Shown piece after piece: positions 1-64,000 of a stretch of 64,000 nucleotides of DNA. Below the pieces are notes generated by a model. It saw only the letters and a program-made list of their open reading frames with translations. It was not told the DNA's origin and ran no database searches. The stretch covers positions 45,080,094-45,144,093 of the forward strand of contig CM067306.1 in NCBI GenBank assembly GCA_034231615.1, read 5' to 3'. How positions within the stretch are numbered: the first letter of the stretch is position 1; each line of letters opens with the position of its first letter. Both the position numbers and the translations under genes were made by a program. Source of the DNA: Meghimatium bilineatum. Taxonomy: Eukaryota > Mollusca > Gastropoda > Stylommatophora > Philomycidae.

Positions 1-7
1 ATTGGGT

Positions 8-67
8 GTATTGCAGTTTAGTACGCCAAAACTCGTTGTATTCTGGCATATTAATCACAAATTCATT
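8..67 (+). repeat. Subrepeat A (60 bp, two ~30-bp halves)
   Basis: The consensus of A divides into halves of 30 bp beginning GTATTGCAG and GTATTCTGG. Aligned without gaps the two consensus halves agree at about 19 of 30 positions by hand count. That is well above chance and supports descent from a shorter unit. The second half varies between GGCATATTACTCAC, GGGATATTACTCAC and GGCACATTACTCAC, and these forms help to tell monomer types apart. Confidence 0.8.
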
Positions 68-127
68 GCACTGAAGCTTACTACATTAGAATTGAGTGTA
101 TTCTAGCCTATTATACATGATTTCGTT
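68..127 (+). repeat. Subrepeat B (60 bp, carries the HindIII site)
   Basis: B aligns with A over its full 60 bp. Its consensus halves (GTACTGAAGC... and GTATTCTGGCC...) agree at about 18 of 30 positions by hand count. It holds the AAGCTT hexamer in most monomers. Variants that destroy it (AAACTT, AAGCGT, AAGATT) belong to particular HOR positions. Both families of one-base loss in this window fall in B: one near its start (GTATGAAG for GTACTGAAG), one near its end (GATACG for GATTTCG). Confidence 0.8.
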
Positions 128-178
128 GTAGTGCAGCTTAATACTTCAGAACTCTGGCGTATTACACACGAATTATGA
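128..178 (+). repeat. Subrepeat C (51 bp, shortened relative to A and B)
   Basis: C aligns with B but lacks about 9 bp in the middle, where B has the end of its first half and the GTATT that opens its second half. The result is 51 rather than 60 bp. The second half, CTGGCGTATTACACACGAA, still matches CTGGCCTATTACACATGAT of B closely. C is the most variable part: GTAGTGCAG, GTACTGCAG, GTATGGCACC, TGCAGCATAATGCG and TGCAGCTTTATACG forms recur at fixed HOR positions. Confidence 0.8.
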
Positions 179-3100
179 GTATTGCAGTTTAGTAAGCTAA
201 AACTCGTTGTATTCTGGCATATTACTCACAGATTCATTGTACTGAAGCTTACTACACTAGAATTGAGTGTTTTCTGGCCTATTGCACATGATTTCGTTGT
301 ACTGCAGCTTAATACGTCAGAACACTGGCGTATTACACACAAATTGGGTGTATTGCAGTTTAGTACGCCAAAACTCGTTGTATTCTGGCATATTACTCAC
401 AAATTGGGTGTATGAAGCTTACTACACTAGAATTGAGTGTTTTCTGGCCTATTGCACATGATTTCGTTGTAATGCAGCTTAATACGTCAGAACACTGGCG
501 TATTACACACAAATTGGGTGTATTGCAGTTTAGTACGCCAAAACTCGTTGTATTCTGGCATATTACTCACAAATTGAGTGTACCGAAGCTTACTACACTA
601 GAATTGTGTGTATTCTGGCCTATTGCACATGATTCCGTTGTACTGCAGCTTAATACGTCAGAACACTGGCGTATTACACAAGAATTGGGTGTATTGCAGT
701 TTAGTACGCCAAAACTCGTTGTATTCTGGGATATTACTCACAAATTCATTGTACTGAAGCTTACTACACTAGAATTGAGTGTATTCTGGCCTATAACACA
801 TGATTTCGTTGTATGGCACCTTAATACTGCAGATCACTGGCGTATTAAACACGAATTGGGTGTATTGCAGTTTAGTACGCCAAAAATCGTTGTATTCTGG
901 GATATTACTCACATATTCATTGTACTGAAGCTTACTACACTAGAATTGAGTGTATTCTGGCCTATTGCACATGATTTCGTTGTATTGCAGCTTAATGCGT
1001 CAGAACACTGGCGTATCACATACGAATTGGGTGTATTACAGTTTAGTACGCCACAACTGGTTGTATTCTGGCACATTACTCACAAATTCATTGTACTGAA
1101 GCTTACTACACTAGAATTGAGTGTATTATGGCCTATAACACTCGAATTCGTTGTATGGCACCTTAATACTGCAGATCACTGGAGTATTAAACACGAATTG
1201 GGTGTGTTGCAGTTTAGTACGACAAATCTCGTTGTATTCTGGGATATTACTCACAAATTCATTGTACTGAAGCTTACTACACTAGAATTGAGTGTATTCT
1301 GGCCTATTACACATGATTTCGTTGTATTGCAGCTTAATACGTCAGAACACTGGCGTATCACATACGAATTGGGTGTATTGCAGTTTAGTACGCCACATCT
1401 GGTTGTATTCTGGCACATTACTCGCAAATTCATTGTACTGAAGCTTACAACACTAGAATTGAGTGTATTCTGGTCCATTACACATGATTTCGTTGTATTT
1501 CAGCTTAATACTTCAGAACACTGGCGTATTAAACACGAATTGGGAGTATTGCAGTTTAGTACGCCAAAACTCGTTGTATTCTGGCATATTAATCACAAAT
1601 TCATTGCACTGAAGCTTATTACACTAGAATTGAGTGTATACTGGCCCATTGCACATGATTTCGTTGTACTGCAGCTTAATACGTCAGAACACTGGCGTAT
1701 TACACAAGAATTGGGTGTATTGCAGTTTAGTACGCCAAAACTCGTTGTATTCTGGGAAATTACTCACAACTTCATTGTACTGAAGCTTACTACACTAGAA
1801 ATGAGTGTATTCTAGCCTTTTACACATGCTTTCGTTGTAGTGCAGCTTAATACTTCAGAACTCTGGCGTATTACACAAGAATTGGGTGTATTGCAGTTTA
1901 GTACGCCAAAACTCGTTGTATTCTGGGATATTACTCACAAATTCATTGTACTGAAGCTTACTACACTAGAATTGAGTGTATTCTAGCCGATTACACATGA
2001 TTTCGTTGTAGTGCAGCTTAATACTTCAGAACACTGGCGTATTACACAAGAATTGGGTGTATTTCAGTTTATTACGCCAAAACTCGTTGTATTCTGGGAT
2101 ATTACTCACAAATTCATTGTACTGAAGCTTACTACACTAGAATTGAGTGTATTCTAGCCTATTACACATGATTTCGTTGTAGTGCAGCTTAATACTTCAG
2201 AACTCTGACGTATTACACACACATTGGGTGTATTGCAGTTTAGTACGCCAAAACTCGTTGTATTCTGGCATATTAATCACAAATTCATTGCACTGAAGCT
2301 TACTACATTAGAATTGAGTGTATTCTAGCCTATTATACATGATTTCGTTGTAGTGCAGATTAATACTTCAGAACTCTGGCGTATTACACACGAATTATGA
2401 GTATTGCAGTTTAGTAAGCTAAAACTCGTTGTATTCTGGCATATTACTCACAGATTCATTGTACTGAAGCTTACTACACTAGAATTGAGTGTTTTCTGGC
2501 CTATTGCACATGATTTCGTTGTACTGCAGCTTAATACGTCAGAACACTGGCGTATTACACACAAATTGGGTGTATTGCAGTTTAGTACGCCAAAACTCGT
2601 TGTATTCTGGCATATTACTCACAAATTGGGTGTATGAAGCTTACTACACTAGAATTGAGTGTTTTCTGGCCTATTGCACATGATTTCGTTGTAATGCAGC
2701 TTAATACGTCAGAACTCTGGCGTATTACACACAAATTGGGTGTATTGCAGTTTAGTACCCCAAAACTCGTTGTATTCTGGCATATTACTCACAAATTGAG
2801 TGTACTGAAGCTTACTACACTAGAATTGTGTGTATTCTGGCCTATTGCACATGATTCCGTTGTACTGCAGCTTAATACGTCAGAACACTGGCGTATTACA
2901 CAAGAATTGGGTGTATTGCAGTTTAGTACGCCAAAACTCGTTGTATTCTGGGATATTACTCACAAATTCATTGTACTGAAGCTTACTACACTAGAATTGA
3001 GTGTATTCTAGCCGATTACACATGATTTCGTTGTAGTGCAGCTTAATACTTCAGAACTCTGGCGTATTACACACAAATTGGGTGTATTGCAGTTTAGTAA

Positions 3101-3254
3101 GCTAAAACTCGTTGTATTCTGGCATATTACTCACAAATTCATTGTACTGAAGCTTACTACACTAGAATTGAGTGTTTTCTGGCCTATTGCACATGATTTC
3201 GTTGTACTGCAGCTTAATACGTCAGAACACTGGCGTATTACACACAAATTAGGT

Positions 3255-3300
3255 GTATTGCCTTTAAGTACGCCAAAACTCGTATTCTGGGATATTACTC
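3255..3300 (+). other. Private 3-bp loss and local scramble
   Basis: Here ACTCGTATTCTGG stands for the usual ACTCGTTGTATTCTGG, a loss of 3 bp. Some 25 bp before it TTGCCTTTAAGTACG stands for TTGCAGTTTAGTACG. It is the only indel in the window that is not part of a recurrent marker series and was not copied on. The two changes so close together suggest one local event. Confidence 0.85.
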
Positions 3301-3928
3301 ACAAATTCATTGTACTGACGCTTACTACACTAGAATTGAGTGTATTCTGGCCTATTACACATGGTTTCGTTGTATTGCAGCTTAATACTTCAGAACACTG
3401 GCGTATTAAACACGAATTGGGTGTATTGCAGTTTAGTACTCTAAAACTCGTTGTATTCTGGCATATTACTCACAAATTGTGTGTACTGAAGCTTACTACA
3501 CTAGAATTGAGTCTATTCTGGCCTATTGCACATGATTTCGTTGTAGTGCAGCTTAATACTTCAGAACACTGGTGTATTACACAAGAATTGGGTGTATTGC
3601 AGTTTAGTACGCCAAAAATCGTTGTATTCTGGCATATTACTCACAAATTGGGTGTACTGAAGCTTACTACACTAGAATTGAGTGTATTCTGGCCTATTGC
3701 ACATGATTTCGTTGTAGTGCAGCTTAATACTTCAGAACACTGGCGTATTACACAAGAATTGGGTGTATTTCAGTTTATTACGCCAAAACTCGTTGTATTC
3801 TGGGATATTACTCACAAATTCATTGTACTGAAGCTTACTACACTAGAATTGAGTGTATTCTAGCCTATTACACATGATTTCGTTGTAGTGCAGCTTAATA
3901 CTTCAGAACTCTGACGTATTACACACAC

Positions 3929-5797
3929 ATTGGGTGTATTGCAGTTTAGTACGCCAAAACTCGTTGTATTCTGGCATATTAATCACAAATTCATTGCACT
4001 GAAGCTTACTACATTAGAATTGAGTGTATTCTAGCCTATTATACATGATTTCGTTGTAGTGCAGCTTAATACTTCAGAACTCTGGCGTATTACACACGAA
4101 TTATGAGTATTGCAGTTTAGTAAGCTAAAACTCGTTGTATTCTGGCATATTACTCACAGATTCATTGTACTGAAGCTTACTACATTAGAATTGAGTGTTT
4201 TCTGGCCTATTGCACATGATTTCGTTGTACTGCAGCTTAATACGTCAGAACACTGGCGTATTACACACAAATTGGGTGTATTGCAGTTTAGTACGCCAAA
4301 ACTCGTTGTATTCTGGCATATTACTCACAAATTGGGTGTATGAAGCTTACTACACTAGAATTGAGTGTTTTCTGGCCTATTGCACATGATTTCGTTGTAA
4401 TGCAGCTTAATACGTCAGAACACTGGCGTATTACACACAAATTGGGTGTATTGCAGTTTAGTACGCCAAAACTCGTTGTATTCTGGCATATTACTCACAA
4501 ATTGAGTGTACCGAAGCTTACTACACTAGAATTGTGTGTATTCTGGCCTATTGCACATGATTCCGTTGTACTGCAGCTTAATACGTCAGAACACTGGCGT
4601 ATTACACAAGAATTGGGTGTATTGCAGTTTAGTACGCCAAAACTCGTTGTATTCTGGGATATTACTCACAAATTCATTGTACTGAAGCTTACTACACTAG
4701 AATTGAGTGTATTCTGGCCTATAACACATGATTTCGTTGTATGGCACCTTAATACTGCAGATCACTGGCGTATTAAACACGAATTGGGTGTATTGCAGTT
4801 TAGTACGCCAAAAATCGTTGTATTCTGGGATATTACTCACATATTCATTGTACTGAAGCTTACTACACTAGAATTGACTGTATTCTGGCCTATTGCACAT
4901 GATTTCGTTGTATTGCAGCTTAATGCGTCAGAACACTGGCGTATCACATACGAATTGGGTGTATTACAGTTTAGTACGCCACAACTGGTTGTATTCTGGC
5001 ACATTACTCACAAATTCATTGTACTGAAGCTTACTACACTAGAATTGAGTGTATTATGGCCTATAACACTCGAATTCGTTGTATGGCACCTTAATACTGC
5101 AGATCACTGGAGTATTAAACACGAATTGGGTGTGTTGCAGTTTAGTACGACAAATCTCGTTGTATTCTGGGATATTACTCACAAATTCATTGTACTGAAG
5201 CTTACTACACTAGAATTGAGTGTATTCTGGCCTATTACACATGATTTCGTTGTATTGCAGCTTAATACGTCAGAACACTGGCGTATCACATACGAATTGG
5301 GTGTATTGCAGTTTAGTACGCCACATCTGGTTGTATTCTGGCACATTACTCGCAAATTCATTGTACTGAAGCTTACAACACTAGAATTGAGTGTATTCTG
5401 GTCCATTACACATGATTTCGTTGTATTTCAGCTTAATACTTCAGAACACTGGCGTATTAAACACGAATTGGGAGTATTGCAGTTTAGTACGCCAAAACTC
5501 GTTGTATTCTGGCATATTAATCACAAATTCATTGCACTGAAGCTTACTACACTAGAATTGAGTGTATACTGGCCCATTGCACATGATTTCGTTGTACTGC
5601 AGCTTAATACGTCAGAACACTGGCGTATTACACAAGAATTGGGTGTATTGCAGTTTAGTACGCCAAAACTCGTTGTATTCTGGGAAATTACTCACAACTT
5701 CATTGTACTGAAGCTTACTACACTAGAATTGAGTGTATTCTAGCCTTTTACACATGCTTTCGTTGTAGTGCAGCTTAATACTTCAGAACTCTGGCGT
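3929..5797 (+). repeat. HOR unit of 23 monomers, copy 2, partial (about 11 monomers)
   Basis: This stretch matches 1-1869 at an offset of 3928 bp with only scattered substitutions seen by eye, for example ACATTAG against ACACTAG near 4184 and GACTGTA against GAGTGTA near 4877. The match stops close to 5797, where copy 1 has ACACAAGAATTGGG and this copy has ACACAAATTAGG. Beyond that point the array is a mosaic of earlier segments. Confidence 0.88.
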
Positions 5798-7135
5798 ATT
5801 ACACACAAATTAGGTGTATTGCAGTTTAGTACTCTAAAACTCGTTGTATTCTGGCATATTACTCACAAATTGGGTGTACTGAAGCTTACTACACTAGAAT
5901 TGAGTCTATTCTGGCCTATTGCACATGATTTCGTTATAGTGCAGCTTAATACTTCAGAACACTGGTGTATTACACAAGAATTGGGTGTATTGCAGTTTAG
6001 TACGCCAAAAATCGTTGTATTCTGGCATATTACTCACAAATTGGGTGTACTGAAGCTTACTACACTAGAATTGAGTGTTTTCTGGCCTATTGCACATGAT
6101 TTCGTTGTAATGCAGCTTAATACGTCAGAACACTGGCGTATTACACACAAATTGGGTGTATTGCAGTTTAGTACGCCAAAACTCGTTGTATTCTGGCATA
6201 TTACTCACAAATTGAGTGTACCGAAGCTTACTACACTAGAATTGTGTGTATTCTGGCCTATTGCACATGATTCCGTTGTACTGCAGCTTAATACGTCAGA
6301 ACACTGGCGTATTACACAAGAATTGGGTGTATTGCAGTTTAGTACGCCAAAACTCGTTGTATTCTGGGATATTACTCACAAATTCATTGTACTGAAGCTT
6401 ACTACACTAGAATTGAGTGTATTCTGGCCTATAACACATGATTTCGTTGTATGGCACCTTAATACTGCAGATCACTGGCGTATTAAACACGAATTGGGTG
6501 TATTGCAGTTTAGTACGCCAAAAATCGTTGTATTCTGGGATATTACTCACATATTCATTGTACTGAAGCTTACTACACTAGAATTGAGTGTATTCTGGCC
6601 TATTGCACATGATTTCGTTGTATTGCAGCTTAATGCGTCAGAACACTGGCGTATCACATACGAATTGGGTGTATTACAGTTTAGTACGCCACAACTGGTT
6701 GTATTCTGGCACATTACTCACAAATTCATTGTACTGAAGCTTACAACACTAGAATTGAGTGTATTCTGGTCCATTACACATGATTTCGTTGTATTTCAGC
6801 TTAATACTTCAGAACACTGGCGTATTAAACACGAATTGGGAGTATTGCAGTTTAGTACGCCAAAACTCGTTGTATTCTGGCATATTAATCACAAATTCAT
6901 TGCACTGAAGCTTACTACACTAGAATTGAGTGTATACTGGCCCATTGCACATGATTTCGTTGTACTGCAGCTTAATACGTCAGAACACTGGCGTATTACA
7001 CAAGAATTGGGTGTATTGCAGTTTAGTACGCCAAAACTCGTTGTATTCTGGGATATTACTCACAACTTCATTGTACTGAAGCTTACTACACTAGAATTGA
7101 GTGTATTCTAGCCTTTTACACATGCTTTCGTTGTA
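5798..7135 (+). repeat. Mosaic of earlier HOR segments (about 8 monomers)
   Basis: Three offsets describe this stretch. From 5798 to about 6060 it resembles 3405-3667 (offset 2393). From about 6064 to 6740 it resembles 4354-5030 (offset 1710, ten monomers; shared GTAATGCAG at 6106 and 4396). From about 6750 to 7135 it resembles 5382-5767 (offset 1368, eight monomers). The change from 1710 to 1368 equals loss of two monomers relative to the earlier copy. All joins keep the 171-bp register, as unequal crossover or conversion between homologous monomers would. Confidence 0.75.
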
Positions 7136-9528
7136 GTGCAGCTTAATACTTCAGAACTCTGGCGTATTACACACAAATTAGGTGTATTGCAGTTTAGTAC
7201 TCTAATACTCGTTGTATTCTGGCATATTACTCACAAATTGGGTGTACTGAAGCTTACTACACTAGAATTGAGTCTATTCTGGCCTATTGCACATGATTTC
7301 GTTGTAGTGCAGCTTAATACTTCAGAACACTGGTGTATTACACAAGAATTGGGTGTATTGCAGTTTAGTACGCCAAAAATCGTTGTATTCTGGCATATTA
7401 CTCACAAATTGGGTGTACTGAAGCTTACTACACTAGAATTGAGTGTATTCTGGCCTATTTCACATGATTTCGTTGTAGTGCAGCTTAATACTTCAGAACA
7501 CTGGCGTATTACACAAGAATTGGGTGTATTTCAGTTTATTACGCCAAAACTCGTTGTATTCTGGGATATTACTCACAAATTCATTGTACTGAAGCTTACT
7601 ACACTAGAATTTAGTGTATTCTAGCCTATTACACATGATTTCGTTGTAGTGCAGCTTAATACTTCAGAACTCTGACGTATTACACACACATTGGGTGTAT
7701 TGCAGTTTAGTACACCAAAACTCGTTGTATTCTGGCATATTACTCACAAATTGGGTGTATGAAGCTTACTACACTAGAATTGAGTGTATTCTGGCCTATT
7801 GCACATTATTCCGTTGTACTGCAGCTTAATACGTCAGAACATTGGCGTATTACACAAGAATTGGGTGTATTGCAGTTTAGTACGCCAAAACTCGTTGTAT
7901 TCTGGGATATTACTCACAAATTCATTGTACTGAAGCTTACTACAGTAGAATTGAGTGTATTCTGGCCTATTACACATGATTTCGTTGTATTGCAGCTTAA
8001 TACTTCAGAACACTGGCGTATTAAACACGAATTGGGAGTATTGCAGTTTAGTAAGCTAAAACTCGTTGTATTCTGGCATATTACTCACAAATTCATTGTA
8101 CTGAAGCTTACTACACTAGTATTGAGTGTATTCTGGCCTATTACACGTGATTTCGTTGTAGTGCAGCTTAATACTTCAGAACTCTGGCGTATTACACACA
8201 AATTGGGTGTATTGCAGTTTAGTACGCTAAAACTCGTTGTATTCTGGCATATTACTCACAAATTGAGTGTACCGAAGCTTACTACACTAGAATTGTGTGT
8301 ATTCTGGCCTATTGCACATGATTCCGTTGTACTGCAGCTTAATACGTCAGAACACTGGCGTATTACACAAGAATTGGGTGTATTGCAGTTTAGTACGCCA
8401 AAACTCGTTGTATTCTGGGATATTACTCACAAATTCATTGTACTGAAGCTTACTACACTAGAATTGAGTGTATTCTGGCCTATAACACATGATTTCGTTG
8501 TATGGCACCTTAATACTGCAGATCACTGGCGTATTAAACACGAATTGGGTGTATTGCAGTTTAGTACGCCAAAAATCGTTGTATTCTGGGATATTACTCA
8601 CATATTCATTGTACTGAAGCTTACTACACTAGAATTGAGTGTATTCTGGCCTATTGCACATGATTTCGTTGTATTGCAGCTTAATGCGTCAGAACACAGG
8701 CGTATCACATACGAATTGGGTGTATTACAGTTTAGTACGCCACAACTGGTTGTATTCTGGCACATTACTCACAAATTCATTGTACTGAAGCTTACTACAC
8801 CAGAATTGAGTGTATTATGGCCTATAACACTCGAATTCGTTGTATGGCACCTTAATACTGCAGATCACTGGAGTATTAAACACGAATTGGGTGTGTTGCA
8901 GTTTAGTACGACAAAACTCGTTGTATTCTGGGATATTACTCACAAATTCATTGTACTGAAGCTTACTACACTAGAATTGAGTGTATTCTGGCCTATTACA
9001 CATGATTTCGTTGTATTGCAGCTTAATACGTCAGAACACTGGCGTATCACATACGAATTGGGTGTATTGCAGTTTAGTACGCCACATCTGGTTGTATTCT
9101 GGCACATTACTCGCAAATTCATTGTACTGAAGCTTACTACACTAGAATTGAGTGTATTCTGGTCCATTACACATGATTTCGTTGTATTTCAGCTTAATAC
9201 TTCAGAACACTGGCGTATTAAACACGAATTGGGAGTATTGCAGTTTAGTACGCCAAAACTCGTTGTATTCTGGCATATTAATCACAAATTCATTGCACTG
9301 AAGCTTACTACACTAGAATTGAGTGTATACTGGCCCATTGCACATGATTTCGTTGTACTGCAGCTTAATACGTCAGAACACTGGCGTATTACACAAGAAT
9401 TGGGTGTATTGCAGTTTAGTACGCCAAAACTCGTTGTATTCTGGGATATTACTCACAACTTCATTGTACTGAAGCTTACTACACTAGAATTGAGTGTATT
9501 CTAGCCTTTTACACATGCTTTCGTTGTA
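7136..9528 (+). repeat. HOR 14-mer, copy 1
   Basis: The unit is 2393 bp (14 x 171 minus 1), with its one-base loss at GTATGAAG near 7758. Its first 489 bp contain GTACTCTAATACTCG and the ATTTCAGTTTATTACGCC variants. This opening recurs, with the same translation, at 9529, 11580, 13118, 14656 and 17049. The 14-mer differs from the 9-mer form by five extra monomers in its middle, carrying GTATGGCACC and CTAATACTGCAGATC variants. Confidence 0.9.
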
Positions 9529-11579
9529 GTGCAGCTTAATACTTCAGAACTCTGGCGTATTACACACAAATTAGGTGTATTGCAGTTTAGTACTCTAATA
9601 CTCGTTGTATTCTGGCATATTACTCACAAATTGGGTGTACTGAAGCTTACTACACTAGAATTGAGTCTATTCTGGCCTATTGCACATGATTTCGTTGTAG
9701 TGCAGCTTAATACTTCAGAACACTGGTGTATTACACAAGAATTGGGTGTATTGCAGTTTAGTACGCCAAAAATCGTTGTATTCTGGCATATTACTCACAA
9801 ATTGGGTGTACTGAAGCTTACTACACTAGAATTGAGTGTATTCTGGCCTATTTCACATGATTTCGTTGTAGTGCAGCTTAATACTTCAGAACACTGGCGT
9901 ATTACACAAGAATTGGGTGTATTTCAGTTTATTACGCCAAAACTCGTTGTATTCTGGGATATTACTCACAAATTCATTGTACTGAAGCTTACTACACTAG
10001 AATTTAGTGTATTCTAGCCTATTACACATGATTTCGTTGTAGTGCAGCTTAATACTTCAGAACTCTGACGTATTACACACACATTGGGTGTATTGCAGTT
10101 TAGTACACCAAAACTCGTTGTATTCTGGCATATTACTCACAAATTGGGTGTATGAAGCTTACTACACTAGAATTGAGTGTATTCTGGCCTATTGCACATG
10201 ATTCCGTTGTACTGCAGCTTAATACGTCAAAACATTGGCGTATTACACAAGAATTGGGTGTATTGCAGTTTAGTACGCCAAAACTCGTTGTATTCTGGGA
10301 TATTACTCACAAATTCATTGTACTGAAGCTTACTACACTAGAATTGAGTGTATTCTGGCCTATTACACATGATTTCGTTGTATTGCAGCTTAATACTTCA
10401 GAACACTGGCGTATTAAACACGAATTGGGAGTATTGCAGTTTAGTAAGCTAAAACTCGTTGTATTCTGGCATATTACTCACAAATTCATTGTACTGAAGC
10501 TTACTACACTAGAATTGAGTGTATTCTGGCCTATTGCACATGATTTCGTTGTACTGCAGCTTAATACGTCAGAACACTGGCGTATCACATACGAATTGGG
10601 TGTATTACAGTTTAGTACGCCACAACTGGTTGTATTCTGGCACATTACTCACAAATTCATTGTACTGAAGCTTACAACACTAGAATTGAGTGTATTCTGG
10701 TCCATTACACATGATTTCGTTGTATTTCAGCTTAATACTTCAGAACACTGGCGTATTAAACACGAATTGGGAGTATTGCAGTTTAGTACGCCAAAACTCG
10801 TTGTATTCTGGCATATTAATCACAAATTCATTGCACTGAAGCTTACTACACTAGAATTGAGTGTATACTGGCCCATTGCACATGATTTCGTTGTACTGCA
10901 GCTTAATACGTCAGAACACTGGCGTATTACACAAGAATTGGGTGTATTGCAGTTTAGTACGCCAAAACTCGTTGTATTCTGGGATATTACTCACAACTTC
11001 ATTGTACTGAAGCTTACTACACTAGAATTGAGTGTATTCTGGCCTATTACACATGATTTCGTTGTATTGCAGCTTAATACGTCAGAACACTGGCGTATCA
11101 CATACGAATTGGGTGTATTGCAGTTTAGTACGCCACATCTGGTTGTATTCTGGCACATTACTCGCAAATTCATTGTACTGAAGCTTACTACACTAGAATT
11201 GAGTGTATTCTGGTCCATTACACATGATTTCGTTGTATTTCAGCTTAATACTTCAGAACACTGGCGTATTAAACACGAATTGGGAGTATTGCAGTTTAGT
11301 ACGCCAAAACTCGTTGTATTCTGGCATATTAATCACAAATTCATTGCACTGAAGCTTACTACACTAGAATTGAGTGTATACTGGCCCATTGCACATGATT
11401 TCGTTGTACTGCAGCTTAATACGTCAGAACACTGGCGTATTACACAAGAATTGGGTGTATTGCAGTTTAGTACGCCAAAACTCGTTGTATTCTGGGATAT
11501 TACTCACAACTTCATTGTACTGAAGCTTACTACACTAGAATTGAGTGTATTCTAGCCTTTTACACATGCTTTCGTTGTA
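9529..11579 (+). repeat. HOR 12-mer variant
   Basis: The unit is 2051 bp (12 x 171 minus 1; loss near 10151). It equals the 9-mer form plus three monomers. The extra monomers come from an internal tandem repeat with a 513-bp step, for example the CTTACAACAC at 10671 and its partner CTTACTACAC at 11184. The opening 489 bp is shared with the other units of this family. Confidence 0.9.
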
Positions 11580-13117
11580 GTGCAGCTTAATACTTCAGAA
11601 CTCTGGCGTATTACACACAAATTAGGTGTATTGCAGTTTAGTACTCTAATACTCGTTGTATTCTGGCATATTACTCACAAATTGGGTGTACTGAAGCTTA
11701 CTACACTAGAATTGAGTCTATTCTGGCCTATTGCACATGATTTCGTTGTAGTGCAGCTTAATACTTCAGAACACTGGTGTATTACACAAGAATTGGGTGT
11801 ATTGCAGTTTAGTACGCCAAAAATCGTTGTATTCTGGCATATTACTCACAAATTGGGTGTACTGAAGCTTACTACACTAGAATTGAGTGTATTCTGGCCT
11901 ATTTCACATGATTTCGTTGTAGTGCAGCTTAATACTTCAGAACACTGGCGTATTACACAAGAATTGGGTGTATTTCAGTTTATTACGCCAAAACTCGTTG
12001 TATTCTGGGATATTACTCACAAATTCATTGTACTGAAGCTTACTACACTAGAATTTAGTGTATTCTAGCCTATTACACATGATTTCGTTGTAGTGCAGCT
12101 TAATACTTCAGAACTCTGACGTATTACACACACATTGGGTGTATTGCAGTTTAGTACACCAAAACTCGTTGTATTCTGGCATATTACTCACAAATTGGGT
12201 GTATGAAGCTTACTACACTAGAATTGAGTGTATTCTGGCCTATTGCACATGATTCCGTTGTACTGCAGCTTAATACGTCAAAACATTGGCGTATTACACA
12301 AGAATTGGGTGTATTGCAGTTTAGTACGCCAAAACTCGTTGTATTCTGGGATATTACTCACAAATTCATTGTACTGAAGCTTACTACACTAGAATTGAGT
12401 GTATTCTGGCCTATTACACATGATTTCGTTGTATTGCAGCTTAATACTTCAGAACACTGGCGTATTAAACACGAATTGGGAGTATTGCAGTTTAGTAAGC
12501 TAAAACTCGTTGTATTCTGGCATATTACTCACAAATTCATTGTACTGAAGCTTACTACACTAGAATTGAGTGTATTCTGGCCTATTGCACATGATTTCGT
12601 TGTACTGCAGCTTAATACGTCAGAACACTGGCGTATCACATACGAATTGGGTGTATTACAGTTTAGTACGCCACAACTGGTTGTATTCTGGCACATTACT
12701 CACAAATTCATTGTACTGAAGCTTACAACACTAGAATTGAGTGTATTCTGGTCCATTACACATGATTTCGTTGTATTTCAGCTTAATACTTCAGAACACT
12801 GGCGTATTAAACACGAATTGGGAGTATTGCAGTTTAGTACGCCAAAACTCGTTGTATTCTGGCATATTAATCACAAATTCATTGCACTGAAGCTTACTAC
12901 ACTAGAATTGAGTGTATACTGGCCCATTGCACATGATTTCGTTGTACTGCAGCTTAATACGTCAGAACACTGGCGTATTACACAAGAATTGGGTGTATTG
13001 CAGTTTAGTACGCCAAAACTCGTTGTATTCTGGGATATTACTCACAACTTCATTGTACTGAAGCTTACTACACTAGAATTGAGTGTATTCTAGCCTTTTA
13101 CACATGCTTTCGTTGTA
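11580..13117 (+). repeat. HOR 9-mer, copy 1
   Basis: The unit is 1538 bp (9 x 171 minus 1), with the one-base loss near 12202. It is the shortest form of this HOR family and is followed directly by a second copy at 13118. Substitutions between the two copies are few, for example TACGTCAAAACATT here against TACGTCAGAACATT at about 13815. Confidence 0.9.
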
Positions 13118-14655
13118 GTGCAGCTTAATACTTCAGAACTCTGGCGTATTACACACAAATTAGGTGTATTGCAGTTTAGTACTCTAATACTCGTTGTATT
13201 CTGGCATATTACTCACAAATTGGGTGTACTGAAGCTTACTACACTAGAATTGAGTCTATTCTGGCCTATTGCACATGATTTCGTTGTAGTGCAGCTTAAT
13301 ACTTCAGAACACTGGTGTATTACACAAGAATTGGGTGTATTGCAGTTTAGTACGCCAAAAATCGTTGTATTCTGGCATATTACTCACAAATTGGGTGTAC
13401 TGAAGCTTACTACACTAGAATTGAGTGTATTCTGGCCTATTTCACATGATTTCGTTGTAGTGCAGCTTAATACTTCAGAACACTGGCGTATTACACAAGA
13501 ATTGGGTGTATTTCAGTTTATTACGCCAAAACTCGTTGTATTCTGGGATATTACTCACAAATTCATTGTACTGAAGCTTACTACACTAGAATTTAGTGTA
13601 TTCTAGCCTATTACACATGATTTCGTTGTAGTGCAGCTTAATACTTCAGAACTCTGACGTATTACACACACATTGGGTGTATTGCAGTTTAGTACACCAA
13701 AACTCGTTGTATTCTGGCATATTACTCACAAATTGGGTGTATGAAGCTTACTACACTAGAATTGAGTGTATTCTGGCCTATTGCACATGATTCCGTTGTA
13801 CTGCAGCTTAATACGTCAGAACATTGGCGTATTACACAAGAATTGGGTGTATTGCAGTTTAGTACGCCAAAACTCGTTGTATTCTGGGATATTACTCACA
13901 CATTCATTGTACTGAAGCTTACTACACTAGAATTGAGTGTATTCTGGCCTATTACACATGATTTCGTTGTATTGCAGCTTAATACTTCAGAACACTGGCG
14001 TATTAAACACGAATTGGGAGTATTGCAGTTTAGTAAGCTAAAACTCGTTGTATTCTGGCATATTACTCACAAATTCATTGTACTGAAGCTTACTACACTA
14101 GAATTGAGTGTATTCTGGCCTATTGCACATGATTTCGTTGTACTGCAGCTTAATACGTCAGAACACTGGCGTATCACATACGAATTGGGTGTATTACAGT
14201 TTAGTACGCCACAACTGGTTGTATTCTGGCACATTACTCACAAATTCATTGTACTGAAGCTTACAACACTAGAATTGAGTGTATTCTGGTCCATTACACA
14301 TGATTTCGTTGTATTTCAGCTTAATACTTCAGAACACTGGCGTATTAAACACGAATTGGGAGTATTGCAGTTTAGTACGCCAAAACTCGTTGTATTCTGG
14401 CATATTAATCACAAATTCATTGCACTGAAGCTTACTACACTAGAATTGAGTGTATACTGGCCCATTGCACATGATTTCGTTGTACTGCAGCTTAATACGT
14501 CAGAACACTGGCGTATTACACAAGAATTGGGTGTATTGCAGTTTAGTACGCCAAAACTCGTTGTATTCTGGGATATTACTCACAACTTCATTGTACTGAA
14601 GCTTACTACACTAGAATTGAGTGTATTCTAGCCTTTTACACATGCTTTCGTTGTA
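13118..14655 (+). repeat. HOR 9-mer, copy 2
   Basis: The unit is 1538 bp and is a near-exact tandem duplicate of 11580-13117. It differs by isolated substitutions such as CTCACACATTC near 13900 where the sister copy has CTCACAAATTC. The one-base loss is near 13740. Confidence 0.9.
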
Positions 14656-17048
14656 GTGCAGCTTAATACTTCAGAACTCTGGCGTATTACACACAAATTA
14701 GGTGTATTGCAGTTTAGTACTCTAATACTCGTTGTATTCTGGCATATTACTCACAAATTGGGTGTACTGAAGCTTACTACACTAGAATTGAGTCTATTCT
14801 GGCCTATTGCACATGATTTCGTTGTAGTGCAGCTTAATACTTCAGAACACTGGTGTATTACACAAGAATTGGGTGTATTGCAGTTTAGTACGCCAAAAAT
14901 CGTTGTATTCTGGCATATTACTCACAAATTGGGTGTACTGAAGCTTACTACACTAGAATTGAGTGTATTCTGGCCTATTTCACATGATTTCGTTGTAGTG
15001 CAGCTTAATACTTCAGAACACTGGCGTATTACACAAGAATTGGGTGTATTTCAGTTTATTACGCCAAAACTCGTTGTATTCTGGGATATTACTCACAAAT
15101 TCATTGTACTGAAGCTTACTACACTAGAATTTAGTGTATTCTAGCCTATTACACATGATTTCGTTGTAGTGCAGCTTAATACTTCAGAACTCTGACGTAT
15201 TACACACACATTGGGTGTATTGCAGTTTAGTACACCAAAACTCGTTGTATTCTGGCATATTACTCACAAATTGGGTGTATGAAGCTTACTACACTAGAAT
15301 TGAGTGTATTCTGGCCTATTGCACATTATTCCGTTGTACTGCAGCTTAATACGTCAGAACATTGGCGTATTACACAAGAATTGGGTGTATTGCAGTTTAG
15401 TACGCCAAAACTCGTTGTATTCTGGGATATTACTCACAAATTCATTGTACTGAAGCTTACTACACTAGAATTGAGTGTATTCTGGCCTATTACACTTGAT
15501 TTCGTTGTATTGCAGCTTAATACTTCAGAACACTGGCGTATTAAACACGAATTGGGAGTATTGCAGTTTAGTAAGCTAAAACTCGTTGTATTCTGGCATA
15601 TTACTCACAAATTCATTGTACTGAAGCTTACTACACTAGTATTGAGTGTATTCTGGCCTATTACACGTGATTTCGTTGTAGTGCAGCTTAATACTTCAGA
15701 ACTCAGGCGTATTACACACAAATTGGGTGTATTGCAGTTTAGTACGCTAAAACTCGTTGTATTCTGGCATATTACTCACAAATTGAGTGTACCGAAGCTT
15801 ACTACACTAGAATTGTGTGTATTCTGGCCTATTGCACATGATTCCGTTGTACTGCAGCTTAATACGTCAGAACACTGGCGTATTACACAAGAATTGGGTG
15901 TATTGCAGTTTAGTACGCCAAAACTCGTTGTATTCTGGGATATTACTCACAAATTCATTGTACTGAAGCTTACTACACTAGAATTGAGTGTATTCTGGCC
16001 TATAACACATGATGTCGTTGTATGGCACCTTAATACTGCAGATCACTGGCGTATTAAACACGAATTGGGTGTATTGCAGTTTAGTACGCCAAAAATCGTT
16101 GTATTCTGGGATATTACTCACATATTCATTGTACTGAAGCTTACTACACTAGAATTGAGTGTATTCTGGCCTATTGCACATGATTTCGTTGTATTGCAGC
16201 TTAATGCGTCAGAACACAGGCGTATCACATACGAATTGGGTGTATTACAGTTTAGTACGCCACAACTGGTTGTATTCTGGCACATTACTCACAAATTCAT
16301 TGTACTGAAGCTTACTACACCAGAATTGAGTGTATTATGGCCTATAACACTCGAATTCGTTGTATGGCACCTTAATACTGCAGATCACTGGAGTATTAAA
16401 CACGAATTGGGTGTGTTGCAGTTTAGTACGACAAAACTCGTTGTATTCTGGGATATTACTCACAAATTCATTGTACTGAAGCTTACTACACTAGAATTGA
16501 GTGTATTCTGGCCTATTACACATGATTTCGTTGTATTGCAGCTTAATACGTCAGAACACTGGCGTATCACATACGAATTGGGTGTATTGCAGTTTAGTAC
16601 GCCACATCTGGTTGTATTCTGGCACATTACTCGCAAATTCATTGTACTGAAGCTTACAACACTAGAATTGAGTGTATTCTGGTCCATTACACATGATTTC
16701 GTTGTATTTCAGCTTAATACTTCAGAACACTGGCGTATTAAACACGAATTGGGAGTATTGCAGTTTAGTACGCCAAAACTCGTTGTATTCTGGCATATTA
16801 ATCACAAATTCATTGCACTGAAGCTTACTACACTAGAATTGAGTGTATACTGGCCCATTGCACATGATTTCGTTGTACTGCAGCTTAATACGTCAGAACA
16901 CTGGCGTATTACACAAGAATTGGGTGTATTGCAGTTTAGTACGCCAAAACTCGTTGTATTCTGGGATATTACTCACAACTTCATTGTACTGAAGCTTACT
17001 ACACTAGAATTGAGTGTATTCTAGCCTTTTACACATGCTTTCGTTGTA
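14656..17048 (+). repeat. HOR 14-mer, copy 2
   Basis: The unit is 2393 bp and matches the 14-mer at 7136-9528 at an offset of 7520 bp (44 x 171 minus 4). It shares rare variants with that copy: TTGCACATTATTCC at the start of the long middle part, TACACCAGAATTG and GAACACAGGCG. Those shared rare variants show that the two 14-mers are closer to each other than to the 12-mer and 9-mers between them. Confidence 0.9.
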
Positions 17049-18105
17049 GTGCAGCTTAATACTTCAGAACTCTGGCGTATTACACACAAATTAGGTGTAT
17101 TGCAGTTTAGTACTCTAATACTCGTTGTATTCTGGCATATTACTCACAAATTGGGTGTACTGAAGCTTACTACACTAGAATTGAGTCTATTCTGGCCTAT
17201 TGCACATGATTTCGTTGTAGTGCAGCTTAATACTTCAGAACACTGGTGTATTACACAAGAATTGGGTGTATTGCAGTTTAGTACGCCAAAAATCGTTGTA
17301 TTCTGGCATATTACTCACAAATTGGGTGTACTGAAGCTTACTACACTAGAATTGAGTGTATTCTGGCCTATTTCACATGATTTCGTTGTAGTGCAGCTTA
17401 ATACTTCAGAACACTGGCGTATTACACAAGAATTGGGTGTATTTCAGTTTATTACGCCAAAACTCGTTGTATTCTGGGATATTACTCACAAATTCATTGT
17501 ACTGAAGCTTACTACACTAGAATTTAGTGTATTCTAGCCTATTACACATGATTTCGTTGTAGTGCAGCTTAATACTTCAGAACTCTGACGTATTACACAC
17601 ACATTGGGTGTATTGCAGTTTAGTATACCAAAACTCGTTGTATTCTGGCATATTACTCACAAATTGGGTGTATGAAGCTTACTACACTAGAATTGAGTGT
17701 ATTCTGGCCTATTGCACATGATTCCGTTGTACTGCAGCTTAATACGTCAGAACATTGGCGTATTACACAAGAATTGGGTGTATTGCAGTTTAGTACGCCA
17801 AAACTCGTTGTATTCTGGGATATTACTCACAAATTCATTGTACTGAAGCTTACTACACTAGAATTGAGTGTATTCTGGCCTATTACACATGATTTCGTTG
17901 TATTGCAGCTTAATACTTCAGAACACTGGCGTATTAAACACGAATTGGGAGTATTGCAGTTTAGTAAGCTAAAACTCGTTGTATTCTGGCATATTACTCA
18001 CAAATTCATTGTACTGAAGCTTACTACACTAGAATTGAGTGTATTCTGGCCTATTGCACATGATTTCGTTGTACTGCAGCTTAATACGTCAGAACACTGG
18101 CGTAT
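17049..18105 (+). repeat. Start of a further unit of the 9/12/14-mer family, cut short
   Basis: The stretch repeats the shared opening of the family and continues into the segment after the one-base loss near 17671. It leaves the family near 18105, where the other units have CGTATCACATACGAATTGG and this one has CGTATTACACAAGAATTGG followed by GTACGACAAAACTCG. The GTACGACAAAACTCG form is typical of the second half of the window. Confidence 0.82.
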
Positions 18106-18393
18106 TACACAAGAATTGGGTGTATTACAGTTTAGTACGACAAAACTCGTTGTATTCTGGCATATTACTCACAAATTCATTGTACTGAAGCTTACTACAC
18201 TAGAATTGAGTGTATTCTAGCCTACTACACGTGATTTCGTTGTAGTGCAGCTTAATACTTCAGAACTCTGGCGTATTACACACAAATTGGGTGTATTGCA
18301 GTTTAGTACGCTAAAATTCGTTGTATTCTGGCATATTACTCACAAATTTATTGTACTGAAACTTACTACACTATAATTGAGTGTATTCTGGCC
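17540..18393 (+). repeat. HOR 5-mer, copy 1 (overlaps the end of the previous unit)
   Basis: A period of 854 bp (5 x 171 minus 1) links this stretch to 18394-19247. It begins with first-class sequence (ACTCTGACGTATTAC and the GTATGAAG loss near 17671) and ends with forms typical of the second class: CTAAAATTCG, CTGAAACTTACTAC and CACTATAATTGAG. The unit is therefore a hybrid of both HOR classes. Confidence 0.85.
18316..18332 (+). other. CENP-B-box-like 17-mer (best match in the array, 15 sites)
   Basis: ATTCGTTGTATTCTGGC fits the mammalian CENP-B box core NTTCGNNNNANNCGGGN at 8 of 9 fixed positions; only CTGG for CGGG differs. The same 17-mer starts at 18316, 19170, 21906, 24641, 34044, 35754, 40028, 44302, 48062, 50455, 52677, 55583, 56950, 60198 and 61565. 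Most sites lie about 90 bp before a GATACG marker, so roughly once per HOR. The ordinary monomer has CTCG at this place and matches at only 7 of 9. Whether any protein binds here is unknown; the likeness may be accidental. Confidence 0.35.
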
Positions 18394-19247
18394 CATTACA
18401 CATGATTTCGTTGTAGTGCAGCTTAATACTTCAGAACTCTGACGTATTACACACACATTGGGTGTATTGCAGTTTAGTACACCAAAACTCGTTGTATTCT
18501 AGCATATTACTCAGAAATTGGGTGTATGAAGCTTACTACACTAGAATTGAGTGTATTCTGGCCTATTGCACATGATTCCGTTGTACTGCAGCTTAATACG
18601 TCAGAACATTGGCGTATTACACAAGAATTGGGTGTATTGCAGTTTAGTACGCCAAAACTCGTTGTATTCTGCGATATTACTCACAAATTCATTGTACTGA
18701 AGCTTACTACACTAGAATTAAGTGTATTCTGGCCTATTACACATGATTTCGTTGTATTGCAGCTTAATACTTCAGAACAATGGCGTATTAAACACGAATT
18801 GGGAGTATTGCAGTTTAGTAAGCTAAAACTCGTTGTATTCTGGCATATTACTCACAAATTCATTGTACTGAAGCTTACTACACTAGAATTGAGTGTATTC
18901 TGGCCTATTGCACATGATTTCGTTGTACTGCAGCTTAATACGTCAGAACACTGGCGTATTACACAAGAATTGGGTGTATTACAGTTTAGTACGACAAAAC
19001 TCGTTGTATTCTGGCATATTACTCACAAATTCATTGTACTGAAGCTTACTACACTAGAATTGAGTGTATTCTAGCCTATTACACGTGATTTCGTTGTAGT
19101 GCAGCTTAATACTTCAGAACTCTGGCGTATTACACACAAATTGGGTGTATTGCAGTTTAGTACGCTAAAATTCGTTGTATTCTGGCATATTACTCACAAA
19201 TTTATTGTACTGAAACTTACTACACTATAATTGAGTGTATTCTGGCC
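18394..19247 (+). repeat. HOR 5-mer, copy 2
   Basis: This is a tandem copy of 17540-18393 with isolated substitutions, for example ATTCTAGCAT near 18500 and ATTCTGCGAT near 18670. It carries the last GTATGAAG one-base loss in the window, near 18525. Similarity to the first copy stops at about 19269, where the sequence passes into the 16-mer unit. Confidence 0.85.
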
Positions 19248-19249
19248 CA

Positions 19250-19400
19250 TTACACATGATTTCGTTGTATTGCACCTTAATACTGCAGAACACTGGCGTA
19301 TTAAACACGATTTGGGTGTATTGCAGTTTAGTACGCCATAACTCATTGTATTCTGGCATATTACTCACAAATTGTGTGTACTGAAGCGTACTACACTAGA
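19250..19400 (+). other. Transition between the two HOR classes
   Basis: Up to about 19269 the sequence still follows the 5-mer. From there it has TTGCACCTTAATACTGCAG, CACGATTTGGGTG and CTGAAGCGTACTAC, the block that characterises the rest of the window. There is no unique sequence and no break in the 171-bp register at the change. The second-class features CTAAAATTCG and CACTATAATTG already appear once in each 5-mer, so the exchange of material began about 1 kb earlier. Confidence 0.8.
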
Positions 19401-22004
19401 ATTGAGTGTTTTCTTGCCTATTGCACATGATTTCGTTGTACTGCAGCTTAATACGTCAGAACACTGGCGTATTACACACAAATTGTGTGTATTGCAGTTT
19501 AGTACGCCAAAACTCGTTGTATTCTGGCATATTACTCACAAATTGGGTGTACTGAAGCTTACTACACTAGAATTGAGTGTATTCTGGCCTATTGCATATG
19601 ATTCCGTTGTACTGCAGCTTTATACGTCAGAACACTGGCGTATTTCACAAGAATTGGGTGTATTGCAGTTTAGTACGCCAAAACTCGTTGTATTCTGGGA
19701 TATTACTCACAAATTAATTGTACTGAAGCTTACTACACTAGAATTGAGTGTATTCTGGCCTATAACACATGATTTCGTTGTATGGCACCTTAATACTGCA
19801 GATCACTGGCGTATTAAACACGAATTGGGTGTATTGCAGTTTAGTACACCAAAAATCGTTGTATTCTGGGATATTACTCACATATTCATTGTACTGAAGC
19901 TTACTACACTAGAATTGAGTGTATTCTGGCCTATTACACATGATTTCGTTGTATTGCAGCGTAATGCGTCAGAACACTGACGTATCACATACGAATTGGG
20001 TGTATTGCAGTTTAGTACGCCACAACTGGTTGTATACTGGCACATTACTCACACATTCATTGTACTGAAGCTTACTACACTTGAATTGAATGTATTCTGG
20101 TCCATTACACATAATTTTGTTGTATTGCAGCTTAATACTTCAGAACACTGGTATATTAAACACGATTTGGGAGTATTGCAGTTTAGTACGCCAAAACTCG
20201 TTGTATTCTGGCATATTAATCACAAATTCATTGCATTGAAGCTTACTACACTAGAATTGAGTGTATACTGGCCTATTGCACATGATTTTGTTGTATTGCA
20301 CCTTAATACTGCAGAACACTGGCGTATTAAACACGAATTGGGTGTATTGTAGTTTAGTACGCCAAAACTCGTTGTAATCTGACATATTACTCACAAATTC
20401 ATTGTACTGAAGCTTACTACACTAGAATTGAGTGTTTTCTGGCCTATTGCACATGATTTCGTTGTACTGCAGCTTAATACGTCAGAACACTGGCGTATTA
20501 CACACAAATTGGGTGTATTGCAGTTTAGTACGCCAAAACTCGTTGTATTCTGGCATATTACTCACAAATTGGGTGTACTGAAGCTTACTACACTAGAATT
20601 GAGTGTATTCTGGCCTATTGCACATGATTCCGTTGTACTGCAGCTTAATACGTCAGAACATTAGCGTATTTCACAAGAATTGGGTGTATTGCAGTTTAGT
20701 ACGCCAAAACACGTTGTATTCTGGGATATTACTCACAAATTCATTTTACTGAAGCTTACTACACTAGAATTGAGTGTATTCTGGCCTATAACACATGATT
20801 TCGTTGTATGGCACCTTAATACTGCAGATCACTGGCGTATTAAACACGAATTGGGTGTATTGCAGTTTAGTACGCCAAAACTCGTTGTATTCTGGAATAT
20901 TACTCACACATTCATTGTACTGAAGCTTACTACACTAGAATTGAGTGTATTCTGGCCTATTACACATGATTTCGTTGTATTGCAGCTTAATACTTCAGAA
21001 CACTGGCGTATTAAACACGAATTGGGAGTATTGCAGTTTAGTAAGCTAAAACTCGTTGTATTCTGGCATATTACTCGCAAATTCATTGTACTGAAGCTTA
21101 CTACACTAGAATTGAGTGTATTCTGGCCTATTGCACATGATTTCGTTGTACTGCAGCTTAATACGTCAGAACACTGGCGTATTACACAAGAATTGGGTGT
21201 ATTGCAGTTTAGTACGACAAAACTCGTTGTATTCTGGCATATTACTCACAAATTCATTGTACTGAAGCTTACTACACTAGAATTGAGTGTATTGTGGCCT
21301 ATTGCACATGATTCCGTTGTACTGTAGCTTAATACGTCAGAACATTGGCGTATTACACAAGAATTGGGTGCATTGCAGTTTAGTACGCCAAAACTCGTTG
21401 TATTCTGGCATATTACTCACAAATTCATTGTACTGAAGCTTACTACACTAGAATTGAGTGTATTGTGGCCTATTACACATGATTTCGTTGTATTGCAGCT
21501 TAATACTTCAGAACACTGGCGTATTAAACACGAATTGGGAGTATTGCAGTTTAGTAAGCTAAAACTCGTTGTATTCTGGCATATTACTCACAAATTCATT
21601 GTACTGAAGCTTACTACACTAGAATTGAGTGTATTCTGGCCTATTGCACATGATTTCGTTGTACTGCAGCTTAATACGTCAGAACACTGGCGTATTACAC
21701 AAGAATTGGGTGTATTGCAGTTTAGTACGACAAAACTCGTTGTATTCTGGCATATTACTCACAAATTCATTGTACTGAAGCTTACTACACTAGAATTGAG
21801 TGTATTCTAGCCTATTACACATGATTTCGTTGTAGTGCAGCTTAATACTTCAGAACTCTGGCGTATTACACACAAATTGGGTGTATTGCAGTTTAGTACG
21901 CTAAAATTCGTTGTATTCTGGCATATTACTCACAAATTCATTGTACTGAAACTTACTACACTATAATTGAGTGTATTCTGGCCCATTACACATGATACGT
22001 TGTA
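19270..22004 (+). repeat. HOR 16-mer, copy 1
   Basis: The unit repeats at a period of 2735 bp (16 x 171 minus 1). Landmarks at that spacing include the GTATACTGGCACATTACTC form (near 20033 and 22768), the ACATAATTTTGTTG form (near 20109 and 22844) and the AATCTGACATATTAC form (near 20376 and 23111). Copies 1 and 2 differ by isolated substitutions, for example TTTCTTGCC near 19410 against TTTCTGGCC near 22146. Confidence 0.92.
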
Positions 22005-24739
22005 TTGCACCTTAATACTGCAGAACACTGGCGTATTAAACACGATTTGGGTGTATTGCAGTTTAGTTCGCCAAAACTCATTGTATTCTGGCATATTACT
22101 CACACATTGTGTGTACTGAAGCGTACTACACTAGAATCGAGTGTTTTCTGGCCTATTGCACATGATTTCGTTGTACTGCAGCTTAATACGTCAGAACACT
22201 GGCGTATTACACACAAATTGTGTGTATTGCAGTTTAGTACGCCAAAACTCGTTGTATTCTGGCATATTACTCACAAATTGGGTGTACTGAAGCTTACTAC
22301 ACTAGAATTGAGTGTATTCTGGCCTATTGCATATGATTCCGCTGTACTGCAGCTTTATACGTCAGAACACTGGCGTATTACACAAGAATTGGGTGTATTG
22401 CAGTTTAGTACGCCAAAACTCGTTGTATTCTGGGATATTACTCACAAATTCATTGTACTGAAGCTTACTACACTAGAATTGAGTGTATTCTGGCCTATAA
22501 CACATGATTTCGTTGTATGGCACCTTAATACTGCAGATCACTGGCGTATTAAACACGAATTGGGTGTATTGCAGTTTAGTACGCCAAAAATCGTTGTATT
22601 CTGGGATATTACTCACATATTCATTGTACTTAAGCTTACTACACTAGAATTGAGTGTATTCTGGCCTATTACACATGATTTCGTTGTATTGCAGCTTAAT
22701 GCGTCAGAACACTGACGTATCACATACGAATTGGGTGTATTGCAGTTTAGTACGCCACAACTGGTTGTATACTGGCACATTACTCACACATTCATTGTAC
22801 TGAAGCTTACTACACTTGAATTGAATGTATTCTGGTCCATTACACATAATTTTGTTGTATTGCAGCTTAATACTTCAGAACACTGGTATATTAAACACGA
22901 TTTGGGAGTATTGCAGTTTAGTACGCCAAAACTCGTTGTATTCTGGCATATTAATCACAAATTCATTGCATTGAAGCTTACTACACTAGAATTGAGTGTA
23001 TACTGGCCTATTGCACATGATTTTGTTGTATTGCACCTTAATACTGCAGAACACTGGCGTATTAAACACGAATTGGGTGTATTGTAGTTTAGTACGCCAA
23101 AACTCGTTGTAATCTGACATATTACTCACAAATTCATTGTACTGAAGCTTACTACACTAGAATTGAGTGTTTTCTGGCCTATTGCACATGATTTCGTTGT
23201 ACTGCAGCTTAATACGTCAGAACACTGGCGTATTACACACAAATTGGGTGTATTGCAGTTTAGTACGCCAAAACTCGTTGTATTCTGGCATATTACTCAC
23301 AAATTGGGTGTACTGAAGCTTACTACACTAGAATTGAGTGTATTCTGGCCTATTGCACATGATTCCGTTGTACTGCAGCTTAATACGTCAGAACATTAGC
23401 GTATTACACAAGAATTGGGTGTATTGCAGTTTAGTACGCCAAAACACGTTGTATTCTGGGATATTACTCACAAATTCATTTTACTGAAGCTTACTACACT
23501 AGAATTGAGTGTATTCTGGCCTATAACACATGATTTCGTTGTATGGCACCTTAATACTGCAGATCACTGGCGTATTAAACACGAATTGGGTGTATTGCAG
23601 TTTAGTACGCCAAAACTCGTTGTATTCTGGAATATTACTCACACATTCATTGTACTGAAGCTTACTACACTAGAATTGAGTGTATTCTGGCCTATTACAC
23701 ATGATTTCGTTGTATTGCAGCTTAATACTTCAGAACACTGGCGTATTAAACACGAATTGGGAGTATTGCAGTTTAGTAAGCTAAAACTCGTTGTATTCTG
23801 GCATATTACTCGCAAATTCATTGTACTGAAGCTTACTACACTAGAATTGAGTGTATTCTGGCCTATTGCACATGATTTCGTTGTACTGCAGCTTAATACG
23901 TCAGAACACTGGCGTATTACACAAGAATTGGGTGTATTGCAGTTTAGTACGACAAAACTCGTTGTATTCTGGCATATTACTCACAAATTCATTGTACTGA
24001 AGCTTACTACACTAGAATTGAGTGTATTGTGGCCTATTGCACATGATTCCGTTGTACTGTAGCTTAATACGTCAGAACATTGGCGTATTACACAAGAATT
24101 GGGTGCATTGCAGTTTAGTACGCCAAAACTCGTTGTATTCTGGCATATTACTCACAAATTCATTGTACTGAAGCTTACTACACTAGAATTGAGTGTATTG
24201 TGGCCTATTACACATGATTTCGTTGTATTGCAGCTTAATACTTCAGAACACTGGCGTATTAAACACGAATTGGGAGTATTGCAGTTTAGTAAGCTAAAAC
24301 TCGTTGTATTCTGGCATATTACTCACAAATTCATTGTACTGAAGCTTACTACACTAGAATTGAGTGTATTCTGGCCTATTGCACATGATTTCGTTGTACT
24401 GCAGCTTAATACGTCAGAACACTGGCGTTTTACACAAGAATTGGGTGTATTGCAGTTTAGTACGACAAAACTCGTTGTATTCTGGCATATTACTCACAAA
24501 TTCATTGTACTGAAGCTTACTACACTAGAATTGAGTGTATTCTAGCCTATTACACATGATTTCGTTGTAGTGCAGCTTAATACTTCAGAACTCTGGCGTA
24601 TTACACACAAATTGGGTGTATTGCAGTTTAGTACGCTAAAATTCGTTGTATTCTGGCATATTACTCACAAATTCATTGTACTGAAACTTACTACACTATA
24701 ATTGAGTGTATTCTGGCCCATTACACATGATACGTTGTA
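22005..24739 (+). repeat. HOR 16-mer, copy 2
   Basis: The unit is 2735 bp and is a close tandem duplicate of 19270-22004. It starts just after the GATACG one-base loss at about 21996, and the next such loss at about 24731 closes it. Private changes are rare, such as GGCGTTTTACAC near 24424. Confidence 0.92.
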
Positions 24740-25450
24740 TTGCACCTTAATACTGCAGAACACTGGCGTATTAAACACGATTTGGGTGTATTGCAGTTTA
24801 GTTCGCCAAAACTCATTGTATTCTGGCATATTACTCACACATTGTGTGTACTGAAGCGTACTACACTAGAATCGAGTGTTTTCTGGCCTATTGCACATGA
24901 TTTCGTTGTACTGCAGCTTAATACGTCAGAACACTGGCGTATTACACACAAATTGTGTGTATTGCAGTTTAGTACGCCAAAACTCGTTGTATTCTGGCAT
25001 ATTACTCACAAATTGGGTGTACTGAAGCTTACTACACTAGAATTGAGTGTATTCTGGCCTATTGCATATGATTCCGCTGTACTGCAGCTTTATACGTCAG
25101 AACACTGGCGTATTACACAAGAATTGGGTGTATTGCAGTTTAGTACGCCAAAACTCGTTGTATTCTGGGATATTACTCACAAATTCATTGTACTGAAGCT
25201 TACTACACTAGAATTGAGTGTATTCTGGCCTATAACACATGATTTCGTTGTATGGCACCTTAATACTGCAGATCACTGGCGTATTAAACACGAATTGGGT
25301 GTATTGCAGTTTAGTACGCCAAAAATCGTTGTATTCTGGGATATTACTCACATATTCATTGTACTTAAGCTTACTACACTAGAATTGAGTGTATTCTGGC
25401 CTATTACACATGATTTCGTTGTATTGCAGCTTAATGCGTCAGAACACTGG
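24740..25450 (+). repeat. HOR 16-mer, copy 3, partial (about 4 monomers)
   Basis: The stretch matches 22005-22715 at an offset of 2735 bp, including the TTCCGCTGTACTG variant near 25070 (its partner is near 22336). It leaves the 16-mer near 25450, where both earlier copies have ACACTGACGTATC and this copy has ACACTGGCGTATC and then GTATTCTGGCACATT. Confidence 0.88.
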
Positions 25451-27493
25451 CGTATCACATACGAATTGGGTGTATTGCAGTTTAGTACGCCACAACTGGT
25501 TGTATTCTGGCACATTACTCACAAATTCATTGTACTGAAGCTTACTACACTAGAATTGAGTGTATTCTGGCCTATAACACATGATTTCGTTGTATGGCAC
25601 CTTAATACTGCAGATCACTGGCGTATTAAACACGAATTGGGTGTATTGCAGTTTAGTACGCCAAAAATCCTTGTATTCTGGGATATTACTCACATATTCA
25701 TTGTACTGAAGCTTACTACACTAGAATTGAGTGTATTGTGGCCTATTACACATGATTTCGTTGTATTGCAGCTTAATACTTCAGAACACTGGCGTATTAA
25801 ACACGAATTGGGAGTATTGCAGTTTAGTAAGCTAAAACTCGTTGTATTCTGGCATATTACTCACAAATTCATTGTACTGAAGCTTACTACACTAGAATTG
25901 AGTGTATTCTGGCCTATTGCACATGATTTCGTTGTACTGCAGCTTAATACGTCAGAACACTGGCGTATTACATAAGAATTGGGTGTATTGCAGTTTAGTA
26001 CGACAAAACTCGTTGTATTCTGGCATATTACTCACAAATTCATTGTACTGAAGCTTACTACACTAGAATTGAGTGTATTGTGGCCTATTGCACATGATTC
26101 CGTTGTACTGCAGCTTAATACGTCAGAACATTGGCGTATTACACAAGAATTGGGTGCATTGCAGTTTAGTAAGCCAAAACTCGTTGTATTCTGGCATATT
26201 ACTCACAAATTCATTGTACTGAAGCTTACTACACTAGAATTGAGTGTTTTCTGGCCTATTGCACATGATTTCGTTGTACTGCAGCTTAATACGTCAGAAC
26301 ACTGGCGTATTACACACAAATTGTGTGTATTGCAGTTTAGTACGCCAAAACTCGTTGTATTCTGGCATATTACTCACAAATTGGGTGTACTGAAGCTTAC
26401 TACACTAGAATTGAGTGTATTCTGGCCTATTGCATATGATTCCGTTGTACTGCAGCTTTATACGTCAGAACACTGGCGTATTACACAAGAATTGGGTGTA
26501 TTGCAGTTTAGTACGCCAAAACTCGTTGTATTCTGGGATATTACTCACAAATTCATTGTACTGAAGCTTACTACACTAGAATTGAGTGTATTCTGGCCTA
26601 TAACACATGATTTCGTTGTATGGCACCTTAATACTGCAGATCACTGGCGTATTAAACACGAATTGGGTGTATTGCAGTTTAGTACGCCACAACTGGTTGT
26701 ATTCTGGCACATTACTCACAAATTCATTGTACTGAAGCTTACTACACTAGAATTGAGTGTATTCTGGCCTATAACACATGATTTCGTTGTATGGCACCTT
26801 AATACTGCAGATCACTCGCGTATTAAACACGAATTGGGTGTATTGCAGTTTAGTACGCCAAAAATCCTTGTATTCTGGGATATTACTCACATATTCATTG
26901 TACTGAAGCTTACTACACTAGAATTGAGTGTATTCTGGCCTATTACACATGATTTCGTTGTATTGCAGCATAATGCGTCAGAACACTGGCGTATCACATA
27001 CGAATTGGGTGTATTGCAGTTTAGTACGCCACAACTGGTTGTATTCTGGCACATTACTCACAAATTCATTGTACTGAAGCTTACTACACTAGAATTGAGT
27101 GTATACTGGCCTATTGCACATGATTTTGTTGTATTGCACCTTAATACTGCAGAACACTGGCGTATTAAACACGAATTGGGTGTATTGTAGTTTAGTACGC
27201 CAAAACTCGTTGTATTCTGGCATATTACTCACAAATTCATTGTACTGAAGCTTACTACACTAGAATTGAGTGTATTCTGGCCTATTGCATATGATTCCGT
27301 TGTACTGCAGCTTTATACGTCAGAACACTGGCGTATTACACAAGAATTGGGTGTATTGCAGTTTAGTACGCCAAAACTCGTTGTATTCTGGCATATTAAT
27401 CACAAATTCATTGCATTGAAGCTTACTACACTAGAATTGAGTGTATACTGGCCTATTGCACATGATTTTGTTGTATTGCACCTTAATACTGCA
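25451..27493 (+). repeat. Irregular satellite stretch with a 2-monomer duplication
   Basis: About 12 monomers show no single clear HOR period. The pieces resemble parts of the 16-mer and of units further on. Near the end a two-monomer step of 342 bp is visible: GATTTTGTTGTATTGCACC at about 27122 and again at about 27464, each followed by a GTATTGTAGTTTAG variant. Confidence 0.7.
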
Positions 27494-29716
27494 GAACACT
27501 GGCGTATTAAACACGAATTGGGTGTATTGTAGTTTAGTACGCCACAACTCGTTGTATTCTGGCATATTACTCACAAATTCATTGTACTGAAGCTTACTAC
27601 ACTAGAATTGAGTGTTTTCTGGCCTATTGCACATGATTTCGTTGTACTGCAGCTTAATACGTCAGAACACTGGCGTATTACACACAAATTGGGTGTATTG
27701 CAGTTTAGTACGCCAAAACTCGTTGTATTCTGGCATATTACTCACAAATTGGGTGTACTGAAGCTTACTACACTAGAATTGAGTGTATTCTGGCCTATTG
27801 CACATGATTCCGTTGTACTGCAGCTTAATACGTCAGAACATTGGCGTATTACACAAGAATTGGGTGTATTGCAGTTTAGTACGCCAAAACTCGTTGTATT
27901 CTGGGATATTACTCACAAATTCATTTTACTGAAGCTTACTACACTAGAATTGAGTGTATTCTGGCCTATAACACATGATTTCGTTGTATGGCACCTTAAT
28001 ACTGCAGATCACTGGCGTATTAAACACGAATTGGGTGTATTGCAGTTTAGTACGCCAAAACTCGTTGTATTCTGGAATATTACTCACACATTCATTGTAC
28101 TGAAGCTTACTACACTAGAATTGAGTGTATTCTGGCCTATTACACATAATTTCGTTGTATTGCAGCTTAATACTTCAGAACACTGGCGTATTAAACACGA
28201 ATTGGGAGTATTGCAGTTTAGTAAGCTAAAACTCGTTGTATTCTGGCATATTACTCACAAATTCATTGTACTGAAGCTTACTACACTAGAATTGAGTGTA
28301 CTCTGGCCTATTGCACATGATTTCGTTGTACTGCAGCTTAATACGTCAGAACACTGGCGTATTACACAAGAATTGGGTGTATTGCAGTTTAGTACGACAA
28401 AACTCGTTGTATTCTGGCATATTACTCACAAATTCATTGTACTGAAGCTTACTACACTAGAATTGAGTGTATTCTAGCCTATTACACATGATTTTGTTGT
28501 AGTGCAGCTTAATACTTCAGAACTCTGGCGTATTACACACAAATTGGGTGTATTGCAGTTTAGAACGCTAAAAATCGTTGTATTCTGGCATATTACTCAC
28601 AAATTCATTGTACTGAAACTTACTACACTATAATTGAGTGTATTCTGGCCTATTGCATATGATTCCGTTGTACTGCAGCTTTATACGTCAGAACACTGGC
28701 GTATTACACAAGAATTGGGTGTATTGCAGTTTAGTACGCCAAAACTCGTTGTATTCTGGGATATTACTCACAAATTCATTGTACTGAAGCTTACTACACT
28801 AGAATTGAGTGTATTCTGGCCTATAACACATGATTTCGTTGTATGGCACCTTAATACTGCAGATCACTGGCGTATTAAACACGAATTGGGTGTATTGCAG
28901 TTTAGTACGCCAAAAATCGTTGTATTCTGGGATATTACTCACATATTCATTGTACTGAAGCTTACTACACTAGAATTGAGTGTATTCTGGCCTATTGCAC
29001 ATGATTCCGTTGTACTGCAGCTTAATACGTCAGAACATTGGCGTATTACACAAGAATTGGGTGTATTGCAGTTTAGTACGCCAAAACTCGTTGTATTCTG
29101 GCATATTACTCACAAATTGGGTGTACTGAAGCTTACTACACTAGAATTGAGTGTATTCTGGCCTATTGCACATGATTCCGTTGTACTGCAGCTTAATACG
29201 TCAGAACATTGGCGTATTACACAAGAATTGGGTGTATTGCAGTTTAGTACGCCAAAACTCGTTGTATTCTGGGATATTACTCACAAATTCATTGTACTGA
29301 AGCTTACTACACTAGAATTGAGTGTATTGTGGCCTATTGCACATGATTCCGTTGTACTGCAGCTTAATACGTCAGAACATTGGCGTATTACACAAGAATT
29401 GGGTGTATTGCAGTTTAGTACGCCAAAACTCGTTGTATTCTGGGATATTACTCACAAATTCATTGTACTGAAGCTTACTACACTAGAATTGAGTGTATTG
29501 TGGCCTATTACACATGATTTCGTTGTATTGCAGCTTAATACTTCAGAACACTGGCGTATTAAACACGAATTGGGTGTATTGCAGTTTAGTACGCCACAAC
29601 TGGTTGTATTCTGACACATTACTCACAAATTCATTGTACTGAAGCTTATTACACTAGAATTGAGTGTATTCTGGCCTATTGCACATGATTTCGTTGTACT
29701 GCAGCTTAATACGTCA
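27494..29716 (+). repeat. HOR 13-mer, copy 1
   Basis: The unit is exactly 2223 bp (13 x 171), with no one-base loss inside. It repeats at 29717. Landmarks include GTGTACTCTGGCC near 28300, CATAATTTCGTTG near 28145 and AGAACGCTAAAAATCG near 28563. The first 50 bp still contain two differences from copy 2, for example CGCCACAACTCG against CGCCAAAACTCG. Confidence 0.92.
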
Positions 29717-31939
29717 GAACACTGGCGTATTAAACACGAATTGGGTGTATTGTAGTTTAGTACGCCAAAACTCGTTGTATTCTGGCATATTACTCACAAA
29801 TTCATTGTACTGAAGCTTACTACACTAGAATTGAGTGTTTTCTGGCCTATTGCACATGATTTCGTTGTACTGCAGCTTAATACGTCAGAACACTGGCGTA
29901 TTACACACAAATTGGGTGTATTGCAGTTTAGTACGCCAAAACTCGTTGTATTCTGGCATATTACTCACAAATTGGGTGTACTGAAGCTTACTACACTAGA
30001 ATTGAGTGTATTCTGGCCTATTGCACATGATTCCGTTGTACTGCAGCTTAATACGTCAGAACATTGGCGTATTACACAAGAATTGGGTGTATTGCAGTTT
30101 AGTACGCCAAAACTCGTTGTATTCTGGGATATTACTCACAAATTCATTTTACTGAAGCTTACTACACTAGAATTGAGTGTATTCTGGCCTATAACACATG
30201 ATTTCGTTGTATGGCACCTTAATACTGCAGATCACTGGCGTATTAAACACGAATTGGGTGTATTGCAGTTTAGTACGCCAAAACTCGTTGTATTCTGGAA
30301 TATTACTCACACATTCATTGTACTGAAGCTTACTACACTAGAATTGAGTGTATTCTGGCCTATTACACATAATTTCGTTGTATTGCAGCTTAATACTTCA
30401 GAACACTGGCGTATTAAACACGAATTGGGAGTATTGCAGTTTAGTAAGCTAAAACTCGTTGTATTCTGGCATATTACTCACAAATTCATTGTACTGAAGC
30501 TTACTACACTAGAATTGAGTGTACTCTGGCCTATTGCACATGATTTCGTTGTACTGCAGCTTAATACGTCAGAACACTGGCGTATTACACAAGAATTGGG
30601 TGTATTGCAGTTTAGTACGACAAAACTCGTTGTATTCTGGCATATTACTCACAAATTCATTGTACTGAAGCTTACTACACTAGAATTGAGTGTATTCTAG
30701 CCTATTACACATGATTTTGTTGTAGTGCAGCTTAATACTTCAGAACTCTGGCGTATTACACACAAATTGGGTGTATTGCAGTTTAGAACGCTAAAAATCG
30801 TTGTATTCTGGCATATTACTCACAAATTCATTGTACTGAAACTTACTACACTATAATTGAGTGTATTCTGGCCTATTGCATATGATTCCGTTGTACTGCA
30901 GCTTTATACGTCAGAACACTGGCGTATTACACAAGAATTGGGTGTATTGCAGTTTAGTACGCCAAAACTCGTTGTATTCTGGGATATTACTCACAAATTC
31001 ATTGTACTGAAGCTTACTACACTAGAATTGAGTGTATTCTGGCCTATAACACATGATTTCGTTGTATGGCACCTTAATACTGCAGATCACTGGCGTATTA
31101 AACACGAATTGGGTGTATTGCAGTTTAGTACGCCAAAAATCGTTGTATTCTGGGATATTACTCACATATTCATTGTACTGAAGCTTACTACACTAGAATT
31201 GAGTGTATTCTGGCCTATTGCACATGATTCCGTTGTACTGCAGCTTAATACGTCAGAACATTGGCGTATTACACAAGAATTGGGTGTATTGCAGTTTAGT
31301 ACGCCAAAACTCGTTGTATTCTGGCATATTACTCACAAATTGGGTGTACTGAAGCTTACTACACTAGAATTGAGTGTATTCTGGCCTATTGCACATGATT
31401 CCGTTGTACTGCAGCTTAATACGTCAGAACATTGGCGTATTACACAAGAATTGGGTGTATTGCAGTTTAGTACGCCAAAACTCGTTGTATTCTGGGATAT
31501 TACTCACAAATTCATTGTACTGAAGCTTACTACACTAGAATTGAGTGTATTGTGGCCTATTGCACATGATTCCGTTGTACTGCAGCTTAATACGTCAGAA
31601 CATTGGCGTATTACACAAGAATTGGGTGTATTGCAGTTTAGTACGCCAAAACTCGTTGTATTCTGGGATATTACTCACAAATTCATTGTACTGAAGCTTA
31701 CTACACTAGAATTGAGTGTATTGTGGCCTATTACACATGATTTCGTTGTATTGCAGCTTAATACTTCAGAACACTGGCGTATTAAACACGAATTGGGTGT
31801 ATTGCAGTTTAGTACGCCACAACTGGTTGTATTCTGACACATTACTCACAAATTCATTGTACTGAAGCTTATTACACTAGAATTGAGTGTATTCTGGCCT
31901 ATTGCACATGATTTCGTTGTACTGCAGCTTAATACGTCA
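29717..31939 (+). repeat. HOR 13-mer, copy 2
   Basis: The unit is 2223 bp. Read line against line it is almost identical to 27494-29716, and the two long open stretches in each copy give the same translations. Similarity ends near 31955, where ACACAATAATTGGG replaces AAACACGAATTGGG. This is one of the youngest-looking duplications in the window. Confidence 0.93.
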
Positions 31940-33250
31940 GAACACTGGCGTATTACACAATAATTGGGTGTATTGCAGTTTAGTACGCCAAAACTCGTTG
32001 TATTCTGGCATATTACTCACAAATTCATTGTACTGAAACTTACTACAATATAATTGAGTGTATTCTGGCCCATTACACATGATACGTTGTATTGCACCTT
32101 AATACTGCAGAACACTGGCGTATTAAACACGATTTGGGTGTATTGCAGTTTAGTTCGCCAAAACTCATTGTATTCTGGCATATTACTCACAAATTCATTG
32201 TACTGAAGCTTACTACACTAGAATTGAGTGTTTTCTGGCCTATTGCACATGATTTCGTTGTACTGCAGCTTAATACGTCAGAACACTGGCGTATTACACA
32301 CAAATTGGGTGTATTGCAGTTTAGTACGCCAAAACTCGTTGTATTCTGGCATATTACTCACAAATTGGGTGTACTGAAGCTTACTACACTAGAATTGAGT
32401 GTATTCTGGCCTATTGCACATGATTCCGTTGTACTGCAGCTTAATACGTCAGAACATTGGCGTATTACAGAAGAATTGGGTGTATTGCAGTTTAGTACGC
32501 CAAAACTCGTTGTATTCTGGGATATTACTCACAAATTCATTTTACTGAAGCTTACTACACTAGAATTGAGTGTATTCTGTCCTATAACACATGATTTCGT
32601 TGTATGGCACCTTAATACTGCAGATCACTGGCGTATTAAACACGAATTGGGTGTATTGCAGTTTAGTACGCCAAAACTCGTTGTATTCTGGAATATTACT
32701 CACACATTCATTGTACTGAAGCTTACTACACTAGAATTGAGTGTATTCTGGCCTATTACACATGATTTCGTTGTATTGCAGCTTAATACTTCAGAACACT
32801 GGCGTATTAAACACGAATTGGGAGTATTGCAGTTTAGTAAGCTAAAACTCGTTGTATTCTGGCATATTACTCACAAATTCATTGTACTGAAGCTTACTAC
32901 ACTAGAATTGAGTGTACTCTGGCCTATTGCACATGATTTCGTTGTACTGCAGCTTAATACGTCAGAACACTGGCGTATTACACAAGAATTGGGTGTATTG
33001 CAGTTTAGTACGACAAAACTCGTTGTATTCTGGCATATTACTCACAAATTCATTGTACTGAAGCTTACTACACTAGAATTGAGTGTATTCTAGCCTATTA
33101 CACATGATTTTGTTGTAGTGCAGCTTAATACTTCAGAACTCTGGCGTATTACACACAAATTGGGTGTATTGCAGTTTAGTACGCCAAAAATCGTTGTATT
33201 CTGGCATATTACTCACAAATTCATTGTACTGAAACTTACTACACTATAAT
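31940..33250 (+). repeat. Marker block plus partial 13-mer-like copy
   Basis: The stretch opens with a marker block (CAATATAATTGAG, then the GATACG loss near 32083, then CACGATTTGGG). From about 32200 it repeats the segment seen at about 27585 and 29808, as far as the AAAAATCG monomer near 33185. Relative to copy 2 of the 13-mer the offset is 2393 bp (14 monomers minus 1). Confidence 0.8.
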
Positions 33251-36200
33251 TGAGTGTATTCTGGCCCATTACACATGATTTCGTTGTATTGCACCTTAAT
33301 ACCGCAGAACACTGGCGTATTACACACAAATTGTGTGTATTGCAGTTTAGTACGCCAAAACTCGTTGTATTCTGGCATATTACTCACAAATTGGGTGTAC
33401 TGAAGCTTACTACACTAGAATTGAGTGTATTCAGGCCTATTGCATATGATTCCGTTGTACTGCAGCTTTATACGTCAGAACACTGGCGTATTACACAAGA
33501 ATTGGGTGTATTGCAGTTTAGTACGCCAAAACTCGTTGTATTCTGGGATATTACTCACAAATTCATTGTACTGAAGCTTACTACACTAGAATTGAGTGTA
33601 TTCTGGCCTATAACACATGATTTCGTTGTATGGCACCTTAATACTGCAGATCACTGGCGTATTAAACACGAATTGGGTGTATTGCAGTTTAGTACGCCAT
33701 AAATCGTTGTATTCTGGGATATTACTCACATATTCATTGTACTGAAGCTTACTACACTAGAATTGAGTGTATTCTGGCCTATTACACATGATTTCGTTGT
33801 ATTGCAGCTTAATGCGTCAGAACACTGGCGTATCACATACGAATTGGGTGTATTGCAGTTTAGTACGCCACAACTGGTTGTATTCTGGCACATTACTCAC
33901 AAATTCATTGTACTGAAGCTTACTACACTAGAATTGAGTGTATTCTAGCCTATTACACATGATTTCGTTGTAGTGCAGCTTAATACTTCAGAACTCTGGC
34001 GTATTACACACAAATTGGGTGTATTGCAGTTTAGTACGCTAAAATTCGTTGTATTCTGGCATATTACTCACAAATTCATTGTACTGAAACTTACTACACT
34101 ATAATTGAGTGTATTCTGGCCTATTGCATATGATTCCGTTGTACTGCAGCTTTATACGTCAGAACACTGGCGTATTACACAAGAATTGGGTGTATTGCAG
34201 TTTAGTACGCCAAAACTCGTTGTATTCTGGGATATTACTCACAAATTCATTGTACTGAAGCTTACTACACTAGAATTGAGTGTATTCTGGCCTATAACAC
34301 ATGATTTCGTTGTATGGCACCTTAATACTGCAGATCACTGGCGTATTAAACACGAATTGGGTGTATTGCAGTTTAGTACGCCAAAAATCGTTGTATTCTG
34401 GGATATTACTCACATAATCATTGTACTGAATCTTACTACACTAGAATTGAGTGTATTCTGGCCTATTACACATGATTTCGTTGTATTGAAGCTTAATGCG
34501 TCAGAACACTGGCGTATCACATACGAATTGGGTGTATTGCAGTTTAGTACGCCAAAACTCGTTGTATTCTGGCACATTACTCACAAATTCATTGTACTGA
34601 AGCTTACTACACTAGAATTGAGTGTATACTGGCCTATTGCACATGATTTTGTTGTATTGCACCTTAATACTGCAGAACACTGGCGTATTAAACACGAAGT
34701 GGGTGTATTGTAGTTTAGTACGCCAAAACTCGTTGTATTCTGGCATATTACTCACAAATTCATTGTACTGAAGCTTACTACACTAGAATTGGGTGTTTTC
34801 TGGCCTATTGCACATGATTTCGTTGTACTGCAGCTTAATACGTCAGAACACTGGCGTATTACACACATATTGGGTGTATTGCAGTTTAGTACTCCAAAAC
34901 TCGTTGTATTCTGGCATATTACTCACAAATTGGGTGTACTGAAGCTTACTACACTAGAATTGAGTGTATTCTGGCCTATTGCACATGATTCCGTTGTACT
35001 GCAGCTTAATACGTCAGAACATTGGCGTATTACACAAGAATTGGGTGTATTGCAGTTTAGTACGCCAAAACTCGTTGTATTCTGGGATATTACTCACAAA
35101 TTCATTGTACTGAAGCTTACTACACTAGAATTGAGTGTATTGTGGCCTATTGCACATGATTCCGTTGTACTGCAGCTTAATACGTCAGAACATTGGCGTA
35201 TTACACAAGAATTGGGTGTATTGCAGTTTAGTACGCCAAAACTCGTTGTATTCTGGGATATTACTCACAAATTCATTGTACTGAAGCTTACTACACTAGA
35301 ATTGAGTGTATTGTGGCCTATTACACATGATTTCGTTGTATTGCAGCTTAATACTTCAGAACACTGGCGTATTAAACACGAATTGGGAGTATTGCAGTTT
35401 AGTAAGCTAAAACTCGTTGTATTCTGGCATATTACTCACAAATTCATTGTACTGAAGCTTACTACACTAGAATTGAGTGTATTCTGTCCTATTGCACATG
35501 ATTTCGTTGTACTGCAGCTTAATACGTCAGAACACTGGCGTATTACACAAGAATTGGGTGTATTGCAGTTTAGTACGACAAAACTCGTTGTATTCTGGCA
35601 TATTACTCACAAATTCATTGTACTGAAGCTTACTACACTAGAATTGAGTGTATTCTAGCCTATTACACATGATTTCGTTGTAGTGCAGCTTAATACTTCA
35701 GAACTCTGGCGTATTACACACAAATTGGGTGTATTGCAGTTTAGTACGCTAAAATTCGTTGTATTCTGGCATATTACGCACAAATTCATTGTACTGAAAC
35801 TTACTACACTATAATTGAGTGTATTCTGGCCCATTACACATGATACGTTGTATTGCACCTTAATACTGCAGAACACTGGCGTATTAAACACGATTTGGGT
35901 GTATTGCAGTTTAGTTCGCCAAAACTCATTGTATTCTGGCATATTACTCACACATTGTGTGTACTGAAGCGTACTACACTAGAATCGAGTGTTTTCTGGC
36001 CTATTGCACACTATTTCGTTGTACTGCAGCTTAATACGTCAGAACACTGGCGTATTACACACAAATTGTGTGTATTGCAGTTTAGTACGCCAAAACTCGT
36101 TGTATTCTGGCATATTACTCACACATTGGGTGTACTGAAGCTTACTACACTAGAATTGAGTGTATTCTGGCCTATTGCATATGATTCCGTTGTACTGCAG

Positions 36201-37021
36201 CTTTATACGTCAGAACACTGGCGTATTACACAAGAATTGGGTGTATTGCAGTTTAGTACGCCAAAACTCGTTGTATTCTGGGATATTACTCACAAATTCA
36301 TTGTACTGAAGCTTACTACACTAGAATTGAGTGTATTCTGGCCTATAACACATGAGTTCGTTGTATGGCACCTTAATACTGCAGATCACTGGCGTATTAA
36401 ACACGAATTGGGTGTATTGCAGTTTAGTACGCCAAAACTCCTTGTATTCTGGGATATTACTCACATATTCATTGTACTGAAGCTTACTACACTAGAATTG
36501 AGTGTATTCTGGCCTATTACACATGATTTCGTTGTATTGCAGCATAATGCGTCAGAACACTGGCGTATCACATACGAATTGGGTGTATTGCAGTTTAGTA
36601 CGCCACAACTGGTTGTATTCTGGCACATTACTCACAAATTCATTGTACTGAAGCTTACTACACTAGAATATAGTGTATACTGGCCTATTGCACATGATTT
36701 TGTTGTATTGCACCTTAATACTGCAGAACACTGGCGTATTAAACACGAATTGGGTGTATTGTAGTTTAGTACGCCAAAACTCGTTGTATTCTGGCATATT
36801 ACTCACAAATTCATTGTACTGAAGCTTACTACACTAGAATTGAGTGTATTCTGGCCTATTGCATATGATTCCGTTGTACTGCAGCTTTATACGTCAGAAC
36901 ACTGGCGTATTACACAAGAATTGTGTGTATTGCAGTTTAGTACGCCAAAACTCGTTGTATTCTGGCATATTAATCACAAATTCATTGCATTGAAGCTTAC
37001 TACACTAGAATTGAGTGTATA
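33251..37021 (+). repeat. Irregular satellite stretch (about 22 monomers)
   Basis: This region mixes monomer types of the neighbouring HORs without a clear tandem period of its own. It contains one marker block with the GATACG loss near 35844. A CGCCATAAATCG variant near 33696 recurs at about 37115 and 41389. The first of those intervals is 3419 bp (20 monomers minus 1) and the second is 4274 bp. The segment around 35000-35300 repeats TGTGGCCTATTGCACATG monomers also seen in the 13-mer. Confidence 0.7.
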
Positions 37022-40000
37022 CTGGCCTATAACACATGATTTCGTTGTATGGCACCTTAATACTGCAGATCACTGGCGTATTAAACACGAATTGGGTGTA
37101 TTGCAGTTTAGTACGCCATAAATCGTTGTATTCTGGGATATTACTCACATATTCATTGTACTGAAGCTTACTACACTAGAATTGAGTGTATTCTGGCCTA
37201 TTACACATGATTTCGTTGTATTGCAGCTTAATGCGTCAGAACACTGGCGTATCACATACGAATTGGGTGTATTGCAGTTTAGTACGCCACAACTGGTTGT
37301 ATTCTGTGATATTACTCACAAATTCATTTTACTGAAGCTTACAACACTAGAATTGAGTGTATTCTGGCCTATAACACATGATTTCGTTGTATGGCACCTT
37401 AATACTGCAGATCACTGGCGTATTAAACACGAATTGGGTGTATTTCAGTTTAGTACGCCAAAACTCGTTGTATTCTGGAATATTACTCACACATTCATTG
37501 TACTGAAGCTTACTACACTAGAATTGAGTGTATTCTGGCCTATTACACATGATTTCGTTGTATTGCAGCTTAATACTTCAGAACACTGGTGTATTAAACA
37601 CGAATTGGGAGTATTGCAGTTTAGTAAGCTAAAACTCGTTGTATTCTGGCATATTACTCACAAATTCATTGTACTGAAGCTTACTACACTAGAATTGAGT
37701 GTACTCTGACCTATTGCACATGATTTCGTTGTACTGCAGCTTAATACGTCAGAACACTGGCGTATTACACAAGAATTGGGTGTATTGCAGTTTAGTACGA
37801 CAAAACTCGTTGTATTCTGGCATATTACTCACAAATTCATTGTACTGAAGCTTACTACACTAGAATTGAGTGTATTCTAGCCTATTACACATGATTTTGT
37901 TGTAGTGCAGCTTAATACTTCAGAACTCTGGCGTATTACACACAAATTGGGTGTATTGCAGTTTAGAACGCTAAAAATCGTTGTATTCTGGCATATTACT
38001 CACAAATTCATTGTACTGAAACTTACTACACTATAATTGAGTGTATTCTGGCCTATTGCATATGATTCCGTTGTACTGCAGCTTTATACGTCAGAACACT
38101 GGCGTATTACACAAGAATTGGGTGTATTGCAGTTTAGTACGCCAAAACTCGTTGTATTCTGGGATATTACTCACAAATTCATTGTACTGAAGCTTACTAC
38201 ACTAGAATTGAGTGTATTCTGGCCTATAACACATGATTTCGTTGTATGGCACCTTAATACTGCAGATCACTGGCGTATTAAACACGAATTGGGTGTATTG
38301 CAGTTTAGTACGCCAAAAATCGTTGTATTCTGGGATATTACTCACATATTCATTGTACTGAAGATTACTACACTAGAATTGAGTGTATTCTGGCCTATTA
38401 CACATGATTTCGTTGTATTGCAGCTTAATGCGTCAGAACACTCTCGTATCACATACGAATTGTGTGTATTGCAGTTTAGTACGCCACAACTGGTTGTATT
38501 CTGGCACATTACTCACAAATTCATTGTACTGAAGCTTACTACACTAGAATTGAGTGTATTGTGGCCTATTACACATGATTTCGTTGTATTGCAGCTTAAT
38601 ACTTCAGAACACTGGCGTATTAAACACGAATTGGGAGTATTGCAGTTTAGTACGCCACAACTGGTTGTATTCTGGCACATTACACACAAATTCATTGTAC
38701 TGAAGCTTACTACACTAGAATTGAGTGTATTCTGGCCTATAACACATGATTTCGTAGTATGGCACCTTAATACTGCAGATCACTGGCGTATTAAACACGA
38801 ATTGGGTGTATTGCAGTTTAGTACGCCAAAAATCGTTGTATTCTGGGATATTACTCACATATTCATTGTACTGAAGATTACTACACTAGAATTGAGTGTA
38901 TTCTGGCCTATTACACATGATTTCGTTGTATTGCAGCTTAATGCGTCAGAACACTCTCGTATCACATACGAATTGTGTGTATTGCAGTTTAGTACGCCAC
39001 AACTGGTTGTATTCTGGCACATTACTCACAAATTCATTGTACTGAAGCTTACTACACTAGAATTGAGTGTATACTGGCCTATTGCACATGATTTTGTTGT
39101 ATTGCACCTTAATACTGCAGAACACTGGCGTATTAAACACGAAGTGGGTGTATTGTAGTTTAGTACGCCAAAACTCGTTGTATTCTGGGATATTACTCAC
39201 AAATTCATTGTACTGAAGCTTACTACACTAGAATTGAGTGTATTGTGGCCTATTGCACATGATTCCGTTGTACTGCAGCTTAATACGTCAGAACATTGGC
39301 GTATTACACAAGAATTGGGTGTATTGCAGTTTAGTACGCCAAAACTAGTTGTATTCTGGGATATTACTCACAAATTCATTGTACTGAAGCTTACTACACT
39401 AGAATTGAGTGTATTGTGGCCTATTACACATGATTTCGTTGTATTGCAGCTTAATACTTCAGAACACTGGCGTATTAAACACGAATTGGGAGTATTGCAG
39501 TTTAGTACGCCACAACTGGTTGTATTCTGGCACATTACACACAAATTCATTGTACTGAAGCTTACTACACTAGAATTGAGTGTATTCTGGCCTATAACAC
39601 ATGATTTCGTAGTATGGCACCTTAATACTGCAGATCACTGGCGTATTAAACACGAATTGGGTGTATTGCAGTTTAGTACGCCAAAAATCCTTGTATTCTG
39701 GGATATTACTCACATATTCATTGTACTGAAGCTTACTACACTAGAATTGAGTGTATTCTGGCCTATTACACATGATTTCGTTGTACTGCAGCTTAATACG
39801 TCAGAACACTGGCGTATTACACAAGAATTGGGTGTATTGCAGTTTAGTACGACAAAACTCGTTGTATTCTGGCATATTACTCACAAATTCATTGTACTGA
39901 AGCTTACTACACTAGAATTGAGTGTATTCTAGCCTATTACACATGATTTCGTTGTAGTGCAGCTTAATACTTCAGAACTCTGGCGTATTACACACAAATT

Positions 40001-41295
40001 GGGTGTATTGCAGTTTAGTACGCTAAAATTCGTTGTATTCTGGCATATTACTCACAAATTCATTGTACTGAAACTTACTACACTATAATTGAGTGTATTC
40101 TGGCCCATTACACATGATACGTTGTATTGCACCTTAATACTGCAGAACACTGGCGTATTAAACACGATTTGGGTGTATTGCAGTTTAGTTCGCCAAAACT
40201 CATTGTATTCTGGCATATTACTCACACATTGTGTGTACTGAAGCGTACTACACTACAATCGAGTGTTTTCTGGCCTATTGCACATGATTTCGTTGTACTG
40301 CAGCTTAATACGTCAGAACACTGGCGTATTACACACAAATTGTGTGTATTGCAGTTTAGTACGCCAAAACTCGTTGTATTCTGGCATATTACTCACAAAT
40401 TTGGTGTACTGAAGCTTACTACACTAGAATTGAGTGTATTCTGGCCTATTGCATATGATTCCGTTGTACTGCAGCTTTATACGTCAGAAAACTGGCGTAT
40501 TACACAAGAATTGGGTGTATTGCAGTTTAGTACGCCAAAACTCGTTGTATTCTGGGATATTACTCACAAATTCATTGTACTGAAGCTTACTACACTAGAA
40601 TTGAGTGTATTCTGGCCTATAACACATGATTTCGTTGTAGTGCAGCTTAATACTTCAGAACTCTGGCGTATTACACACAAATTGGGTGTATTGCAGTTTA
40701 GTTCGACAAAAATCGTTGTATTCTGGGATATTACTCACATATTCATTGTACTTAAGCTTACTACACTAGAATTGAGTGTATTCTGGCCTATTACACATGA
40801 TTTCGTTGTATTGCAGCTTAATGCGTCAGAACACTGGCGTATCACATACGAATTGGGTGTATTGCAGTTTAGTACGCCACAACTGGTTGTATTCTGGCAC
40901 ATTACTCACAAATTCATTGTACTGAAGCTTACTACACTAGAATTGAGTGTATTCTGGCCTATAACACATGATTTCGTTGTATGGCACCTTAATACTGCAG
41001 ATCACTGGCGTATTAAACACGAATTGGGTGTATTGCAGTTTAGTACGCCAAAAATCCTTGTATTCTGGCATATTACTCACACATTGTGTGTACTGAAGCG
41101 TACTACACTACAATCGAGTGTTTTCTGGCCTATTGCACATGATTTCGTTGTACTGCAGCTTAATACGTCAGAACACTGGCGTATTACACACAAATTGTGT
41201 GTATTGCAGTTTAGTACGCCAAAACTCGTTGTATTCTGGCATATTACTCACAAATTTGGTGTACTGAAGCTTACTACACTAGAATTGAGTGTATT
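37022..41295 (+). repeat. HOR 25-mer, copy 1
   Basis: The unit is 4274 bp (25 x 171 minus 1). Many private variants recur at this spacing, among them ATTCTGTGATATTAC near 37304 and 41578, GTACTCTGACC near 37702 and 41976, ACACTCTCGTATC near 38439 and 42713, and AACTAGTTGTATTC near 39345 and 43619. Inside it about 338 bp at 38221-38558 recur at 38734-39071, a three-monomer (513-bp) step. The single GATACG loss is near 40118. Confidence 0.93.
38221..39071 (+). repeat. Three-monomer (513-bp) step inside the 25-mer
   Basis: The two arms, 38221-38558 and 38734-39071, share AAGATTACTAC (38361 and 38874) and ACACTCTCGTATC. The spacing is 513 bp, three monomers. The middle monomer of the step (TGTGGCCTATTACACATG... 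GCACATTACACAC) recurs 855 bp (five monomers) further on, at about 39368-39550. The same layout is found 4274 bp downstream. Confidence 0.85.
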
Positions 41296-44200
41296 CTGGC
41301 CTATAACACATGATTTCGTTGTATGGCACCTTAATACTGCAGATCACTGGCGTATTAAACACGAATTGGGTGTATTGCAGTTTAGTACGCCATAAATCGT
41401 TGTATTCTGGGATATTACTCACATATTCATTGTACTGAAGCTTACTACACTAGAATTGAGTGTATTCTGGCCTATTACACATGATTTCGTTGTATTGCAG
41501 CTTAATGCGTCAGAACACTGGCGTATCACATACGAATTGGGTGTATTGCAGTTTAGTACGCCACAACTGGTTGTATTCTGTGATATTACTCACAAATTCA
41601 TTTTACTGAAGCTTACAACACTAGAATTGAGTGTATTCTGGCCTATAACACATGATTTCGTTGTATGGCACCTTAATACTGCAGATCACTGGCGTATTAA
41701 ACACGAATTGGGTGTATTTCAGTTTAGTACGCCAAAACTCGTTGTATTCTGGAATATTACTCACACATTCATTGTACTGAAGCTTACTACACTAGAATTG
41801 AGTGTATTCTGGCCTATTACACATGATTTCGTTGTATTGCAGCTTAATACTTCAGAACACTGGTGTATTAAACACGAATTGGGAGTATTGCAGTTTAGTA
41901 AGCTAAAACTCGTTGTATTCTGGCATATTACTCACAAATTCATTGTACTGAAGCTTACTACACTAGAATTGAGTGTACTCTGACCTATTGCACATGATTT
42001 CGTTGTACTGCAGCTTAATACGTCAGAACACTGGCGTATTACACAAGAATTGGGTGTATTGCAGTTTAGTACGACAAAACTCGTTGTATTCTGGCATATT
42101 ACTCACAAATTCATTGTACTGAAGCTTACTACACTAGAATTGAGTGTATTCTAGCCTATTACACATGATTTTGTTGTAGTGCAGCTTAATACTTCAGAAC
42201 TCTGGCGTATTACACACAAATTGGGTGTATTGCAGTTTAGAACGCTAAAAATCGTTGTATTCTGGCATATTACTCACAAATTCATTGTACTGAAACTTAC
42301 TACACTATAATTGAGTGTATTCTGGCCTATTGCATATGATTCCGTTGTACTGCAGCTTTATACGTCAGAACACTGGCGTATTACACAAGAATTGGGTGTA
42401 TTGCAGTTTAGTACGCCAAAACTCGTTGTATTCTGGGATATTACTCACAAATTCATTGTACTGAAGCTTACTACACTAGAATTGAGTGTATTCTGGCCTA
42501 TAACACATGATTTCGTTGTATGGCACCTTAATACTGCAGATCACTGGCGTATTAAACACGAATTGGGTGTATTGCAGTTTAGTACGCCAAAAATCGTTGT
42601 ATTCTGGGATATTACTCACATATTCATTGTACTGAAGATTACTACACTAGAATTGAGTGTATTCTGGCCTATTACACATGATTTCGTTGTATTGCAGCTT
42701 AATGCGTCAGAACACTCTCGTATCACATACGAATTGTGTGTATTGCAGTTTAGTACGCCACAACTGGTTGTATTCTGGCACATTACTCACAAATTCATTG
42801 TACTGAAGCTTACTACACTAGAATTGAGTGTATTGTGGCCTATTACACATGATTTCGTTGTATTGCAGCTTAATACTTCAGAACACTGGCGTATTAAACA
42901 CGAATTGGGAGTATTGCAGTTTAGTACGCCACAACTGGTTGTATTCTGGCACATTACACACAAATTCATTGTACTGAAGCTTACTACACTAGAATTGAGT
43001 GTATTCTGGCCTATAACACATGATTTCGTAGTATGGCACCTTAATACTGCAGATCACTGGCGTATTAAACACGAATTGGGTGTATTGCAGTTTAGTACGC
43101 CAAAAATCGTTGTATTCTGGGATATTACTCACATATTCATTGTACTGAAGATTACTACACTAGAATTGAGTGTATTCTGGCCTATTACACATGATTTCGT
43201 TGTATTGCAGCTTAATGCGTCAGAACACTCTCGTATCACATACGAATTGTGTGTATTGCAGTTTAGTACGCCACAACTGGTTGTATTCTGGCACATTACT
43301 CACAAATTCATTGTACTGAAGCTTACTACACTAGAATTGAGTGTATACTGGCCTATTGCACATGATTTTGTTGTATTGCACCTTAATACTGCAGAACACT
43401 GGCGTATTAAACACGAAGTGGGTGTATTGTAGTTTAGTACGCCAAAACTCGTTGTATTCTGGGATATTACTCACAAATTCATTGTACTGAAGCTTACTAC
43501 ACTAGAATTGAGTGTATTGTGGCCTATTGCACATGATTCCGTTGTACTGCAGCTTAATACGTCAGAACATTGGCGTATTACACAAGAATTGGGTGTATTG
43601 CAGTTTAGTACGCCAAAACTAGTTGTATTCTGGGATATTACTCACAAATTCATTGTACTGAAGCTTACTACACTAGAATTGAGTGTATTGTGGCCTATTA
43701 CACATGATTTCGTTGTATTGCAGCTTAATACTTCAGAACACTGGCGTATTAAACACGAATTGGGAGTATTGCAGTTTAGTACGCCACAACTGGTTGTATT
43801 CTGGCACATTACACACAAATTCATTGTACTGAAGCTTACTACACTAGAATTGAGTGTATTCTGGCCTATAACACATGATTTCGTAGTATGGCACCTTAAT
43901 ACTGCAGATCACTGGCGTATTAAACACGAATTGGGTGTATTGCAGTTTAGTACGCCAAAAATCCTTGTATTCTGGGATATTACTCACATATTCATTGTAC
44001 TGAAGCTTACTACACTAGAATTGAGTGTATTCTGGCCTATTACACATGATTTCGTTGTACTGCAGCTTAATACGTCAGAACACTGGCGTATTACACAAGA
44101 ATTGGGTGTATTGCAGTTTAGTACGACAAAACTCGTTGTATTCTGGCATATTACTCACAAATTCATTGTACTGAAGCTTACTACACTAGAATTGAGTGTA

Positions 44201-45569
44201 TTCTAGCCTATTACACATGATTTCGTTGTAGTGCAGCTTAATACTTCAGAACTCTGGCGTATTACACACAAATTGGGTGTATTGCAGTTTAGTACGCTAA
44301 AATTCGTTGTATTCTGGCATATTACTCACAAATTCATTGTACTGAAACTTACTACACTATAATTGAGTGTATTCTGGCCCATTACACATGATACGTTGTA
44401 TTGCACCTTAATACTGCAGAACACTGGCGTATTAAACACGATTTGGGTGTATTGCAGTTTAGTTCGCCAAAACTCATTGTATTCTGGCATATTACTCACA
44501 CATTGTGTGTACTGAAGCGTACTACACTACAATCGAGTGTTTTCTGGCCTATTGCACATGATTTCGTTGTACTGCAGCTTAATACGTCAGAACACTGGCG
44601 TATTACACACAAATTGTGTGTATTGCAGTTTAGTACGCCAAAACTCGTTGTATTCTGGCATATTACTCACAAATTTGGTGTACTGAAGCTTACTACACTA
44701 GAATTGAGTGTATTCTGGCCTATTGCATATGATTCCGTTGTACTGCAGCTTTATACGTCAGAAAACTGGCGTATTACACAAGAATTGGGTGTATTGCAGT
44801 TTAGTACGCCAAAACTCGTTGTATTCTGGGATATTACTCACAAATTCATTGTACTGAAGCTTACTACACTAGAATTGAGTGTATTCTGGCCTATAACACA
44901 TGATTTCGTTGTAGTGCAGCTTAATACTTCAGAACTCTGGCGTATTACACACAAATTGGGTGTATTGCAGTTTAGTTCGACAAAAATCGTTGTATTCTGG
45001 GATATTACTCACATATTCATTGTACTTAAGCTTACTACACTAGAATTGAGTGTATTCTGGCCTATTACACATGATTTCGTTGTATTGCAGCTTAATGCGT
45101 CAGAACACTGGCGTATCACATACGAATTGGGTGTATTGCAGTTTAGTACGCCACAACTGGTTGTATTCTGGCACATTACTCACAAATTCATTGTACTGAA
45201 GCTTACTACACTAGAATTGAGTGTATTCTGGCCTATAACACATGATTTCGTTGTATGGCACCTTAATACTGCAGATCACTGGCGTATTAAACACGAATTG
45301 GGTGTATTGCAGTTTAGTACGCCAAAAATCCTTGTATTCTGGCATATTACTCACACATTGTGTGTACTGAAGCGTACTACACTACAATCGAGTGTTTTCT
45401 GGCCTATTGCACATGATTTCGTTGTACTGCAGCTTAATACGTCAGAACACTGGCGTATTACACACAAATTGTGTGTATTGCAGTTTAGTACGCCAAAACT
45501 CGTTGTATTCTGGCATATTACTCACAAATTTGGTGTACTGAAGCTTACTACACTAGAATTGAGTGTATT
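41296..45569 (+). repeat. HOR 25-mer, copy 2
   Basis: The unit is 4274 bp, with translations identical to copy 1 over the main open stretches. The internal 513-bp duplication was copied along with it, so that event is older than the 25-mer duplication. The match to the period continues about 100 bp further, to about 45667, where CGCCAAAAATCC replaces CGCCATAAATCG. The GATACG loss is near 44392. Confidence 0.93.
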
Positions 45570-46643
45570 CTGGCCTATAACACATGATTTCGTTGTATGG
45601 CACCTTAATACTGCAGATCACTGGCGTATTAAACACGAATTGGGTGTATTGCAGTTTAGTACGCCAAAAATCCTTGTATTCTGGGATATTACTCACATAT
45701 TCATTGTACTGAAGCTTACTACACTAGAATTGAGTGTATTCTGGCCTATTACACATGATTTCGTTGTATTGCAGCATAATGCGTCAGAACACTGGCGTAT
45801 CACATACGAATTGGGTGTATTGCAGTTTAGTACGCCACAACTGGTTGTATTCTGGCACATTACTCACAAATTCATTGTACTGAAGCTTACTACACTAGAA
45901 TTGAGTGTATACTGGCCTATTGCACATGATTTTGTTGTATTGCACCTTAATACTGCAGAACAATGGCGTATTAAACACGAATTGGGTGTATTGTAGTTTA
46001 GTACGCCAAAACTCGTTGTATTCTGGCATATTACTCACAAATTCATTGTACTGAAGCTTACTACACTAGAATTGAGTGTATTCTGGCCTATTGCATATGA
46101 TTCCGTTGTACTGCAGCTTTATACGTCAGAACACTGGCGTATTACACAAGAATTGGGTGTATTGCAGTTTAGTACGCCAAAACTCGTTGTATTCTGGGAT
46201 ATTACTCACAAATTCATTGTACTGAAGCTTACTACACTAGAATTGAGTGTATTGTGGCCTATTACACATGATTTCGTTGTATTGCAGCTTAATACTTCAG
46301 AACACTGGCGTATTAAACACGAATTGGGAGTATTGCAGTTTAGTAAGCTAAAACTCGTTGTATTCTGGCATATTACTCACAAATTCATTGTACTGAAGCT
46401 TACTACACTATAATTGAGTGTATTCTGGCCCATTACACATGATACGTTGTATTGCACCTTAATACTGCAGAACACTGGCGTATTAAACACGATTTGGGTG
46501 TATTGCAGTTTAGTTCGCCAAAATTCATTGTATTCTGGCATATTACTCACAAATTGTGTGTACTGAAGCGTACTACACTAGAATCGAGTGTTTTCTTGCC
46601 TATTGCACATGATTTCGTTGTAGTGCAGCTTAATACGTCAGAA
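45277..46643 (+). repeat. HOR 8-mer, copy 1
   Basis: The unit is 1367 bp (8 x 171 minus 1). The landmark AAAATCCTTGTATTCTGGCA followed by CACACATTGTGTG occurs near 45330 and again near 46697. It contains one GATACG loss near 46443. Its left end overlaps the terminal part of the 25-mer, whose sequence it was apparently built from. Confidence 0.88.
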
Positions 46644-47777
46644 CACTGGCGTATTAAACACGAATTGGGTGTATTGCAGTTTAGTACGCCAAAAATCCTT
46701 GTATTCTGGCATATTACTCACACATTGTGTGTACTGAAGCGTACTACACTACAATCGAGTGTTTTCTGGCCTATTGCACATGATTTCGTTGTACTGCAGC
46801 TTAATACGTCAGAACACTGGCGTATTACACACAAATTGTGTGTATTGCAGTTTAGTACGCCAAAACTCGTTGTATTCTGGCATATTACTCACAAATTTGG
46901 TGTACTGAAGCTTACTACACTAGAATTGAGTGTATTCTGGCCTATAACACATGATTTCGTTGTATGGCACCTTAATACTGCAGATCACTGGCGTATTAAA
47001 CACGAATTGGGTGTATTGCAGTTTAGTACGCCAAAAATCCTTGTATTCTGGGATATTACTCACATATTCATTGTACTGAAGCTTACTACACTAGAATTGA
47101 GTGTATTCTGGCCTATTACACATGATTTCGTTGTATTGCAGCATAATGCGTCAGAACACTGGCGTATCACATACGAATTGGGTGTATTGCAGTTTAGTAC
47201 GCCACAACTGGTTGTATTCTGGCACATTACTCACAAATTCATTGTACTGAAGCTTACTACACTAGAATTGAGTGTATACTGGCCTATTGCACATGATTTT
47301 GTTGTATTGCACCTTAATACTGCAGAACAATGGCGTATTAAACACGAATTGGGTGTATTGTAGTTTAGTACGCCAAAACTCGTTGTATTCTGGCATATTA
47401 CTCACAAATTCATTGTACTGAAGCTTACTACACTAGAATTGAGTGTATTCTGGCCTATTGCATATGATTCCGTTGTACTGCAGCTTTATACGTCAGAACA
47501 CTGGCGTATTACACAAGAATTGGGTGTATTGCAGTTTAGTACGCCAAAACTCGTTGTATTCTGGGATATTACTCACAAATTCATTGTACTGAAGCTTACT
47601 ACACTAGAATTGAGTGTATTGTGGCCTATTACACATGATTTCGTTGTATTGCAGCTTAATACTTCAGAACACTGGCGTATTAAACACGAATTGGGAGTAT
47701 TGCAGTTTAGTAAGCTAAAACTCGTTGTATTCTGGCATATTACTCACAAATTCATTGTACTGAAGCTTACTACACTA
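46644..47777 (+). repeat. HOR 8-mer, copy 2, partial
   Basis: The stretch repeats 45277-46410 at an offset of 1367 bp, including the rare GCAGAACAATGGCG variant near 47327 (its partner is near 45960). It diverges near 47778, where copy 1 has CACTATAATTGAG and this copy keeps CACTAGAATTGAG. Confidence 0.87.
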
Positions 47778-50700
47778 GAATTGAGTGTATTGTGGCCTAT
47801 TGCACATGATTTCGTTGTACTGCAGCTTAATACGTCAGAACACTGGCGTATTACACAAGAATTGGGTGTATTGCAGTTTAGTACGACAAAACTCGTTGTA
47901 TTCTGGCATATTACTCACAAATTCATTGTACTGAAGCTTACTACACTAGAATTGAGTGTATTCTAGCCTATTACACATGATTTCGTTGTAGTGCAGCTTA
48001 ATACTTCAGAACTCTGGCGTATTACACACAAATTGGGTGTATTGCAGTTTAGTACGCTAAAATTCGTTGTATTCTGGCATATTACTCACAAATTCATTGT
48101 ACTGAAACTTACTACACTATAATTGAGTGTATTCTGGCCCATTACACATGATACGTTGTATTGCACCTTAATACTGCAGAACACTGGCGTATTAAACACG
48201 ATTTGGGTGTATTGCAGTTTAGTTCGCCAAAATTCATTGTATTCTGGCATATTACTCACAAATTGTGTGTACTGAAGCGTACTACACTAGAATCGAGTGT
48301 TTTCTTGCCTATTGCACATGATTTCGTTGTAGTGCAGCTTAATACGTCAGAACACTGGCGTATTACACAAGAATTGGGTGTATTGCAGTTTAGTACGCCA
48401 AAACTCGTTGTATTCTGGGATATTACTCACACATTCATTGTACTGAAGCTTACTACACTAGAATTGAGTGTATTCTGGCCTATAACACATGATTTCGTTG
48501 TATGGCACCTTAATACTGCAGACCACTGGCGTATTAAACACGAATTGGGTGTATTGCAGTTTAGTTCGCCAAAACTCATTGTATTCTGGCATATTACTCA
48601 CACATTGTGTGTACTGAAGCGTACTACACTACAATCGGGTGTTTTCTGGCCTATTGCACATGATTTCGTTGTACTGCAGCTTAATACGTCAGAACACTGG
48701 CGTATTACACACAAATTGTGTGTATTGCAGTTTAGTACGCCAAAACTCGTTGTATTCTGGCATATTACTCACAAATTTGGTGTACTGAAGCTTACTACAC
48801 TAGAATTGAGTGTATTCTGGCCTATTGCATATGATTCCGTTGTACTGCAGCTTTTTACGTCAGAAAACTGGCGTATTACACAAGAATTGGGTGTATTGCA
48901 GTTTAGTACGCCAAAACTCGTTGTATTCTGGGATATTACTCACAAATTCATTGTACTGAAGCTTACTACACTAGAATTGAGTGTATTCTGGCCTATAACA
49001 CATGATTTCGTTGTATGGCACCTTAATACTGCAGAACACTGGCGTATTAAACACGAATTGGGTGTATTGCAGTTTAGTACGCCAAAAATCGTTGTATTCT
49101 GGGATATTACTCACATATTCATTGTACTTAAGCTTACTACACTAGAATTGAGTGTATTCTGGCCTATTACACATGATTTCGTTGTATTGCAGCTTAATGC
49201 GTCAGAACACTGGAGTATCACATACGAATTGGGTGTATTGCAGTTTAGTACGCCACAACTGGTTGTATTATGGCACATTACTCACAAATTCATTGTACTG
49301 AAGCTTACTACACTAGAATTGAGTGTATTCTGGCCTATAACACATGATTTCGTTGTATGGCACCTTAATACTGCAGATCACTGGCGTATTAAACACGAAT
49401 TGGGTGTATTGCAGTTTAGTACGCCAAAAATCCTTGTATTCTGGGATATTACTCACATATTCATTGTACTGAAGCTTACTACACTAGAATTTAGTGTATT
49501 CTGGCCTATTACACATGATTTCGTTGTATTGCAGCATAATGCGTCAGAACACTGGCGTATCACATACGAATTGGGTGTATTGCAGTTTAGTACGCCACAA
49601 CTGGTTGTATTCTGGCACATTACTCACAATTTCATTGTACTGAAGCTTACTACACTAGAATTGAGTGTATACTGGCCTATTGCACATGATTTTGTTGTAT
49701 TGCACCTTAATACTGCAGAACACTGGCGTATTAAACACGAATTGGGTGTATTGTAGTTTAGTACGCCAAAACTCGTTGTATTCTGGCATATTACTCACAA
49801 ATTCATTGTACTGAAGCTTACTACACTAGAATTGAGTGTATTCTGGCCTATTGCATATAATTCCGTTGTACTGCAGCTTTATACGTCAGAACACTGGCGT
49901 ATTACACAAGAATTGGGTGTATTGCAGTTTAGTACGCCAAAACTCGTTGTATTCTGGGATATTACTCACAAATTCATTGTACTGAAGCTTACTACACTAG
50001 AATTGAGTGTAGTGTGGCCTATTACACATGATTTTGTTGTATTGCAGCTTAATACTTCAGAACACTGGCGTATTAAACACGAATTGGGAGTATTGCAGTT
50101 TAGTAAGCTAAAACTCGTTGTATTCTGGCATATTACTCACAAATTCATTGTACTGAAGCTTACTACACTAGAATTGAGTGTATTCTGGCCTATTGCACAT
50201 GATTTCGTTGTACTGCAGCTTAATACGTCAGAACACTGGCGTATTACACAAGAATTGGGTGTATTGCAGTTTAGTACGACAAAACTCGTTGTATTCTGGC
50301 ATATTACTCACAAATTCATTGTACTGAAGCTTACTACACTAGAATTGAGTGTATTCTAGCCTATTACACATGATTTCGTTGTAGTGCAGCTTAATACTTC
50401 AGAACTCTGGCGTATTACACACAAATTGGGTGTATTGCAGTTTAGTACGCTAAAATTCGTTGTATTCTGGCATATTACTCACAAATTCATTGTACTGAAA
50501 CTTACTACACTATAATTGAGTGTATTCTGGCCCATTACACATGATACGTTGTATTGCACCTTAATACTGCAGAACACTGGCGTATTAAACACGATTTGGG
50601 TGTATTGCAGTTTAGTTCGCCAAAATTCATTGTATTCTGGCATATTACTCACAAATTGTGTGTACTGAAGCGTACTACACTAGAATCGAGTGTTTTCTTG

Positions 50701-50948
50701 CCTATTGCACATGATTTCGTTGTAGTGCAGCTTAATACGTCAGAACACTGGCGTATTACACAAGAATTGGGTGTATTGCAGTTTAGTACGCCAAAACTCG
50801 TTGTATTCTGGGATATTACTCACACATTCATTGTACTGAAGCTTACTACACTAGAATTGAGTGTATTCTGGCCTATAACACATGATTTCGTTGTATGGCA
50901 CCTTAATACTGCAGACCACTGGCGTATTAAACACGAATTGGGTGTATT
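47778..50948 (+). repeat. 14-mer period region (2393 bp)
   Basis: Segments about 47280-48555 and 49673-50948 match at an offset of 2393 bp (14 x 171 minus 1). Each contains a marker block with the GATACG loss (near 48152 and 50545), CCAAAATTCATTG and TTTTCTTGCC. Between the matches lies a run of monomers (about 48560-49670) resembling the 25-mer with private changes such as CAGCTTTTTACG near 48849 and CTGGAGTATC near 49210. Confidence 0.8.
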
Positions 50949-53900
50949 GCAGTTTAGTACGCCAAAAATCGTTGTATTCTGGGATATTACTCACATATTC
51001 ATTGTACTTAAGCTTACTACACTAGAATTGAGTGTATTCTGGCCTATTACACATGATTTCGTTGTATTGCAGCTTAATGCGTCAGAACACTGGCGTATCA
51101 CATACGAATTGGGTGTATTGCAGTTTAGTACGCCACAACTGGTTGTATTCTGGCACATTACACACAAATTCATTGTACTGAAGCTTACTACACTAGAATT
51201 GAGTGTATTCTGGCCTATAACACATGATTTCGTAGTATGGCACCTTAATACTGCAGATCACTGGCGTATTAAACACGAATTGGGTGTATTGCAGTTTAGT
51301 ACGCCAAAAATCCTTGTATTCTGGGATATTACTCACATATTCATTGTACTGAAGCTTACTACACTAGAATTGAGTGTATTCTGGCCTATTACACATGATT
51401 TCGTTGTATTGCAGCATAATGCGTCAGAACACTGGCGTATCACATACGAATTGGGTGTATTGCAGTTTAGTACGCCACAACTGGTTGTATTATGGCACAT
51501 TACTCACAAATTCATTGTACTGAAGCTTACTACACTAGAATTGAGTGTATACTGGCCTATTGCACATGATTTTGTTGTATTGCACCTTAATACTGCAGAA
51601 CACTGGCGTATTAAACACGAATTGGGTGTATTGTAGTTTAGTACGCCAAAACTCGTTGTATTCTGGCATATTACTCACGAATTCATTGTACTGAAGCTTA
51701 CTACACTAGAATTGAGTGTATTCTGGCCTATTGCATATGATTCCGTTGTACTGCAGCTTTATACGTCAGAACACTGGCGTATTACACAAGAATTGGGTGT
51801 ATTGCAGTTTAGTACGCCAAAACTCGTTGTATTCTGGCATATTAATCACAAATTGTGTGTACTGAAGCGTACTACACTAGAATTGAGTGTTTTCTGGCCT
51901 ATTGCACATGATTTCGTTGTACTGCAGCTTAATACGTCAGAACACTGGCGTATTAAACACGAATTGGGTGTATTGCAGTTTAGTACGCCAAAACTCGTTG
52001 TATTCTGGCATATTACTCACAAATTGGGTGTACTGAAGCTTACTACACTAGAATTGAGTGTATTCTGGCCTATTGCACATGATTCCGTTGTACTGCAGCT
52101 TAATACGTCAGAACATTGGCGTATTACACAAGAATTGGGTGTATTGCAGTTTAGTACGCCAAAACTCGTTGTATTCTGGGATATTACTCACAAATTCATT
52201 GTACTGAAGCTTACTACACTAGAATTGAGTGTATTGTGGCCTATTACACATGATTTCGTTGTATTGCAGCTTAATACTTCAGAACACTGGCGTATTAAAC
52301 ACGAATTGGGAGTATTGCAGTTTAGTAAGCTAAAACTCGTTGTATTCCGGGATATTACTCACAAATTCACTGTACTGAAGCTTACTACACTAGAATTGAG
52401 TGTATTCTGGCCTATTGCACATGATTTCGTTGTACTGCAGCTTAATACGTCAGAACACTGGCGTATTACACAAGAATTGGGTGTATTGCAGTTTAGTACG
52501 ACAAAACTCGTTGTATTCTGGCATATTACTCACAAATTCATTGTACTGAAGCTTACTACACTAGAATTGAGTGTATTCTAGCCTATTACACATGATTTCG
52601 TTGTAGTGCAGCTTAATACTTCAGAACTCTGGCGTATTACACACAAATTGGGTGTATTGCAGTTTAGTACGCTAAAATTCGTTGTATTCTGGCATATTAC
52701 TCACAAATTCATTGTACTGAAACTTACTACACTATAATTGAGTGTATTCTGGCCCATTACACATGATACGTTGTATTGCACCTTAATACTGCAGAACACT
52801 GGCGTATTAAACACGATTTGGGTGTATTGCAGTTTAGTTCGCCAAAACTCATTGTATTCTGGCATATTACTCACACATTGTGTGTACTGAAGCGTACTAC
52901 ACTAGAATCGAGTGTTTTCTGGCCTATTGCACATGATTTCGTTGTACTGCAGCTTAATACGTCAGAACACTGGCGTATTACACACAAATTGTGTGTATTG
53001 CAGTTTAGTACGCCAAAACTCGTTGTATTCTGGCATATTACTCACAAATTGGGTGTACTGAAGCTTACTACACTAGAATTGAGTGTATTCTGGCCTATTG
53101 CATATGATTCCGTTGTACTGCAGCTTTATACGTCAGAACACTGGCGTATTACACAAGAATTAGGTGTATTGCAGTTTAGTACGCCAAAACTCGTTGTATT
53201 CTGGGATATTACTCACAAATTCATTGTACTGAAGCTTACTACACTAGAATTGAGTGTATTCTGGCCTATAACACATGATTTCGTTGTATGGCACCTTAAT
53301 ACTGCAGATCACTGGCGTATTAAACACGAATTGGGTGTATTGCAGTTTAGTACGCCAAAAATCGTTGTATTCTGGGATATTACTCACATATTCATTGTAC
53401 TTAAGCTTACTACACTAGAATTGAGTGTATTCTGGCCTATTACACATGATTTCGTTGTATTGCAGCTTAATGCGTCAGAACACTGGCGTATCACATACGA
53501 ATTGGGTGTATTGCAGTTTAGTACGCCACAACTGGTTGTATTCTGGCACATTACTCACAAATTCATTGTACTGAAGCTTACTACACTAGAATTGAGTGTA
53601 TTCTGGCCTATAACACATGATTTCGTTGTATGGCACCTGAATACTGCAGATCACTGGCGTATTAAACACGAATTGGGTGTATTGCAGTTTAGTACGCCAA
53701 ACATCCTTGTATTCTGGGATATTACTCACATATACATTGTACTGAAGCTTACTACACTAGAATTGAGTGTATTCTGGCCTATTACACATGATTTCGTTGT
53801 ATTGCAGCATAATGCGTCAGAACACTGGCGTATCACATACGAATTGGGTGTATTGCAGTTTAGTACGCCACAACTGGTTGTATTCTGGCACATTACTCAC

Positions 53901-55486
53901 AAATTCATTGTACTGAAGCTTACTACACTAGAATTGAGTGTATACTGGCCTATTGCACATGATTTTGTTGTATTGCACCTTAATACTGCAGAACACTGGC
54001 GTATTAAAAACGAATTGGGTGTATTGTAGTTTAGTACGCCAAAACTCGTTGTATTCTGGCATATTACTCACAAATTCATTGTACTGAAGCTTACTACACT
54101 AGAATTGAGTGTATTCTGGCCTATTGCATATGATTCCGTTGTACTGCAGCTTTATACGTCAGAACACTGGCGTATTACACAAGAATTGGGTGTATTGCAG
54201 TTTAGTACGCCAAAACTCGTTGTATTCTGGGATATTACTCACAAATTCATTGTACTGAAGCTTACTACACTAGAATTGAGTGTATTCTGGCCTATAACAC
54301 ATGATCTCGTTGTATGGCACCTTAATACTGCAGATCACTGGCGTATTAAACACGAATTGGGTGTATTGCAGTTTAGTACGCCAAAACTCGTTGTATTCTG
54401 GCATATTACTCACAAATTCATTGTACTGAAGCTTACTACACTAGAATTGAGTGTATTCTGGCCTATTGCACATGATTCCGTTGTACTGCAGCTTAATACG
54501 TCAGAACACTGGCGTATTACACACAAATTGTGTGTATTGCAGTTTAGTATGCCAAAACTCGTTGTATTCTGGCATATTGCTCACAAATTGGGTGTACTGA
54601 AGCTTACTACACTAGAATTGAGTGTATTCTGGCCTATTGCATATGATTCCGTTGTACTGCAGCTTTATACGTCAGAACACTGGCGTATTACACAAGAATT
54701 GGGTGTATTGCAGTTTAGTACGCCAAAACTCGTTGTATTCTGGGATATTACTCACAAATTCATTGTACTGAAGCTTACTACACTAGAATTGAGTGTATTC
54801 TGGCCTATAACACATGATTTCGTTGTATGGCACCTTAATACTGCAGATCACTGGCGTATTAAACACGAATTGGGTGTATTGCAGTTTAGTACGCCAAAAC
54901 TCGTTGTATTCTGGCATATTACTCACAAATTCATTGTACTGAAGCTTACTACACTAGAATTGAGTGTATTCTGGCCTATTGCACATGATTCCGTTGTACT
55001 GCAGCTTAATACGTCAGAACATTGGCGTATTACACAAGAATTGGGTGTATTGCAGTTTAGTACGCCAAAACTCGTTGTATTCTGGGATATTACTCACAAA
55101 TTCATTGTACTGAAGCTTACTACACTAGAATTGAGTGTATTGTGGCCTATTACACATGATTTCGTTGTATTGCAGCTTAATACTTCAGAACACTTGCGTA
55201 TTAAACACGAATTGGGAGTATTGCAGTTTAGTAAGCTAAAACTCGTTGTATTCTGGCATATTACTCACAAATTCATTGTACTGAAGCTTACTACACTAGA
55301 ATTGAGTGTATTCTGGCCTATTGCACATGATTTCGTTGTACTGCAGCTTAATACGTCAGAACACTGGCGTATTACACAAGAATTGGGTGTATTGCAGTTT
55401 AGTACGACAAAACTCGTTGTATTCTGGGATATTACTCACAAATTCATTGTACTGAAGCTTACTACACTAGAATTGAGTGTATTCTA
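50949..55486 (+). repeat. Irregular stretch with 13-mer and 17-mer marker spacing
   Basis: Marker blocks near 50545, 52767 and 55673 are 2222 and 2906 bp apart (13 and 17 monomers, each minus 1). The monomers are second-class types in changed order. A three-monomer tandem step lies near the end: about 54083-54506 recurs at 54596-55019, offset 513 bp, with CCTATTGCATATGATTCC at 54120 and 54633. Private changes include ATTCCGGGATATT near 52346 and AAAAACGAATTGG near 54006. Confidence 0.75.
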
Positions 55487-58400
55487 GCCTATTACACATG
55501 ATTTCGTTGTAGTGCAGCTTAATACTTCAGAACTCTGGCGTATTACACACAAATTGGGTGTATTGCAGTTTAGTACGCTAAAATTCGTTGTATTCTGGCA
55601 TATTACTCACAAATTCATTGTACTGAAACTTACTACACTATAATTGAGTGTATTCTGGCCCATTACACATGATACGTTGTATTGCACCTTAATACTGCAG
55701 AACACTGGCGTATTAAACACGATTTGGGTGTATTGCAGTTTAGTTCGCCAAAACTCATTGTATTCTGGCATATTACTCACACATTGTGTGTACTGAAGCG
55801 TACTACACTAGAATCGAGTGTTTTCTGGCCTATTGCACATGATTTCGTTGTACTGCAGCTTAATACGTCAGAACACTGGCGTATTACACACAAATTGTGT
55901 GTATTGCAGTTTAGTACGCCAAAACTCGTTGTATTCTGGCATATTACTCACAAATTGGGTGTACTGAAGCTTACTACACTAGAATTGAGTGTATTCTGGC
56001 CTATTGCATATGATTCCGTTGTACTGCAGCTTTATACGTCAGAACACTGGCGTATTACACAAGAATTGGGTGTATTGCAGTTTAGTACGCCAAAACTCGT
56101 TGTATTCTGGGATATTACTCACAAATTCATTGTACTGAAGCTTACTACACTAGAATTGAGTGTATTCTGGCCTATAACACATGATTTCGTTGTATGGCAC
56201 CTTAATACTGCAGATCACTGGCGTATTAAACACGAATTGTGTGTATTGCAGTTTAGTACGCCAAAAATCGTTGTATTCTGGGATATTACTCACATATTCA
56301 TTGTACTTAAGCTTACTACACTAGAATTGAGTGTATTCTGGCCTATTACACATGATTTCGTTGTATTGCAGCTTAATGCGTCAGAACACTGGCGTATCAC
56401 ATACGAATTGGGTGTATTGCAGTTTAGTACGCCACAACTGGTTGTATTCTGGCACATTACTCACAAATTCATTGTACTGAAGCTTACTACACTAGAATTG
56501 AGTGTATTCTGGCCTATAACACATGATTTCGTTGTATGGCACCTTAATACTGCAGATCACTGGCGTATTAAACACGAATTGGGTGTATTGCAGTTTAGTA
56601 CGCCAAAAATCCTTGTATTCTGGGATATTACTCACATATTCATTGTACTGAAGCTTACTACACTAGAATTGAGTGTATTCTGGCCTATTACACATGATTT
56701 CGTTGTATTGCAGCATAATGCGTCAGAACACTGGCGTATCACATACGAATTGGGTGTATTGCAGTTTAGTACGCCACAACTGGTTGTATTCTGGAACATT
56801 ACTCACAAATTCATTGTACTGAAGCTTACTACACTAGAATTGAGTGTATACTGGCCTATTACACATGATTTCGTTGTAGTGCAGCTTAATACTTCAGAAC
56901 TCTGGCGTATTACACACAAATTGGGTGTATTGCAGTTTAGTACGCTAAAATTCGTTGTATTCTGGCATATTACTCACAAATTCATTGTACTGAAACTTAC
57001 TACACTATAATTGAGTGTATTCTGGCCCATTACACATGATACGTTGTATTGCACCTTAATACTGCAGAACACTGGCGTATTAAACACGATTTGGGTGTAT
57101 TGCAGTTTAGTTCGCCAAAACTCATTGTATTCTGGCATATTACTCACACATTGTGTGTACTGAAGCGTACTACACTAGAATCGAGTGTTTTCTGGCCTAT
57201 TGCACATGATTTCGTTGTACTGCAGCTTAATACGTCAGAACACTGGCGTATTACACACAAATTGTGTGTATTGCAGTTTAGTACGCCAAAACTCGTTGTA
57301 TTCTGGCATATTACTCACAAATTGGGTGTACTGAAGCTTACTACACTAGAATTGAGTGTATTCTGGCCTATTGCATATGATTCCGTTGTACTGCAGCTTT
57401 ATACGTCAGAACACTGGCGTATTACACAAGAATTGGGTGTATTGCAGTTTAGTACGCCAAAACTCGTTGTATTCTGGGATATTACTCACAAATTCATTGT
57501 ACTGAAGCTTACTACACTAGAATTGAGTGTATTCTGGCCTATAACACATGATTTCGTTGTATGGCACCTTAATACTGCAGATCACTGGCGTATTAAACAC
57601 GAATTGTGTGTATTGCAGTTTAGTACGCCAAAAATCGTTGTATTCTGGGATATTACTCACATATTCATTGTACTTAAGCTTACTACACTAGAATTGAGTG
57701 TATTCTGGCCTATTACACATGATTTCGTTGTATTGCAGCTTAATGCGTCAGAACACTGGCGTATCACATACGAATTGGGTGTATTGCAGTTTAGTACGCC
57801 ACAACTGGTTGTATTCTGGCACATTACTCACAAATTCATTGTACTGAAGCTTACTACACTAGAATTGAGTGTATTCTGGCCTATAACACATGATTTCGTT
57901 GTATGGCACCTTAATACTGCAGATCACTGGCGTATTAAACACGAATTGGGTGTATTGCAGTTTAGTACGCCAAAAATCCTTGTATTCTGGGATATTACTC
58001 ACATATTCATTGTACTGAAGCTTACTACACTAGAATTGAGTGTATTCTGGCCTATTACACATGATTTCGTTGTATTGCAGCATAATGCGTCAGAACACTG
58101 GCGTATCACATACGAATTGGGTGTATTGCAGTTTACTACGCCACAACTGGTTGTATTCTGGCACATTACTCACAAATTCATTGTACTGAAGCTTACTACA
58201 CTAGAATTGAGTGTATACTGGCCTATTGCACATGATTTTGTTGTATTGCACCTTAATACTGCAGAACACTGGCGTATTAAACACGAATTGGGTGTATTGT
58301 AGTTTAGTACGCCAAAACTCGTTGTATTCTGGCATATTACTCACAAATTCATTGTACTGAAGCTTACTACACTAGAATTGAGTGTATTCTGGCCTATTGC

Positions 58401-60101
58401 ATATGATTCCATTGTACTGCAGCTTTATACGTCAGAACACTGGCGTATTACACAAGAATTGGGTGTATTGCAGTTTAGTACGCCAAAAATCGTTGTATTC
58501 TGGGATATTACTCACATATTCATTGTACTGAAGCTTACTACACTAGAATTGAGTGTATTCTGGCCTATTACACATGATTTCGTTGTATTGCAGCTTAATG
58601 CGTCAGAACACTGGCGTATCACATACGAATTGGGTGTATTGCAGTTTAGTACGCCACAACTGGTTGTATTCTGGCACATTACTCACAAATTCATTGTACT
58701 GAAGCTTACTACACTAGAATTGAGTGTATACTGGCCTATTGCACATGATGTTGTTGTATTGCACCTTAATCCTGCAGAACACTGGCGTATTAAACACGAA
58801 TTGGGTGTATTGTAGTTTAGTACGCCAAAACTCGTTGTATTCTGGCATATTACTCACAAATTCATTGTACTGAAGCTTACTACACTAGAATTGGGTGTAT
58901 TGTGGCCTATAACACATGATTTCGTTGTATGGCACCTTAATACTGCAGAACACTGGCGTATTAAACACGATTTGGGTGTATTGCAGTTTAGTTCGCCAAA
59001 ACTCATTGTATTCTGGCATATTACTCACACATTGTGTGTACTGAAGCGTACTACACTAGAATCGAGTGTTTTCTGGCCTATTGCACATGATTTCGTTGTA
59101 CTGCAGCTTAATACGTCAGAACACTGGCGTATTACACACAAATTGTGTGTATTGCAGTTTAGTACGCCAAAACTCGTTGTATTCTGGCATATTACTCACA
59201 AATTGGGTGTACTGAAGCTTACTAAACTAGAATTGAGTGTATTCTGGCCTATTGCATATGATTCCGTTGTACTGCAGCTTTATAAGTCAGAACACTGGCG
59301 TATTACACAAGAATTGGGTGTATTGCAGTTTAGTACGCCAAAACTCGTTGTATTCTGGGATATTACTCACAAATTCATTGTACTGAAGCTTACTACACTA
59401 GAATTGAGTGTATTCTGGCCTATAACACATGATTTCGTTGTATGGCACCTTAATACTGCAGATCACTGGCGTATTAAACACGAATTGTGTGTATTGCAGT
59501 TTAGTACGCCAAAAATCGTTGTATTCTGGGATATTACTCACATATTCATTGTACTTAAGCTTACTACACTAGAATTGAGTGTATTCTGGCCTATTACACA
59601 TGATTTCGTTGTATTGCAGCTTAATGCGTCAGAACACTGGCGTATCACATACGAATTGGGTGTATTGCAGTTTAGTACGCCACAACTGGTTGTATTCTGG
59701 CACATTACTCACAAATTCATTGTACTGAAGCTTACTACACTAGAATTGAGTGTATTCTGGCCTATAACACATGATTTCGTTGTATGGCACCTTAATACTG
59801 CAGATCACTGGCGTATTAAACACGAATTGGGTGTATTGCAGTTTAGTACGCCAAAAATCCTTGTATTCTGGGATATTACTCACATATTCATTGTACTGAA
59901 GCTTACTACACTAGAATTGAGTGTATTCTGGCCTATTACACATGATTTCGTTGTATTGCAGCATAATGCGTCAGAACACTGGCGTATCACATACGAATTG
60001 GGTGTATTGCAGTTTAGTACGCCACAACTGGTTGTATTCTGGAACATTACTCACAAATTCATTGTACTGAAGCTTACTACACTAGAATTGAGTGTATACT
60101 G
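55487..60101 (+). repeat. HOR 27-mer, copy 1
   Basis: The unit is 4615 bp (27 x 171 minus 2), with two GATACG losses, near 55673 and 57040. It contains an inner 8-mer: the marker starts 55682 and 57049 are 1367 bp apart. A third related 8-mer segment begins at about 58920, without its own marker loss. Landmarks at the 4615-bp spacing include CAGTTTACTACGCC near 58130 and 62745, GATTCCATTGTAC near 58405 and 63020, and CTTAATCCTGCAG near 58766 and 63381. Confidence 0.93.
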
Positions 60102-63100
60102 GCCTATTACACATGATTTCGTTGTAGTGCAGCTTAATACTTCAGAACTCTGGCGTATTACACACAAATTGGGTGTATTGCAGTTTAGTACGCTAAAATT
60201 CGTTGTATTCTGGCATATTACTCACAAATTCATTGTACTGAAACTTACTACACTATAATTGAGTGTATTCTGGCCCATTACACATGATACGTTGTATTGC
60301 ACCTTAATACTGCAGAACACTGGCGTATTAAACACGATTTGGGTGTATTGCAGTTTAGTTCGCCAAAACTCATTGTATTCTGGCATATTACTCACACATT
60401 GTGTGTACTGAAGCGTACTACACTAGAATCGAGTGTTTTCTGGCCTATTGCACATGATTTCGTTGTACTGCAGCTTAATACGTCAGAACACTGGCGTATT
60501 ACACACAAATTGTGTGTATTGCAGTTTAGTACGCCAAAACTCGTTGTATTCTGGCATATTACTCACAAATTGGGTGTACTGAAGCTTACTACACTAGAAT
60601 TGAGTGTATTCTGGCCTATTGCATATGATTCCGTTGTACTGCAGCTTTATACGTCAGAACACTGGCGTATTACACAAGAATTGGGTGTATTGCAGTTTAG
60701 TACGCCAAAACTCGTTGTATTCTGGGATATTACTCACAAATTCATTGTACTGAAGCTTACTACACTAGAATTGAGTGTATTCTGGCCTATAACACATGAT
60801 TTCGTTGTATGGCACCTTAATACTGCAGATCACTGGCGTATTAAACACGAATTGTGTGTATTGCAGTTTAGTACGCCAAAAATCGTTGTATTCTGGGATA
60901 TTACTCACATATTCATTGTACTTAAGCTTACTACACTAGAATTGAGTGTATTCTGGCCTATTACACATGATTTCGTTGTATTGCAGCTTAATGCGTCAGA
61001 ACACTGGCGTATCACATACGAATTGGGTGTATTGCAGTTTAGTACGCCACAACTGGTTGTATTCTGGCACATTACTCACAAATTCATTGTACTGAAGCTT
61101 ACTACACTAGAATTGAGTGTATTCTGGCCTATAACACATGATTTCGTTGTATGGCACCTTAATACTGCAGATCACTGGCGTATTAAACACGAATTGGGTG
61201 TATTGCAGTTTAGTACGCCAAAAATCCTTGTATTCTGGGATATTACTCACATATTCATTGTACTGAAGCTTACTACACTAGAATTGAGTGTATTCTGGCC
61301 TATTACACATGATTTCGTTGTATTGCAGCATAATGCGTCAGAACACTGGCGTATCACATACGAATTGGGTGTATTGCAGTTTAGTACGCCACAACTGGTT
61401 GTATTCTGGAACATTACTCACAAATTCATTGTACTGAAGCTTACTACACTAGAATTGAGTGTATACTGGCCTATTACACATGATTTCGTTGTAGTGCAGC
61501 TTAATACTTCAGAACTCTGGCGTATTACACACAAATTGGGTGTATTGCAGTTTAGTACGCTAAAATTCGTTGTATTCTGGCATATTACTCACAAATTCAT
61601 TGTACTGAAACTTACTACACTATAATTGAGTGTATTCTGGCCCATTACACATGATACGTTGTATTGCACCTTAATACTGCAGAACACTGGCGTATTAAAC
61701 ACGATTTGGGTGTATTGCAGTTTAGTTCGCCAAAACTCATTGTATTCTGGCATATTACTCACACATTGTGTGTACTGAAGCGTACTACACTAGAATCGAG
61801 TGTTTTCTGGCCTATTGCACATGATTTCGTTGTACTGCAGCTTAATACGTCAGAACACTGGCGTATTACACACAAATTGTGTGTATTGCAGTTTAGTACG
61901 CCAAAACTCGTTGTATTCTGGCATATTACTCACAAATTGGGTGTACTGAAGCTTACTACACTAGAATTGAGTGTATTCTGGCCTATTGCATATGATTCCG
62001 TTGTACTGCAGCTTTATACGTCAGAACACTGGCGTATTACACAAGAATTGGGTGTATTGCAGTTTAGTACGCCAAAACTCGTTGTATTCTGGGATATTAC
62101 TCACAAATTCATTGTACTGAAGCTTACTACACTAGAATTGAGTGTATTCTGGCCTATAACACATGATTTCGTTGTATGGCACCTTAATACCACAGATCAC
62201 TGGCGTATTAAACACGAATTGTGTGTATTGCAGTTTAGTACGCCAAAAATCGTTGTATTCTGGGATATTACTCACATATTCATTGTACTTAAGCTTACTA
62301 CACTAGAATTGAGTGTATTCTGGCCTATTACACATGATTTCGTTGTATTGCAGCTTAATGCGTCAGAACACTGGCGTATCACATACGAATTGGGTGTATT
62401 GCAGTTTAGTACGCCACAACTGGTTGTATTCTGGCACATTACTCACAAATTCATTGTACTGAAGCTTACTACACTAGAATTGAGTGTATTCTGGCCTATA
62501 ACACATGATTTCGTTGTATGGCACCTTAATACTGCAGATCACTGGCGTATTAAACACGAATTGGGTGTATTGCAGTTTAGTACGCCAAAAATCCTTGTAT
62601 TCTGGGATATTACTCACATATTCATTGTACTGAAGCTTACTACACTAGAATTGAGTGTATTCTGGCCTATTACACATGATTTCGTTGTATTGCAGCATAA
62701 TGCGTCAGAACACTGGCGTATCACATACGAATTGGGTGTATTGCAGTTTACTACGCCACAACTGGTTGTATTCTGGCACATTACTCACAAATTCATTGTA
62801 CTGAAGCTTACTACACTAGAATTGAGTGTATACTGGCCTATTGCACATGATTTTGTTGTATTGCACCTTAATACTGCAGAACACTGGCGTATTAAACACG
62901 AATTGGGTGTATTGTAGTTTAGTACGCCAAAACTCGTTGTATTCTGGCATATTACTCACAAATTCATTGTACTGAAGCTTACTACACTAGAATTGAGTGT
63001 ATTCTGGCCTATTGCATATGATTCCATTGTACTGCAGCTTTATACGTCAGAACACTGGCGTATTACACAAGAATTGGGTGTATTGCAGTTTAGTACGCCA

Positions 63101-63510
63101 AAAATCGTTGTATTCTGGGATATTACTCACATATTCATTGTACTGAAGCTTACTACACTAGAATTGAGTGTATTCTGGCCTATTACACATGATTTCGTTG
63201 TATTGCAGCTTAATGCGTCAGAACACTGGCGTATCACATACGAATTGGGTGTATTGCAGTTTAGTACGCCACAACTGGTTGTATTCTGGCACATTACTCA
63301 CAAATTCATTGTACTGAAGCTTACTACACTAGAATTGAGTGTATACTGGCCTATTGCACATGATGTTGTTGTATTGCACCTTAATCCTGCAGAACACTGG
63401 CGTATTAAACACGAATTGGGTGTATTGTAGTTTAGTACGCCAAAACTCGTTGTATTCTGGCATATTACTCACAAATTCATTGTACTGAAGCTTACTACAC
63501 TAGAATTGGG
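60102..63510 (+). repeat. HOR 27-mer, copy 2, partial (about 20 monomers)
   Basis: The stretch follows copy 1 closely over about 3.4 kb; its two GATACG losses lie near 60288 and 61655. It stops near 63510, where copy 1 has GGGTGTATTGTGGCC and this copy has GGGTGTTTTCTAGCC. One private difference is AATACCACAGATC near 62188 against AATACTGCAGATC in copy 1. Confidence 0.92.
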
Positions 63511-64000
63511 TGTTTTCTAGCCTATTGCACATGATTTCGTTGTACTGCAGCTTAATACGTCAGAACACTGGCGTATTACACACACATTTGGTGTATTGCA
63601 GTTTAGTACGCCAAAACTCGTTGTATTCTGGCATATTACTCACAAATTGGGTGTACTGAAGCTTACTACACTAGAATTGAGTGTATTCTGGCCTATTGCA
63701 CATGATTCCGTTGTACTGCAGCTTAATACGTCAGAACATTGGCGTATTACACAAGAATTGGGTGTATTGCAGTTTAGTACGCCAAAACTCGTTGTATTCT
63801 GGGATATTACTCACAAATTCATTGTACTGAAGCTTACTACACTAGAATTGAGTGTATTCTAGCCTATTACACATGATTTCGTTGTAGTGCAGCTTAATAC
63901 TTCAGAACACTGGCGTATTACACAAGAATTGGGTGTATTGCAGTTTAGTACGCCAAAAATCGTTGTATTCTGGGATATTACTCACATATTCATTGTACTG
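63511..64000 (+). repeat. Last three monomers, new arrangement, array runs off the window
   Basis: After the 27-mer copy breaks off, monomers of other types follow: one with CACACACATTTGGTG near 63580, one like the 13-mer opening (GATTCCGTTGTACTGCAG), then one with ATTCTAGCC near 63856. The array is still in register at the last base, so it continues beyond the window. Confidence 0.85.

Follow-up and report, generated by a model that had tools for sequence, protein, structure and literature searches.

A family of tandem repeats with a 171-bp unit is, in our reading, the main centromeric satellite of the slug Meghimatium bilineatum, making up putative core as well as pericentromeric DNA of monocentric chromosomes. 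We give this interpretation, which draws on the position of the family and on the architecture of its arrays, a probability of roughly 0.8. The window (the whole stretch of chromosome 9 that was analysed, 64,000 bp) lies within an array of about 1.73 Mb, and, among the matches listed, 20 of the 25 chromosomes each carry a single internal cluster of the family. Because of these two observations, the centromeric or other heterochromatic location proposed in a preliminary description of the window is supported.

The 171-bp monomer

Tandem Repeats Finder reports a period of 171 bp across positions 1–64000, with 374.4 copies and 90% match. Decomposition against the consensus tiles the window, on the forward strand, with 374 full monomers and a 73-bp end. 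Most full monomers measure 171 bp (349), with 24 of 170 bp and one of 168 bp, and their identity to the consensus averages 0.948 (range 0.906–0.988). Throughout the 64 kb there are no gaps between successive monomers, no foreign DNA and no N, bearing out the earlier statement that 374 head-to-tail monomers are present without unique DNA. The window represents the interior of the array, which spans approximately 44,569,830–46,300,375 of chromosome 9.

The 171-bp unit of the preliminary description stands as a period, but each monomer is in turn built of three subunits (60+60+51 bp), and each 60-bp subunit consists of two 30-bp units. For example, the first monomer (1–171, forward strand) comprises subunits A (1–60), B (61–120) and C (121–171), with C short by about 9 bp. 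On the consensus, A and B are 70% identical, and C is 76% identical to each of them; each score was reached by none of 1,000 shuffles. The monomer may have arisen from a 30-bp unit that became 60 bp and then 60+60+51 = 171 bp, and rival arrangements (for example 111, 282 and 453 bp) would persist at array edges and on other chromosomes. Positions 1–700 contain five inverted pairs of 18–19 nt, all imperfect. The first monomer, folded as single-stranded DNA, lacks a strong structure (z −0.45; shuffled versions do equally well in 64 of 200 cases).

Since 171 is divisible by 3, each unit could represent 57 codons of a tandem coding repeat. One forward frame is open through the consensus, and there are 61 open reading frames of at least 100 aa, the longest of up to 581 aa. 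However, the frame shifts wherever one of the 24 monomers with a length of 170 bp occurs, and the excess of synonymous changes in the open frame (380 versus 313 expected) is not a coding signal because it is larger still in a forward frame carrying three stops (445 versus 333 expected). This comparison of frames led us to reject the coding interpretation, whose likelihood we consider negligible.

No printed copies of three 17–20-mers from the satellite were found in the open-access papers searched, and positions 1–20000 of the window gave no match among 4,227 Rfam families. The satellite's earlier label, unrecognised, holds on these two sources, by which we judge it to be a new family of an already known kind. 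A 28-mer gave no exact match in IMG/VR, where records of the source genome may be excluded, and a scan of positions 1–2000 for bacterial promoters and terminators, which is not meaningful in a slug, also returned none.

Higher-order repeats

The higher-order repeats (HORs) in the window are real. We found 84 runs of at least five consecutive monomer pairs sharing at least 97% identity, the longest of 26, while 20 permutations of monomer order gave a mean of 0.05 runs and none longer than 5. Six tandem HOR blocks, all on the forward strand, have copies that are 99.5–99.9% alike, compared with about 91% for neighboring monomers. Their periods are 12 monomers (8886–12987; 2.0 copies, 99.85% identity), 9 monomers (11108–15550; 2.9 copies, 99.7%), 16 monomers (18798–25464; 2.4 copies, 99.5%), 13 monomers (27517–31962; 2.0 copies, 99.8%), 25 monomers or 4.27 kb (37091–45809; 2.04 copies, 99.9%) and 8 monomers (58971–62730; 2.75 copies, 99.8%). 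Further segmental copies lie 23, 27 and 44 monomers apart. A 23-monomer segment is doubled at a lag of 44 monomers, or 7.5 kb (6664–18113, end approximate, forward strand), and a 19-monomer segment at a lag of 27 monomers, or 4.6 kb (55553–63414, end approximate, forward strand). Among the 25 longest runs, some of 9–10 monomers recur as far as 181–197 monomers (31–34 kb) away. Tandem HOR blocks account for 47% of the 374 monomers, and duplicated runs of any kind for 87%.

These data modify the HOR sizes of 5 to 27 monomers given in the preliminary description. HORs are present, but none of 5 or 27 monomers has two full tandem copies at the threshold used, and the figure 27 corresponds instead to the lag of the 19-monomer run. 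Similarly, the super-period of 7.5 kb exists as the 44-monomer lag, but is exceeded by the distances of 31–34 kb. Primates do supply the best-known HOR satellites, as the preliminary description remarks, yet such satellites are widespread elsewhere: PMC4053949 reports clear HORs for 76 of the 171 species that had Sanger data. A paper on bivalve satellites applies the term HOR to units grown from subrepeats (PMC5874043). Arrays of this kind would grow and homogenise through unequal exchange or break-induced replication, which would yield cascading HORs and leave older monomers at the edges.

Genomic distribution and chromosome-specific variants

A 33-mer from the satellite has 98,655 matches genome-wide at up to three mismatches (68,470 + 30,185), and its reversed control has none in the same search. 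If each monomer contributes one match, the genome carries about 17 Mb of the satellite. The matches listed numbered, by query, 113, at least 100 for each of five queries, 6, 106 and 114. Among these, the family forms one cluster each on chromosomes 1–5, 7–10, 12–20, 23 and 24. Exact 30- to 40-mers identify 14 of the 20, and chromosomes 4, 14, 17, 18, 23 and 24 are identified only by BLAST to diverged units. All clusters are internal, at about 0.28–0.77 of chromosome length (lengths from PMC10770140), with the caveat that Hi-C scaffolding may misplace satellite contigs. The matches listed extend over more than 1 Mb on chromosomes 1, 7, 8 and 14 and over only about 16 kb on chromosome 5, 19 kb on 10, 5 kb on 17 and 0.4 kb on both 18 and 23; large array size was measured for chromosome 9 only. 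No match to chromosomes 6, 11, 21, 22 or 25 is among those listed. Chromosomes 6 and 11 have no exact match in two genome listings, nor does chromosome 6 in a third, which is weak evidence of absence because chromosome 4 likewise has no exact match and yet carries the family.

Along chromosome 9, all 18 probes of 300 bp between 44.573 and 46.300 Mb, which sample a small fraction of the 1.73 Mb, and two longer reads consist of the 171-bp satellite. The array has a homogeneous interior with recent HORs and diverged edges. Older, diverged monomers were found at all three edges read: the left edges of the chromosome 9 and chromosome 1 arrays are strongly decayed, and the right edge on chromosome 9 is about 80–82% identical to other copies, with the adjoining inner 0.25 Mb similar. 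An origin of the unit from a transposon was also considered. Next to the left edge on chromosome 9 lies an element carrying 45-bp tandem repeats in inverted orientation; it was not found at two other edges, with no match better than E 0.27 in 10 kb from the right edge of chromosome 9 or in 8.5 kb from the left edge on chromosome 1. Eleven pieces of 2–2.5 kb from other chromosomes, mostly found with diverged queries, contain monomers of mixed length that are 0.72–0.86 like the consensus, and the copies read on chromosome 23 are decayed only.

Chromosomes 3, 7 and 9, which were sampled in depth, carry different monomer variants, indicating chromosome-specific homogenisation. The median best identity of chromosome 7 monomers is 0.994 within their own stretch versus 0.933–0.953 elsewhere, and for chromosome 3 the values are 1.000 versus 0.912–0.942. 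Median matches to the window are 0.965–0.982 for three other places on chromosome 9, 0.953 for chromosome 7 and 0.942 for chromosome 3, and 97% matches in the window exist for 41–70%, 11% and 8% of monomers, respectively. In the reverse direction, with samples of unequal size, window monomers match other chromosome 9 samples at 0.947–0.959, chromosome 7 at 0.947 and chromosome 3 at 0.942. The own-chromosome signal is thus partly local homogenisation.

Core, flank or artefact

Active core arrays in primates have a homogeneous interior of near-identical HORs and diverged edges. The chromosome 9 array shares this layout, which argues against the view that the satellite is pericentromeric or otherwise heterochromatic, flanking a true core made of another, unassembled or unsampled repeat, and does not bind CENP-A. 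That all 18 probes fell in the family also speaks against a different core on chromosome 9, even with a small part of the 1.73 Mb covered. Nevertheless, position alone does not separate core from flank, five of the 25 chromosomes are not shown to carry the family among the matches listed, only diverged pieces were read on some others, and a contig N50 of only 1.36 Mb (PMC10770140) means that cores are possibly missing. We regard a purely flanking role as unlikely.

It is far less probable that near-identical reads were misassembled into the HORs and the array length seen here. Satellites are hard to assemble, and chromosome 9 was joined from 81 contigs (PMC10770140 Table 3). However, the mean HiFi read of 18.6 kb (PMC10770140) exceeds the length of the window's tandem HOR blocks (3.8–8.7 kb), the 64 kb are free of N, and the stretches on chromosomes 7 and 3 carry variants and lags of their own. 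If the family is the main centromeric satellite, CENP-A (CenH3) chromatin and the kinetochore would occupy part of each array, probably the most homogeneous part.

Helical phasing

A/T dinucleotides recur every 10.06 bp, or 17 times per monomer, with G/C in antiphase. The ratio of power to variance for this WW phasing is 376 and 469 in two 4-kb satellite pieces versus 11.3 and 12.2 at two non-satellite loci, and none of 500 joint-column shuffles matches it. As judged from sequence, the pattern is a predicted nucleosome-wrapping signal, which would fix nucleosomes rotationally and ease wrapping.

A doubtful extension of this idea is that centromere DNA is helically phase-locked, such that A/T and G/C dinucleotides retain their nucleosome face when subunits are exchanged, and rearrangements are filtered for helical phase through centromere function. 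Nearly all lengths seen (30, 51, 60, 111, 171, 221, 282, 342 and 452/453 bp) are within 0.07 turn of an integer number of 10.06-bp turns; a 334-bp period on chromosome 4, 0.20 turn off, is a counterexample. Moreover, a 30-bp unit together with a single 9-bp deletion is enough to produce these near-integer lengths, which counts against phase locking. In the A/T phase, changes from W to S occur at roughly half the frequency, with no significant signal of selection in 357 distinct near monomers (p 0.12) or 153 distinct divergent ones (p 0.06). Six further helical-phase comparisons gave p 0.04 in one and p >0.15 in five.

Relation to known centromere satellites

The family resembles primate alpha satellite, compared here by general features, in its 171-bp unit (349 of 374 slug monomers), megabase array, near-identical HOR copies, and homogeneous interior with diverged edges (in the slug, both edges on chromosome 9 and one side on chromosome 1). 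It differs in its mollusc host, in the internal 60+60+51 and 30-bp structure of its monomer, and in its irregular, cascading HORs with only 2–3 copies each in the window. The slug consensus also lacks a CENP-B box beyond chance. The motif, NTTCGNNNNANNCGGGN, is approached to within two mismatches at best, and 185 of 1,000 shuffles do equally well or better. In the 64-kb window no exact box is reported. One-mismatch sites number 15 versus 1.78 expected, a count reached by none of 100 shuffles, and represent one event because each is a copy, within the array, of a single 15-mer. We therefore rejected the CENP-B box.

Maize CentC is a centromere satellite described as having a striking ~10-bp AA/TT periodicity that positions CENH3 nucleosomes (PMC3053214). 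The slug family, considered from its letters, has a similar A/T periodicity, but its unit is 171 bp instead of 156 bp, with 17 cycles per unit and G/C in antiphase. Among molluscs, the Pacific oyster satellite Cg170 is located at the primary constrictions of several chromosomes but also scattered along chromosome arms, and forms the central part of Helitron-N55_CGi; it did not qualify as CenH3-enriched in both of the ChIP reactions (PMC7348941). The slug family, in contrast, forms a single cluster per chromosome among the matches listed.

Implications

Little is known of centromere DNA in molluscs. CenH3-bound DNA of the Pacific oyster is described as not uniform between chromosomes (PMC7348941), and for the land slug Laevicaulis alte (Systellommatophora), entropy plots of a gap-free genome were read as suggesting holocentric chromosomes (PMC13336835). 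The satellite described here matters because of these two reports of a suggested holocentric land slug and of an oyster without a uniform centromere repeat. In this stylommatophoran slug, 20 chromosomes each bear the satellite at one site, as would be expected if they were monocentric, and the 171-bp unit is a ready probe for testing monocentricity. The family also offers a mollusc example of alpha-like HOR evolution, in which intermediates of monomer origin may still be present at array edges.

Genomic distribution of the satellite

The genome of Meghimatium bilineatum, a stylommatophoran land slug of the family Philomycidae, is described as 1.61 Gb with an N50 of 68.08 Mb, comprising 25 pseudo-chromosomes and 7 unanchored scaffolds (PMC10770140). 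The assembly totals 1,612,235,226 bases in 32 contigs, and the window is located at C9:45,080,094-45,144,093 on chromosome 9. The main text of the genome report does not contain the string "centromer", and "satellite" appears there once, inside a table. Bases 1-3000 of C9 all read as N, representing either a gap or withheld sequence.

A 33-bp piece of the consensus yielded 98,655 genome matches with three or fewer mismatches, and its reversed control yielded 0. Assuming one such match per 171 bp, the family is estimated to account for about 1% of the assembly, or ~17 Mb. Among the matches listed (up to 100 places per pattern search and, in three other lists, the best 40 scored candidates), the family is found on 20 chromosomes (1-5, 7-10, 12-20, 23 and 24) and forms a single cluster on each, the widest at C8 24.35-27.93 Mb. 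Exact 30- to 40-mers support 14 of these 20 chromosomes, and BLAST matches to diverged units alone support the other six (4, 14, 17, 18, 23 and 24). No family match to chromosomes 6, 11, 21, 22 or 25 is present among the matches listed. The absence of a chromosome from these matches is weak evidence that it lacks the family; C4 carries the satellite yet is missing, among the matches listed, from three pattern lists that pass it. The strand switches within the clusters of four chromosomes (C3, C12, C20 and C24), which suggests inversions or scaffolding errors.

Two other kinds of locus were noted in the assembly. Two 5S rDNA arrays (47 scored matches) lie at C23:38.78-39.13 Mb, ~1.4 Mb away from a decayed satellite place at C23 40.50 Mb, and at C21:15.31-15.36 Mb. 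A nuclear copy of mitochondrial DNA, made up of ND2 and the beginning of COX1, occupies positions 531-2148 of L009, a piece of C2 (C2 ~121,988,835-121,990,452). Its reading frame is open under the invertebrate mitochondrial code, and a COX1 family search of the assembly revealed no other copy.

Extent and edges of the chromosome 9 array

The window holds 374 full monomers with a mean identity to the consensus of 0.948, in unbroken tandem order and with no foreign DNA. Beyond the window and short loci, which were read continuously, the extent of the array was sampled by spaced probes. Satellite was found at 18 of 18 300-bp probes over C9 44.573-46.300 Mb. It was not found to the left in 300-bp probes at eight places over 43.5-44.55 Mb or at 44.560 and 44.565 Mb. 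To the right, eight 200-bp probes over 46.31-46.38 Mb and two of 300 bp, placed at 46.4 and 46.5 Mb, were also free of it. The edges are placed near 44,569,830 and 46,300,375, a span of ~1.73 Mb. Per-base scores against the window consensus are 0.82-0.94 over 44.573-45.7 Mb and 0.90 at 46.0 Mb, with lower values of 0.71 at 45.8 Mb and 0.66-0.82 over 46.05-46.30 Mb. The first 2 kb at the left end, scored in 500-bp pieces, mostly gives 0.20-0.49, with one piece at 0.85, and the right end is ~80-82% like other copies.

Adjoining the left edge is an element that carries 45-bp tandem repeats at one end and, ~770 bp away, the reverse complement of these at the other (5400-6823 of L087, a piece read at this edge; C9 ~44,568,400-44,569,823). 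Judged by structure alone, it resembles a non-autonomous DNA transposon whose ends are built of repeats. A 21-bp minisatellite (L087 3591-5342) lies outside this element.

Monomer structure and higher-order repeats

The consensus comprises subunits A (60 bp), B (60 bp) and C (51 bp, short by ~9 bp), which are 70% (A-B), 76% (A-C) and 76% (B-C) identical, and each 60-bp subunit splits into two 30-bp halves that are 60% alike in A and 67% in B. Each of the five similarity scores was unreached in 1000 shuffles. Unit periods at the array edges and on other chromosomes are 60, 111 (60+51), 171, 282 (171+111) and 452/453 bp, with further periods of 221, 334 and 342 bp, as if the subunits had been dealt several ways before the 171-bp form prevailed. 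Eleven 2-2.5-kb pieces (chromosomes 4, 10, 12, 13, 14, 15, 17, 18, 19, 23 and 24), picked mostly via matches to diverged queries, have monomers only 0.72-0.86 like the consensus and mixed unit lengths.

Within the window there are 84 duplicated runs of at least five consecutive monomers at 97% identity, the longest of 26, compared with a mean of 0.05 over 20 permutations of monomer order. Six tandem higher-order repeat (HOR) blocks have periods of 8, 9, 12, 13, 16 and 25 monomers. Because each has only 2-3 copies, the array appears to reflect cascading, overlapping local amplifications rather than a single HOR spanning megabases. One rare monomer variant recurs, among the matches listed, from C9 45.60 to at least 45.81 Mb, which suggests regional HOR domains on this chromosome. 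Favored lags are 12 and 18 monomers in a chromosome 7 stretch and 13, 16 and 25 in a chromosome 3 stretch. Monomers of both have better matches within their home stretch than elsewhere, and variants differ among chromosomes 3, 7 and 9. This signal is partly local: the monomers of the window have hardly better matches at three other chromosome 9 places than on chromosome 7. Consensus sequences of chromosomes 9, 7, 5 and 3 are mutually 97.7-100% identical.

The window also contains 15 sites (18317-61580) of TTCGTTGTATTCTGG, a 15-mer one mismatch from the CENP-B box. Their number exceeds that in shuffles, but all are the identical 15-mer carried along by HOR amplification and therefore count as one event.

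Helical phasing

AA/TT/AT/TA steps recur with a period of 10.06 bp, which gives 17 cycles in each 171-bp unit; G/C steps run opposite to them (phase difference -172 to -175 degrees). The power/variance of the A/T periodicity reaches 376 in one 4-kb piece, 469 in another and 81 when the whole window is analysed at once, the lower value probably reflecting slippage at 170-bp monomers. Non-satellite values are 11.3 (chromosome 9 flank) and 12.2 (5S locus). Rearranged or decayed pieces from chromosomes 4, 13, 17 and 23 keep the periodicity at 9.94-10.03 bp (power/variance 64-161), with a weak G/C component in the decayed chromosome 23 piece. Joint column shuffles of the 30-bp unit, which preserve the 30-bp repeat, reached the observed power in 0 of 500 trials. 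A test for selection on the phasing was not significant.

Discussion

The single cluster on each of 20 chromosomes, recent local homogenization, diverged edges and phased sequence are all observed. The most likely mechanism to accommodate them is one in which CENP-A chromatin would form on the array, whose core would be renewed by recombination or break-induced replication, while helical phasing may ease nucleosome wrapping. A ~10-bp signal is described as common to many satellites (PMC8997354). In maize CentC, CENH3 nucleosomes are reported to follow such a signal (PMC3053214). The phasing is thus compatible with an established role and does not represent a new type of signal.

An exact-string search of the open-access literature found no printed copy of the satellite sequence, and a text search of that literature found no gastropod HOR satellite among the matches listed; mollusc papers among those listed include PMC7348941, PMC12506671 and PMC5874043. 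HOR satellites are described as common in plants and animals (PMC4053949). The sequence of the slug satellite appears to be new to the open-access literature, and its type is already known. Its main interest is that it may bear on the centromeres of molluscs, and of slugs.
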